Source: Chloranthus sessilifolius
Lineage: Eukaryota > Streptophyta > Magnoliopsida > Chloranthales > Chloranthaceae
Assembly (NCBI GenBank): GCA_021018995.1
Contig: CM037598.1
Location: 78,572,671-78,636,670 of the forward strand
DNA: 64,000 bases
Reading direction: 5' to 3'
The notes beneath the pieces were generated by a model. That model was not told where the DNA came from and made no database searches. It was given only the letters and a program-made list of their open reading frames with translations. Positions 1 to 64,000 of this stretch are shown one piece after another; positions within the stretch are counted from its first letter, which is position 1, and every line of letters starts with the position of its first letter. The position numbers and the translations under genes are program-made.

Positions 1-420
1 CTTCAAGACATCGGAATAAGTCGGACATGTTGTCATCCCAACTTTATCACTGATTAATCCGCCAAATCGCGACTCGGCCGATTAATTTGCGATGTTTGTG
101 ATGTGTTCAGGTTTTGTTTTTTCTTTCTCCATTTTTTTGCACTTATACCCCTAAGGGGAAATTTGCCTATTTTGTTCATTGAAATCATTAGTTTTAACTT
201 GAAATGTATTATAATATATTTTTTTTATTCTCCCCGACTTTGACTGACTATAACCGATTTTTCCCGACGTAGACCCTTGCTGATTTATTGGCGACTACCG
301 ACTTTGTGACTATGCTTTGGAAAAACCTACGTCGTGATGCTAACTAGAGGCAAAATAATGCAATTTTTTTACATCGAATGGGCAAGGCAATCACAAAACA
401 CTAGATTGTGTAAGCCACTT
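1..420. other. AT-rich stretch without recognisable gene
   Basis: I see no supported coding sequence here. The stretch is AT-rich, with a few degenerate ATTAAT and CCGACT-like words, and runs directly into the integrase remnant that follows, so it is probably the upstream part of the same decayed retroelement. Confidence 0.4.
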
Positions 421-432
421 CTTATGTCAAAT

Positions 433-600
433 GCGCTTTGGGAGGATGTATACATGAACATTGAGTTGGATCTCTTACAACCTCAACGACGTTCGAACTA
501 TATTTTTGTTTTGGTGGACAGCTTCTAAAAATTGGCTCATTTCATTTCTGTAGGAAGACTCTTGATGCTACACACAGACTTTGAGACTAGTTAAGACTTT
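433..600 (+). pseudogene. Ty3/gypsy integrase remnant, core N-terminal part
   Basis: The plus-strand translation WEDVYMNIELDLLQPQ, followed by SNYIFVLVDSF, a stop and LAHFISVGR, matches the start of the gypsy integrase core, where the usual pattern is PWEDVSMDF-(V/I)LGLP...S(I/V)(F/W)VVVDRF(S/T)K(M/S)AHF. Integrase joins retroelement cDNA to host DNA. The first catalytic Asp position is recognisable, but there is a stop in the middle. It is unconnected to the minus-strand elements farther right. The second half of the same domain reappears about 500 bp downstream, so the gene has been split by insertion or decay. Confidence 0.6.
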
Positions 601-1050
601 ATTTTTTATAGAAGTGGGGAAAAAAGACATTTTTTTACTATGGCGTTTACATCCCATATTAAACGTGACATTTTCAAAAAGATGATTTTAAAACGCGTTT
701 TAATCATTTCTTTCCTTGCCTTTTTCACATTTTTTTAACCTTTGGGCAAAAAAACTTCAAAAGACATTTTAAAAAAAAAAACTTATAAAAATATTTTAAC
801 TCTCAACTCAAAAGCCCTTCCCCTCTCTTTCAAAAATCAAAACACACAAGCCCCCCTCTCTCTTTATTTCTCTCGTCAAACAGGAACCCTAAACACATGA
901 GCCCCTCTTCTCGATGAAGCACTCAGAGAAAAGAAGAAGAAGAAAAACCCACGAGCCCCTCTTCCGATTTTTTCCCCTTCACGACTTCTTCGCTTTTTCT
1001 GACTTTTTCCCTCACCATTATAAAAATGTGCCAATACTTTGTCATTTTGG
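601..1050. other. AT-rich insertion separating the two integrase fragments
   Basis: This interval lies between the two integrase halves. It has long A and T runs, a CT/TTTC-rich part around 820-870 and no coding similarity I recognise. It may be a small transposon or decayed filler. I found no clear terminal inverted repeats or target duplication. Confidence 0.35.
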
Positions 1051-1059
1051 ATTGAACAC

Positions 1060-1356
1060 CAGGTTATGCAGACACTTTGGCGGACATTACGGAATAGAAT
1101 GTGTAATACCTTATGACAGTAGTTTTTATTAGGGCCTATGGAATTTGCAATCATGCCTTGTTGGATATAAGGAAAAAGTAATGGGACTTGGCTTTGCCTT
1201 ACACTGCGTTCACATACAAGTATACAAATCCTCACGGAATCACTCACCCAGACACAGCCTATTCGAAATTATATATGGAAAAATTCCTAAACATGTTCTA
1301 GATTTGGCTCCACTAGCGAATTTACAAAGATTAGAAAAGATCCCTAAGAAATGACT
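1060..1356 (+). pseudogene. Ty3/gypsy integrase remnant, C-terminal part of core
   Basis: LWRTLR near 1075 resembles the integrase FWRTLW stretch. Farther on, YKSSRNHSPRHSLFEIIYGKIPKHVLDLAP matches the conserved YNRSxNRSTGHSPFEIVYGxxPxxPLDLAP block just after the catalytic Glu of plant gypsy integrases. The parts lie in different frames and the region between them is missing. With the 433-600 fragment this is one broken integrase gene on the plus strand, the only plus-strand pol relic in the window. Confidence 0.6.
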
Positions 1357-1366
1357 AAAAAGATAC

Positions 1367-1496
1367 ATGAAATCCATAAAAGTGGATGTTGATACTCAAA
1401 GAAGACATAAAAGCTGTAAAGGGGATCAATGTGATGCTCTCTCTCAACAATGGATGTTGATACTCAAAGAAGACATAAAAGCTTTAAAGGGAATCC

Positions 1497-1544
<48 letters not shown>

Positions 1545-1594
1545 AGTGGATGTTGATACTCAAAGAAGACAAAAGCTTTAAAGGGGGATCCAAT

Positions 1595-1635
<41 letters not shown>

Positions 1636-1660
1636 GAGCAAAGCAATCAACACAGCCTAG
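1367..1660. repeat. Tandem repeat, about 70-95 bp unit with embedded (CT)n
   Basis: The phrase GGATGTTGATACTCAAAGAA begins near 1383, 1452 and 1548. Each copy is followed by an AAAGCT(G/T)TAAAGGG segment and a CT run of very different length (about 10, 42 and 38 bases). Unit length varies mainly through expansion of the CT microsatellite between units. An apparent Ser/Leu-rich ORF across it is just the CT repeat being translated. Confidence 0.8.
1499..1540. repeat. (CT)n microsatellite
   Basis: Uninterrupted CT dinucleotides, about 21 copies. A similar run occupies about 1595-1631 and another about 2118-2154. Confidence 0.95.
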
Positions 1661-2114
1661 CATTTCATATTTTGCTATTTTAAAACTATCGATCTTCTCC
1701 TTTACTATCAAGTTTCTATTCGGAAAAAGAAACTTGTGCTTCTCTCTCACTTCCTCTCTTAAAATGCAAAGCAATCAACACACCCTAGCATTTCATTTGT
1801 TGCTATATTAAAGTTATCTATCTACTCCTTTACCATCAAGTTTCTATTCGGAAAAAGAAACTTGTGCTTCTCTCTCACTCTCTTTCTTAAAATGCAAAGC
1901 AATCAAAACATCCTAGCATTTCATATTTTGCTATATTAAAGTTATCTACTCCTTTACTATCAAGTTTCTATTCGAAAAAAAGAAACTTGTGCTTCACTCT
2001 CTCTCTCTTAAAATGCAAAGCAATCAACACATTCTAGCATTTCAGATTTAGCTATATTAAAGCTATCTACTCACTCCTTTACTATAAGTTTCTATTTGGA
2101 AAAAGAAACGTGTG

Positions 2115-2160
<46 letters not shown>

Positions 2161-2215
2161 TGCAAAGCAATCAACACATCCTAGCATTTCATATTTTGCT
2201 ATATTAAAGTCATAT
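1632..2215. repeat. Minisatellite, 120-147 bp unit, five copies
   Basis: Five copies of TTAAAATGCAAAGCAATCAA, each followed by the CTAGCATTTCATATTTTGCT segment, start near 1631, 1759, 1887, 2007 and 2154. Each continues with a stretch ending in GGAAAAAGAAACTTGTGCTT and a CT run. Copies are roughly 90% alike. The 147-bp unit is long because its CT run expanded. Confidence 0.85.
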
Positions 2216-2350
2216 TTAGTCTGCACATAGGCCTATGAATCAGACAGTTTTCCAAATGGAAGCTTAAATATCATTAATTTAAACAAAGAAATTGTTCACA
2301 CTTACACATAATACCTTAATATTCTCCACATCCTAATGTACTAAGGTGTT
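2216..2350. other. Spacer, nothing recognised
   Basis: AT-rich unique-looking sequence between the minisatellite and the diverged duplication. No gene or motif identified. Confidence 0.4.
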
Positions 2351-2790
2351 CTTCAAAATGCAAATCCATCAACCCCATTCCACTATAATTCTCCTAAATA
2401 CCATAGTATACAATTTGGTATAAAATCTTTATATTATAAATATATAAATTAAAAGAAAGGAAACATTACTTATGTCTTTCAGTTATATCTTCAAGAGCCC
2501 AAATTTGTTTGGCTTACAACAACCACCACTCCAAGAATTAAAGAACAAGATTAAATGGGTATAGAACATAAACTAAGATCATCTTCAAAATGAAAATTAA
2601 CCAAACCCATCACCATTCATACCACTAAAATTCCCCTAAAAAAACGTAGTAGCAATCCCATAAAAAATAAAATAAAATTAAACAAATACTAATAATATCA
2701 GCGTACAACTTCAAGAGCCCAATTGTTGGATTGGCCTGCAACACCCAACAAAACAAGAATTAAACTAAAAGATCAAATGGGTATTAACGA
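2351..2790. repeat. Diverged tandem duplication, about 225 bp unit
   Basis: Two copies, at about 2351-2561 and 2582-2783. Each begins CTTCAAAATG, contains CTTCAAGAGCCCAA near its middle and ends GATTAAATGGGTAT or GATCAAATGGGTAT. They share the same word order but have diverged considerably and differ by an A/T-rich indel. No coding signal seen. Confidence 0.65.
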
Positions 2791-2917
2791 CAGAAAATAA
2801 AATATTAAAACCCCAATTCATCATTTGGGCTAACTAAAGAAAACAAGGTAAATGGGCAAGAGACCAAAAAATTAAATTAAATTAATAAAATGATACCCAA
2901 ATTTTGCTGATCAAACC

Positions 2918-3175
2918 CTAACCAAAGAAACGAAAGAAATGTGAAAAGTTGAAAACAGAATTGTGTTCAGAAAAATACCCAGAAGTCGAGGGAATCTGAT
3001 AGTCGGGAACCAGTAAGCTTAAAATGGCGGTGGCAAAAACAGAAGCTCCCAAAATGATACAAGGAGAGATGGGGTAAACGGCAACCGATTGTCTAATTTT
3101 AAAAGGTGTTGTTAGTTGCAACCTAGATTCTTTCTTTGCAACCAGAGTTTTGCATGTGTCATACAAATCTACCAC
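2918..3175 (-). CDS. Weak ORF with one hydrophobic segment, unknown
   Basis: An 85-codon minus-strand ORF that I do not recognise. Residues about 31-57 (AVYPISPCIILGASVFATAI and on through LSLLVP) could form one membrane helix. A good plant splice donor (CTGG followed by GTATTTTTC) lies at the end of the hydrophobic part, so this could be the first exon of a small host gene. No second exon was identified and the downstream minus-strand sequence is AT-rich. It sits just left of the retroelement block, one of the few places a host gene could survive. A chance ORF is at least as likely. Confidence 0.2.
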   Translation of the reverse strand: MVDLYDTCKTLVAKKESRLQLTTPFKIRQSVAVYPISPCIILGASVFATAILSLLVPDYQIPSTSGYFSEHNSVFNFSHFFRFFG

Positions 3176-3180
3176 TCGAT

Positions 3181-3368
3181 GGAGATCATTTTTTATTCTG
3201 ATCTTTTAATGCGTCTTGAGATTTGGCTCTCAATCGGGTTTATTCCCGTTTTTTAATGGGTATTGAGCTTAGTGGCACGGTGGTACATCCGGACACCGGG
3301 TGTGAACACCATGTGTCCTTGTGGTGCCTCGCTCTCCCGATAACAAGGCTAGTCTAACCCTCCATCAA
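3181..3368. mobile_element. Fragment similar to the internal end of element F
   Basis: From about 3300 on, the sequence (TGCCTCGCTCTCCC...AACAAGGCTAGTCTAACCC) parallels 63560-63615 (CACCTCGCTGCCAC...AACGAGACCAACCTAACCC), just inside the PBS-like site of element F. The first about 100 bp are unassigned. Confidence 0.45.
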
Positions 3369-3379
3369 CTCTAATACCA
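3369..3379 (-). other. PBS-like site (TGGTATTAGAG)
   Basis: On the minus strand TGGTATTAGAGTTGATGG closely resembles the plant initiator-Met tRNA primer-binding site (TGGTATCAGAG). The counterpart at 63616-63626 reads TGGTATCAGAG. Its LTR should lie immediately to the right in plus coordinates. Confidence 0.5.
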
Positions 3380-3380
3380 T

Positions 3381-3893
3381 CCATCTAGAGGACGGGAACT
3401 CCCATACATGATTACCTTCTCTACAAAGGTCTATCACAATAATACATCTTCTTCCTCTTACATCTTCCTCTTTCGGCATGCATGATGCCAGTACCTCCGT
3501 GCCTCATTTAGTCTGCTCAAACTTCACCCTGTATCATGCACTAGTAACTCGCCCACGACAGTAACATGCAACTCTTCATATCATCCCATTCCAATATGTC
3601 TTGTCGTCATACTAAACCAAGCCCACCATCATATGTGATTCTCGCAACCAACACATATCAACATCCGACTCTCAACCAACATGCACCACAGTGCCCCGCG
3701 TAGCTCACGAGCGTCTCCCTCATAGCCGACCTATGTGCATCGTGACGCATAGATCGAACACATAGCAACTTCGCTTTTGATGATATACGACATTACCGAA
3801 GCAACGTCCTAGGCCCACCCTTTCTGACCTAGGAGACAATTGTGCATCCTCTAGTGCACAAGGCTTCATATGTATGGGAGTAGATCCACAGCT
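3381..3893 (-). mobile_element. LTR fragment of unclassified element F, interrupted by element A
   Basis: Sequence from AGAGGACGGGAACTCCCATA onward is collinear with 63632-64000 (about 80% by eye), to the right of a PBS-like site in both places, so both are LTR sequence of one family. The fragment stops at 3893, exactly where element A begins. The rest of this LTR probably continues at 60562. The family could not be assigned because no coding domain belonging to it is visible. Confidence 0.5.
3889..3893. repeat. Target-site duplication of element A, left (CAGCT)
   Basis: CAGCT flanks the TGTTGGTAC terminus. TAGCT follows the other terminus at 60562-60566, so four of five bases match, with one transition. 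This is consistent with an old 5-bp duplication. Confidence 0.55.
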
Positions 3894-4023
3894 TGTTGGT
3901 ACGCATTTTTCGAGGACCCTTTCAGATTCAGGAAAAATAGTTCAAATATAGTCATTAAGGGGACTCTGTTTGCAAAGGGAAGGGCGAAAATATAATAGTA
4001 ATAAAACAAAGGGTATTTAAATG

Positions 4024-4345
4024 CACCTGCAGGAAATCGTTAGTTGCAGCCTAAATTTAAATGGTATACATGATGACATGATCGTCATCTACAGATTTAT
4101 CGATGTTGCAGAACGTCATTGATCGCAAGGATAGGGCAAGGGATTAGGGACTCCTATGTTAAACATCGGCTTGCCGGCTTTAGCACCTGCGGGAAATCGT
4201 TAGTTGCAGCATGAATTTAAATGGTATACATGATGTCGTGATCGCCATCTATAGATTTATCGACATTGTAGAACGCCATTGATCGCGAGGATAGGGCGAA
4301 GGATTAGGGTTGGACTCCTATGTTAAACACCGACATGCCGGCTTT
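4024..4345. repeat. 160-bp tandem duplication inside the A 3' LTR
   Basis: The unit starting CACCTGC(A/G)GGAAATCGTT occurs at 4024-4183 and again from 4184 to about 4345. The partner LTR has it once (about 59329-59490). It therefore arose after insertion or in one LTR only. Confidence 0.85.
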
Positions 4346-4811
4346 AGCAACTAAGGTTGCCTAGGGTTTTAACTAATTTGGGTTTTTCTATCCTAATTGA
4401 TCTAACTAAAAGGGGGATGTTTGCCCATTATGCGCAGGAGGATCGGCCCCGTTCCTGGGTACACTCCGTTGGCTCCCTTGGGTAAATCAGGTTTAAAGGC
4501 TATGATGGGTTTTAAAAATATGATCAGTGGTATTAATCTAATTAGATCTAAGTTAAGAATTTCGGCAGTGATTTCCTAAGGGTTGGATCTAAGGCTAGCT
4601 TTTCTTCCCTTTGGACTACTCGGAAATCGAAGCAAATGGGCCAGTCCCACTGTGCTTGACTGCTCTACGAGACTTCTAGAAGAGAGTTGCAGTTCTAAGA
4701 GTTAGATACTTAGAGTGCAACTCTGCTCTATTTCGAAATCTCAGAACCAACCTCGAGTTTTCCAGAGAGAATAAGCAAAAAATTGTGTAAAGAATGGGAG
4801 AGGAAAAGGCT

Positions 4812-4819
4812 TATTTATA
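4812..4819 (-). promoter_or_regulatory. TATA box of the element A LTR promoter
   Basis: TATAAATA on the minus strand, in the context CACTATAAATAAGCC, about 12 bp downstream of the motif array. Its counterpart in the other LTR is at 59952-59959. The position fits a U3 promoter. Confidence 0.7.
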
Positions 4820-4830
4820 GTGCACGGACG

Positions 4831-5306
4831 ATTATACGTTGAGAGTCCAGCATATAATCTGAAATTATACGTTGGACGTCCGGCGTATAATCCGGGTGGG
4901 GTGGCCTCGGAGAAATCGGTCAAGTGACCGGCTAGTGACCGGATTGGCTTGGACACAAAGTCCGAATAGGACTTTCCTCAATTATACGCTATAAGTATAA
5001 TGTATAATCAAGAAATCTGATAGGTTTGAGGAAGATAAACCCAACCCAAGTTGTACATCGGGATTCCAGTGTATTATTCGGGGAAGTTCGGTTCTCGAGG
5101 AGAGTCCCAGTGCACTATCGGGGTAATTCCAGTGTATTATTCGGGGAAGTTCGGTTCTCGAGGAGAGTCCCAGTGCACTATCGGGGTAATTATACGCAGT
5201 GGTTTCTACGTATAACTAATTATACACCTCAAATTAGGCGTATAATTCGCAAGTTGATCGAGGTCGCATCAGGTCCAATTATACGCTGGACTTCCAACGT
5301 ATAATG
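4831..5306. repeat. Inverted-repeat motif array ATTATACG/CGTATAAT in the A 3' LTR
   Basis: ATTATACGY and its reverse complement RCGTATAAT occur as facing pairs separated by about 9-15 bp, often with an extended stem such as GCTGGA...TCCAGC. Pairs lie near 4831, 4864, 4981, 5187, 5218 and 5278. The array sits just upstream of the LTR TATA box on the minus strand and recurs at 6661-6930 and 59971-60482. Confidence 0.8.
5064..5189. repeat. Exact 63-bp tandem duplication in the A 3' LTR
   Basis: The unit TTCCAGTGTATTATTCGGGG and onward is present at 5064-5126 and 5127-5189 without visible differences. The partner LTR has one copy near 60290. It is recent compared with the LTR divergence, or an assembly artefact. 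Confidence 0.85.
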
Positions 5307-5417
5307 CTCAAAGATAAGGGTCCTTGGGATTCCGGAGAAAGGTTGGCTTTTCCAGAAATAGTAGGCAATGTCAACAATTGATCGAACACTTTTGCATACT
5401 TCGAGGGGGCGAAAATG

Positions 5418-5486
5418 GGGTGTCTACAGATTCCACTCTTCGGCGTATTCTTGTGGAGCAAAGATATGTCGCAGAAGTAGACACCC
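5418..5486. other. Long imperfect hairpin spanning the PPT and LTR edge of element A
   Basis: GGGTGTCTAC at 5418-5427, inside the LTR end, is perfectly complementary to GTAGACACCC at 5477-5486 in the internal region. Between them CTCTTCGGCG pairs imperfectly with the TGTCGCAGAAG segment. The minus-strand purine-rich tract (GAAGAGTGGAATC), the presumed PPT, lies within it. The same structure, better preserved, is at 51851-51919 in element B. Confidence 0.6.
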
Positions 5487-6235
5487 ATCACAAGTGTCAT
5501 TTCGTTTCTTAGAGAATTCACAAGTGTGAACCGAAATGAGCTGACATGAATTACTCAACTTTCTTATCTATCCGCACAAGCTAAGTAAAAGTGACGATTT
5601 AGAGGCCGATTGTAGCAATCGAGAGCTGTTTTCGCTGTCGTTGGTGCATGTTGTGACCAAACGGAGGGATTTTGTGCAATCGAAGTATAGGTGGTGCAAG
5701 CGAATGTCAAGGTAAAAGGGAAATGATATAAAAAGATGGCGTAGGCCTTGCAAGTCATATCAAACCAGGCGCGTCATTGCTCACACCAACGACGTACTAT
5801 GGGTTTCTTTTCTTAAACATTGTGATTCCTTAAGTTATATATACTCAATGTTCGATTTCCATCGGGGGGAGAACGGGTTGAGATAGATAGAGAGAGAAGG
5901 ATAGGTAGATATATAGATGAGAGATATGTATGTTAAGTTTTGAAATTTTGGGTTTAACTTAAATCAATTCGGTAAAAGCTTAAAAAACGTGACTCTTGAA
6001 ACGTCGCTGAACAAATTGACCTTTGTTTGAATTGCCAAAACACTTGATATGCCAAAGTACTCATTCTAACCTTCTCACGCACACTTACGAGTGCCGCTTA
6101 TGAGAAGACTACAGTAGTTCCGTGAATTAGGAGAGTCGGGTTTTGATACTCAATGTAAGCTTAATTATATATTTACGGAATATCGAGTTAAGAGGAATAA
6201 TACTTACCTGACTCGTCGCTAGCGAAGGTGTCTTC
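5487..6235. other. Element A region between 3' PPT and extra gene, non-coding
   Basis: No coding signal. It is collinear with element B at about 51920-52710 (shared AAGTGTGAACC, GAGCTGACATG, GCGTCATTGCTCACACCAAC). It is therefore an ancestral part of both elements, not host DNA. Confidence 0.5.
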
Positions 6236-6655
6236 CGTACAAGATAGCTGGCTTTTTATTTTACTTTATTTTAATTTTATCTTGTTTTATTGTTTTTATT
6301 TTGTTTTATTTTTATTTTATTTTATTTTATTTTTTTTATGTGATTTTATTTTATTTTATTTTCATTTTTTTTATGCGATATGGTTTGTTTGATTAAAGAT
6401 TTTTTTATTATTATTATCATTATCATTATTGTTATGTTTATTAATATTCGATAATTACTATTTATTAACATTCATATATGCCTAAGTATTTGTGAATACT
6501 AGGTTTATGTATGCTTTATTATTTTATATTATTATAATATTTTGCATCGTGTTTATGCTCTCTTTATATATATATATATCTCTTATTCTTATTCTTTTTT
6601 ATTTTATTATTATTATTATTATTTTATTTTTTTGCTCAAGCAATTTTACACTATT
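6236..6655. repeat. Low-complexity TTTTA/ATT-rich tract
   Basis: Runs of TTTTATTTTA, ATT and a short (TA)n. It occupies the place that in element B (52710-53560) is filled by a different degenerate repeat. Confidence 0.7.
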
Positions 6656-6660
6656 GTGTG

Positions 6661-6930
6661 TGTATAATCAATTATACATTGCACTACCAACGTATAATCG
6701 AAGTGTTAGTCGGGTACAGTCTGTACCTAATCGGGTGTCCGTTGGAATCATACGTTGCAGTCGTGGCGTATAACCCTGATTATACGTTGTAGCCACATTA
6801 TACCAGAATGTCGCTTATCCAAAGAGACGAAAAGACAATGATATGCTCGAATTCATGTGTATAATCAGGAATGTACGTTTGTTCTTTAGCGTATAAGCAG
6901 ATTATACACCTACTTTCCGGCGTAGAATCG
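6661..6930 (+). promoter_or_regulatory. A-family motif array upstream of the PMD gene
   Basis: At least five ATTATACR...YGTATAAT-type pairs (near 6670, 6748, 6776, 6860 and 6900), the same motif as in the A LTR array. They end about 10 bp before a TATA box for the plus-strand PMD gene. Sharing this motif between the minus-strand LTR promoter and the plus-strand gene promoter suggests one factor acts on both; that is inference. Confidence 0.75.
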
Positions 6931-6939
6931 GACAAGGTT

Positions 6940-6948
6940 CTATAAGTA
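6940..6948 (+). promoter_or_regulatory. TATA box of the PMD gene in element A
   Basis: CTATAAGTA followed by a CT-rich leader (TTCTTCATTTCTCTCATTCTC). It lies 173 bp before the likely ATG at 7113, a standard plant promoter arrangement. Confidence 0.6.
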
Positions 6949-7349
6949 CTTGAAATTTCTTCATTTCTCTCATTCTCTCTAACTTTCTCTACTTTCTGAG
7001 CTCCCTAACTTTCTGAGTGTTCTGATTTCTGTGTTCTCGCGATATCTTGCGACATGTCCGTCGAGCGCCGTTTCTTTCGTTTTTCTTCTTTTTCCGAGTT
7101 CGTTTTTATGGGATGGCTTCTGTGGGTGATAGTGATAGGGCTTCCACTTGCTTGAGGGCCGTTGAGGATATAGAGCGAGTACTAGGAGAGGCGGGTGCCA
7201 GTGAGGAGGTTGGCTTGATCGAAGGTGTTGCTATGGCTGAGGTGGCTTATCCCGGGGCTGCTCCTGGTGCTGGTGTGGGCGCGGTTCAAGAGGCTGCTGC
7301 TTGAGGCCGGGCTTCACATCCTATGCAGATTTCGTTGGAGGAGACTCTC

Positions 7350-7959
7350 GTGAGTGGAGAGGCAAGTGTTCTGAAGCAAGATTTCTTTTAAAGTTTTAGG
7401 CATTAATAGGTTATGACTTAGAATCTTCGGTTATGAAACTCCTTTAATTTACGTCGAATTTGCATTTAGTCGTAGTTTGTGCATACCGCATTCATACATC
7501 ATGCTTGTATATAGTTCAAGGTCATGTTTATTTATTGTCTCGTTTTATTTTTCTTATGTTTTGCATGTTGTATATTTATTTTCACATTCTCATACGCCAT
7601 GTTTATCGTTGCCATTATTTCATTATCATTTATCGTAGGTTTTCTTTTCATAATATTGTACGCATTGTTGTTGCTTGCCATGTCATTTTGTTCATAGTTG
7701 TCATGTTCATTTGTTTTGTATTTATTGTTGTCATATAGATTCTATTATTGTTTTATTATTTGTATGCATTGTTTGTGTTATCATTGTTATTATTACTATT
7801 ATTAGAGCTTATTTATCCTTAGTTTTTTCGATTGTTCGTCATTTATCATTGTATTTATTCTTTGTTATTACTTATTATTTATTATTATCTTTATTACGAT
7901 TATTATTATTACTACTATTATTATTGTGATTTTTATTATCATTCTCATTATCATTGTTA

Positions 7960-7990
<31 letters not shown>

Positions 7991-8155
7991 CTTTATTATT
8001 TCTATTATCATTATTATTATTATTCTCTTTATTATTATTGCCATTATTATTTGTAAAAAATCACTTTATCGTTTGTATTTATTTAATATTATTGTTTTAT
8101 CGCTATTATTATTATTATTTTCTTGTCCAAGTTTCGCTTATTATTATATTATTAA

Positions 8156-8201
<46 letters not shown>

Positions 8202-8268
8202 TATTTGTGAGTAGTTATTTTGATTTTAGGTTTGTCTTATGGTGTCTTTTTTTTTTACGTGTCTTTAG
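7350..8268. repeat. PMD intron 1 with ATT and TA microsatellites
   Basis: Long runs of (ATT)n from about 7600 to 8130 and (TA)n at about 8163-8200, flanked by a GTGAGT donor at 7350 and a TTTAG acceptor at 8266-8268. Several apparent Ile/Leu/Tyr-only ORFs are translations of this repeat and not genes. Confidence 0.7.
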
Positions 8269-10749
8269 GAGCCTCCCACTCTCTCCATTAGTTCGGCATG
8301 GGGGGAGTCCAGGAGGTGGTTCCTGATGTTGCCTTCGTTCCAGCAGGAGAGGCTCGCTAGGTGGGGTTTCGGTCTCATTCTGGACCTCGAGCCTTTCAGG
8401 CTCGATCGAGGATTGGTTGGGGCGTTGATTAAGTGATGGAGGGACGAGCAGCAGACGCTGCTATTCCTTATCGGGATGATGCACTCCCGACCCCAAAAGA
8501 TTGGGTGTGGATTACGGGGGTCTGATTCGAGGGCATGGCCGTGACGGGTCAGATGCTGCCCAATTATCAGGAGGCGTGTGGCACTTTCTTCGGGTGTCAG
8601 TATACTTTCATTGCCAGGTCAGGGACCAGTATGATCAGAACGACCTAGTTCGTCGATGAGTTCAGTGAGGGCTTCGTTCTGCAGAGGCGATTCAGGGAGA
8701 CACCGATAAATTATGAGGTGCGTCGTCAGTTAGTGGATGCTTGCCAACTAGTGATGGTGCCTGGCCTGACGACGGATAGGGAGATCAGAGCCTTTCTTAT
8801 GCACTTTTTTGGAGGCGTCCACTTCTCTGCCTCTACGAGGGGGGTGGTGAGCAGGATTTTCCTCACCCTCCTCGGGGATCTCGAGTAGATTGGCGCTTAC
8901 GCCTAGGGGGCGGCAGCACTTGCTCACTTATACGAGCAGGTGTTTAGGCGAGGGTGGGGAGCCAACACCATAGGCGATTTTATCCCATTTCTTCAGGTGA
9001 GTGGAGTCAAAGTTATTTGTTTATTTATTATTCTCATTTTTTTTTCTTAATAAAATATTTGTTGTTGTCTCGTTTTCCTCGTAGATATGGGCATATGATC
9101 ACTTTATGCTCTTGTGCCCACGGTTCCCAACTGGGACCGTTCACGTCTTCCCCCGCATGCGTGTGGAGGGCGGCTATTGGAGATGTCTGGAGATCGTCAG
9201 ACCTCCAAGTCTCCCCGAGGGCTGTTCGAGGACATGTACTCCGCATAAGTAGTGTATATTTTGGTTCTTTTGGTGTATTTTTGTCGTGCTTTGGGTTTAC
9301 TAATAGGTTTGATCTTTCAGGTCATTTGGAGGTCGTATGCGGACGACGAGGATGTGGATCAGGCTGTTATATAGTCTAGTCAGCAGTTCTTTCAAAGGGA
9401 CATATGAGTCCTCTCCTTTGAGAAAGTAATGAGGATTCATGTGTCCCGGGTCGTTCCTTAGCTAGGGCTTCATCAGGGAGTCCCCCCGGAGCTTCTCACG
9501 CATGTCGCGAAGAAGATGATCGGTCCCTCTGGCTGAATTTTTAGTGATACTATGAGAGCTCAACCCTAAGACTTTGAGGCTGGGGGGACTCTAATCACAG
9601 GTGCTCGTGATGATGCGGGCACTCAGGAGTACCAGATCTGGTATCGTCATCTTGGTGGGGGTCGTCTCTTTAGGCGGGCCTCCTTCCAGGGGAGTCGCCT
9701 GTTTGGTGTTGGAGGGCCTAAGTCTGTCTCCACTCTGAGGGAGAGACTGTCCGAGATGGAGAGGAGCTAGATTGGCCCGGGTGTCCGTGGAGCGTTAGAT
9801 GCTCTTTAGAGATCTCTGGGGGCAATGGGTGCTTCTGCCCGCCCAGATGAGACCCTCATAGCTTCGCTGGGCCACTCCATAGCAGATGCTAGGGAGGCGG
9901 AGCAGCTGACGGTGGCCCAGCTAGCAGCCGCTCGTCGAGATTTGGTGAGTGTTATGTTTATGGTTTCAATGTTTTGTTTTGATCGATTGGTTCTACTTTG
10001 TTTATTGATGTGTTTTCTTCCTGCTTTGCTTTATATAGGATGCCTTGAGCGAGAACAATCTCTTGTCCCAGCATATCAGCTTTCTCGAGTGCATGCAATC
10101 TAGTCATGATTAGATCTGGGCTAACCTAGTTTCTGAGATCGAGAGGCTAGTAAGTGTTTGATTTTGTTTAGTTCTCTTGTAAGTTTAATTTTTCTTTAGT
10201 GTCTCATGTTTTTTATTGGTCTCATGTTTGTAGAGAGCAGAGCTTGTTGCTGGCGCTCCCACCTTTGATCCTTCTTTCGTTGCATCCTCTAGTAGGGAGG
10301 ATCCGAAGGTAGCTCACCTTCGAGTTGAGTTAGAGCACTGGGTGAGTTCTTTGTTTGAGTTTATGTTATATGCTTTTGTATTATCTTGTCGTTTATATTT
10401 TTCTAAGATTTTCTTGGAATTCTTTTCAGCGGAAGGTCTCTGAAGATCGGCAAACTTCAGACACCACTACGGCCTCATTGCATTTGGATAGTTAGGTATG
10501 ACGAGTTTAGAGTGTTTTTGTTGTGTATTATTATGTGTTTTGTTTATCTGACCGTTTTTTTCTTTGTTTTGTTTGTTTGCAGGCTGTTCCTGACTCTACC
10601 CCTAAGGATACCCCTCAGGACCCCCTATGATATTTCCACCCTTCCTCTCCAGGTATAATTGCATAATATGCAGTTCTTTATTATTCTTATTTGGTTTTCC
10701 TATATCTGATGCATGTTTGTCTTATATTAATGACAGTCTATAACCGCGG

Positions 10750-12186
10750 TGATGCCTTGCTACTTATATGTATCTAATTAAGTCTTAACCTATTGCAAGC
10801 GCACAATGAAAATTGTAATGCTAGTATACGATCGTTCCTACGAGGAAGTGATGTATCTTTGTATGTATTAATTTAAAGATAACTTATATTTATCTTTAAG
10901 ATTCTAAACTACTTGAGAAATGTGAATAAAAGAATGGTTTTTTAAACTAAAGTGCAATAAAATAAATCCTAATATTCAAACTTCTAGATTCTGGTCGTCA
11001 ATCAGTTTTCTTCTGTTCTCAGATATTTATGAAATTAAAAATACCGTTACACTATATATCAAGTCTCTTAGCATCAGGTATCAATCAAAACTAGAATCTT
11101 ATCAATACAGAGTTAATCTAATTAACAATCAACAAAAAATTTGGGCGTCAATCAAACTCTAGAAAATTAAAGATGAAAAATAAAATACCGTTACACTAAT
11201 ATGCAAATCTTAACCTGATTCATCAATTCAAATCAAAAGTTAGAAAAAGCAGTAAATTGCAATAAAAATAAATTTAAATTAGAAAGCAAAGTAACTATAT
11301 CTTTCACTCCTCAGTCGCAGGCGTCAATTGCTTCTGAAAAACTACAGATATCTGCACTAATCTTCCAACTCTCAATCCCAGTCGTCAATTGTGATCGAGG
11401 AACCTTGGATATCTAAACTAAACTAAACTAAATTTTTTATTGGAAGAAAACCCAACCTCAGTTGTCAATTAATTTTGAGAATTCCTTCGATAAGATTTCC
11501 TATATACTGAGCCCTTTTATTTATAGATCATAAGGAGCCGGTTTACATTGATCTAATTCTAATAAAAGAAACTACTAAAACAAAAGTATTTTAATATAAT
11601 TCTAATTCCTAATTGTATATTCCTTGCTTTCAGTGGTTGATGCGCTTTGGACTTTTCTCCTTAATTTTAGCAATCGAGATCTTTAGGAGTCTTTCTTCAT
11701 CAATCTTATCAGATCCGTGATTCACCAAACTTCTAATTCAAGAGTTCTTCTAAATTGTGCATGACAGTGTAGATTGCTTCACGTGATCAGCAGCAATGAG
11801 AGCTTCATTCTATATAATCGTAAATTATGATTTCTTTTCTTTACAGCTTTTCTCTGGACGAATCTATATTACAAACAATTGTTTTCTTTCTGTATCGTAC
11901 TTCACTTTGAACGTCTTCTTTGAAGAATCATAAATTACGATTTCTTATTTCTTTGGCTTTGTTCAATCGTAAAGCACGATTTCTTGGCTTCCAGCACACA
12001 TCGAATCATTTTTACGTTCATTCGTCTTTATTACTACTTTTTGAGTTCATTTTGACGAAGATTAATACTTTGATTCTATTTTATTAATTTTCCTTAATAT
12101 TTGCACATCATTAATTTTTTAGTAGCAAACTGGAGTTTAACAGCACTAAGTTAAGGTGATAAATTGGTAAATTATGTGACTGATCA
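10750..12186 (-). mobile_element. Solo LTR (TGAT...ATCA), first copy
   Basis: Reverse-complement match over its whole length to 57713-59163. Ends are TGATGCC and CTGATCA in plus orientation. No gag or pol adjoins it. The flanks (CGCGG and GGTGC) do not form a target duplication, so the edge may be altered. It lies in the PMD gene near an exon boundary. Confidence 0.7.
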
Positions 12187-12759
12187 GGTGCCGCCTCCAC
12201 CTACTCCTTCGACGGATCCTCAGACAGTTGAGACGATCGAGTGTCTCCTTTGAGAGTGATCGGAGATGGTACGTTTTACTCCTTTCTATTCTTGTGCATT
12301 TATTTTATTATAAGTATAAGCCTTTCTTAGATCTAACATATATTTTTATGCAGGTTCGTCAGGTGGAGGAGATGCGCCTGAAGGTTGAGCTCGCTCGTGT
12401 CAGTCAGGAGGCTCGTTAGACTCCCCTAGATCATTTTGATTGGAGCTTTCAGGATGTAGTGGTTGATCTAGTTGTCCAGCAGAGGACTTGCTCGACGGAG
12501 TTGGAGAGTGCCCGAGCAACAGTGAAGGCGAAGGTGCAGGTTACAATCGATCTCTTACAGCATGAGCTGGCGAGGAGGACTGGGGAGATCCAGAGTGCAG
12601 TCACTCGCTTTGCTGGGTGGGAGTCGGAGGGTACTAGCTCCCTGGCGGGTCCACGCCGTACGTCTCATGAGCGTATGAAGGACTATGTTCGTGATGAGGC
12701 GGCTCTTCGTGAGTTGTTCTCTTCTAGCCACCCGTGTTCGCGGTCTAGGTGATCGGTTA

Positions 12760-13200
12760 GTCAGGTGAGAGAGGGAGGTTCTGTTGTCAGGCCTTCCTCT
12801 TCATTAAGGCCTCCGGTTGTCCCCCGGCCTTCAGTTAAAACTTCGGTGGGTAGGACGCCAGACCTGCTAGTCGAGGAGACTAGAGATAGTAGTGACCGAC
12901 CGACCTAGAGGCAATGGACTGAGTAGAGCATTTTGTACTTTTTCTTTCCTCTTTTCATTGTATATTCAGGGGGTATGCCTCCGGTGACACTTGTATAAGA
13001 TTTTTCATATATATATCAAGATGACCCTTTTCTTCAGATGTTGTACCTTTTTTAATCCTTTTGTTTCCTTTATCATTTGCTTTCTTGGATGTCGCCAACT
13101 GTTCTTAGGACTTGGTTGCTTCCGAGCTGGCCTAATAACAGTTGAAGATTACTTTTACCTACACAAGAAAACAAAATTATCAGTAATTTTTATTTCTCCC
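12760..13200. other. 3' end of the PMD gene, with conserved GGTATGCCTCCGG hairpin
   Basis: A Ser/Pro-rich coding tail fades out. At 12968-12982 AGGGGGTATGCCTCCGGTGA forms a small stem-loop that is preserved in element B at about 54490-54504 (GGAGGTATGCCTCCGGTGAC), where the gene body is gone. Position after the last exon suggests a 3'-end processing or termination signal; that is unproven. Confidence 0.4.
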
Positions 13201-14640
13201 CTTGGTAATTGTTAAGGGGGTGGTATCTCAAACCGAGGTTTGCTAACAAAGGAGATAAATATTATTATTCTTTTTTTTTTCTTCTATTTCTATTACATGG
13301 TGGGACTTTTAAAAGAAAGAAACAAAGCAATAAGGAAATAAGAAAATAAAATGAAACAATAAAATAAACTAAAAAAAATATCCCAGTGTAGGAGCTTAAT
13401 TGCATCGGCAACGTGGCGTCTTTGGTGACCTTCTTGGATGTTGTTTAATTATCTTGTTGTTCTGCATCCAACTATCCAACTACTGAACAAAAGAGGGTTC
13501 TTGATGCTATTTCGGAGTGTTGCAGGGGAGATTTCTCTGTCTTGGAACTTGTTTGCCTCAGCGAAGCAATGAATGAGTCTCTCATAAAGAGTATCTTACC
13601 ACACTTTTCAATTGGACTGGTAGCTTGGAACTTCTCCATTTGATAGTAATTCGAGATGTCGGGGGTGAATTTGCAACTTTTGCAACTCTTTTACAAAATA
13701 AAAAAATGCCCCAATTTCAAGTCGCAATGGTACTTTCCTGGGCTTTACAGATATCCAGAGTTATTCTGGGGCTATGAATATATTTGGGGAGTTAGTAACA
13801 AAGAAAATTCCCTTGTAGTGCTGCCACATCAGTGAGAATTTAGCTATTTCAGCTGTATATCGGTTTTGCCTTCTTGATAGTAATCATCATGTGCCATAAT
13901 TTTGATAGGGATGGGAAGAGCGATAGGTAGTAGTTGATTGCATCATTCATCATTCACGAGTTTTTGGTTTTATCATTAAAAAGAACTTGAAAAATTATTT
14001 GACTCATTGTCCGAAAAAAATAAATGGGTGAAAAGGGGTGAGGCTTAGTGATGTGGGGATAGCTTCCTATTTGATAACTTTTAAGAAAATAGTTAACAAT
14101 CTTTTTCTCGAGTGCAGTGTAGTGTCATAGTTGAGCTCTCCATCATGTGTTGGCACCATCAAAATCTCAAATTATACAATTAGCAGGAGTTTTATCCTCC
14201 CACCATCGTATGACGATATCTAATAGTGTGAAGATGTCAGGGATGCCCTCACAGTTTTGCTTATACTTCCCTGGATTCAATGACTCATTCATTCATTGCA
14301 TGCTCTCGTTTGGTTATGCTTCTTCTCTTTTTTTTAAGCATGTATGTCTATTTTTTTTAAACGACTTGCTAACACAAGAATTATGAGTTTTGATGGAACC
14401 TCGCATTTTCATTTTTTATGCTCTATCATCGACTCCAATGGTAGGACAGGGGGTGAGAATCCAATATTTTCTATGTTTTAAAAGAGGTTTCATGATCCGC
14501 TAGTCATTTTGATCAAATTGCCCGAATAAGAAGGTGGTCATGAGTTAGAAGATTTTAAAAGATAATTTCAAAGATAATGGCGTAGGACCGAATAACGATT
14601 TATGGTAACTACGAGGATGATAAACATAAGTACACATATC
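13201..14640. other. Element A spacer between PMD gene and pol
   Basis: No convincing coding sequence. From about 13670 it is collinear with 54740-55740 of element B (shared ATGCCCCA, GAAGATGTCAGGGATGCCCT, TGATGGAACCT), so it belongs to the element and lies between the convergent ends of the PMD gene (+) and pol (-). Confidence 0.5.
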
Positions 14641-14649
14641 TTGTTACAG

Positions 14650-16562
14650 GACATGATGATTATTGCGTTACGGGTAGTATTTCCTCAAGTACATAGTATT
14701 CCACGGGTTAGGAAGTACCCCCCATCTTGGTTCACTAGTTTGTAAGCATTTCTTGGGTACGCTACTGCTATCACATAAGGTCCCTCTCAATTTGGTTTCA
14801 GCATGCCTTTAGGGTGCGAGTACCGAGATGACATGATTTTCTTCAAGACTAAGTCTTCAATTTTGAAGTATTGCTTGAGAACCTTCTTATCGTAGCTCTA
14901 GTCACTCTCCTTTGATATACTTGTGCATGGTCAACTGCCCTTAGACCTTTCTCATCGAGTTGCTCCAACTAAGTTAGTAAAGCGACTCCTCTCATCTATG
15001 GATAGTTGATCATTGATCTGGATATGTAGGGATGACACTTATATTTCATATGGTTGAGCTGCTTCCATCCCATACGTGAGGAGGTAAGGAATTTGGCTAG
15101 TGGTTGTCCGAATGGAAGTCCTATTGTCCTAGAGTGCCTCTGGTAATCGATCAGGCATATCATTGCTTATTTTCACTGTTCATTTTAATATTCGGATCAG
15201 GGTTTCGTAGCTTTAGCTTATCCAATCCCTTGAGGGTAGAAGGGTGATGAGTGCTATAAGTCAATTTCATATTTCTTGCACAACTTCTTTATCTTCTCAG
15301 TAATGAATTATGGTCAATTATTAGTAATGATCATCCTGGGAACTCCGAACCTTGGGATAATATTCCGAATAATGAACTTCACTAATGTTGAGGCAGTGAT
15401 ATTGACATATGACTCAGTCTCTACCCATTTAGTGTAGTATTCGGTTGCTGTGAGGATGAAGGCTTTTTTATGAGTGTTCCCGACTGTGTCAGTGAATGGC
15501 ATAATTATATCGAAGGCCCATATTGTGAATGGCCATGGTGAGACCGTGGAATTTAGGGCTATTGATGGTGCCTTGATGAGCGCATTGTCTAACTAACATT
15601 GCTAGCAGCGCTAGACATATTTGTAACAGCCTGACGTCATCTTTGGCCAACAATAGCCCTGCCTCATGATCTTTGTTGAGAGTTTCTGGCTGCCGACATG
15701 AGTGCCGCACATGCTTGCGTGTGCTTCATGGATGACAAATTGCCCTTTTGCTTCAGTGACACAACATAGCAGGACCCCTTTGACAAATGCTTCCTTATAA
15801 AGTACCTTGTCTAGGATGCAAAATTTCACACATTTGTTCCTCATGATTTTTTGTTCGATTTTTGAGGCGTAGGGAGGAATATGCTGGTGTTTCAGGAAGT
15901 TTCAGATGCCATAGTACCATGGGTGCCCATCGTCGTCAGGTGATTACTGGAATCTAAACGTTGCAATGGTCGCCTCTTTCTTAATGGGAACTTCTGGAGT
16001 AGTTTCTTCTTCGACTTGAGGAGCTTTTGATAAAATTGGCAATTCTGCTTTGACCTTCCAAGCTACTTCGTGTGCGGGGTGCTGAGTTTTTCGATGATGA
16101 AGGATTTAGTACTTTGTTAGATCAGTATTTGTATAATAGAGGCTAAAGTGGCTAAAGAATCTGCTAGTTCATTCTCTAGTCTTGGAATGTGGTAAAGGAA
16201 ATTCTTTTTAAATTCTTTATCAGAAATTGAGCAAGTTCTGGGTAAGCCATTAGTCTCCTTTCCTTCGTCTTCCATTCTCCGAATACCCATGATATCACAA
16301 GTTTGGAATCGTCGATAGTTTTCAACTATTTGATCCCTAGTTGCAATGCAACTCGTAGTCTGGCGATGAATGCCTTGTATTCGGCGACGTTATTAGTGAC
16401 TGGGAATTCAAGCTGAAAGGCTTTTGGTATCACAATTCCTTTAGGGCTTATAGTTAGACTATCCTGATGCCCTTCCCTTTCTGGTTCAGAGCCTCATTGA
16501 AGTATAATGTCCAAGATATTTTATCAGATTCTTCTTGAATCGAGAGTAGGTCTTCATCGGGA
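14650..16562 (-). pseudogene. Element A integrase and extra RNase H segment, broken
   Basis: On the minus strand from right to left: a second RNase H-like region (SWTLYF, then SPKGIVIPKAFQLEFPVTNN followed by VAEYKAF), the HHCC zinc-binding segment (HEAHASMCGTHVGSQKL, then YCWPKM), the integrase core (LTATEYYTKWVETESY, IIPRFGVPRMIITNN) and the C-terminal RAVDHAQVYQRRV(T)RA stretch. Integrase inserts the cDNA. The dual RNase H arrangement is characteristic of the Tat lineage. Many frameshifts and stops. The gene continues on the far side of nested element C1, at 29563, where the duplicated AAATT marks the insertion point. Confidence 0.75.
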
Positions 16563-16567
16563 AAATT
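16563..16567. repeat. Target-site duplication of C1, left (AAATT)
   Basis: Identical to 29563-29567 and directly adjoining both LTR termini. Confidence 0.95.
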
Positions 16568-19212
16568 TGTGACAGCCCGGATTTCGGCACCCCGAAACCC
16601 GTGCCATCAGCACGATCATCCTGACCGTGCCCTTTAGCTAAGCACGGAACACTGGTATATCAAGCATCAAAAAGTATAATAACAAAATTTCAGAATTTAA
16701 ATCTATATTAATCAACTCTCCAAAAGACAGTTCTACCCTCATGCCTCTGCATGAATGGAGAACCGATCCGAACCATCGATGATAGAAATCATCACGGATG
16801 GTTCGTCCCAAAAGAGAAATCCCAACTCCTCATATACATGATTTTAAACAAAATAAAGGCTTGACATACCAAGCCGTACAAAAACCTCTCCAAGAATCTC
16901 TCAAAGTGGCACAACGGAGTCCTCTAGAAGAAGTCCTCTGGAGGTGGCTCCAACTCGTCACCGGCCGCAAGGTCCGACTCGCCGGGATCAGCGTCTCCTG
17001 AAGCCTCGGCAGCTGCTAGTAGTGGACCTGCGACGTATAGTCTATAGGGTGAGCTACATCCTAGCTCAATAGGGAACAAACACAGTTGAACATATAAATT
17101 ATGACTCACATATATTCCATGATATGCCATGCATGATGTGTCTATGCAATTATTGATGAAACAGTTAAAAAGCATTTCGTTTTACTGTTGATTACATATG
17201 TTTTCATTTACTCATGAATGATGCTGAAAAGGCCTAAAGCAAAACTTAAACTTTCAACTTAAGTAATCCCCGAGCAATATAGCATCGAGCCCCGATGAGA
17301 TACCCATCATCGTCATCTATATAGACAGTTTTAACCGTATTCCCTGGGAATACTAATAGTACCCAAGCCCCTTTCCCCTGGGGATTGGTGGCGGGGTTTC
17401 ACTTGTCTCAATCAACACCCCTGGGGTGTGCTTACTATGTACGGATAAGCCTCCGCACTGGCCTACGGTTTCGCCGCCGTATCGGTCATGGATATCTTGC
17501 CGTGTCAGTCGTGGATATCCCGCCACGTCGGTGGGGTACCCTATCAAACCTCAAATAACAAAAATATCGGTGCCTTACATATAGTTATTCACCGTGTAAT
17601 TGTGCTATCTTATATCAGTTAGGCCCTATCAAACATGATTCAATCCTTGGATACATCCCTGGGATGTATCCATTTACTTGCATCACACTTGATGCTTTTA
17701 TCTCTTTACTTCTTCATCCCCTGGGGATGGCTCATTAGTTTACTCTTATGAATGTCACACACACACGCTTTTCACAATTCTTTAAGCAGTAAAATATTCG
17801 AATTGAACTCTATATCACTACATACATGCTCTTGTAAAATAAGGTACATGTTCAAGGTGTTCCCTACCTCAAGTCTTCATTTGATCACTGCATCAAGGTC
17901 CCACGTGGCTCCTTGTGCACAAGTCCACACGTACCACCTATGGTACCACATAACAGGTGAAACACATCACAAGGGATGCAATAAAGAAGGTATAAGATCC
18001 TCCAAGAATCTTAAAGTCAAATCCAAAAGTCAACATAATTTATGTCAGTCGATTAATCGAACTCCAAAATCGATTAATCGAATCTGATTCGATTAATCGA
18101 TTTCCAAAATCGATTAATCGAAGGTCAATATCGATTAATCGAAGCAATTTCGATTAATCGAAATTCTCCTTTTCTCAAAGTCCATTCTCAGTTCGAACAG
18201 TCGAGTTTTCATTCGATTAATCGAATCTAATTTCGATTAATCGAAATTCTTCTTTCATAAAGTAATTTCCTTTGTTGACGATTGAGTTTCATTCGATTAA
18301 TCGAATCAATTTCGATTAATCGAAATTCTTCTTTTCGCAAGGTAGACTCTCGGTTGACGATTGAAGTTTCACAAGTTGATTAATCGATTCCAAATCGATT
18401 AATCGAAAACTAAATCGATTAATCGAAATCCCATTTCGATTAGTCGATTTTCATAAATCATTTCCTCCAACCCACAGGGGTCCTTTGGAGGTTCTCGATC
18501 GATTAATCGATCCCCAAATCGATTAATCGAAATCCAAATCGATTAATTGAAATTAAGTTCGATTAATCAAATATCCTCGACTTTTCAACTTCTGGCCAAT
18601 TTCGATTAATGAAACCTAATTTCGATTAATCGAATTGTCGATTCGACCCCTTTTTGTTCTTCCTAATCTTCTCACACTTTTCTTCTATTTTTCTAAGCCA
18701 TTATCCTAAGATTTAAACTATTTTTAACTACCATTTAGCCTCTATAATCTATGCATTTGATTTACAAAATTTTACCTTGAATCAATCTCAAATTGATTTC
18801 AAATCTAGGGTTGGAAGGCTAGGGTTCCAGCTTTAGCTTTTTAGCGGATCCCTTGCGTTGAATCGGCCTCTTTAATACTTGAATCCTTCCTTCCTCAACT
18901 AGCCTTTACTCCTTGCATTAATCACTCTTTTTACTCTCTCTCTTCTTTACTCTCCTTCAACAACCCAAAATACCCATCTAGGGTTATTAAACCCTTTTAT
19001 CCCTCTCTTAGTTTGTGTGTTGAGCACATGCACCTCAATAGGTATATGCGACTTCATATTTACAACACACACCATGCAGTCACTCAAGCTATCACATCTC
19101 GTCCGTTCATCACATCCTATGCTAACTCTTGATCTCCTGATTGGTCAAACTTGTGACCAATCGGGCACGGATCCCGAGGTCATAGTTTTGCGTGATTTTT
19201 CGGGCTATTACA
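16568..19212 (-). repeat. C1 3' LTR (2645 bp)
   Basis: Starts TGTGACAGCCCGG, ends GGGCTATTACA. It contains palindromic CCCTGGG-type words (e.g. near 17343, 17375, 17419, 17670 and 17718) and an array of about twenty TCGATTAATCGA palindromes at 18049-18640. A purine-tract complement follows directly at 19213. Confidence 0.93.
18049..18640. repeat. TCGATTAATCGA palindrome array in the C1 3' LTR
   Basis: About twenty copies, mostly perfect 12-bp palindromes, with a few variants (ATTAGTCGA, ATTAATTGA). Starts at 18049, 18070, 18089, 18110, 18131 and 18150 are spaced 19-21 bp, about two helical turns. Between 18213 and 18373 a higher-order unit of about 80 bp repeats. The same motif is arrayed in the other three C LTRs and upstream of the extra ORF. 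Confidence 0.92.
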
Positions 19213-19228
19213 TCCTCCCCACCTTGGG
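19213..19228 (-). other. C1 polypurine tract
   Basis: Minus strand CCCAAGGTGGGGAGGA abuts the 3' LTR start (TGTAATAGCC). This is the plus-strand DNA primer site of LTR elements. The C2 equivalent is at 34676-34691. Confidence 0.85.
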
Positions 19229-19400
19229 AATTTTCGTCCTCGAAAATAACCCAAGGTTTGTCTCTTTGGGTCTCTTTCTCTAATTCCCCCCCCCCTTCTC
19301 ACACTCCAGGTGAGGTGGTCCAGGAGACCCAGAGGCATTTAAGCATTCACACATTCACACAGACAAGTATGGAAGTAAAATTTAACAAAAATGCTTAATG

Positions 19401-20997
19401 TCACAAAAATTGGATTTGTATTAAAGATTGAAAAATTTTACAATGCCAACAAGTGGCGTACAACAAAATACATAGGTATCTGATCAAAATGCAAAATACA
19501 TATAAACTCAAACAGTCCCTCACGATGTCTGATGGCTGGTGGTGGTGTCTGCTGGGGCTCTGCAGGCTGTGTGGTGGCGATATGGTCTTTGCGTCTCGAT
19601 GGCGGTGCGAGCGTGGATGTAGAAGGCGTCGTGGTGGGATGGAAGGCGGGTCCTCTATGGGCGGTCGTCGGTAGTCCACTCCTCCTCTGGCGCGCAGGCG
19701 GCGTGGTCGGTCGGGTAGATGTGGCGGAGTGTGTGGAACATCAAAAGTCCATCTGTTCATCCTCGTTGTTGGCCTCCATCTGAGCCAACCGTCCTCGATG
19801 GTAGGACCGAATGGGCGGCCAGCCTTGGCGTGATGGATGAGGTGGGTGTCAGGCGCGGAGTGTGCAGTGGTGTCGGTGATGGTGTGGGAGGAACCCTCTC
19901 CACGGATGGCTCTCTGCTGGCGGTGTGCCCCACCCTGCAGGTGGTCCTTGAGGTGGTGGGGGTGGTGGCGGTGCTCTTCTTGCTGCTGCTGGGGCGGGAG
20001 CGGGACCCGGAGCTGGTAGGGTCCGCTTTAGAAGGTTGTAGCTACGGGTCCATGAAGACTTTGTAAATGTCTTCACGCGATCCGTAGCCCTCACCTCGTG
20101 AGGTGAGATGGTGTAGGATGGCTCGTTGGAGTAACATCCAACATGCTCGAAATGAGCCTAGCATACGGCATCTTCTCCTTGGGCCGCATGTTGCCCTTCA
20201 TCAACTTTCCTTTGATGTACTTCATCCCTTCTAGGATGACTAAAGTAGCATCAAACCATCGGCCACAGAAGGCCGCATAAAGTGCATGTTGCACTTTGTC
20301 CACGCGCTCAGTGTCGTGGCGCATCGGGTAAAGGTTGCACTTGATTATGGAATCAAGCATCCACATGTATGGTGGGAGGTCAACCCTCTTAACGGAGGAG
20401 CCCGACCCCTTTTTCCCGTTGGTCATACGGGTCATGACTTCCTCAAAACGGGGTTCCTCCTCAAAAGGTGGGAAAAGAGTGGTCTCCGGGGTGAACTCGA
20501 GGTAACACTCGAGTACCTCGTGGATGTGGTGGCGGGTGATCGTATAGAGACGACCCTCTATCTTGGTGATTATGCAATCATCGGTAGGGCCGTCTACGAG
20601 CCCTTGGTAGAATAACCTAACCAACCTAGGGTAGTAGGAACCCCGGATTGGTTTGAGTAGGTTGCCGAGTCCGGCATTATTTAGGTAGTTTCGAGCCCAT
20701 TGGGTCTCGGCTTTATCGGGATTTGTGAAAAGGGTAGGGTCGATTGTGTATTCGACCTCAAAGGTCTTTTACCGCCACCATTCATTTGGTTGCTCGACAT
20801 TGGTGGGTGGCGGTGGCATGGGTGGATTCAGGGAAGACTTCGGCATGGATCTTTCGTCGAACCGGAGGTGGTCTCCGATTCAGCGGTGATGGAGTCCTCA
20901 CCGGCGATGGGGTAGGTGGTGGTGGTGCGGCGTTCTTACGCCTAACCGGTAGCTTGGAGGTTGCCTTCTTCGAAGACAATCGGGTTTTAGGCGGCAT
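19401..20997 (-). pseudogene. C1 extra ORF: Transposase_32-like (putative plant transposon protein) protein
   Basis: It lies between integrase and 3' LTR, same strand as pol. It starts MPPKTRLSSKKATSKLPVRR (20997), a basic, Pro-rich N-terminus. After frame changes, WARNYLNNAGLGNLLKPIRG leads into an open 177-codon stretch (20624-20091) with YYPRLVRLFYQGLVDGPTDD, IEGRLYTITRHHIHEVLE, VDLPPYMWMLDSIIKCNLYP, ILEGMKYIKGK and MPYARLISSML. This order matches the plant-only 'putative plant transposon protein' domain (Transposase_32, PF20167): LVREFYAN, GKxxxIT, a later helix, then the xxFPxLITxL block. Its biochemical role is unknown. A Pro/His/Arg-rich tail follows in shifted frames. It has its own TATA box and motif array upstream, so it is probably transcribed separately from gag-pol. 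Confidence 0.65.
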
Positions 20998-21216
20998 GGT
21001 TTGTGAAATACAAAAAATCTAGGGTTTCCTTAATTCAAATTGAAAAGAAGAACACAAATTTAGGGTTTACCGTGGAGTTTCGATCTAAAATTGGCGGTCT
21101 TGGTCGGAATGCGAAGAAACCCCAAAACCTAGTGTCTTGACGGTTGGAGAAGAGGAAGGAGAAAGAGGAATGGCGCAGTTTAAATGATTTGAATGGTACC
21201 AAAACCCTAACTTCAA

Positions 21217-21224
21217 TATTTATA
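21217..21224 (-). promoter_or_regulatory. TATA box of the C1 extra ORF
   Basis: TATAAATA on the minus strand, directly downstream of the motif array and about 220 bp before the ATG. C2 has TATATATAAAT at the same distance from its ATG. Confidence 0.7.
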
Positions 21225-21230
21225 GCCAGC

Positions 21231-21867
21231 GCTCGATTAATCTAAATTCGTAATCGATTAATCGAGATTCAAAATTAGGTTAAGTCACAGAAAATCGATT
21301 AATCGATTTCAAATCGATTAATCGAAAAGTCAAATTCGATTAATCAAACCATTTTGATTAATCAAATCGTTCTGTTTAAAATTTTAAATTTTGAGCTCAT
21401 CGGCGAGCCACCGATTAATCAAATCCATTTCGATTAATCGAATTCAAAATCGATTAATCGAATTTCATTTACATTAATCAAATCGTGTAGTAACTTCTCA
21501 ATTTCCAGAATTCTTTAAATAATCGATTAATCGAAATTCATTTTGATTAATCGAAACTTCAAAATCGATTAATCGAAACTATCTTCGATTAATCGAATTG
21601 TCTATGTGTATTCAATTTTCTTCCAATCTCTTAAGTAAATCGATTAATCGAAAATCTAATTCGATTAGTCAAATTTTCCAAAATCGATTAATCGATCCTA
21701 ATTTGATTAATCGAGATCATAATTCGATTAATCGAGATTGCATTCTATGTGTATTCATATTCTAATTTTCATTTCCAGTCACTGGCACATGCCAGTCGAC
21801 TAATCGAACAAAATCGATTAATCGAAATTCCAAATCGATTAATCGATTTGAAATTCGATTAATCGGT
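21231..21867 (-). promoter_or_regulatory. TCGATTAATCGA array upstream of the C1 extra ORF
   Basis: About twenty-three full or one-mismatch copies of the palindrome in about 640 bp, between the end of integrase and the TATA box. The motif and its density match the LTR arrays, but the intervening sequence does not, so the shared part is the motif itself rather than a copied LTR segment. Confidence 0.88.
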
Positions 21868-22009
21868 TTTGCCCAATTTCTACCGAGTTTTTAATCTCTT
21901 TATTCCTTTTACTATTGTTGACAATTTATGACAGATTGGACCAAAATTTCCATTGAATTCTAAGTATAGTGGAGATTTCACAAACATGTTTGTGGTTTAC
22001 ATTGAATTC
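21868..22009. other. Short spacer after C1 integrase
   Basis: AT-rich; contains no recognised element. It separates the end of pol from the palindrome array. Confidence 0.4.
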
Positions 22010-22462
22010 TCACGTCGTTGGAAACAAGGCTAGATATTGTTCTCTCACATCGGCCTCTTGTTCCCAAGTAGCCTCTTCTATTGGATGATTGTTCCACCGA
22101 ACAAGCACTAAGGGAATCACTTTAGTGCGCAGTACTTGTTCTTTTCGATCCAAGATCTCCACTGGTTCCTCTATCATGCTCATGTCCTCACACATCTCTA
22201 TAGGTTGCTTTCCTAACACATGAGACGGATCATTCACGTACTTCCTGAGCATCGATATGTGGAAAACATTATGTACTCGATCAAATAGCGGTGGTAAACC
22301 AATGCGATATGCAACTTCACCTACTCGTCCCAAAATTTCGAACGGTCCAACATAATGTGGACTTAACTTCCCTCTCTTGCCAAATCTCATTACACCTTTC
22401 ATAGGTGACACCTTTACAAACACATGCTCACCCACTTTGTAGTCGACACTAGTCCGCTTCAT
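22010..22462 (-). pseudogene. C1 integrase C-terminus with chromodomain-like tail
   Basis: An open 150-codon stretch. VGEHVFVKVSPMKGVMRFGK and LSPHYVGPFEILGRVGEVAY form the GPY/F module, followed by VHNVFHISMLRKYV. The end, EILDRKEQVLRTKVIPLVLV followed by RWNNHPIEEATWEQE, is the chromodomain-like segment that typifies Tekay/Del chromoviruses and probably steers integration to particular chromatin. It is out of frame with the core at 22568, so the pol gene is broken between them. Confidence 0.85.
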
Positions 22463-22567
22463 ATCGGCGTAACTTTTCCGCTTTCACTCAGGTCGTCTTC
22501 ATCCTTTCTCCGATAATTCGACGACGTGGCGTTATCTTCAAGTAGTTTTGGTCCTAATACAAATTTC

Positions 22568-23244
22568 TCACCGCTTTCCTCCCAATTGAGAGGTGACTTG
22601 CATCATCGTCATCTGAGCTTCATACGGTGCCATGCCAATACTCGTTTGAAGCTTATTATATGCGAACTCGAGCATCGGTAGATACTCATCCCAAAGATCC
22701 TTGCATATCAAGCATGCACGCCCGAGCATGTCTTCTATCACTTGCTCGCTTCCATCAGTTTGAGGATGGAAAGCTGAACTAAAGTCTAGTCGTGTTCCCA
22801 TTCCTTCTTGAAATTTCTTCCAAAACTTGGACGTATATAGCGGATCACGATCTGAAACTATGCTGCTTGGAATACCATGTAATCTTACAATCTCCTTCAT
22901 GTATAAGTCCGCCTTCTCAGATATGTAGTATTGTACGGTAAAAAGTGCGCTGATTTGGTCAATCGGTCTACGACGACCCAAATGGCATTGTGTCTCTTGG
23001 CAGTACGGGGTAATCCAACAATGAAATCCATTGAGATCGATTCCCACTTCCATTCTGGGATTGGTAAAGGTTGCAATAGTCCAGCAGGATGTCTATGATC
23101 AACCTTCACTTGCTGACAAGTCAAACATCGTGACACATACTCGGCCACGTCTTGTTTCAGTCCTCTCCACCAGTAGTTCTTTTTCAAATCTTGGTACATT
23201 TTGGTGCTACCAAGGTGGATAGCATAATTTGAGAGCTTCATCAA
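22568..23244 (-). pseudogene. C1 integrase, HHCC and catalytic core
   Basis: The HHCC part ([20 protein letters not shown], then [12 protein letters not shown]) is followed by the core: [62 protein letters not shown] and EFAYNKLQTSIGMAPYEA. The catalytic Asp residues (MDF, SDRD) are visible. Part of the usual (Q)TERVNQ stretch around the catalytic Glu is damaged (DGSEQVIEDMLGRA). There is a frameshift near 22950. Confidence 0.9.
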
Positions 23245-23975
23245 GAATCGTTCGTCTTAGATCGACATTGTCCGGAATGCATAGACGGCCCTTAAACAAT
23301 AAAGAACCATCTTCTTTTAATGAGAAGTCCGACCTGATGCCTTCACTCACGTCTTGATGAATCTTTGTTAATGTCGGATCTTTCATCTGTAGATCGTGGA
23401 TATGCTCAAATATCACGGGCTTTACTGATATGTTAGCCAAAAAGGATCCAGTGTCCTTTGACTCAATGTTCGCATCATAGATTGCCAGGTCTTCTAACAA
23501 TTTCCATCGGTGCATACCCAAAATCAAAGAAGCTAACTGAGCTGAACCCTTTCGACTCAATGCATCTGCTACTACATTCGCCTTGCCTGGATGGTATTGT
23601 ATGGAGCAATCATAATCCTTGAGGAATTCCATCCACCTGCGCTGTCTCATGTTGAGCTCTTTCTGTGTAAACAAGTATCGGAGACTCTTATGATCGGTGA
23701 AAATTTCAAATGTCTCACCATACAAGTAATGTCTCCAAATCTTCAGCACAAAAATGACTGCTGCTAGTTCTAAGTCATGAGTCGGGTAATTTTTCTCGTG
23801 TTCTTTCAGCTGTCTTGATCCGTAAGCTATCACCTTCTTGTGTTGGTTGAGCACACAACCTAGGCCATTGTATGACGCGTCGCTGTACACGGCGTATCCT
23901 CCACTGCCTGAAGGAATCGCTAATACTGGAGCTGAAGTGAGTCTCGTTTTGAGTTCTTGAAAACTCTTCTCGCAT
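23207..23975 (-). pseudogene. C1 RNase H and connection domain
   Basis: [80 protein letters not shown] and [10 protein letters not shown] give the Asp-Glu-Asp-Asp set of RNase H, which degrades the RNA template. The linker to integrase follows. Open over 227 codons but frameshifted from RT at about 23890. Confidence 0.92.
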
Positions 23976-23987
23976 GCCTCACTCCAC

Positions 23988-24790
23988 TCAAACCTTGAAT
24001 CTTTTCGTGTCAGCCTTGTGAGAGGTCCCGATATCTTTGAAAACCCTCACTAAACGTCCGATAATAGCCTCGCTAAGCCCAAAAAAACTGACATCCACTG
24101 TCTTTGGCTGCTCCCATTTCACTACTGCTCCTATTTTTGCTGGATCTACAGTGACACCATGCTTTGAGACGACATGTCCCAAAAAGCTAACTTCTTCCAA
24201 CCAAAACTCACATTTACTGAGTTTGGCGTACAATTGGTGTTCACGTAGCGTGTAGAGCAATCGTCAAATGTTCTTCGTGTTCGCCTTGGATTTGGAGTAT
24301 ATCATATATCATCAACAAATACTACGACGCAAGAGTCCAAGTGTGGTTTAAACACTCTTCATCGATCCATAAACGCAGCATTCGTTAATCCAAACGGCAT
24401 CACAAGGATTTCATTGTGTCCTTACCGTGTCCGAAAAGCTGTCTCCTGAATGTCCTCTGCTTTGACTCGCAACTGATGATACCCAGATCTCAAGTCGATC
24501 TTGGAAAAATACTTTGCTCCTTGCAGTTGGTCGAATAGATCGTCAATTCTAGGCAAAGGGTAGCGGTTCTTCACAGTGAGTTTGTTCAATTGTCGATAGT
24601 CAATGCATCACCGCATTGACCCATCCTTCTTCTTGACAAACAAGACCGGGCTCCCCATGGAGACACACTTGGTCTAACAAACCCCTTGTCCATAAGCTCT
24701 TGTAGTTGTTCCTTCAATTCCTTTAACTCAGGAGCCATTCTATAAGGTGCTTTGAAATAGGCTCCGCTCTCGGTGCTAAGTCAATGGCGA
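23988..24790 (-). pseudogene. C1 reverse transcriptase, heavily frameshifted
   Basis: Recognisable pieces include [16 protein letters not shown] residues, the VSPWGAP-type segment, [14 protein letters not shown] and, in an open 90-codon segment (24260-23988), [20 protein letters not shown] followed by [16 protein letters not shown]. Frame is lost several times between 24260 and 24790. C2 carries the better-preserved homologue (40403-41609), which makes the indels here easy to see. Confidence 0.85.
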
Positions 24791-24793
24791 ATT

Positions 24794-25390
24794 CTACTTC
24801 TCTTCTTCCGGAGGTAATCCGTAATTCCTCCGAAATACGTCAATTCTCAGACAACCGCTATCTCGTAAATGACGTTCTTTTCTTCCTTGTCCTCCTTTAA
24901 GAAAGCTAAGTATCCACTGCATCCCTTCGATCATTTTCCCCTCATAGATCCAGATGATGACCTCACTCCTTGAAACCGAAATGATCTTCTTGTGTTGGGT
25001 GCGAAAATAACTACCTTGTTCTTGCAATCAATCAGTCAGCAATGTCGCTAACTAGTCCATGCCAAGGATCACATCAAACCCTTGCATGTCTAAAAAGAAG
25101 ATCAACTTTGCTTCTAGTTCATGCACTTCTAAGTCTCGAACTTCTACAATGATGGATTTGCAAGCTAAATCCGTGTCTACTAACTCTCCAGTCGGAATAG
25201 ACACAGATAGGACGAAATCCAACGTCTCTGGAACAATCTTCATCTTCTTAGCGAAACGTGGAGTGACGAATGAGTGGGTAGACCCGGGGTCTATCAACAC
25301 TCGAGCGTCATATCCACCGAAGCATCCTTTTTCATATATATTTAGAGTACCTATAGTATACATGCATACATACAATAATTTACACATCAA
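24794..25390 (-). pseudogene. C1 aspartic protease and protease-RT linker
   Basis: RVLIDPGSTHSFVTPRFAKK is the retropepsin active-site stretch (DPGS instead of DSGS/DTGS, a common variant in plant chromoviruses), and QGFDVILGMD is the conserved (F/Y)DVILGMDWL end. The protease cuts the Gag-Pol polyprotein. The linker to RT continues in other frames to about 24794 (GLPPEEE). Confidence 0.85.
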
Positions 25391-25504
25391 TATACACTCT
25401 TAATTTACATACAGCTTTTTGTATTGAGAAAAGAATCTATAAAATTTCTAATTCATGCTCCTTCTCTATCTAAGATCTTAATGAAATGAAAATTTTCTTT
25501 AATT

Positions 25505-25740
25505 TTAAAAGGGTCTCACCTTGATGACGCCATGCACGCTCTCGCTCGAAAGCAGGACGCATAGGCTCTCAGACGATCGGCTTCTTGCTTGAATGGGTCG
25601 TGGTGCAGAATCAAACCGCTTTCTCTTATCCGTCTTGGGCAATCCTTGATCAAGTGGCCCACCTTGCCACATCGAAACAACCCTAGTTCCCGATCTACAA
25701 TCCACGCCCTATGAGGCTTGCCACACTTATGCATAAGTCT
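25505..25740 (-). pseudogene. C1 gag zinc-knuckle region
   Basis: KCGKPHR followed by LFRCGKVGHLIKDCP is the nucleocapsid CCHC knuckle; the first Cys of the usual CFRCGKxGHxxxxC appears as Leu. The knuckle binds genomic RNA for packaging. An overlapping alternative frame shows the same DNA has slipped. Confidence 0.75.
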
Positions 25741-26215
25741 CGAGGTGCGGAAGAAATAGACGAGAACCTGTGGTGATAGTGGCCAGAGACATGGCTGGCT
25801 CTCATAGCGAATAGGTCTCCCCGACGCAAGTAATGGAAACCTCTAGTGTTGTTATTGTTGTCTTGGGTCTTCCAAAACCTCCTTGAAACTGTGGTCTCGA
25901 TTTTGGGCCCATGAACCTCGACTTTTGTTCACCGGTTCATAGTGCCCGTTCTTCCTTGCTCATTTCCTCCTCTCTGTTCTCTCTCTGTCATATCTATTTG
26001 TATTCTCCTCTTCAACTACCTAGTGCTTACTCATGACTTCTTCATAGGTCCTTAGTTGAAATGGAGCTACGCCTCCCTAACCTCGTGCTTCAAACCTTGT
26101 CAAACCTCTTGACTTCATCACTTCAAGAGCGGACGTAATCCGGAGCAAACGGGCAAGTCGAGAAACTCCACCCCATATTCTCTCACCGTCATTCTCCTTG
26201 TACTAACTGCAAAAA
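25741..26215 (-). pseudogene. C1 gag middle region, frame lost
   Basis: Lies between the capsid-like part and the zinc knuckle, collinear with where gag should be, but no open frame remains. Nothing else is recognised here. Confidence 0.45.
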
Positions 26216-26868
26216 TTGTATCTCAAGCTGGTTCCTCACCACTTCTGGAAAATATTATTTGTTGAACTCCTCAACAAACTCCTCCCAAGTCCAAGGCAAC
26301 TCTGGGGTCTCCTGAGCCCGAGTCCGTATCACGGACTTCCACCAAGGCCCAGCCTCCCCATCCAACATATAAGCTGCCCATCTTACACTCTCATCTTCCG
26401 TGCAAGTTAGCACGCTAAAGACTTTCTCCATCTCCATCAATTCTCGGGCCATTGTGTCTCGCCTGTAAAATGAAGGAGGTCTCATCCTCCTAAACTTCTG
26501 TAAAAGATGAGGCACGACGCAGGTCCTACAGGTGGTGTAGGTGGCTGCTGTTCTCTTGATGCATGAGCTGCAAAGGATGCGGCTTGTTGTGCCATGGCAG
26601 CTGCCATAGTCTCCATAGTGTGCATCATCCTTTGTCGCTCCTCTCTATCTTCTTGTCTTTCTCTCAATCTTTCTTGCTCTCTTAGATCTTGATCCTGATG
26701 ATCTCGATCCTCTTCATTATGCTGCCTACTACTACTGCCCCCTGGGGCCTCAGTACCTCCTAAAGGCACTCTATTTGTAGGAGAGATGTAATCATCTCCA
26801 CTACGTAGACTTCTTTGATTGCCTCCCCTTGGTCGGCCTCTTCCTCTAGACGACATTTGCGGCTGCAT
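26216..26868 (-). pseudogene. C1 gag N-terminal and capsid part
   Basis: Starts MQPQMSSRGRGRPRGGNQRS, then an acidic/basic REQERLRERQEDREERQRMM helix and a gag core in the next frame (FRRMRPPSFYRRDTMARELM, EMEKVFSVLTCTEDESVRWA, MLDGEAGPWWKSV, ELPWTWEEFVEEFN). This is the retrotransposon gag domain that forms the particle. One frameshift near 26490. The ATG lies about 90 bp downstream of the PBS. C2 has the same N-terminus fused directly to RT. Confidence 0.88.
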
Positions 26869-26945
26869 TTGAAACTAAAGTTTCGTTAGCAGAAGCCCCT
26901 ATGTTTTGACGAAAGAACCCTTGTCAGAATTGCTAAAAGAAAATA

Positions 26946-26957
26946 GCTTTGATACCA
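26946..26957 (-). other. C1 primer-binding site
   Basis: TGGTATCAAAGC on the minus strand, two bases after the 5' LTR end. This is the plant initiator-Met tRNA type (usually TGGTATCAGAGC). The same sequence is found in C2. Confidence 0.9.
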
Positions 26958-26959
26958 AC

Positions 26960-29562
26960 TGTGACAGCCTGGATTTTGGCACCCCGAAACCCGTGCCATC
27001 AGCACGATCATCCTGACCGTGCCCTTTAGCTAAGCACGGAACACTGGTATATCAAGCATCAAAAAGTATAATAACGAAATTTCAGAATTTAAATCTATAT
27101 TAATCAACTCTCCAAAAGACAGTTCTACCCTCATGCCTCTGCATGAATGGAGAACCGATCCGAACCATCGATGATAGAAATCATCACGGATGGTTTGTCC
27201 CAAAAGAGAAATCCCAACTCCTCATACACATGATTTTAAACAAAATAAAGGCTTGACATACCAAGCCGTACAAAAAACCTCTCCAAGAATCTCTCAAAGT
27301 GGCACAACGGAGTCCTCTAGAAGAAGTCCTCTGGAGGTGGCTCCAACTCGTCACCGGCCGCAAGGTCCGACTCATGGGATCGGCGTCTCCCCTCAAGCCT
27401 CGGCAATGCTAGTAGTGGACCCGCGACGATAGTCTATAGGGTGAGCTACATCCTAGCTCAATAGGGAACAAACAGCTTGAACATATAAATTATGACTCAC
27501 ATATATTCCATGATATGCCATGCATGATGTGTCTATTATTGATGAAAACAAATTAAAAGCATTACATTTCGTAGTTTACTATGTTTTTCATTTACTCATG
27601 AATGATGTGAAAAGGCCTAAAGCAAAACTTAAACTTTCAACTTAAGTAATCGAGCAATATAGCATCGAGCCTCGATGAGATACCCATTCATCGTCATCTA
27701 TATAGACAGCTTTTAACGTATTCCACAGGAATACTAATAGTACCAAGCCCCTTTCCTCGGGATTGGTGGCGGGTTTCACTTGTCTCAATCAACACGGGTG
27801 TGCTTACTATGTCTGGATAAGCCTCACGGCCTACGGTTTTGCGCCGTATCAGTCCACGGATATCCTGCCGTGTCGATCGTGGATATCCCGCCACGTCGGT
27901 GGGTACCCTATCAAACCTCAAATAACAAAAATATCGGTGCCTTACATATAGTTATTCACCGTGTAATTGTGCTATCTTATATCGCTTAGGCCCTATCAAA
28001 CATGATTCAATCTTGGATACATCCTGGATGTATCCATTTACTTGCATCACACCGATGCTTTTATCTCTTACTTCTTCATCCACGGGATGGCTCATTAGTT
28101 ACTCTTATGAATGTCACACACACACGCTTTTCACAATTCTTTAAGTAAAAAATATTGAATTGAACTCTATATCACTACATACATGCTCTTGTAAAATAAG
28201 GTACATGTTCAAGGTGTTCCCTACCTCAAGTCTTCATTTGATCGCATCAAGGTCCCACGTGGCTCCTTGTGCACAAGTCCACACGCATACCTATGGTACC
28301 ACATAACATGTGAAACACATCACAAAGGATGCAATAAAGAAGGTATAAGATCCTCCAAGAATCTTAAAGTCAAACCAAAGTCAACATAATTTATGTCGAT
28401 CGATTAATCGAACTCCAAAATCGATTAATCGAATCATTCGATTAATCGATTTCAAAATCGATTAATCGAAGGTCAATATCGATTAATCAAGCAATTTCGA
28501 TTAATCGAAATTCTCCTTTCAAAGTCCATTCTCGATTGAGCGATTGAGTTTTCATTCGATTAATCGAATCCAATTTTGATTAATCGAAATTCTTCTTTCC
28601 AAAGTAATTTCCTTTATTCGAACGATGAGTTTTCATTCGATTAATCGAATCAATTTATTAATCGAAATTCTTCTTTTCGCAAGGTAGACTCTCGATTCGA
28701 GCGATTGAGTTTCACAAGTTGATTAATCGATTCCAAATCGATTAATCGAAAACTAAAATCGATTAATCGAAATCCCATTTCGATTAGTCAATTTTTCCTT
28801 AAGTCATTTCCTCCAACCCCTGGGGTCCACTGGAGGTTCTCAGTCGATTAATCGATCCCCAAATCGATTAATCGAAATCCAAAGTCGATTAATCGAAATC
28901 GGGGTCCTCTGACTTTTCAACTTCCTGGCCAATTTCGATTAATCGAAACCTAAGTTCGATTAATCGAAATTGTCAGATTCAGCCCCTTTTCGAGCTGTTC
29001 TTCCTAATCTTCTTCCACACTTTTTCTTCTATTTTTCTAAGCCATTATCCTAAGATTTAAACTATTTTTAACTACCATTTAGCCTCTATAATCTATGCAT
29101 TTGATTTACAAAATTTTACCTTGAATCAATCTCAAATTGATTTCAAATCTAGGGTTGGAAGGCTAGGGTTCCAGCTTTAGCTTTTCAGCGGATCCCTTGC
29201 GTTGAATCGACCTCTTTAATACTTGAATCCTTCCTTCCTCAACTAGCCTTTACTCCTTGCATTAATCACTCTTTTTACTCTCTCTCTCTCTCTTCTTTAC
29301 TCTCCTTCAACAACCCAAAATACCCATCTAGGGTTATTAAACCCTTTTATCCCTCTCTTAGTTTGTGTGTTGAGCACATGCACCTCAATAGGTATATGCG
29401 ACTTCATATTTACAACACACACCATGCAGTCACTCAAGCTATCACATCTCGTCCATTCATCACATCCTATGCTAACTCTTGATCTCCTGATTGGTCAAAC
29501 TTGTGACCAATCGGGCACGGATCCCGAGGTCATAGTTTTGCGTGATTTTTTGGGCTATTACA
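26960..29562 (-). repeat. C1 5' LTR (2603 bp)
   Basis: Partner of 16568-19212. The first about 410 bp and the last about 570 bp are almost identical to it, with a handful of substitutions. The middle (about 27370-28930) differs by dozens of small indels and swaps, many at CTG/CAG or CCCTGGG words. It contains the palindrome array at about 28398-28970. Confidence 0.93.
28398..28970. repeat. TCGATTAATCGA array in the C1 5' LTR
   Basis: Same order of palindromes as 18049-18640, with scattered indels between them. It retains the roughly 20-bp spacing. Confidence 0.9.
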
Positions 29563-29567
29563 AAATT
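29563..29567. repeat. Target-site duplication of C1, right (AAATT)
   Basis: Perfect match to 16563-16567. Confidence 0.95.
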
Positions 29568-30870
29568 GGTGCGTACTGGTTTGGTACCCAGAAGCCGAAG
29601 ATTAGCGATTGCTTGCCCTTTGACTGATTTCTGAGTGACATAGGTGATGTCGAACTCTTGAAGTAGCATGTATCATCGAGCGATCTTTTCGGATGTCGCA
29701 GGCTTTCCGAATGTGTACTTTAAGGGGTCTATGCACCTAGTACCATTATTTTGTATACCCCAAAGTAATGACGCAATTTTGTTGAAGCTCATATCAGTGT
29801 TAAGCAAATTTTCTCCATTGCGATATATTTATGTTCGTATTCGACCATCGTCCTGCTGAGGTAGTAGAAAGTCTTTTCCTTCTTCCCATCTTCATCATGT
29901 TGACCCAGGATTACCCTCTTCTCTTTGTCGTTGGCTAAGACATATAAAATTAAGGGCTTTCCATGGATTAATGACGATAAAATAGGAGGGTTGATGAGAT
30001 ACTTATTGATGTTGTCGAAAGCTTGTTAGCACTGGTCATCTCATATATATTCGGCTCCTCCTTTTAGTAGCTTGTAGAAAGGATCACATTTGTCTGAGTG
30101 CTAAGAAATAAATCTCCTGATGAATTGTAACCTTCCTATCAAACCGCGTAGTTCTTTAATGTTGCTGGGAGGTGACATTTCAAGAATCGCTTTGACTTTT
30201 ATCGGATCAACTTTGATGCATTGCTTGCAAACCATAAAGCCTAATAATTTGTCGAAGGTCACGCTGAATACACATTTCTTTGGATTCATTTTCAACTGGT
30301 ACTTCTGTGATCTCTCTAGTACAATTCAGAGTGCTTCTGTGTGGCCATCCTGGGTATGTGACTTGATCAATATATCATCGACATAAACCTCGCCACATTT
30401 GTGCATCATGTCATGGAAAATAGCCATCATAGTGCGTTGATAGGTGGCACCGACATTCTTTAGATCGAATGGCATGACGACATAACAGTAGGTTCCCCAT
30501 GGCGTGATGAATGATGTATTCTCTTGATCAGATTTTGTTAATCGAATTTGATTGTATCCTGAGAAACCATCCATAAAGGATAGCATCTCATGCCTCGCAG
30601 TATTGCCGACCAAAGTGTCGATGTAAGGGTGCGGGAAATCGTCTTTTGGGCATGTTGGTTAAGGTTCCGAAAGTCAATGCATATTCGTATTCTACCATAT
30701 TTCTTAGCAATTGGAACTATGTTAGCGACCTATTTCCGATAGAGGACAACTCAGATAAATTTGGCTTTGTGTAGCTTGTCGACTTCTTCTTTGACTTGTA
30801 GCGCGGTTTGAGGGTGCATCCTTCTTAACTTCTGCTTGACGGATTTAACATTGAGTTCTAGGATCAAATG
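29563..30870 (-). pseudogene. Element A reverse transcriptase and first RNase H
   Basis: Minus-strand segments in order: palm (HPYIDTLVGNTARHEMLSFM leading into DGFSGYNQIRL, FITPWGTYCYVVMPFDLKNV, VYVDDILIKSHTQDGHTEAL; a YVDD active site), thumb (PKKCVFSVTFDKLLGFMVCK, then PPSNIKELRGLIGRLQFIRR) and RNase H (LLQEFDITYVTQKSVKGQAI and on to ANL). RT copies the element RNA to DNA. These blocks match the Tat/Athila side of Ty3/gypsy, not the chromoviruses. Several frameshifts. The gene continues at 16562 beyond C1. Confidence 0.85.
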
Positions 30871-31531
30871 CTGTTCTACCAGGCTTGGGTCCAAACTGGG
30901 CATGTCTTCATATGCCTAGGCGAAGGAATCGAGGTGTTCTTGAAGGGCTCAGATTGTCTGTTGCTGCTCCTTGGGACTAAGCATGACGCTGATTAATAAT
31001 TTTTTAGGCTTTTCTTCAGTGCTGGGTTGATTTCTGCAGTAGGTTCTGCGACAACCTGGGTTTGCTCGTCGAAGCGCTTCATGATCCGCTGGAATTCTTG
31101 TGCTCCTTCAGTTATTGGTCTTTCTTCTTCCCCGTCAACAAACTCGTAAATTGCAAGACTATCATACAGGGGAGTTAAATTTTTGAGAGGTAACCCTTCA
31201 TCAGTGTAGTTAATGATTGCGACATCCTCGGCAAGGTGTAAATCGAAGATATTCATCCTCCTCTAAAATTCATGGAGTATCTCGTTTGGTATGACTACCA
31301 GGATGTGCTTTTTTCGAGATGCTCCACGGTTTTGTGAGTGGATGGCCGTAAGATTGTGTTGAGGGTGATCAGGAAGTGGTGCTGTTGTATCAAAAGTAGT
31401 GACACGATTCGACCTGGGTATTTGATCATGAGCTCTTCCTTCCTTGATTCCGTCATCATGACCGTTTCTTGTAGCATCAAGAGAAAAGTTTCTTAGGTTC
31501 ATGAGTGGGTCAGCATGTATGTTGAGGACAG
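30871..31531 (-). pseudogene. Element A pol linker upstream of RT
   Basis: Minus-strand open stretches (MNIFDLHLAEDVAIINYTDE and so on, then EEERPITEGAQEFQRIMKRF) are the acidic protease-RT linker found in Tat-type polyproteins. Farther right the linker is split by solo LTR D at 31537 and resumes beyond 45420. Confidence 0.6.
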
Positions 31532-31536
31532 GGTTC
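31532..31536. repeat. Target-site duplication of D, left (GGTTC)
   Basis: Pairs with GGTCC at 45416-45420; four of five bases match. Confidence 0.6.
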
Positions 31537-32141
31537 TGATCGTCTTAAAATATGACCTTGCTAGTGCACAAGTTCAGATGTACTTGGGCGAGTACAAGGG
31601 TGTCGAACTATAGGGACTTGTCATTTATTTTATTTAATCTCTATTTTATATAATAATTGTATATTTTAAGTTTCTTAAATTAATTCTAAAAATAAAGAGA
31701 AAACCTAGCAGATTTGGATAAAGATATGGGAAGGCAGACTGAGATCTCTCTTGGATCTCAGACTTGTATCTAATAATCTCCTATTTCTTTCCTATTTTGA
31801 ATCCCTGATACCCCCGCTCCTGGCTATAAGCTCAATCGCTTCGTATATGAATTAGAGAAATCTAATTGTGAGTTAGATAAATCTAATCGTCAAAGGACCA
31901 TTGCACGAACCAACAAAGACTACCCTACAAGGCCTAGTCCGTCTGTGAATATCCTATCTAGGCTAACCCCAATCCCTACAAGATCACTAAGATTATTCTA
32001 AATAAGATTGCAGCATTACCATTGCGTTCTCGATCTAGTCGAAACCTCGAACATGCAATCGTACCAATAATGGAATTCAAAATAAAGAAAGAAAACAAAA
32101 TTTTATTGAATACTTATCTGAAATTTACAAGAGATCGCAGC

Positions 32142-32146
32142 CTAGA
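32142..32146. repeat. Target-site duplication of C2, left (CTAGA)
   Basis: Identical to 44488-44492. Confidence 0.95.
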
Positions 32147-34675
32147 TGTGACAGCCCGAATTTTGGCACCCCGAAACCCGTGCTATCAGCACGATCCTCC
32201 AGACCGTGCCCCAAAACTATGCACGGAACATTGGTATAACAAGCACAATTAAATAAGTAAAACAATTAATCTCATAAAGCAAAAACAGTTAATATGCTCA
32301 ACTGGCATATGCAAAAGACAGTTCTACTTTCATGCCACTGCATGAACAAAGAACTGACCCAAATCATCGGTAATAAACAGATCACCCAAGATGGTTCGCC
32401 AAAAGAATAATTCAATTTAATTACATGTTTATAAAAAATACGCTTGATATACCAAGCCGTATAATTAGCTCTCAAAAACTACTCTCTGTCAAAGTACACA
32501 GCAGAGTCTCCTAGAAGAAGTCCTCGGGTGGAGGCTCCAACTCGTCTCCAGGTACGTAATCTGAATCACTCGGATCTACGTCTCCCGAAGCCTCAACTGC
32601 TGCTATCAGTGGACCTGCGACGTATAGTCTAAAGGGTGAGCTACATCCTAGCTCAATAGGGAACAAACGCAATGAACATATAAATTAAGACTTACATATA
32701 TTCCATGATATTCTAAGCATGATATGTCTATGCATTTGCTAGAAAATAGTTTAAAAGCTGATGAATTGCATTCAAGTTTACTGGTTATTAGCATGTCTTA
32801 CTTTACTGTTGATTTATCATGAATGACACTGAACAGGCCTAAAGCAAAACTTAAATCTTCAACTTAACTAATCCCCGAGCAATACCCGATGAGATACCCT
32901 TCATGGTCGTCTAAATAGACAGTTGTTATAAAAATATTCCTTGGGAATACGACCCAAGCCCCATTTCACTAGGCGGCGGGGTTAAAACTCATCTCAACAT
33001 TCCTGGGATGTGCTTACTGTTACGGATAAACTTTCGCACTGGTATACGGATTGGCCGCCGTACCGGTCACGGATATCCTGCCGCGTCAGTCATGGGTATC
33101 CCACCACGTCGGTGGGATATCCTATCAAACCTCAAATAATAAAAATAACATATGCTTTACATATAGTTGTTCACCGTGCAAGTGTGCTATCTTATATCAG
33201 TTAGGCCTCAACAATAATTATTCAATCCTATATATACATCCCTGGGATGTATACATACCTGCATCACACCTGATGCCTTTATTACTTTCTCATCCCCTGG
33301 GGATGTCTCAATCTCATTAGATTACTTGTTCTTAATTACTTACATCACACAGATGCCTTTATCACATTCTTGGTGTCACACACGCACCCATTTTCACAAA
33401 GCTTTTCACTACTAAAACAACTTTAAATTTGATAATTATATCACTACATACATACTCTTGAAATTAAAGTACATGTTCAAAGTGTTCCCTACCTCAATTC
33501 TCTGAAGGTCCAAGCATCAAGGTCCCATGCGGCTCCTTGTGCTCGCTTTCACACGTACCACCTATGGTACATCATAACACATGCAATACATCACTAAAGA
33601 TGTAATGAAGAAGGTCCTGGACCCTCCATTAATCTCAAAGAAAACTTAGAAAGCCAAGCAAAACTGTCAAAGTCGATTAATCGATTCCCAAAATTGATTA
33701 ATCGAAAACCAAATCGATTAGTCGATTATCAAAATCGATTAATCGAGATTCAAATTCGATTAATCGATCCCAAATCGAATAATCGAAGTCTCTAACATAA
33801 TAAGGTCGATTCTCAAATCGAGTGGTTGAAAGTCTGAAATCGATTAGTCGATCCCAAATCGATTAATCGAAATCTAAAATCGATTAATCGATTTCCCAAC
33901 TCGATTAGTCGATTTCTCCCGGTCTCCTTTCTCCAGTCACTGGAGGTACCCAGTCGATTAGTCGATTTCCAAATCGACTAATTGAAATCCAAATCGAAAT
34001 ACAATTCGATTAATCGAAATTGGGCTTTCATGACTTTTTAACTTATGGGCCAAAATTGATTAATCGAATCCCAATTTCGATTAATCGATTTGGCCAGATT
34101 CAGCCCCCTTTCGGGCTGTTCTTCCAAATCTTTTCCCTTCTTTTCTAAGCCTTTAATCTATCCTTTTTAAACTATATTGACTGAATCTTAACCATCATAC
34201 ATCTATGCATTAACTTCAATTTAAAACTTACCTCAAGAATCCCTTCAAGGGATTGATTTGTTGGGTTTGATGGCTAAGGTTCCATCACTTGCTTCAACGA
34301 TCTCAAATCGCTTTGAATCCGGAATCAATGCTCTAATCTCCTCTTAGTTTGCATTAACTCCACTTCCATAACTCCTCCTGACTCTCTCTCTCTCTCTCTC
34401 TCTCTTCTTAACTCTCTCTTCAACAACCAACAAAAGGGAGCTACGGTTATTAAAACCCTTTTATTCTCTCTCCTGCTTGTGTGTTAAACACATACACCAG
34501 AGATAGGTGTATGTGACTCTAAACCAATAACACTCACTACACTTGAGTCCCATTTGCATCACATCAGTTCATCACTCATTGAATTCAAAGTTTGACCATC
34601 ACTTGGTCAACCTACGATCAATCGAGCACGGATTCCGAGGTTAAAGTCAAATGGTTAATTTTTCAGGATATTACA
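32147..34675 (-). repeat. C2 3' LTR (2529 bp)
   Basis: From TGTGACAGCCC to GGATATTACA. Palindrome array at about 33673-34090 with many TCGATTAGTCGA variants. (CT)n at about 34383-34404. PPT complement follows at 34676. Confidence 0.92.
33673..34090. repeat. TCGATTAATCGA/TCGATTAGTCGA array in the C2 3' LTR
   Basis: About sixteen copies. The ATTAGTCGA variant is frequent here and shared with the other C2 LTR, so it is a subfamily feature rather than random decay. Confidence 0.88.
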
Positions 34676-34691
34676 TTCTCCCCACCTTGAG
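34676..34691 (-). other. C2 polypurine tract
   Basis: Minus strand CTCAAGGTGGGGAGAA next to the 3' LTR; two substitutions from C1. Confidence 0.8.
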
Positions 34692-34961
34692 AATTTTCGC
34701 CCTAAAAAATAACCCAAAGGTGCTCGCTTGGGTACCCCGCACATTGGGGTGTCGCGTACCCACACATAAAAATGATGCACACATTTCACAATGTAAGAAA
34801 ACGAAAAGAGCGTAAGTACACAAAAATTGGTTTTGTATTCCATTAAATTTCCAAAATTTACAAAGTTTCTTTAACTTTACACCATAATTACACTTGGAAA
34901 TTTAAATACATCAGTACAAAAAGTTCCACAAGGGATCACAAAATAAAACTATCGATGTAGC

Positions 34962-35649
34962 TCATGCCGCCCCTCTCCCTACCGATCCGATGTCAAGCTG
35001 CTGCTTCGCTTTTGAGTCAAGTGAGGTATGGGGCCGGGCTGGCTGGTTGGGTCGCGAAGCTAGGCGCCTGTGGAAGTCTGGCCGCTGTTCGATGGCTGGT
35101 GTCAACTCGTCAAGGCCGGTAGTCATAGGGTCGGATGGAAGATCGGACCTCATGGAAGGCGGTCTGGTCCGTCTCCACTCTCCTCTCGAAGCTAGGCACC
35201 GCCGGTAGTCCAACGGTAGATGTGAGAAGTGAGCGTATGGAACATAAGGAAGTCCATCCGCTCATCCGCCGTTATTGGCCTCCATGCGGTGAACACGCCC
35301 TCAATGGTAGGACCAAGTGAGGTGCTCTTGCCAAGAGGGATGAAGTAGGTGTCGCCATGGCCGATCGTGATGGTGGTGTAGCTGGTGGTGGCAGTGCACA
35401 ATTGGCCGCCGCTCACTGACACCGAGGGGCTGAGTCGGGCCCTCGTGGTGGAATGACCGGTGGGTGTCCCCACGGTGGTGCTCTCAACCCGTGGATCCCG
35501 CTGCAGGTGGTGGGGGTGGTGGTGCCACCACCTAGGGGTCTTCTTTTGAGAGAGGTTGTAGCTACCACCATGAAGCAATGGAGAATTGCTTCACGTAATC
35601 CTCGCAGAGCCCTCACCTCATGAGGCAACACCACAGGCAGGCCGAGTAG
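34962..35649 (-). pseudogene. C2 extra ORF, C-terminal part
   Basis: The Pro/Arg/His-rich tail corresponding to C1 19401-20100, in shifted frames. It is separated from the domain part by the solo LTR at 35650-37014. No functional motif recognised in this tail. Confidence 0.5.
35645..35649. repeat. Target-site duplication (AGTAG), left
   Basis: Identical to 37015-37019, flanking the solo LTR. Confidence 0.92.
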
Positions 35650-37014
35650 TGATGAGTAGTGAAATATGATGATATTTCACACCCTAGATACCTATATTTA
35701 GCTATTCGATGAAGGCTATCTCGATAAGAATTATTAGATTTGAAGTGTTTCGTAAATACAAGCCAAGTACAAAAAGACCCAAAAATTTCAAAATAATGTC
35801 AAAACATCGTAATTCTGGGTCATCGAGAACTTAGGTGCAACTTATAGATCAATTTGGACCTTCAAAATGCCCGGAATTATGAAATTGTCAAACATAAAAG
35901 TTGTAGAACTTTCTATCAGCATTCCAACGGCGCAAGAATCGCCTCAATCCAAGTTCGGGACAGAAAGTTATGACCAAAATACTGAAGCAACGTCCTGATG
36001 TAAAGTTCGGGGAATTCACGGTATGGAGGTCGATGCATCGAATTCTATTGGGTCAATTAATCGAATTCTAAATTTTCGAGTTGGAACACCTTCAAGTTGG
36101 GAAACTTCGGCTCTATTTAAAGCGGATCAAGCACTTCGAAAAGGAGAGCAAAAATTAGAGCAAGTATTAGAGATAGGAATTAGACGGATTTTTTTAGGAA
36201 ATAATTAGAGATTTTTTAGAGAGTTTTTTTTAGAGGATTATTTATTCATTATTATTTTTGGTTTTAGACTCCTCTGAGCATCTTTTTAAAAGTTCTTCTT
36301 TTCTCCTTCTTCTAGGGTTCCATCTGGGTAGATTGTACTTAGGATTTGCATTGTTTTTCCTTTACGTTTATGAAAGCATAGATTGTATTTAGGAAAAGAC
36401 ATTATAACCAAAGATTTTTGGAAGAAATAAAAAGAGGAATGACTTTGAATGAACAAGGAGATCATACACCAAAGATGAGCGGCTAAATCAGTAGATCGGG
36501 AAAGATACGATCCCCAGATAAGTACCCATATTTATGATTAATACCATAGTCTAATGTTTTTATTGTTTTGATCTACACATCACGAGATACGCTATGCTTC
36601 TTACATGACTCATACCGCAATGATAGGTCGAAATATTATTTTAGATAGGTATGCCGGATTGATGATCATACTTTATTTCAAATCATTTTTATGAATGAAT
36701 GATGGTGATGGTGTGAATGATTCTTTAATGAAAGAGGGGTACAACTGGGTAGTATATTTCTTGATCTTATTTAAATATTGTTCTTAGATTCATTTAATTA
36801 GTTATTTAGATTAATTTATTTTTTCGTGATTTAGGAAAAAGTGATAAATTTTTGGTAAATCGAATCTGCCCTTGGTACTTTCTTGGGGACGCTTTTTAAA
36901 TCTCCAAAGAATTAATTAAAATTCAAGATTTTCCCGTGGGTTCACACCTTTTGTTCTTGCCATACCAAGAATAGATCTTGTGCACTTGCAAGGGTTACAC
37001 TTAAAACTCCATCA
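35650..37014. mobile_element. Solo LTR inside the C2 extra ORF (1365 bp)
   Basis: Termini TGATGAGT and CTCCATCA, perfect AGTAG duplication. No coding domain. It ends CTTGTGCACTTGCAAGGGTT before the terminus, like solo LTR D. This is the deepest level of the nest. Confidence 0.85.
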
Positions 37015-37019
37015 AGTAG

Positions 37020-37856
37020 CACTCCAACATGCTCGAGATGAGCCGAGCATATGGCATCGTCTCTTAGGGCCTTAGATTGCCCTTCATCAGTTTTCCTTTA
37101 ATGTATCTCATCCCCTCAAGGATGAGCATGGTCGCGTTAAACCAACGGCCATGTATACACGTAGTGCTCGTATCTTTTCTCTACGCTCCCGTATCGTAAG
37201 ATAGGGTAGAGGTTGCACTTGATAATTGAATCAAGCATCCACATATAGTGGGGAAGGTCGAATCCTCCTAATGGAGGATTCCCGACCTCGCTTCTTCTGG
37301 TCATACGGTGACAATCTCTCAAACTTAACTCTTCCTCAAAGGGTGGAAAGAGGGTGGTCTCGTGTGAAATCGAGGTAACACTCGAGTACCGTATGTGGCG
37401 ACGGGTGATCGTGTATTCTTGACCCTCAATGGTGGTCTTAACCACGTCGTCGGTAGGGCCATCCACGAGCCCTTGGTAGAAAAGTCTAACCAACCGAGGG
37501 TAGTAGGAACCCCGGATTGGTTTCAAAAGGTTGCTGAGGCCAGCATTTTGAAGGTAATTGCGAGCCCATTGGGTCCCTACCGGCTGGTGAATAAGGTTTT
37601 GTCAATGATATAGCTCTGCTTTGGAGGTTTTAGCCTCCCCACCACTCATTGGGTTGAAGAACATTGTGGGTGGTAGCGCCATGGGTGTGGATTCACATGG
37701 AAGACCCGCCAAGACGCGTCGGCCGAACCTGAGGTGGTCTCCCATGCCGACGGTGATGGAGTCCTCACCTGATGGGTAGGTGGTGGCATGCACATTCTTA
37801 CGCCGACCAGAGCTAGAGGTTGCCTTCTTCGAAGACAACCGGGTTTTGGGCGGCAT
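37020..37856 (-). pseudogene. C2 extra ORF, Transposase_32-like domain
   Basis: MPPKTRLSSKKATSSSGRRK at 37856, then in another frame KPIRGSYYPRLVRLFYQGLV followed by DGPTDD, EGQEYTITRRHI and FDLPHYMWMLDSIIKCNLYP, matching the C1 copy block for block. The second half of the domain near 37137 is frame-shifted and then cut by the solo LTR. Conservation of the N-terminus and domain in both C copies indicates this ORF is a fixed part of the family, not a one-off capture. Confidence 0.65.
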
Positions 37857-38076
37857 CTTGGTGAAAAGTTTAAGAAACTAGGGTTTTTATGCTTTGAAAT
37901 GAAAAGAAGAACGAAACTAGGGTTTTTACCTTAGGTGTGTTTCAATAAACGATTTTTGCTCTAAAATCCATCTAAACCACCAAAACCCTAGGTCTTCAAG
38001 TCATTTGGAGAAGAAGAGAGCAAGGCAAGTAAAGGATGAAAAAACAAATTAGAATTTGAATCGGTGAAAACCCCAA

Positions 38077-38089
38077 TTTATATATATAG
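38077..38089 (-). promoter_or_regulatory. TATA box of the C2 extra ORF
   Basis: Minus-strand TATATATAAAT, about 220 bp before the ATG at 37856 and just downstream of the array, as in C1. Confidence 0.65.
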
Positions 38090-38098
38090 AGTTCCTAC

Positions 38099-38657
38099 CG
38101 ATTAATCGATTTCAAAGTCCATTAATCGAGATTCAAAATTAGGTTAAGTCATTGAAATCGATTAATCAATTCCTAAAATTGATTAGTCGAAGTCAAAATT
38201 GATTAATCGAAACCATTTTTACTAATCAAATCGTATCCGCAAAAGTTTAAGTTTTGGAGCTCACTGTGAGCCTATTAATTGAAATTCAATTAATTCAAAC
38301 TTCAAAATCGATTATCGAGACTCATTTCGATTAATCGAAATAGTGCGCCAAATTTTTTTTTCCAAATTCATTAAGTCGCCAATTAGTCAATCTTCTAGTT
38401 CGATTAATCGAATTCAAAAATCGATTAATCAAATCATATAAAATCCTTCAAATTCTTCTGTACTTTATGTTTACTCGATTAATCGAACTCCCAATTCATT
38501 AATCGAATCATAGATCGCATTAATCTAAACCAACATCGATTAATCGAAATTCCACTTTGTCATTTTTTCTCGAACCTTGTTCCACTTCAACACCGCACAT
38601 GCCAAGAGACTAATCGACCAAAATTGATTAATCAAATTTCCAAATCGATTAATCGGT
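38099..38657 (-). promoter_or_regulatory. Palindrome array upstream of the C2 extra ORF
   Basis: About twenty decayed TCGATTAATCGA copies; more have lost a base or have TTGATTAATC or ATTAATCAAA forms than in C1. Confidence 0.82.
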
Positions 38658-38869
38658 TTTGACGTATTCGTAAACTTTAAAATTCTCTGTTTTTTATTTA
38701 TCTGGTAATTTATGATACCAACTCCATCCTTGGTTCTACAAAACACATCATCAATGGTCACGCGATAAAAATTGTTTCTATGTTATACTTTGATCAAAAA
38801 TCTACATTGGACTACAAGGTGTTATTAAAATCCACAAACATGCTCACATCACTTTCAAGTGGTCGTAAA

Positions 38870-39310
38870 CAAGGCGATATTGGTCTTTCACATCGGCCTC
38901 GCTCCCATGTAGCTTCCTTCACGGATGATGCTTCCATCTGACAAGTACTACTAAAGGAATCACTTTTGTTCGCAACACTTGTTCTTTTCGATCCAAAATT
39001 CCACCGGCTTCTTCGATCATGGTCATGTCCTCATGCATCTCAAAAGCTTGACCACCAACACGTCGTGGTCGTAAGGTACTCTTGAGCATAGATACGGAAG
39101 ATTGGCAGTAATCAATCTAATAATCTGGCAATCCAATGCGGTAAGCAACTTCCCTACTCGACCCAAAACTTCAAACGGTCCAAGATAGCGGACTTAGCTT
39201 CCTCTCTTCCAAATCTCATGACTCTTCATAGGTGACACTTTCACAAACACGTGTTCACCCACCTTGAAGTCTACACTCGCCCGCTTGATATCAGATAGCT
39301 TTTCCGTTCG
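38870..39310 (-). pseudogene. C2 integrase C-terminus, decayed
   Basis: Collinear with C1 22010-22462 (shared minus-strand motifs for VSPMK, GPFEILGRV, HISMLRS, EILDRKEQV), but with numerous indels and no open frame of useful length. Confidence 0.7.
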
Positions 39311-39364
39311 CTTGTCATGTTTTGAGTTTTGCTCTTATCATACTAACATAGGTGGCATTATCTT

Positions 39365-40045
39365 TCAAGTATTTCGTCTCAAAACGAATTTCACCCATTT
39401 TTCCCACTGATGGGCATGATCTACATCGCCATCGTAAAGAGCTTCATATGGTGCCATCCCAATGCTCATCTGAAAGCTGTTGTTATATGCGAACTCGATC
39501 AAGGGTAGGTGCTGATCCCACGATCCTTGCAATTCTAACATACATGCCCTAAGCATGTCCTCAATGATCTGATTCACCCTCTCAGTCTGTCCATCAGTTT
39601 GCGGATGGAATGCCGTACTAAAATCTAGTCGTGTTCCCATTCCTTCATGAAATTTCTTCCAGAACTTTGATGTATATAATGGGTCACGGTCTGAAACAAT
39701 GCTACTCGGAATCTCATGCAAACGGACAATCTCTTTCATATAGAGCTCTGCCAGTCTTCCCGCCATGTACATCGTGTTGTAAGGCAAGAAGTGCGCTGAC
39801 TTGGTCAATCGATCGACTACTACCCAAATGGCGTTGTACCTCTTTGCTGTACACGAAAGTCCAACGATGAAGTTCATAGAGATCAATTCCCACTTCCATT
39901 TCGGTATAGGTAGAGGCTGCAATAGACCTGCGGGATGTCTATGATCGATCTTCACTTGTTGGCACATTAAATACCGCGACACGTACTCTGCCACATCTTG
40001 TTTCAAGCCTCTCCACCAGTAGTTCTTTTTCAAATCTTGATACAT
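39365..40045 (-). pseudogene. C2 integrase core, largely open
   Basis: 226 codons: [101 protein letters not shown] and EFAYNNSFQMSIGMAPYEAL. The first catalytic Asp (SMDF) appears as Asn (SMNF), which should inactivate the enzyme. The second Asp and the Glu region are intact. Confidence 0.9.
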
Positions 40046-40102
40046 CTTTGTGCTTCCCGGGTGGATAGCATAGCTTGATTTGTAAGATTCATCAAGAATT
40101 AT

Positions 40103-41272
40103 TCATTGTAGATCGGCGTTATTCGAAATACAGAGGCGTCCCTTGAACAATAAGGAACCATCCTCCTTGATTGAAAACTCAGGTGTAATGCCTTCAGTTA
40201 CATCTTGATGAATCTTTGTTAGCGCTGGGTCTTTCATCTGTAACTCATGGATATACTCAAATATCATCGGTCTCACTGAGATATTAGCCAAGAAGGCTCC
40301 TGTAGCTTGTGACTCGATGTTCGCATCATATAGTGCCAGATCTTCAAATAACTTCCATCGGTGCATACCCACAATTAAACTAGCCAATTGAGCTGAACTC
40401 TTTCAACTCAAGGCATCGGCTACTACATTAGCCTTGCCTGGATGGTACTGTATGGAACAGTCATAGTCCTTGAGAAACTCCATCCATCTGCGCTGCCTCA
40501 TGTTTAGTTCCTTCTGTGTAAACAGATATCGGAGGCTCTTGTGGTCGGTAAAAATCTCAAAAGTCTCACCGTACAAATAATGTCTCCAAATCTTGAGCGC
40601 GAAAATGACCGCTGCCAATTCCAGGTCATGTGCCGGATAATTCTTCTCATGCTCTTTCAACTGTCTCGACCCATACACTATCACCTTTTTATGTTGATTA
40701 AGCACACAACCCAAACCAGTATACGAAGCATCGCTATATACTGCAAACCCTCCACTACCTGAAGGTATAGCTAACACTGGAGCTGAAGTGAGTCTCTTCT
40801 TAAGTTCTTGAAAACTCTTCTCGCATGCCTCACTCCATTCAAACCTTGCATCTTTCCGTGTAAGTCTCGTGAGTGGTCCTGATATCTTTGAAAAACCCTC
40901 AACGAAATGTCGATAGTAACCTGCTAATCTAAGGAAACTACGGATGTCGGTCACGGTCTTTGGTTGCTCCCAATTCACTACTGCTTCGATCTTTGCTGGA
41001 TCTATAGTGACACCAAGCTTTGAGACGACATGTCCTAAAAAGCTAACTTCTTCTAACCAAAACTCGCACTTGCGGAGCTTGGCGTATAACTGGTGTTCAC
41101 GTAGAGTCTGTAGGGCTATTCTAAAGTGCTTTTCATGCTCTTCCTCTGATTTTGAATAGATCAGGATGTCGTCAACAAATACTACGACACAAGAGTCTAG
41201 GTGTGGTTTAAACACCCTATTCATCAAATCCATGAATGACGCCGAGGCATTTGTCAACCCAAACGGCATCAC
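40103..41272 (-). pseudogene. C2 RT second half, RNase H and linker
   Basis: A 289-codon open segment: [40 protein letters not shown] (FVDD active site), [104 protein letters not shown]. RNase H residues are complete. A stop follows at 40403 before the linker (MASLIVGMHRWKLFEDLALY). This is the best-preserved polymerase in the window. Confidence 0.92.
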
Positions 41273-41279
41273 TAAGAAC

Positions 41280-41888
41280 TCAGTGTCCGTATCGAGACCT
41301 GAATGCAGTCTTTTGAATATCCTCTGCCTTGACTCTCAACTGATGGTATCCCGATCTCAGATCGATCTTTGAGAAATACTTCGCTCCTTGCAGTTGATCA
41401 AACAAGTCATCTATCCTAGGCAAAGGGTATCGGTTCTTGATAATAAGTTTGTTCAATTGTCGATAGTCAATGCACAGACGCATTGACCCATCTTTCTTCT
41501 TTACAAACAAGATCGGTGCTCCCCATGGAGACACGCTCGGTCTAACAAACCCCTTGTCCATTAGCTCTTGTAGCTGCTCTTTCAACTCCTTCAATTCAGC
41601 AGGAGCCATTCAGTATGGTGCTTTAGAAACAAGCTTCGTTCTTGGTGCTAAGTCGATGGCGAGTTCTACTTCTCTCTGGAGGTAATCCAGGTAACTCTCT
41701 TGTTCTCTTTGATCTCGATCCTGAGCCTCTGCCTGATCTTGGCTCCCTTGGCCACCACTGCCAGAAGCCCCTCCATCTCCTATAGGCTCTCTATTCACGT
41801 CCGAGATAAAATCATCTCGACTACGCAAGCTTCTACTATAGCCGCCCCTGGGTCGGCCCCTCCCTCTAGAAGACATAACGGTTTGCAT
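41280..41888 (-). pseudogene. C2 gag N-terminus fused to RT N-terminus by internal deletion
   Basis: MQTVMSSRGRGRPRGGYSRS and the GGASGSGGQGSQDQAEAQDR linker are gag residues 1 to about 60. They run without interruption into QREVELAIDLAPRTKLVSKA, the conserved entry to RT. After one stop RT continues: [52 protein letters not shown] and [14 protein letters not shown]. About 2 kb of gag, zinc knuckle and protease (present in C1 at 24800-26700) is missing. The fused protein cannot form particles. A two-base loss at about 41278 separates the two RT halves. Confidence 0.88.
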
Positions 41889-41965
41889 GTGAAAATAAAG
41901 TTTTCATAAGCAGAAGTCCCTATGATCTGACAAAAGAATGATTATCAAAGTTTCTAAAAGAAAAT

Positions 41966-41977
41966 GCTTTGATACCA
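41966..41977 (-). other. C2 primer-binding site
   Basis: TGGTATCAAAGC, two bases from the LTR; identical to C1. Confidence 0.9.
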
Positions 41978-41979
41978 AC

Positions 41980-44487
41980 TGTGACAGCCCGGATTTCGGC
42001 ACCTCGAAACCTGTGCCATCAGCACGATCCTCCAGACCGTACCCCAAAACTATACATGGAACATTGATATAATAAGCACAATTAAATAAGTAAAACAAGT
42101 AATCTCATAAAGCAGAAACGGTTAATATGCCCAACTGGCATATGCAAAAGACAGTTCTACATTCATGCCACTGCATAAACAGAGAACCGATCCGAACCAT
42201 CGGTAATAAACAGATCACCCCAGATGGTTCGCCAAAAGAATAATTCAATTTAATTACATGTTTATAAAAAATAAAGGCTTGACATACCAAGCCGTACAAC
42301 TAACTCTCAAAAACTACGCTCTGTCAAAGTACACAGCAGAGTCTCTTAGAAAAAGTCCTCGGGTGGAGGCTCCAACTCGTCTCCAGGTATGTAATCCGAA
42401 TCACTCGGATCTACGTCTCCCGAAGCCTCAACTGCTGCTATCAGTGGACCTGCGACGTATAGTCTAAAGGGTGAGCTACATCCTAGCTCAATAGGGAACA
42501 AACGCAATGAACATATAAATTAAGACTCACATATATTCCATGATATTCTAAGCATGATGTGTCAATGCATTTGCTAGAAAACAATTTAAAAGCTGATGAA
42601 TTGCATTCAAGTTTACTGGTTATTAGCATGTCTTACTTTACTGTTGATTTATCATGAATGACACTGAACAGGCCTAAAACAAACCTTAAATCTTCAACTT
42701 AACTAATCCCCGAGCAATATAGCATCGAGCCCCGATGAGATACCCTTCATCGTCGTCTAAATAGACAGTTGTTATAAAAGTATTCCCTGGGAATATGACT
42801 AAAGCCCCTTTTCACTAGGCGGCGGGGTTAAAACTCATCTCAACATTCCTGGGATGTGCTTACTGTTACAGATAAACCTCCGCACTGGTATACGGATTGG
42901 CCGCTGTACCGGTCACGGATATCCTGCCGCGTCAGTCGTGGGTATCCCGCCACGTCGGTGGGGTATCCTATCAAACCTCAAATAATAAAAATAACATGTG
43001 CTTTACATATAGTTGTTCACCGTGTAAGTGTGCTATCTTATATCAGTTAGGCCTCAACAGTAATTATTCAATCCTATGTATACATCCCTGGGATGTATAC
43101 ATACCCGCATCACACCTAATGCCCTTATTACTTTCTCATCCCCTGGGGATGTCTCAATCTCATTAGATTACTTGTTCTTAATTACTTGCATCACACAGAT
43201 GCCTTTATCACATTTTTGGTGTCACACACGCAACCATTTTCACAAAGCTTTTCACTACTAAAATAACTTCAAATTTGATAATTATATCACTACATACATG
43301 CTCTTGAAATTAAAGTATATGTTCAAGGTGTTCCCTACCTCAATTCTCTGAAGGTCCAAGCATCAAGGTCTCATGCGGCTCCTTGTGCTCGCTTTCACAC
43401 GTACCACCTATGGTACATCATAACACATGTAATACATCACTAAAGATGTAATGAAGAAGTCCTGGACCCTCCATTAATCTCAAAGAAAACTTAGAAAGCC
43501 AAGCAAAACTGTCAAGGTCGATTAATCGATTCCCAAAATCGATTAATCAAAAACCAAATCGATTAGTCGATTCTCAAAATCGATTAATCAAGATTCAAAT
43601 TCGATTAATCGATCACAAATCGATTAATCGAAGTCTCTAACATAATAAGGTCGATTCTCAAATCGAGTGGTCGAAAGTCTGAAATCGATTAGTCGATCCC
43701 AAATCGATTAATCGATTTCCCAACTCGATTAGTCGATTTCTCCAGGTCTCCTTTCTCCAGCCACTGGAGGTACCCAGTCGATTAGTCGATTTCCAAATCG
43801 ACTAATCGAAATCCAAATCGACTAATCGAAATCGGGCTTTCATGACTTTTCAACTTCTGGGCCAAAATCGATTAATCGAATCCCAATTTTGATTAATCGA
43901 TTTGGCCAGATTCAGCCCCCTTTCAGGCTGTTCTTCCAAATCTTTTCCCTTCTTTTCTAAGCCTTTAATCTATCCTTTTTGAACTATATTGACTGAATCT
44001 TAACCATCATACATCTATGCATTAACTTCAATTTAAAACTTACCTCAAGAATCCCTTCAAGGGATTGATTTGTTGGGTTTGATGGCTAGGGTTCCATCAC
44101 TTGCTTCAACGATCTCAAATCGCTTTGAATCCAGAATCAATGCTCTAATCTTCTCTTGGTTTGCATTAACTCCACTTCCATAACTCCTCCTTACTCTCTC
44201 TCTCTCTCTCTCTCTCTTCTTAACTCTCTCTTCAACAACCAACAAAAGGGAACTAGGGTTATTAAAACCCTTTTATTCTCTCTCCTGCTTGTGTGTTAAA
44301 CACATACACCAGAGATAGGTGTATGTGACTCTAAACCAATAACACTCACTACACTTGAGTCCCATTTGCATCACATCAGTTCATCACTCCTTGAATTCAA
44401 AGTTTGACCATCACTTGATCAACCTACGATCAATCGGGCATGGATCTCGAGGTCAAAGTCAAATGGTCAATTTTTTGGGATATTACA
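41980..44487 (-). repeat. C2 5' LTR (2508 bp)
   Basis: Partner of 32147-34675. It retains CCCTGGG palindromes, a palindrome array (43518-43900) and (CT)n at about 44193-44215. Confidence 0.92.
43518..43900. repeat. TCGATTAATCGA/TCGATTAGTCGA array in the C2 5' LTR
   Basis: About fifteen copies in the same order as 33673-34090, minus a few units. Confidence 0.88.
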
Positions 44488-44492
44488 CTAGA
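44488..44492. repeat. Target-site duplication of C2, right (CTAGA)
   Basis: Perfect match to 32142-32146. Confidence 0.95.
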
Positions 44493-45420
44493 ACTTTAAG
44501 CACGCATCAATCTAGAAACCTTCATCATTGCTGAATCGGCTTTTGGTCGATGATTATAATCAATCCCAATCCATCCCAGAACTGTGATCTAACCTAAACC
44601 TATGAGCAAACATCCCTAGGGCTAAAAGCTCTTTTATTCCTAACCTAGGGTCCTTATTTATAGATTACAAGGCCCTATAACAGATATACATGGCAAGGAA
44701 TCCTTAGATCCAAAAAATCCTCCAAGGAGATGAATCTAGAAGGAATTCTGCGTTGGCTGAGAGTAATCCAGCTTACTTGAGAGATTCTCGGAGTAGATCT
44801 CGGCATTCAAGGATATCCACAGCTATTGCGCACTTGAATTTTTGCCCAGAAACTCTGTTTGGACCGGTCAGAATTGGAGAACTGTCCGGTCGAGTTTACT
44901 TTCCTTCTCTAGGTAAGAGATGACCTGCGGATGCTTGACTGAAGCAATTTCTGAACCCGGTCGAATCGAATTTTGGACGGTCGAAGTAATTCCTGTAAAG
45001 ATTTACTCATTCTGTTTACTCCCATTTCGACCGGTCGGCTAAATCTAGACCGGTCTCTCGTCTAATTTTTGAAGCCTTTGGAGTTCTGACTAGTCGATTT
45101 TATGTATCAACCAATCCATTTTACTCAACTTCCTTCAGCTGGGAACCTCCTTTACTGCGCTATATTGACCGTTCAAAATTGTACTTTCAACCGGTTCATT
45201 TGACCATTTGAAGCTCTCCTTTCAGCTCCTCCTTCTTGGATCCTTGCCTTTTGCTTGGGTCTTTTCATATCTTTGCTCTGTTAACCCTTTTTACGTTTAA
45301 TAGGCTTTTACACCTGTTGCAACACAACACAAACTAAAAGTGTCTATTAGTAGTTAGTTGAGGTCTAACAAAGCTGGGATTCGGGGATAAATTATAAAAT
45401 ATTTGAGTTCGATCAGGTCC

Positions 45421-46583
45421 CTCTCTTTTTCAAAATTTTCTAATTTTTTTTGGGTTTTCATTTTTTAAAGATTTAGGCATTTTGGGTTTCTCTATTGTTT
45501 TAGATTTTGGAAATATGTAGGATACAAGGTCAACTTCCTAGTGAGGAGTCGACAAGGGTGGCTTCCTCAATTGGGAGAGAGTGATGACTGCCGGAGCCAT
45601 TCGTGCAAGCTTTCGAATTGTGCAGATTCGTTCGAAAATCATCTTTTTTTGGAGTCTTCATCTTGTGTAATCCTGTGGATGAGCGACGAAGGTGGCAAAC
45701 TGCTTGATAAGCCGACTTCTTCTATTGTAAAAATTTGAGGATGAGATTCACTTGATTCTTCTTCTTCTGGGCTTGAGAGACTCGACCAGAGATCCTCTGG
45801 GGATGCTAACAAGTGTTTCTCTTTAGGTGGCCAAAAGTAATGGAGATTTTCTTCTTCTTCCCTAAAAAACCTTCGGAGGCCGAGGTCTTCATTGGAAATT
45901 GAGTCCCCATGTCGGTAGTCATTTCCTTTGTTCGAAAGACTGAGGTTTCAATATTGCATGTGAGGACTTCATTAAGACTATGGTACTCATCTTCCTCTTG
46001 GAATAGTCTTTGGAGATCTGAGCCTAACTGTTCTTCTAATTCAAGAGCGGGGAGATTTAGCTAATAATCTTTGTCGTCGCTTGGTGGCTGTTGTCATTCT
46101 TCTTCTAGTGATCTCCAGAAGATTTGAACTTGTGGCAAACCTGGAGATTGAGTGGCGAGTTCTAATTCTTCTTCAATTTCTATGAAAACAATATGGAAGT
46201 CTTCCTCATTTGACGACCCTCAATCTTCTACGAGTGGTTTGAGTTCTCTAAGCGACATGTGTTGAAGATTTTGGTTCTTTGTACTGATATTAGGAGTTTT
46301 TATGCCAATAAGTTATTCATTTTTTAATAGCGAGCTAACCTCGTCGAGTTTTTACGCCATCTGTTCAGCTTCCACGAGCTGTGGTTCAATGAAAATTTCT
46401 CTTTTCCTTGATGCATTGACCTTTTCGGTAGTCCCATATGCAAAATGGTGGCTTCGATGTCAATCTCCTTACCATTTGAGTGATAGCCTACCCCGATAAG
46501 CTTGCGAGTCTTGACTGGTAAGATGGGCCTTAATCGCCCTTGATTATTTTACCCAATCCAGTATTTGGAAGGTACCCCAGTTG
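45421..46583 (-). pseudogene. Element A protease-RT linker, decayed
   Basis: Between protease (46584) and the RT linker (31531, across D). No long open frame; Glu/Asp-rich minus-strand stretches (DEEDEYHSL-type) fit an acidic polyprotein linker. No separate gene seen. Confidence 0.45.
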
Positions 46584-47153
46584 TTACATTAGGTCCCAAC
46601 CCTTTGTTGTGGTTGGCGATGCATTGTATATTCGTGATAGCTCATGATTGGTCGCCCTCTTTGTTAACTTTCGCTGGTGTACGAGAAAGGACCATAGGTG
46701 ATTAATTTCAGCTATCGATGTATTGAGGGGAGTCCCTATTTTTTGGGTATAACTAGGGGACAATATAGAATCATGCGTCGTGGGGATACTTGCGATATAA
46801 TTGGTTTCCATGCTTTCGAACAGAGCATCCGCATATATCCTTATTATGGTATCTTCGTAAGGAAACTTGATGCACTTATGGTAGGTAGAAGCAACGACCT
46901 TCATTGATTCTAACCACTTTCTCCCTATGATCAAATTGTAGGTGCTAGATGAATTAGATACATGGAACATGGTGCCCATGGTTAACGGTCTGAGATGAAC
47001 TTGAAGCTTGATGGTCCCTTTGACAAACTGCCGAGTGCCGTCATATATTATTAAGGATAATGATGGCGGTTGTATGTCGTGCTCTGTATACTCAAGGGTC
47101 TTGAGTGTCGTCAATGGAAAAATGTTTAGTTCAACTCTTGTATCGACTAGCAC
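46584..47153 (-). pseudogene. Element A aspartic protease
   Basis: 189 open codons: MLVDTRVELNIFPLTTLKTL is the Tat-type active-site stretch, where the usual form is (A/V)L(I/V)DxGSxLNICPL. Here DTR/VE replaces D-G-S, so the catalytic loop is damaged. Then TRQFVKGTIKLQVHL, TMFHVSNSSSTYNLIIGRKW, and MKVVASTYHKCIKFPYED match the family's VLDxxxxYNLLLGRPWIH...STLHQKLKF blocks. Confidence 0.8.
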
Positions 47154-50100
47154 TTGGGGGACTGAGAATCCTCTGATTATGACTATTAGGTATATTGGAG
47201 CAGAGCTTCAGCGCAATGCTTGTTTCGGCATGTTAGCGTCTATGAATGTGAGAGCCGGGGGTTGAACCATTACTGATGTGATCTCATGAAGCCCTCCAGG
47301 AGTCATATCTTCTGCTACTTGAGTCTCCGCAAGCACCTTCATTAATAAACAATAGTGCTCTGCTGACTTTTTGATTAGCTCAAGGATTGAGATTTGAGCT
47401 GGGATCTTTTCAAGGTGTTATAGAAGATCAGAATCTTTCCATGATTCCAAAATTAGTTTCTTTATGGGTCTTTGAACTCTGTTTATGATCGATGGAGGTG
47501 GCTACAATACCAAGCTTTGTGGTGGAGGAATTATATGTGGCGAAGGGACCAGATTAACTTCTCTGTCCCTTACTGTCCTTTCTGGATGTTGAATGCTTGC
47601 ACCTTCTCTCCCTTTAAAGGATCGAGAATCCTTCGAGTGGCAGGGAAAAGGCAAGGGTGGATAGTTCATCCCTGACTTAAGGATTGGACACGTGGATTAC
47701 TAACTAATTGGCCATGTTGTGAGTTGCCCTGGTTGATTCCCTTAAACATTTAAGACGAATGGCGTAAAATTGGAGGGAATACGGATAGGGGTAACGCCAT
47801 TCCATGGAGGGAGATACTGCGTGTAATCCTCCTCCAGAAAAGTAGAAATTAAGGTCTCAACTTTACTCGGTTCTTTATTTTCATGGTTAATACTAACAGT
47901 TGGTTCAAGTTCCGTTTTTATCTCAACTTCTTTATCAAAAGCATACTTAGACGAGCTGCGAACCTTGGGTAAAACTTGAGCAATGGGCTCTTTTATCTCG
48001 GGTTTAGAATCAGACAAGGGGAGTGGTAGGGGAGTTGGTTCATGATTTTGGGGAGTTGAAGGTCCTAGTGGATGTCTATGTAGATTAGATATCCTAGCTC
48101 TAAATGACTGGATTCGTCATTAGGTGAATGTCGAATACGGTGGTGGGTTCGGTGGTTGGTTGATTGGTAGTCTTTGGATTTCGATTGGGTTGATGGGAGG
48201 GCTTGGAAGGTCAATTCGGGTGACTAGGGTGGATGGGTGAGCAGCGAGTCAACTAGGGGGGTTTACAGTGGTTATATGGGAAATGGGAGCACGGTTTGGT
48301 TAGTGTGGTTGGGCATGGAGTTGTTAATCATCCTTAAGTTTGGCAGATGCTTGGTGTTGTTCTAGTTGTTGGCTTGGTTACCTTCCCAATTAATCTGGTT
48401 GTGGTAGTTCATGTCATAGACCACGTCCTGCAAAACCCAACACTCTTCTAAGGTATGTCCTGCAAATCAGTGGAATGAGCAGAACTTGCTATAATCCAAG
48501 TGTGTTGGCTAGGGTCGTGGTCTTTCAGGTGGGAACCTAAGCAGGTTTTGGTTACTATGGATACAAAATATATTAGGGATGGTGTCGAGTAAAGGTGGCT
48601 AATGTTCTCTCTTGGGTTGGTAACTGTTTCCGGTCCTAGGTGGTTGGTTAAGGATTTGTGGTCGTGGAACGAGTAATTTGAGGGATTTGTCATTTGGTTT
48701 TGGGTTGCGTTTTGGTTTTGATTTTGGTAATGGTTAGGGTAAGTATTTCAGTTGGGATATTGGTTTTCGTTTTGGTATTGGGTTTGGTTTGGGTATTGGA
48801 TGCCTTGATTATGATATCTTGGTTGAAAATTCCCGTCTTCGAAATTTCGCCCTTGGTTAGTAACTGTGTTGACCAATTATGAGCCTGAAGCTTTCTTTTT
48901 GCTCTTTGTTTTGGAGTCATTAGAGGAGGCTCCCTTTGATGCTATTTGTTTTGGAGTCATTAGAGGAGGCTCCCTTTGATGCTATTTGTTTTGGAGTCAT
49001 TAGAGGAGGCTCCCTTTGATGCTAACATAGAGAAGGAGAAGTCTTTGTTCTTAATGTGTCGTTATATGGGTGAAGCGCGCAGATGGAGAGTAGCGAAGTC
49101 TAGGCAATTGCTTAGGATAAGGGCACTCCGAAGAGGCTCCCGGACATTATCGATGATGATATCGATTGCATCATTCTCTTTCATCTGACTCTCAGTTCGA
49201 GCTGCGAGCCTTCTCCAACAATCTCATGACCATTATTGACGTCTTCCTCAGCCTCTTGCTTTGTAGTCACTAAATCACAAAGACTAACGATCTCATGAAC
49301 CAAGTGTTTGTATTGATCTAGAAACTAGCTAGCTAGATCATCGAATATTTTGATCTTATGGAGTGACAAAATGGTGAACCAATCAAGGGCTTCTCCTTCC
49401 AATAATCTGTGAAAGTAGTGGATTACGAGCTCGTGGTTGCGCATATAGGTCGACAGTCATTATAGAACAATGCCAGATGATGATTTGGATTTCCCATACC
49501 ATTATTCTTGTTGAACTTTGGAGTCTTGAAGCCTGCATGTACGGAAAAAATTCATATCCCGGTAGAACTTATCAAACCCGAATGAGTATCTGGGCATTCT
49601 CTCTTAGCCATGTAGTTATCTAGAACCTGAGTAAGGTCCTCCATGTTTATACTAGTGTTCTCTTTTGAAGTTTCAGGGAGAATTCAACCTCTATTGTTAT
49701 TACTGAAGAAGGTTCGAGTAACACACTCCTGTGGTGACACATGGGGTGTTGTAGTACATGGAGGTATTGGTGACCTCTCTTCCTGTTCATTTCTTGAACG
49801 TATTGTCCCCCAATCGGGTGTCCTTGCTCATCCATAGCATGCTGGTCAATTACTCCTTGGTACAAACCTGTTAAGGCTTGAAGTAGCTCTTCAAATTCTT
49901 TTCCTCCTCTCGACATTATATGGGCATTGATATTTTTTATTTGTTTGGTGGTATAGTTCTGCTCAATGCCACTGTCTCTTTTGTTGTTGTGACTTGTGGT
50001 TGGCGGATTAAGGGGAATTTATTCATCTTCGTCTGCCATGTTAATCTAAGGATGATTCTAGACAAGGTTGTAAGACGGTCCACTATCATACTCAGGATTA

Positions 50101-50424
50101 TCATGGTAGCCCCATAATGATGAGTCATTATTAGTAAGGTTCAATTTACGAATTCTCGACATTTCTAGTTTTTGAAAAAAGTTCATACGAGCTCTCAATC
50201 TCACTGGATTTTGGAACTAAGGGAAAGAGATTAATCTTCTTCAAGTGTCTAGGTTTTCCTTACCAAGTATGCAAGTGTCTTCTCCAAGTTAAGGAGGTGG
50301 GTACAATCCTTGCCTGATTAGGTCTTATGGGAAGGTCTGAAGTGTAGGAAGCTCCTCGTATCGAATCCCCAAAGTTATGATCACACCGGCCCTTTCACAA
50401 CAAAGAGGATAGTATAGAATGGTT
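47154..50424 (-). pseudogene. Element A gag, decayed
   Basis: On the minus strand from 50128 leftward: a TQVLDNYMAKRECPD-type N-terminal segment, then a capsid-like segment (LLEGEALDWFTILSLHKIKI followed by FDDLASQFLDQYKH) matching the retrotransposon gag domain (AxxWFxxLxxxxIxSWxDLAxxFxxQY). Next come an Asn/Gln-rich linker (NQTQYQNENQYPN, near 48750) and a CSFHxxAGHTLEECW-type knuckle near 48450, the Tat/Athila form of the nucleocapsid finger. Frameshifts throughout, one caused by a 40-bp triplication at 48911-49024. About 50130-50424 is probably leader. Confidence 0.65.
48911..49024. repeat. Three exact tandem copies of a 40-bp unit
   Basis: TTGGAGTCATTAGAGGAGGC plus 20 more bases repeats exactly at 48911, 48951 and 48991 (the last truncated at 34 bp). 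40 is not a multiple of three, so it breaks the gag frame. Exact identity in an otherwise decayed gene means a very recent event or an assembly artefact. Confidence 0.92.
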
Positions 50425-51173
50425 GTTAATGTTGGTACACGCTTTTTCTGGGTCCCTTTCAATCCCCAAAATAAGTGGCCCAATTCGGTCCACATGGACT
50501 CTAGCTATGGGCGATGAAATAATAAACTATGAAATATTAAATACTGAAATGAAAAGGCAAATTTTAAATGAAGAATACTTAGGTTGATGCGATCGTCAGC
50601 TGCAGATGTTTATTGATGTTGCAACATGTTAGTGATCACGTGTGGGGAGATGCGGGCTGACTCCTTTATTGAACGTCGACCGGCTGACTCCAGCAGCTAT
50701 GGGTTGTCTACGATCTAACTAGTTTGGTTTCCTAATCCTAAGGGGGCCTATCTAAAAAGAGGGGGGGGGTGGTGGCCCACTATGCTAAGGAGGATCGGCC
50801 CCATTTTCGGGTACCCTCCATAAGGTCCCTTGGGCAAATCGGGTGGCTAAGGTTGAAAAAATTGGAGAGGGTTAGGGACCTCTTGAGCTCTAGGCTGAGA
50901 AATTTGGGCGAGGGTTTCCTAAGGGATCTAAGTCTAAGGGCGCTTATTCTTCCTGTACTTTTTCGAGAGTCAGAGCTAGCTAGCTAGTGTCGCTAGCCTG
51001 ACTACCTGGGGATCCTAGAGAAGAGTCTGCAGTTCTAGAAGCCTAGAAGAGTAGCTCAACTCCTTTCTTTGGGAGCCTTAGAGAGAACTTAAAAATTTCT
51101 AAGAAGAGCTAAGCTTGGAAGAGAGGAGAGAAAATTATTGATTTGATGTGTGAAAGTTGTGAGGTCGGGGGTC

Positions 51174-51181
51174 TTTTTATA
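51174..51181 (-). promoter_or_regulatory. TATA box of the element B LTR
   Basis: TATAAAAA on the minus strand, about 10 bp downstream of the motif array. The same element occurs at about 56941-56948 in the other LTR. Confidence 0.65.
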
Positions 51182-51190
51182 GGTATCGAG

Positions 51191-51650
51191 GTAATTACGC
51201 GCATGTGGCCAAGTGCGTAATTGATCAATTACGTGCATAGGGCCATGCATGGGATTGAATTTCGCGCAGGTTTCTGTGCATGCAATTTGGTCTGAGTCGG
51301 TCATGGACTCGAGAATGACCGATTGACTGGATCAGCTGGGGAGTCCTAGTTCCATTATGCCTGGAGCTAATTTCGCGCGTGGAATAATGCATGAAATTCA
51401 ATTACACGCAAGGGAATGTGTGTGTAATCGAGGAGTTCGAGCGGTCTGGGGAATTAGAGTTCTAGTCCATGTCTGGACTAATTCCGTGCATTTTGGGATG
51501 CATGTAATCGAATGCCTCGCAACCATAGAGGTGCGAGATTTGAACTTTAGGCGGTGCACAGAAGTGTATGTCGAGTCAAAGCTAGACTAATTGTGCACAT
51601 GTAGCTCTACATGCGATTTAATTTCTCGTGTGGGTTCACGTGCGCAATTC
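51191..51650. repeat. AATTACGCGC-type inverted-repeat array in the B 3' LTR
   Basis: Facing pairs such as AATTACGCGCATG...GTGCGTAATT (51191), AATTACGTGCATAG...CATGCATGGGATTGAATT (51228), AATTTCGCGCGTGG...TGCATGAAATT (51368), and onward to 51650. Inner spacers are about 8-12 bp. A CG-rich core flanked by AATT distinguishes it from the A and C motifs. Confidence 0.75.
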
Positions 51651-51850
51651 GGGGGTCTTCCGGGACTTATTGGGTTCGAGCTTCTATGCTGATGTTTCAG
51701 CCCGTATCTCAACCATATACTATGTGCTTAGTGTATAGTCCCCATATTCAGGGTTCTAATACTTTCAGAGAGGTTAGTCCATTCTCGAGAGTTATGGGCA
51801 TGGTCAAAGGTTGCCCGAACGGGTTTGTATATTCTGAGAGGGAGAAAATG

Positions 51851-51919
51851 GGGTGTCTACAGATGCCCCTCTTCGGCGCATTCTTGTGGTACAAGGATGC
51901 GCCAAAGAAGTAGACACCC
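51851..51919. other. Long hairpin across the PPT and LTR edge of element B
   Basis: GGGTGTCTAC (51851-51860) pairs with GTAGACACCC (51910-51919). Inside, the CTTCGGCGCATTCTTGT arm pairs with the ACAAGGATGCGCCAAAGAAG arm with one mismatch and one bulge. The presumed PPT (minus GAAGAGGGGCATC) lies inside. Element A has a decayed version at 5418-5486. Confidence 0.75.
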
Positions 51920-52709
51920 CTCTTTTAGGGTGCCTTATATTTTTTTTGAGAGATCAAAAGTGTGAACCGTGGAGCTGACATGCAATACTTGGCTTTCTTC
52001 TCTATCAGTACAAGCTGAAAGGAGCATTCGGGAGCTCAGTGGTAGCTGTTTAGAGGTATATCCTCATTCGCGGGTGCAAGTGGTATCCTATCGCATATCA
52101 CGACCTGTTGCAAGTGGCAGTCAAATGGGGAAAATTGACGAAATTGGGGTACCGGGGGATATCGTACGAATATCCAGAGATAAGGTCAAGTGACCAAGTA
52201 ATACAATGTACTATGATGGCGAAGGCTTTTACAAGTCATGTCAGTTGAGCGCGTCATTGCTCACACCAACGATGCATCAGGAGTCCCTTTCCAGCAGACA
52301 TTTGTGATTTCTCAAAGTTGAGTATGCTCGACGTTCGACTTCCCAAGGGAGAGAACAGATTGAGGTGATGAGAGATAGAAAGTCTGATGGATAAGGGGTT
52401 TTGATAATTCAGGTTTTTAACTTTAGATCAATTTAGTGGTAAAACTTCTGAAAATGTGGCTTCCAAGACGTCACTGAGCAGATCCATCGGTACAAGATTT
52501 GTGGACCCGACCTTTGTTTGGTTTTCAATAAGACGCTCAGTATGCCGGATACACCTTCTAACCTTCTCGGGATACTAATGATTGTCTCTTATGGAAGGAC
52601 TACAGTGATTCACATGTAAGGAGAGTCAGGTTTTGAAAACATTTGACTTAATATTAGTTAACTATATTTACAACGAATATCGAGTGGAGAGGATGCTACT
52701 TACCTAGCT
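51920..52709. other. Element B spacer, collinear with element A 5487-6235
   Basis: No coding sequence. Shared words with A (AAGTGTGAACCG, GAGCTGACATG, GCGTCATTGCTCACACCAAC) show common origin. Confidence 0.5.
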
Positions 52710-53560
52710 TGTTACCTGTTGTTTTGGGCTTGTTGCATGATGGGACTTCGAGGAGTTTCTTCTCCTTTTATGTTCGGGTGCGTCTTTCGGTCGCGGCAGG
52801 GAGTGTTGATCGTTGTGCAATGGGATATTTGGGGGGTGTTGTTGTGATGGGACACTCGGGGGGTTCAGATTTGCTGCTTGCTTCTTCGTGATGGGACATT
52901 GGTGGACCTCCCCTCTTGGTTGGACGCTATGGTGAATCGCAGTGGGTCTTGATGTTTATGTGATCGTGTCGTGACAGGCCTCGCTTTTAGTGGTGACGAC
53001 ATGGTGGGGCTTTTTATGTCATGATGGGGCAACGAGTTTAGTTTGGGATGGTGGTGGTGATCATGTTTGGATTTTGTTGCCATGGGACGTGTTATCATGT
53101 GTGCTTATGGGTGTGCAATGGGGCATTTTTTTTTGCCTCGATATGTGGGGTCACGCGATGGGACAAGGGGAATGGTTCGTTTTCTTATTGCGGTGGGATG
53201 AGTTGCCCGGTGTGTCTGTGAGTGTGCGATGGGCCTTTTATCATTTTTGCTTTTCAGGGGTTCTAGTGGGCTGATTTTGTTATTTTGCTGGTTTGTTTAT
53301 CATAGTGGAGCGAGTGGCGAGTATTTGTGGTAGGATATCAAGGAGTGTTTTGATTTTGGGTTGTGTTCGTCGCGATGGTACTATAGGGGATGATTTCTCC
53401 TTCTGGTATAATCCCGGCGTCATGGTGGGATAAAGCTAACCGTGTGATGGATTATTCTTGGGTTGTGATGGGTCAAAGTGATTTGCATGTTATTGTTTTT
53501 CTTTGTGGTGGGGAAAGGACATTTTAATTTGGTTTAAGGTTTTTGTTGAGGGCATAGGTT
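52710..53560. repeat. Degenerate minisatellite around RATGGGAC
   Basis: (G/C)(T/A)GATGGGAC-like words recur roughly every 35-80 bp (about 52737, 52819, 52847, 52889, 53023, 53081, 53157 and 53228) in a GT-rich setting. Element A has an unrelated TTTTA tract in this position. Confidence 0.5.
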
Positions 53561-53609
53561 TGTTTTGTTCAAGGTGTATGCTTGGTTTGAGGTGTGTATT
53601 ATAGCTGGG

Positions 53610-53970
53610 GAATTGCGTGCATGGATGTGTGCGTATAATCTAATTGAGCGCTCGGTATGATGCGCGTGATTAGAGGGTCAGTGGGTTGATTACGTGTGAA
53701 GATCTCGGCGTGTAATCCAATTACGCGCGGGTTGTCAGGTGCTCGATCGAAGCGTCATCGGGTCACAGGGCAGAGTGCTCAGAAGACTTTTCAAATTTTG
53801 CACGAAGGTGAACGCACGGGAATTTAATTGCACGCGGGTCCCCTGCGTGTGTTTGGTTCGTCGTATCTTTTGGGCTGGTGTAGCCCGACTCATGCGCTCT
53901 ATGTGACACGCTTAATTTGAAATGTGCACCGGTTTGCCGGCGCTGGTTTGCGCGTCGTATTTTAGGCGCT
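53610..53970 (+). promoter_or_regulatory. B-family motif array upstream of the extra-gene remnant
   Basis: AATTGCGTGC, ATGCGCGTGATTA, GATTACGTGTG...GCGTGTAATCC, AATTACGCGCGGG, AATTGCACGCGGG and TGCGCGTCG-type words, the same CG-core motif as in the B LTR, ending shortly before a TATA box at 53986. Confidence 0.65.
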
Positions 53971-53985
53971 TAATTCGGCGAACAC

Positions 53986-53994
53986 CTATATATG
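53986..53994 (+). promoter_or_regulatory. TATA box of the element B extra-gene remnant
   Basis: CTATATATG followed by a CT-rich leader (TTTCTTCATTTTTCTTCATT), parallel to 6940-6948 in element A. Confidence 0.55.
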
Positions 53995-54059
53995 CTCGGA
54001 CTTTCTTCATTTTTCTTCATTCGTTCTTGACTTTGTGCGAGCCCGAGTTTAGAGTGTCT

Positions 54060-54500
54060 CGATTTCAGTGTTTTGGCAATATTTTTCGATCCGACCATCT
54101 GATTGTGATGTCGTTTCTTTCGATCTTCGTAATTTTAAGCGTTTTTCGCCCTAGAGTGATTCCAAATGGCGGTGTGATTGGAGATGTCGCTGTGGCTTGG
54201 GGTAGTTTATTGTTGGAGTTGTCACCGTGGTCGAGGAGGGTGGACTCCCGACCTTGAAGAGTCAAAGCTTTAAGTGGACCAATAGAGGAGGCGAAGATGG
54301 CGGGAGGGAAGTCATATAAATGGATGGAAAGGGTGTTACCCAACCATTCCTCCCGCTTTTCTGTTGCTTCCGATTGAACCTCCCGCGCATTGTGTGCTTC
54401 TGTATTCGTTTTGGGTTGTAGGTTAGGTTCTAGGTTTTCGTTTTGGATTGTAGGTTAGGTTCTAGGTTTTCATTTTGGGTTATATGTTCAGGAGGTATGC
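54060..54500 (+). pseudogene. Remnant of the PMD gene in element B (first exon and 3' end only)
   Basis: After the promoter, about 200 bp align loosely with the leader and first exon of the A PMD gene. The text then jumps to the gene's 3' end, where GGAGGTATGCCTCCGGTGAC (about 54489) matches A at 12968. The PMD domain itself is gone. A 35-bp TTTTGGGTTGTAGGTTAGGTTCTAGG-like phrase is repeated about three times (54408-54480). Confidence 0.5.
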
Positions 54501-55745
54501 CTCCGGTGACACCTGCAAATTTTTTTATTAGAAATAAAGCGGTGTTTTTATTTATTATATTCTTTTCATTTATTTATGTGTGTTATTATTTATTTTTTTA
54601 GGTTACGTTGGAGGGCGAATGGGTCGTGTTAGAGTATGGTGTTTATTTTTGGTGTATGTTGTGCGTTTTCTTATTGTCTTGTTTTGGATGTTTGATGTGT
54701 TTATTTTTGGGGTCCTATGGTGGGAAAGTAAGAAATAAACTGAAAATATTAAAAAAATGCCCCAGTTTGGGGTGTCGGTCTCGTGACTTGATTATCGCTA
54801 CGAAGGTGCTAGTGCTTAAAAAAAGCCCCAGTGTCAAGTGACAGCGGGACTTTTATCCGCCTCACAGATATCCTAGAGTACATTGGTAATGCTCTCATAT
54901 TGGGAAGTAGTTTGATTATTTCGGCCATGCGTCGGGCTTGATTCTACAGGCACTAATCGATTATCATGTATCGTGGCTTTTAACAAGATCGAGGTGGATG
55001 GTAGCTAAAGAGTGATTGCATCACTTGCCATTCGAGAGCTTTCGACTTTATTCTCAAAGAGATTTTGAAAATTATTTGATTCATTGTCCGAAAAGAAAAA
55101 ATTAAGGGTGAAAGTAGGTAAGGTTTATTGATCTGGGAGTAGTTTCTTATTCAACAACTTCCTGAAATAGTAGTTAACTACTTTCTTCTTGGGTGGATAA
55201 TGCGGTGCCATAATTGAATTCTTCGTCATGGTCCATCACCATCAAAGTTTTGAATTTTTTGGTTAGCAGGAGTTTTGTCCTCCTCCCACCACCGTACGAC
55301 GACATCTAGAAGTGTGAAGATGTCAGGGATGCCCTTGCGATTTGCTTATGCTTTCCTAATAAAAATACTGAGAATGCCCTCACAATTTTCTTATGCTTTC
55401 CTAGGCTCATTGACTTATTCATTCGTTGTATGCTCTCTCTTGGTTGTGTATGTTTTCTATATTTTTTAAACAACCTGCTAATGCAAGAATTATGAGATTT
55501 GATGGAACCTTATATTCTCATTTTTTTTTGTTCTATCACCAACTCCAATGACGGAAAAAGGTGTATGAGAATCCAGAGTTTTCTATATTTCAAAAGAGAG
55601 TTTTATGATCCACTAGTCCTTTCGATCAATTTGCCTGAATAAGGAGGTAGTCAATGAGTCAGATGATTCCTAAAATGGCTTAAAAAATAATGACTTACAA
55701 TTGGCGAATGATTCGTGATGGCTACGAGGATAATAAATATATAAG
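54501..55745. other. Element B spacer between extra gene and pol remnant
   Basis: Collinear with 13670-14640 of element A. Non-coding. One internal duplication of the ATGCCCT...TTTGCTTATGCTTTCCTA phrase at 55330-55405. Confidence 0.5.
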
Positions 55746-55749
55746 TATG

Positions 55750-56000
55750 CGTGTTTAGGCCACGAGACATGATGATGATCGAGTTATGAATATCACTGCA
55801 AGGTTTAGGAAATCCTTCCCTATAGTTGTTTCTTGAGCATATTGCCAGAATAATATAAGTACTTCCCTTGTGGGTTTTGATTTCCTCCTGGTGAGGCGGT
55901 CGTGTAGGCATTGTTCCTTAGCACCAGTTCTTCGACTTCGAGTTCTCGGTCGTGTATGAGTTCGAAGGGTGGCATAAAAGAGTATTTTTGTTTTCAAATA
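55750..56000 (-). pseudogene. Element B integrase C-terminal trace
   Basis: On the minus strand a MPPFELIHDRELEVEELVLR-like stretch resembles the plant integrase tail region (MPPFEL...YG...). Short and frame-shifted; the rest of pol is deleted. Confidence 0.4.
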
Positions 56001-56549
56001 TTTATATTTTTAGGCATTTATACTTTTGATTTTTTGTGACTTTTCCTATTTTTAATTTTTTTTTTTTTGTTATTATTACTTTTGTGTTGAGGTACAACAT
56101 CAGTTCCTTAAGCGGAGATTGACTCAAAAGGTCGGACAGAGTGATAGTTGGATAATCTGCTTCGAGGTCCTCGTTCTGATTGATCTGGGACGAGGGAGAC
56201 GTCAGGCATGCGTTGTGTTTTGGATGATGTGAGATTTGTCAAAATAGGTGTGTGTCTTTTAACTTCTTCTTTTGATAAGTCTTTTGTGGCCGGAGGCTCT
56301 TTGTCAGGAGGGACCTTCTTTAACTTTTTGATAGGGTGAGGCATCTCGTAGAGTTGGAGCTTACAGTTATTAGGGTATTTTTTGGGGTGATTTACGGGTT
56401 GTTGGAAAGTCGTTTTGGGGTGAAGTTGGAGGGGTGCCTGTTGCGAGGGAAGGTAGTGTGGTAAAGGTAATGATAGGATGAGGCAAAAGTAAACTAAGAG
56501 GAGGAGACGTGAAGGCGTTGGCCAAGGTGGACCCGTTCCCGAGTACCCG
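56001..56549 (-). other. Element B segment with basic ORF, function unknown
   Basis: An ORF on the minus strand (starting about 56602, inside the truncated LTR) contains LYEMPHPIKKLKKVPPDKEP and a Pro/Thr/Lys-rich end. I do not recognise it. It may be what is left of a Tat gag leader or simply chance. The boundary with the truncated LTR at about 56550 marks a deletion junction. Confidence 0.3.
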
Positions 56550-57624
56550 CACAAGGAGGATCGGCTCAGTTCCTGGGTAGCCCCGTAAGCTCCCTTGGGC
56601 AAATTGGGTGGCTAAGGTTGAGAAAACTATAGAGGGTTAGGGACTTAATGGGCTCTAGGCTGAGAAATTTGGTCAAGGGTTTCCTAAGGGATCTAAGGCT
56701 AAGGGCGCTTAATCTTCCTGTACTCCTTCGAGAGTCAGGGCTAGCTAGCCAGTGTCGCTAGCCTGACTACCCAGGGATCCTAGAGAAGAGTCTGCAGTTC
56801 TAGAAGCCTAGAAGAGTAGCTCAACCCCTTTCTTTGGGAGCCCTAGAGAGAACCTCAAAATATCTAAGAAGAGCTAGGCTTAGAAGAGCGGAGAGAAAAT
56901 TATTGATTTGATGTGTGAAAGTTGTGCGGTAGGGGGATCTTTTTATAAGTATCGGGGTAATTACGTGCATGTGGACAAGTGCGTAATTGGCGAATTACGT
57001 GCATAGGGCCATGCGTGGGATGGAATTCCACACAGGTTTCTATGTATGCAATTCGGTTTGAGTCGGTCACGGACTCGAGAACGACCGATTGACTAGCTCA
57101 ACTGGGGAGTCCTAGTTCCATTATGCGGAGTTAATTTCGCGCATAGAATAATGCGTGAAATTCAATTACGCGCAAGAGATTATGGGCGTAATCAAGGAGT
57201 TTGAGAGGTCTGGGGAATTAGAGTTCTAGTCCATGTTTGGACTAATTTCGCACGTTTTGGGATGCGTGTAATCGAATGCCACGCAGCTAGAGGTGCAAGA
57301 TTTGAAACTTCAGGCGGTGCATGGAAGTGTATGCCGAGTCTAAGCCAGACTAATTACGCGCATGTAGCTTTGCATGCGATTTAATTGCGTGTGTGGGTTC
57401 ACGCGCGCAATTTGGGGGCTTCCGGGTCTTATTGGGTTCGAGCTTCTATGTTGATGTTTCAGCCCGTATCTCAACCATATACTATGTGCTTAGTATATAG
57501 TCCCCATATTCAGGGTTCTGATACTTTTGGAGAGGGTTAGTCCCTTCCAGAGAGTTATGGGCATGGTCAAAGGTTGACCAAATGGGTTAGAATATTCAAA
57601 GAGGGCGAAAATGGGGTGTCTACA
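56550..57624 (-). repeat. Element B 5' LTR, truncated
   Basis: Collinear with 50790-51861 from AAGGAGGATCGG to GTGTCTACA. The first about 360 bp (plus coordinates), that is the U5 side and the PBS, are lost. It contains a TATA (56941-56948) and the motif array (56959-57413). Confidence 0.8.
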
Positions 57625-57707
57625 ACTAAGATGCCTATAATGCATGTAGTGTGTGTAAAAAAGTGGTAAAAGAAAGCAAAAACAAAAACCCAAATTATTT
57701 AAAAGGG

Positions 57708-57712
57708 GCTAC
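57708..57712. repeat. Target-site duplication (GCTAC), left
   Basis: Identical to 59164-59168. Confidence 0.92.
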
Positions 57713-59163
57713 TGATCAGTCACATAATTTACCAATTTATCACCCTTAACTTAGTGCTGCTAAACCTCAGTTTGCTACTAATAAGTTAATGATGTGAAGA
57801 TATTAAGAAAAATCAGTAAAATAGAGCCAACGTGTTAATCTTCGTCAAAATGAACTCATAGAGCAATAAGAATAATGATTGAGCATAAAAGACAATTCGA
57901 CGTGTGTTGAAAGCCAAGAATTCATATTTTACGATTGAACGAAGCCAAAGAAATAAGAAATTGTAATTTTTGATTCTTTAGAAAAGACGTTCAAAGTGAA
58001 GTGCGATACAGAAGAGAAAGTGGTCGATCATAATGCAGAATCATCCACAGAGAGAAAAGCTATAAAGAGAAAGAAATCGTAATCTACGATTGTATAGAAT
58101 GAAGATTCTCATTGCTGCTGATCATGTGAAAATCTACACTGTCATGCACCAAAATAGAAGAACTCTTGAATTAGAAGTTTGATAAATCACGGATCTGAGA
58201 CGATTGATGAAGGAAGACTCCTAAAGATCTCGGTTGCTGAAATTAAGGAGAAAATTTCAAAAGCGCATCAACCACTGAACGCAAGGAAGATAAAATTAGG
58301 AATTAGGGTTATATTAGGATACTTTTGTTTTAGTTGTTTCTTTTCTTAGAATAATATTTAATGTTAATGTAAACCAACCCCTTATGATCTATAAATAAAT
58401 TTCTCAGCACATAGGAAAACTTATCGAAGGAATTCTCAAAATCAATTAGCAACTGTTGGGTTTTCTTCCGATCAAATATTTAGTTTTGAGTACTTTAGAT
58501 ATCCAAGGTTCCTCGATCACAATTGACGACTGAGATTGAGAGCTGAAAGATTAGTGTAGATATCCGTAGTTTCTCAGAAGCAATTGACGCTTGCGGCTGA
58601 GGGGTAAAAGATATATTTTTACTTTGCTTTCTAGTTTAGATTTATTTTTATTGTAATTTACTGCTTTGTAAACATCTCAAAGTTTTGATTTGAATTGATG
58701 ATTCAGGTTGAGATTTACAGATTAGTGTAATGGTATTTTATTTTCCATCTTCAATTTTCTAGAGTTTGATTGACACCCAAATTTCTGGTTAGTTGTTGAT
58801 TAGATTAAATCTGTATTGATAGGATTCTAGTTTTGATTGATGCCCAATGCTAGGAGACTTGATATATAGTGTAACGGTATTTTTAATTTTATAAATATTT
58901 GAGAACAGAAGGAAACTGATCGACGAGCGGAATCCAGAAGTTTGAAGAATAGGATTTATTTTCTTGTAAATTAGTTTAAAAAAACCTTTCTTTTATTCAT
59001 ATTTCTCAAGTAGTTTAAAATCTTAAAGATAAATATAAGTTTTCTTTAGAAATAACAAGATAAATCACTTTCACGTGGGAACGATCCTATACTAGCATTA
59101 CAATTTCCATTGTGTGCTTGCAATAGGTTAGGACTTAATTAAAACAATATAAAGAGCATATCA
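57713..59163 (+). mobile_element. Solo LTR (TGAT...ATCA), second copy, 1451 bp
   Basis: Termini TGATCAGT and GCATATCA, perfect GCTAC duplication, no adjoining coding domains. Inverse orientation to the copy at 10750-12186, about 47 kb away. Both sit inside element A. Confidence 0.88.
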
Positions 59164-59181
59164 GCTACCGTAGCAAAATGA

Positions 59182-59199
59182 GTTTCATCGTGATCGCCA
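59182..59199 (-). other. Possible primer-binding site of element A
   Basis: Minus strand TGGCGATCACGATGAAAC begins three bases after the 5' LTR end. The TGGCGA start fits the class of PBS seen in Ogre-type elements (TGGCGACTC...), but the remainder is mutated, so the tRNA cannot be assigned safely. Confidence 0.45.
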
Positions 59200-59202
59200 G
59201 TC

Positions 59203-60561
59203 TATTGGTACACATTTTTTGAGGACCCTTTCAGATTTAGGAAAAATGATTCCAATATGGTCACAAGGGGACTCTGTTTGCAAAGGAAAGGGTGAAAATA
59301 TAATTATAATAAAAAAGGGTATTTAAATGCACCTGCAGAAAATCATTAGTTGCAGTTTGAATTTAAATGGTATACCTAATGTCGCGATAGCTATCTACAA
59401 ATTTATCGACGTTGTAGAACGTCATTGATCGCGAGGATAGGGTGAGGGATTAGGGTTGGACTCCTATGCTAAACACCGACATGCCGGCTTTAGCAGCTAA
59501 GGTTGCCTAGGATTTTAACTAATTTCGATTTTTCTATCCTAATTGATCTAACTAAAAGGGGGATGTTGGCCCGTTATGCCCAGGAGGATCGGCCCCATTC
59601 CCGGGTATCCTGGCTCCCTTGGGCAAATCAGGTTTAAAGGCTATGATTGGTTTTGAAAATATGATCAGTGGTGTGGATCTAATTGGATCTAAGTTAAGAA
59701 TTTCGGCAGGGGTCTCCTAAGGGACAGATCTAAGGCTAGCTTTTCTTCCCTTGAACTACTCGAGAGTCGAAGCAGATGGGCGAGCCACACCATGCTTGAC
59801 TGCTCAACGAGACTTGTAGAAGAGAGTCACAGTTCTAAGAGCCAGATACTTAGAGTGCAACTCTGCTCTATTTCGAAATCTCAAAGCTAACCTCGAGTTT
59901 TCCAGATAGAATACAAAAACTTGTGTGTAGAGAATGGGAGGGGAAGGGCCCTATTTATAGTACACGGTAGATTATACGCTGAGAGTCCAGCATATAATCC
60001 AGAATTATACGTTGGACGTCTGACGTATAATCTGAGTTATACGCTGGGAGTCCAGCGTATAATGAATTATATGCTATGGTTATAGCGTATAATCTGGGTG
60101 GCCTTAGAGAAATCAGTCAAGTGACCGATTGGTGACCGGATTGTCCTAGACACAGAGTCAGCGTAGAACTTTACTCAATTATACATTGTAGGTACAATAT
60201 ATAATCAGAAAGTCGGATAGGTTTGAGGAAGAGAAACCCAACCTAAGTTGGACTGATTATACATTGGGATTCCTGCGTATAATGAATTATACGCTGGGAT
60301 TCCAGCATATAATCCGGGGAAGTTCAGTTCTCGAGAAGGAGAGTCCCAGTGCACTAATGGGGCAATTATACGTGGTGATTTTTACGTATAACTAATTATA
60401 CGCCTCAAATTAGGTGTATAATCCATGAGTTGACCGGGGCTGCGTCGGGTCCAATTATACGACAAGAGTCTAGCGTATAATTCCCAAAGATAAGGGTCCT
60501 TGGGATTTCGGGGAAAGGTTGGATTTTCTAGAAATCGTGGGGCGAAAACATGGTGTCTACA
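59203..60561 (-). repeat. Element A 5' LTR (1359 bp)
   Basis: TATTGGTAC (one transition from TGTTGGTAC) to GTGTCTACA. Same order of TATA (59952-59959) and motif array (59971-60482) as the partner, without the 160-bp and 63-bp duplications. Confidence 0.85.
59971..60482. repeat. ATTATACG/CGTATAAT inverted-repeat array in the A 5' LTR
   Basis: About ten facing pairs; several have long stems (GCTGGGA...TCCAGC near 60027 and 60293). More pairs remain here than in the 3' LTR, where some were replaced or lost. Confidence 0.85.
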
Positions 60562-60931
60562 TAGCTCTCCTCCTATATATATGGTTTAAGCACCACCTCA
60601 AGCCGAATAGAAGGAATACATATTAGTTTGACATACCGCCTATGGCACACAACTCCTGTCCATGGCACATGAGACCCATGCAACACTAACACATGAAAGT
60701 CAGCTATCCATGCCCACACACCTCTAGTTGCCACACTAACACGCCATTTCGCTCGAGTAGGCATCTACGCCATACATATAGGGAGCATGCAAGCGACACA
60801 AGGCCTCATGCCTCCGTGCTCGCGTGTCACACACCTAGCTCTAAGGTCTACACGCTTTCCTACTAGCCAACCAACTAGCTCCAAGGCCCCCACACCTTCC
60901 TGTTGGTACCCAAAATATTGGCCCCGTCACA
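60562..60931 (-). mobile_element. Probable remainder of the element F LTR
   Basis: Begins with the TAGCT half of the element A target duplication and ends GTCACA, followed at once by a pyrimidine tract (minus-strand purine tract). It is therefore read as the second part of the LTR interrupted at 3893. It cannot be checked against the right-hand LTR, which runs off the window. Confidence 0.4.
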
Positions 60932-60943
60932 TCCTCCCCCACT
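60932..60943 (-). other. PPT-like tract of element F
   Basis: Plus TCCTCCCCCACT (minus AGTGGGGGAGGA) next to GTCACA. A second, degraded copy of the same junction (GTCATATCCTCCCCCACTC) is at about 61465. Confidence 0.45.
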
Positions 60944-63615
60944 CCATAAGGTCAACATCCTCATTGACGCCATATCATAAGGGAATGACCACACCACCTC
61001 CTTCAACCTGGTAATGTCAACACCCATGCTAACACTGAATACCCTGCATCAATTTCTCAACCTTCGTCTTCACCCCATGCAAAGTCTCCACAAATACCTA
61101 GCCCTGAGGTTTGTCACCTCCCCGCTAGTTCAACTTGGCCTCATCTGCATTCCACTCGCCATATGAACAAGAAACACACTGATTCTTCATATGGCTCCAC
61201 ATCGACGCTATCTATCACCATGTCATTCACTAAGCATTTGTGATCACAACTCGCTCTAGTACCTCAACATGATATGTCTTCACCCAAGAGTCCACCCACC
61301 AAATTCGGCCTTCGAAACACCACAGTACCTTGGCCATGCCTTCACTCCTTTGTTTTTCAAACTCTCCTTCAGCTCAACCTAGCTACAAGGTCCCCACACC
61401 TTCCTGCTAGCTCAACAAATGTGCATCTCTATGCACTAGGGTCGTGACCACGTCATATCCTCCCCCACTCAAATGCGTCGACGCCCTCGTCAACACCCGA
61501 ACTCCTACATCAGTTCCTCGACACAAATTCAGTCTTCCCCCAAACACAACCTGTGTCTAAACCACAAGTACTACCCTTCGTTGTACCCATTTGTAATTCT
61601 ATGTTAGTACATCGACCATGTTATTACCTTTCGACCCATGCAACTCTGTCAGTTCCTCAACCACTCTCATTCGTCTTCACCCAGACATCATCACACTAGC
61701 CAAATGACAAGCAACACTCATCAAACTACATCTGCACTAGGACATTGACTACTGTCATTCATCTTCACCCAGACACATTCATAACAGTTCTTCACGGCGA
61801 GCAGCTCGCATCTTCACCTCATGCTTTTGCATCAGTTCCTCAATGACGTAATTGGTCTTCGCCTCATGCCTCGGCATAACAACTCAACCATTTTTTGTAT
61901 CTTCACTCAACGCAGCGTTCTGAATAACTTGTCACTATCTGTATTTCTCCCAGGTATTCCGACATACTAGTCCCTCATACAACCAAAAGCAAGTCGATCC
62001 TCAACATCATTCTTGTCAACTTCCCGAATCGAGTGCCAAAACCAAGCAAACCACACCTTTGATGTTCCCATCGCTGACTCCAAGTTCACACAACTCACTG
62101 TGCCTCGCAACCCTGTAGTTTCTCAATATTCAGTCTTCACCCAGGAGATTAACTTTTATCTGAACTACTGACTCTAGCACCTCAACACCTCTATGTCTTC
62201 GCCTAAGAGTTCGACTCTCATTTGACTTGTAGACCTCCAGTACCTCGATGGATGTTTTCACTCATGAGTCTACTACCCAAGCTGTCTCAGCCTGTTCCAA
62301 TTTTGCAGTGCTATAGTACCTCGACCATCTATTTTGATCGAAGAGTCTACCGGTGAGCTACCACACTCATCCTAACTACGCACTTGCCTCACATTGCTGT
62401 AGTCTGCAATACTGCTTGTATCTTTCGACTATGGCATCCAACAAAATCCAGTTTTCTTGGACCTTTAGACTTGATCTCCATCACAAGCGCTCAACTGTCC
62501 TACAGCTCTTTAGTACCTTAACACCACTGTATCTTCACCCAAGAGTATGCCACGAGCACCTTGCTCAACCAACGAAGCTCCACGCTTCTTACACTATATA
62601 GTACCTCGACCTTTATCTTTACCCATAGCGTGTCCCGAGTCACCTCTTGCAACTTGATTTATGGTTCAATTCTATGCCTTGGTGTATGCTTCCAGTGTCC
62701 TAACAAGCACACAATGCCTTCACTTTCTAGCGGTTGGCATGGCTTGGTACCTCGGACATTGATCTCTTCACCCCGAAACATAAAACACTTACCTTGAACT
62801 GTTCTGTTCCAATACTCTGAACACATTCCCTTTGTCATGCTCAGAAACTGCCCTCGGCCCTTTCTCATAGACCAAAGATCTCAACGATCACCTAGGACTC
62901 GCTTCCTCTGAAGATACCCATCTGGCTCTCGCATTTGCTTCCTCTGAAGGTGCACTGGATCACCTGTCCAGCCATCCGTCTCTCACAAACAGACAATATC
63001 TTCTCGTCTCACAACAAAGAAATAAGCTTTGGACCACTTCTCCAGTTCAACATAGCTCACTCCAGTTCTTGCAATATCCTACTTAACTGTAACCCTCAAT
63101 CTTGGCCCATCTCAACACACTGTCCCATACCAACGGTCTCGACCATCATGCCATGTACTAGCAACTGATTCAACAATCTTAGCTTCCTCATGAAGTGAGA
63201 ACGGAGCATCCTCCTTAGTCCATGCCATTCATGGCAATAGTGCTTAACACCTGTGTGACCCAATATATTATATCCGAAGTTGTTAGCATTCATCTACCTC
63301 AAACCAACCCACTTTCTTAATGTGTAGCCCTCATGGCCAACTAGCATCGAGCATCATCAGATTTTTGCAACAACGTATCCCAATAGTAACATCTCTACAT
63401 GCGACCAAGCTTTGAAAATTATTGTAACATAGCGCATCTCAACCGCATATGTGCAAACCTGGCTTTTATATCAACTGTATCAGAGCGCACCACAACTGCA
63501 CACGAGTAACCTGGCTCTAATATCAACTATCACCGGGGCACAACTCGACATAGGCTGTCACACCTGTGCAGCACCTCGCTGCCACAACAACGAGACCAAC
63601 CTAACCCTCCATCAA
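60944..63615. repeat. Degenerate repeat-rich internal region of element F
   Basis: No coding domain found on either strand. Phrases like AGTACCTCRAC and TCTTCACCCAAGAGT(C/A)C recur at irregular 80-120 bp intervals, and about 60862-60990 is repeated at about 61376-61510. C/A-rich on the plus strand, unlike the rest of the window. It may be a non-autonomous (TRIM/LARD-like) interior. Confidence 0.4.
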
Positions 63616-63626
63616 CTCTGATACCA
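63616..63626 (-). other. PBS-like site of element F (TGGTATCAGAG)
   Basis: Exact match on the minus strand to the common plant initiator-Met tRNA PBS core. It should mark the end of an LTR lying to its right. Confidence 0.6.
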
Positions 63627-63631
63627 CCTAC

Positions 63632-64000
63632 TTAGAGGACGGGAACTCCCATACGTGGTTACCTTCTCTACCAAGGGCTACCACAACAACACATCACGCC
63701 TCTTTCGGCATGCATGCCAGCACCTCAGTGCCTCACTTGGCTTACTTAAGCTTCAACCTGTGTCATGCACTAGTATCTCGCTTGCAACAATAGCATGTAA
63801 CTCCTCATGTTGTCCCATTCTAACATGTCTCGCCATCATACTGAACCAAGCCTATCATTGTGTGTGGTTCTTGCGACCAACACACATCCTCTTCTGACCC
63901 TCAGCCAATGTACACCACAGTGTCCCATGTAGCTCACGAGTGCCTCCCTCATAGCCGACCTATGTACACCACAATGCATAGCTCGGTCACATAGCAACCT
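63632..64000 (-). repeat. Element F LTR, cut by the window edge
   Basis: Collinear with 3381-3780 (GAGGACGGGAACTCCCATAC, TTTCGGCATGCAT, GCTCACGAG(C/T)G(T/C)CTCCCTCA). It continues beyond 64000. The exact LTR edge near the PBS is not resolved because no TG/CA terminus is obvious. Confidence 0.55.

What the first reader, a model, noticed from the sequence alone, without database searches (positions are those of the whole stretch)
4831..60482. Three retroelement families each reuse a private palindromic motif in the LTR promoter and in the promoter of an extra gene
In families A, B and C a family-specific short inverted-repeat motif is arrayed next to the promoter of the extra, non-gag-pol ORF (A 6661-6930; B 53610-53970; C 21231-21867 and 38099-38657) and again inside every LTR (A 4831-5306 and 59971-60482; B 51191-51650 and 56959-57413; C 18049-18640, 28398-28970, 33673-34090, 43518-43900). 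In A and B the LTR arrays also sit directly upstream of the U3 TATA box. I did not see the arrays in gag, pol or spacer DNA. The motifs differ completely between families, and the extra ORF is antisense in A and B but sense in C, so the arrangement appears to have evolved repeatedly. A self-recognition circuit (repressor, activator or anti-silencer encoded by the extra ORF) would explain it. VANC proteins of Arabidopsis VANDAL elements, which bind short motifs dense in their own non-coding DNA and counteract methylation, are a precedent. The mechanism here is inference.
Basis: partly seen in the sequence, partly recalled or inferred. Interest (0 to 1): 0.93.

Follow-up and report, generated by a model that had tools for sequence, protein, structure and literature searches.

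The report
Retrotransposons with self-matching promoter motif arrays
In this stretch of plant DNA, three kinds of jumping element each carry their own short mirror-image DNA motif, packed beside the promoter of an extra gene and again inside the element's terminal repeats, which suggests that each element recognises and regulates its own copies.

Summary
Four nested plant LTR elements (A, B, C1, C2) carry family-specific palindrome arrays in every LTR and again at one internal promoter. Models trained on LTR copies alone find those internal arrays and almost nothing else; a de novo 8-mer scan agrees (weakly for B). In 8 of 8 promoter copies (A and B LTRs; A, B, C1, C2 internal promoters) a TATA-like box starts 7-11 bp after the array, against about 1% of positions. 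C1-C2 identity is 0.86-0.94 in motifs, 0.57-0.63 in spacers.

Corrections: A and B motifs are variants of one 30-bp dyad, so the arrangement arose at most twice. B has lost most of the extra gene. C LTR arrays do not abut a TATA box. A's extra gene encodes a Plant Mobile Domain protein; C's resembles Transposase_32 and shows coding constraint.

Most likely the extra protein binds its own motif at its own promoter and in the LTR: a family-specific self-regulatory circuit, activating or anti-silencing. Arrays and constraint are shown; binder and direction are inferred. Genome-wide copies could not be reached. New variant of a known kind.

The parts
3894..60561 (-). Element A, interrupted by B, C1, C2 and two copies of a 1.4-kb repeat; flanks cagct/tagct (4 of 5)
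   Evidence: RT piece 30329-30658 and RNase H piece 29792-30025 on minus strand
4830..5306 (-). A 3'LTR dyad array, ending 9 bp before TATA-like CTATAAATA
59970..60482 (-). A 5'LTR dyad array, ending 9 bp before TATA-like CTATAAATA
6670..6929 (+). A extra-gene promoter dyad array (5 dyads above every shuffle score, a sixth weaker), TATA-like box 10 bp further
6940..13086 (+). A extra gene, antisense to gag-pol: leader aligns with B; decayed Plant Mobile Domain pieces near 8400-9170; interrupted by a 1.4-kb repeat at 10758-12187. The 3' limit is a guess
   Evidence: PF10536 E 1.5e-15 on a reading with X at four stops
50784..57624 (-). Element B, non-autonomous; flanks actat/actaa (4 of 5); no gag-pol domain found, most of the extra gene missing
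51193..51649 (-). B 3'LTR dyad array (9 dyads), ending 10 bp before TATA-like box
56959..57412 (-). B 5'LTR dyad array (8 dyads), ending 11 bp before TATA-like box
53611..53975 (+). B extra-gene promoter dyad array (5 dyads above every shuffle score, a weak sixth nearest the TATA-like box, 11 bp before it)
16568..29562 (-). Element C1, chromodomain element; flanks aaatt/aaatt
18049..18640 (-). C1 3'LTR array of TCGATTAATCGA
28398..28970 (-). C1 5'LTR array of TCGATTAATCGA (21 sites)
21233..21866 (-). C1 extra-gene promoter array (23 sites), TATA-like CTATAAATA 7 bp further
20094..20998 (-). C1 extra gene, sense: start MPPKTRLSS at 20998 in one frame, Transposase_32-like region 20094-20768 in another (frameshift or splice between)
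   Evidence: PF20167 E 3.7e-8, 33.9 bits, below cutoff 45; codon-position bias
32147..44487 (-). Element C2, relative of C1 with RT, RNase H and integrase pieces; flanks ctaga/ctaga
33673..34090 (-). C2 3'LTR array
43518..43900 (-). C2 5'LTR array (15 sites)
38098..38657 (-). C2 extra-gene promoter array (16 sites), TATA-like box 9 bp further
37140..37856 (-). C2 extra gene, broken; aligns with C1's
   Evidence: tblastn 53% and 81% identity in two pieces; PF20167 only E 0.088

Best explanation
Each family carries a private operator-like palindrome. Arrays of it end about one helical turn upstream of the TATA box of an extra gene, and recur in the LTRs (in A and B again about one turn upstream of the LTR's TATA box). 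The extra gene's product, a Plant Mobile Domain protein in A (and presumably in B's ancestor) and a Transposase_32-like protein in C, most likely binds these dyads and controls both promoters: a family-specific self-regulatory circuit, more likely activating or anti-silencing than repressing. Shown here: arrays, positions, conservation of cores over spacers, coding constraint on the C protein, family-matched motif at both sites. Inferred: that the encoded protein is the binder, the direction of regulation, and any effect on silencing.
For: LTR-only models find the internal promoters and a de novo scan agrees. TATA-like box 7-11 bp past the array in 8 of 8 promoter copies of A LTR, B LTR and the four extra-gene promoters, background 1.0-1.3%. 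C1-C2 motif identity 0.86-0.94 against spacers 0.57-0.63, while the two LTRs of one insertion show no such gap between motif and rest of LTR (0.033 against 0.036; 0.048 against 0.042): constraint while mobile, not afterwards. Half-sites shared between LTR and promoter dyads (0.73 in A, 0.64 in B) far more than dyad centres (0.38, 0.29), so motif kept without recent copying. C extra gene evolves as a protein: C1-C2 differences 28, 18, 65 at codon positions 1, 2, 3, like the integrase end (21, 10, 50). A's extra gene has a Plant Mobile Domain. C sites keep helical phase in 4 of 4 arrays tested (p 0.0005 to 0.036). B keeps 9 and 8 LTR dyads though it lacks the gene, which fits activation in trans better than repression (inference).
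Against: No binding, expression or methylation data. No copies outside the window, so arrays in gene-less lineages were not tested. A/B arrays show no helical phase beyond the 30-34 bp pairs (0 of 4). C LTRs have no TATA box within 30 bp of the array (0 of 4), and the array may be transcribed. C2's LTR variant TCGACTAATCGA (10 of 30 sites) is absent in exact form from its promoter array (0 of 13). CpG decay is lower in C motifs but not in A/B arrays. Neither Plant Mobile Domain nor Transposase_32 is a proven sequence-specific DNA binder; the C match is below the curated cutoff. The 8 promoter copies amount to about two independent cases, and array edges were chosen after seeing the arrays.
Confidence: 0.5

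Rival explanations
1. Host factor sites: the palindromes bind a host transcription factor and both element promoters recruit the same one; the extra protein plays no part.
For: TATA-proximal palindromes of this size are ordinary for host factors; sharing between two promoters of one element needs no encoded binder. Same facts.
Against: Motif differs between A and B although leader and promoter are homologous, at both sites in step; densities of up to 23 sites per array are unusual for host promoters (general knowledge).
Confidence: 0.2
2. By-product of replication: tandem repeats arise by abnormal strand transfer in the hypervariable 3' region and spread to the LTR by template switching; the likeness of the two arrays is homogenisation without function.
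For: Tandem repeats downstream of gag-pol are common in Ogre-type elements and were proposed to arise this way (PMC7004042, passages); tandem units of 40-83 bp overlie the C arrays.
Against: Cores conserved and spacers not, between LTR and promoter and between C1 and C2; arrays end at a fixed distance from TATA boxes; absent from the rest of the 3' region.
Confidence: 0.15
3. Hairpins: the dyads act as RNA or extruded DNA stems, for instance in the 3' part of the genomic RNA, not as protein sites.
For: Inner arms co-vary in A LTR dyads (positions 10-14: 0.62 against 0.40, p 0.0004 in the 5'LTR; 0.63 against 0.47, p 0.047 in the 3'LTR, many column sets tested). Of 7 chosen dyads folded as RNA, both A LTR dyads, one A promoter dyad and one B LTR dyad beat all 200 shuffles. 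In B, mismatches are wobble pairs more often if the plus strand is the RNA (49 against 18).
Against: No co-variation in A's promoter dyads (p 0.52) or in any B set. Of the three other promoter dyads folded, two do no better than many shuffles (36 and 167 of 200 as good) and one is modest (7 of 200). Wobble pairs give no consistent sense-strand excess (A 5'LTR 8 against 8, A 3'LTR 7 against 4, B the reverse). The 12-bp C palindrome leaves no loop.
Confidence: 0.1

Closest known systems
VANC proteins of Arabidopsis VANDAL (Mutator-like) elements (PMC5735166, passages; PMC10398659, abstract and outline)
   Same: Short family-specific motif at high density in the element's own non-coding DNA, evolving through tandem repeats, with an extra element-encoded protein; motif variants track subfamilies.
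   Different: DNA transposons; VANC motif is a 9-base, same-orientation motif, here palindromes; binding and demethylation are proven there, not here; here arrays are tied to two TATA boxes.
Antisense extra genes of Retand/Grande-type elements (PMC11963269, parts 1-3 of 5 read; PMC7264820, parts 1-2 of 3 read)
   Same: Gene between pol and 3'LTR, antisense, with its own promoter, suggested regulatory and DNA-binding role; family-specific tandem repeats in the same region.
   Different: Those papers, in the parts read, report no motif shared with the LTR; domain there is Transposase_28, here Plant Mobile Domain.
Ogre-lineage elements with Plant Mobile Domain (57% of Ogre elements, PMC6317226, passage; PMD-A clades only in Gypsy elements, PMC5418596, passages)
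   Same: Ty3/gypsy element with a Plant Mobile Domain extra gene: element A.
   Different: No promoter or LTR motif described in the passages seen; lineage of A not placed by phylogeny here.
Extra ORFs of Tekay and Athila elements in sunflower (PMC11728184, passages)
   Same: Transposase_32 in a sense 3' extra ORF (there in Athila); extra ORF in Tekay elements.
   Different: There the Tekay extra ORF is 5' of gag-pol and matched no known domain; C is a chromodomain element with the 3' sense Transposase_32-like kind.
Tandem repeats in the 3' region of Ogre elements as satellite seeds (PMC7004042, passages)
   Same: Family-specific tandem repeats downstream of gag-pol.
   Different: Here arrays are palindromic, recur inside LTRs and end next to TATA boxes.

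Membership tests
VANC-type anti-silencing system | Private short motif dense in the element's own non-coding DNA | tested here: met
VANC-type anti-silencing system | Element-encoded protein that binds the motif | not testable with these tools
   needs DAP-seq or EMSA
VANC-type anti-silencing system | Loss of methylation centred on motifs | tested here: inconclusive
   CpG decay as a proxy: lower in C motifs (11 of 64 against 44 of 134), not in A/B arrays (35 of 66 against 16 of 41)
VANC-type anti-silencing system | Protein homologous to VANC | not tested
   Pfam gave Plant Mobile Domain (A) and Transposase_32-like (C); no direct comparison with VANC was made
Ogre lineage (element A) | Plant Mobile Domain extra gene (57% of Ogre, PMC6317226) | tested here: met
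   PF10536 E 1.5e-15, 57.7 bits, cutoff 34.9, X at four stops
Ogre lineage (element A) | RT phylogeny with Ogre | not tested
   only a 110-residue RT piece identified; primer site resemblance to tRNA-Arg is recalled
Retand lineage (element A) | Antisense Transposase_28 (PF04195) gene | tested here: not met
   no PF04195 in 6 open pieces of the A extra-gene region nor in the PMD reading; the whole region was not scanned
Tekay chromovirus (C1, C2) | Chromodomain at the integrase end | tested here: met
   C1 22010-22462: PF00385 E 6.9e-5, 23.1 bits, just below cutoff 25.1, with PF24626 E 7.4e-25
Tekay chromovirus (C1, C2) | RT phylogeny with Tekay | not tested
   Tekay rather than another chromovirus clade is recalled, not tested
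Tekay chromovirus (C1, C2) | Extra ORF 5' of gag-pol, as in the Tekay group of PMC11728184 | tested here: not met
   the extra gene found lies between pol and the 3'LTR in both copies; the 5' side was not examined for ORFs

The most novel reading that the evidence does not exclude
Plant LTR retrotransposons of two lineages have independently built VANC-like self-recognition systems: an extra protein, of a different family in each lineage, binds private dyads that end one turn upstream of TATA at its own promoter and controls LTR transcription, so each family can switch on its own copies while others stay silent. Derivatives such as B that lost the gene exploit it in trans.
Probability: 0.3. 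Interest if true: 0.92.

Novelty: new variant of a known kind. Interest (0 to 1): 0.74.

Why it matters
What the extra genes of plant LTR retrotransposons do (Plant Mobile Domain, Transposase_28, Transposase_32) is an open question. A private DNA motif shared by the extra-gene promoter and the LTR gives these proteins a concrete candidate target and predicts family-specific regulation in trans. If right, self-recognition circuits known from Mutator-like DNA transposons have also arisen in LTR elements, and some family-specific repeats near 3'LTRs would be operator arrays.

Tried and rejected
Rejected: chance; a young simple tandem duplication (spacers diverged while cores hold); a hairpin need common to all arrays; complete independence of the A and B motifs. 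Own-family preference of all 12 listed promoter dyads is biased, because each was first found with its own model; I rely, where every model was run over the whole window. Rows dropped before counts: the A dyad at 5049, and the weak dyads 6778 and 53946. Column information is biased for core columns, since sites were chosen by core match.

Led nowhere: protein search with the C extra ORF (45 candidates, none at E 0.001); viral contigs (searches found nothing; one search gave 4 pattern matches, none confirmed); solved structures (2 hits, E 0.7 and 0.97); genome contigs (three prokaryote contigs with a motif pair, not plant). Rfam and tRNA scans were empty. The structure job was unfinished at all 14 collections. 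Paper searches on which 'I saw no report' rests: open-access library only.
Full report
Setting. The window is plant-type DNA with nested Ty3/gypsy elements, all with gag-pol or LTR promoter on the minus strand. C1 (16568-29562) and C2 (32147-44487) have LTRs 93% and 94% alike and exact 5-bp flanking repeats (aaatt, ctaga). B (50784-57624; LTRs 89%) and A (3894-60561; LTRs 88% and 77% in two stretches) have flanks matching at 4 of 5. A carries RT and RNase H pieces and weak integrase matches; C1 a chromodomain (just below cutoff) and RNase H; C2 RT, RNase H and integrase pieces. By coordinates C1, C2 and B lie inside A.

The arrays. C's motif is the perfect palindrome TCGATTAATCGA; the four C arrays tested hold 21, 15, 23 and 16 sites, and 49 of 71 neighbouring sites are 17-24 bp apart. 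A and B have 30-bp inverted repeats, AATTATACGCTGG..CCAGCGTATAATT and AATTACGCGCATG..CATGCGCGTAATT; 15 of 27 neighbouring dyads in four arrays are 30-34 bp apart. Models built only from LTR copies were run over the whole window and 10 dinucleotide shuffles. Above every shuffle score, outside LTRs, A's model finds 5 sites in the A extra-gene promoter and 1 in B's; B's finds 5 in its own promoter; C's finds 20 and 12 in its two promoters and 1 elsewhere. A comparison with no motif chosen by me (903 overlapping non-LTR tiles) ranks the extra-gene promoter first for A and C1, first but with only 2 hits for B, and for C2 a tile in C1's promoter.

Promoters. A TATA-like box starts 9, 9 (A LTRs), 10, 11 (B LTRs), 10 (A extra gene), 11 (B, counted from a weak dyad), 7 (C1) and 9 (C2) bp past the array edge: 8 of 8, where 1.0-1.3% of window positions have one 5-15 bp ahead. 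LTR copies of one element, A with B, and C1 with C2 are related, so this is about two independent cases; edges were picked after seeing the arrays. In the four C LTRs none lies within 30 bp. There a GATAAAAGG (C1) or AATAAAAGG (C2) lies about 210 bp into the LTR, and the first motif core at 581-597, so the C LTR array may be transcribed.

Extra genes. A's gene, antisense, reads as a Plant Mobile Domain protein (PF10536, E 1.5e-15) through four stops. C's, sense, matches Transposase_32 in C1 (E 3.7e-8, below the curated cutoff) and barely in C2 (E 0.088). C1 and C2 differ in that region at 28, 18 and 65 sites of codon positions 1, 2 and 3, much as in the integrase end (21, 10, 50) and RT/RNase H (13, 8, 79); the first 214 bases show little bias (11, 9, 14). 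So the main domain evolved as a protein. B aligns with A beside the 3'LTR (A 5429-6216, 63%), at the extra-gene promoter and leader (A 6940-7100, 64%), at a short stretch near A 12945-13086 that may be the gene's tail, and beyond (A 13815-14670, 69%); A 7101-12944 has no aligned counterpart. B is a deletion derivative that kept the promoter.

Selection. Between C1 and C2, motif columns (called from C1 alone) are 0.86-0.94 identical and spacers 0.57-0.63; alignments are partly anchored by the motifs. Between the two LTRs of one insertion, mismatch is 0.033 in motifs and 0.036 in the rest of the LTR (C1; array spacers 0.114, inflated by indels) and 0.048 and 0.042 (C2). So the motif was held while the lineage moved, not afterwards. 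In A and B, LTR and promoter dyads agree at half-sites (0.73, 0.64) far more than at centres (0.38, 0.29): shared motif, no recent copying. Between A and B, LTR dyads agree at 0.58 in half-sites and 0.23 in centres, and the models cross-hit, so I read them as variants of one ancestral dyad.

Against the reading. C2's LTR variant TCGACTAATCGA (10 of 30 sites) is not found exactly in its promoter array (0 of 13). Helical phasing is significant in 4 of 4 C arrays and 0 of 4 A/B arrays, and tandem duplication could also cause it. Motif CpGs decayed less than other LTR CpGs in C (11 of 64 against 44 of 134, p 0.027), not in A/B arrays (35 of 66 against 16 of 41, p 0.17). Inner arms co-vary in A's LTR dyads only, and some dyads fold well as RNA (4 of 7 tested beat every shuffle), which leaves room for hairpins in A.

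Interpretation. The simplest account of a private, conserved dyad at exactly two promoters of an element, one of them that of a conserved extra gene, is that the extra protein is its reader. I lean to activation or anti-silencing because B, without the gene, still keeps 9 and 8 LTR dyads. That lean is inference; a host factor is the main rival. Repeated origin reduces to at most two, since A and B share promoter, leader and motif plan.

Prior work. In the parts I read, a review and a survey describe antisense extra genes with their own promoter, a suggested DNA-binding role, and tandem repeats near the 3'LTR (PMC7264820, parts 1-2 of 3; PMC11963269, parts 1-3 of 5, and a term search). Passages of other papers give PMD in 57% of Ogre elements (PMC6317226), PMD-A clades in Gypsy elements only (PMC5418596), Transposase_32 in an Athila extra ORF (PMC11728184) and VANC motifs (PMC5735166). 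In ten searches of the open-access library I saw no report of a motif array shared by LTR and extra-gene promoter; listings show titles and abstract starts only, and two subscription papers on extra genes were not held.

Noticed in passing
10758-12187 and 57712-59158: The same 1.4-kb repeat in opposite orientations, 86% alike; one copy interrupts A's extra gene, the other lies inside A near its 5'LTR.
   Followed up: no
3354-3769 and 63601-63998: A direct repeat, 78% alike, on both sides of A: A may sit in an older LTR element whose other parts run out of the window.
   Followed up: no
19213-21880 and 34676-38670: A chromodomain (Tekay-like) element with a sense 3' extra gene of Transposase_32 type, which PMC11728184 reports for Athila, not Tekay.
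   Followed up: partly
L001:7536, L002:796, L003:4594: Three prokaryote contigs each hold two exact TCGATTAATCGA 20-21 bp apart, the same spacing as in C; possibly operators of unrelated regulators.
   Followed up: no
1613-2210, 48900-49024, 5063-5191: Other tandem repeats: 128-bp units, 40-bp units (98%), and a perfect 63-bp duplication inside A's 3'LTR array.
   Followed up: no
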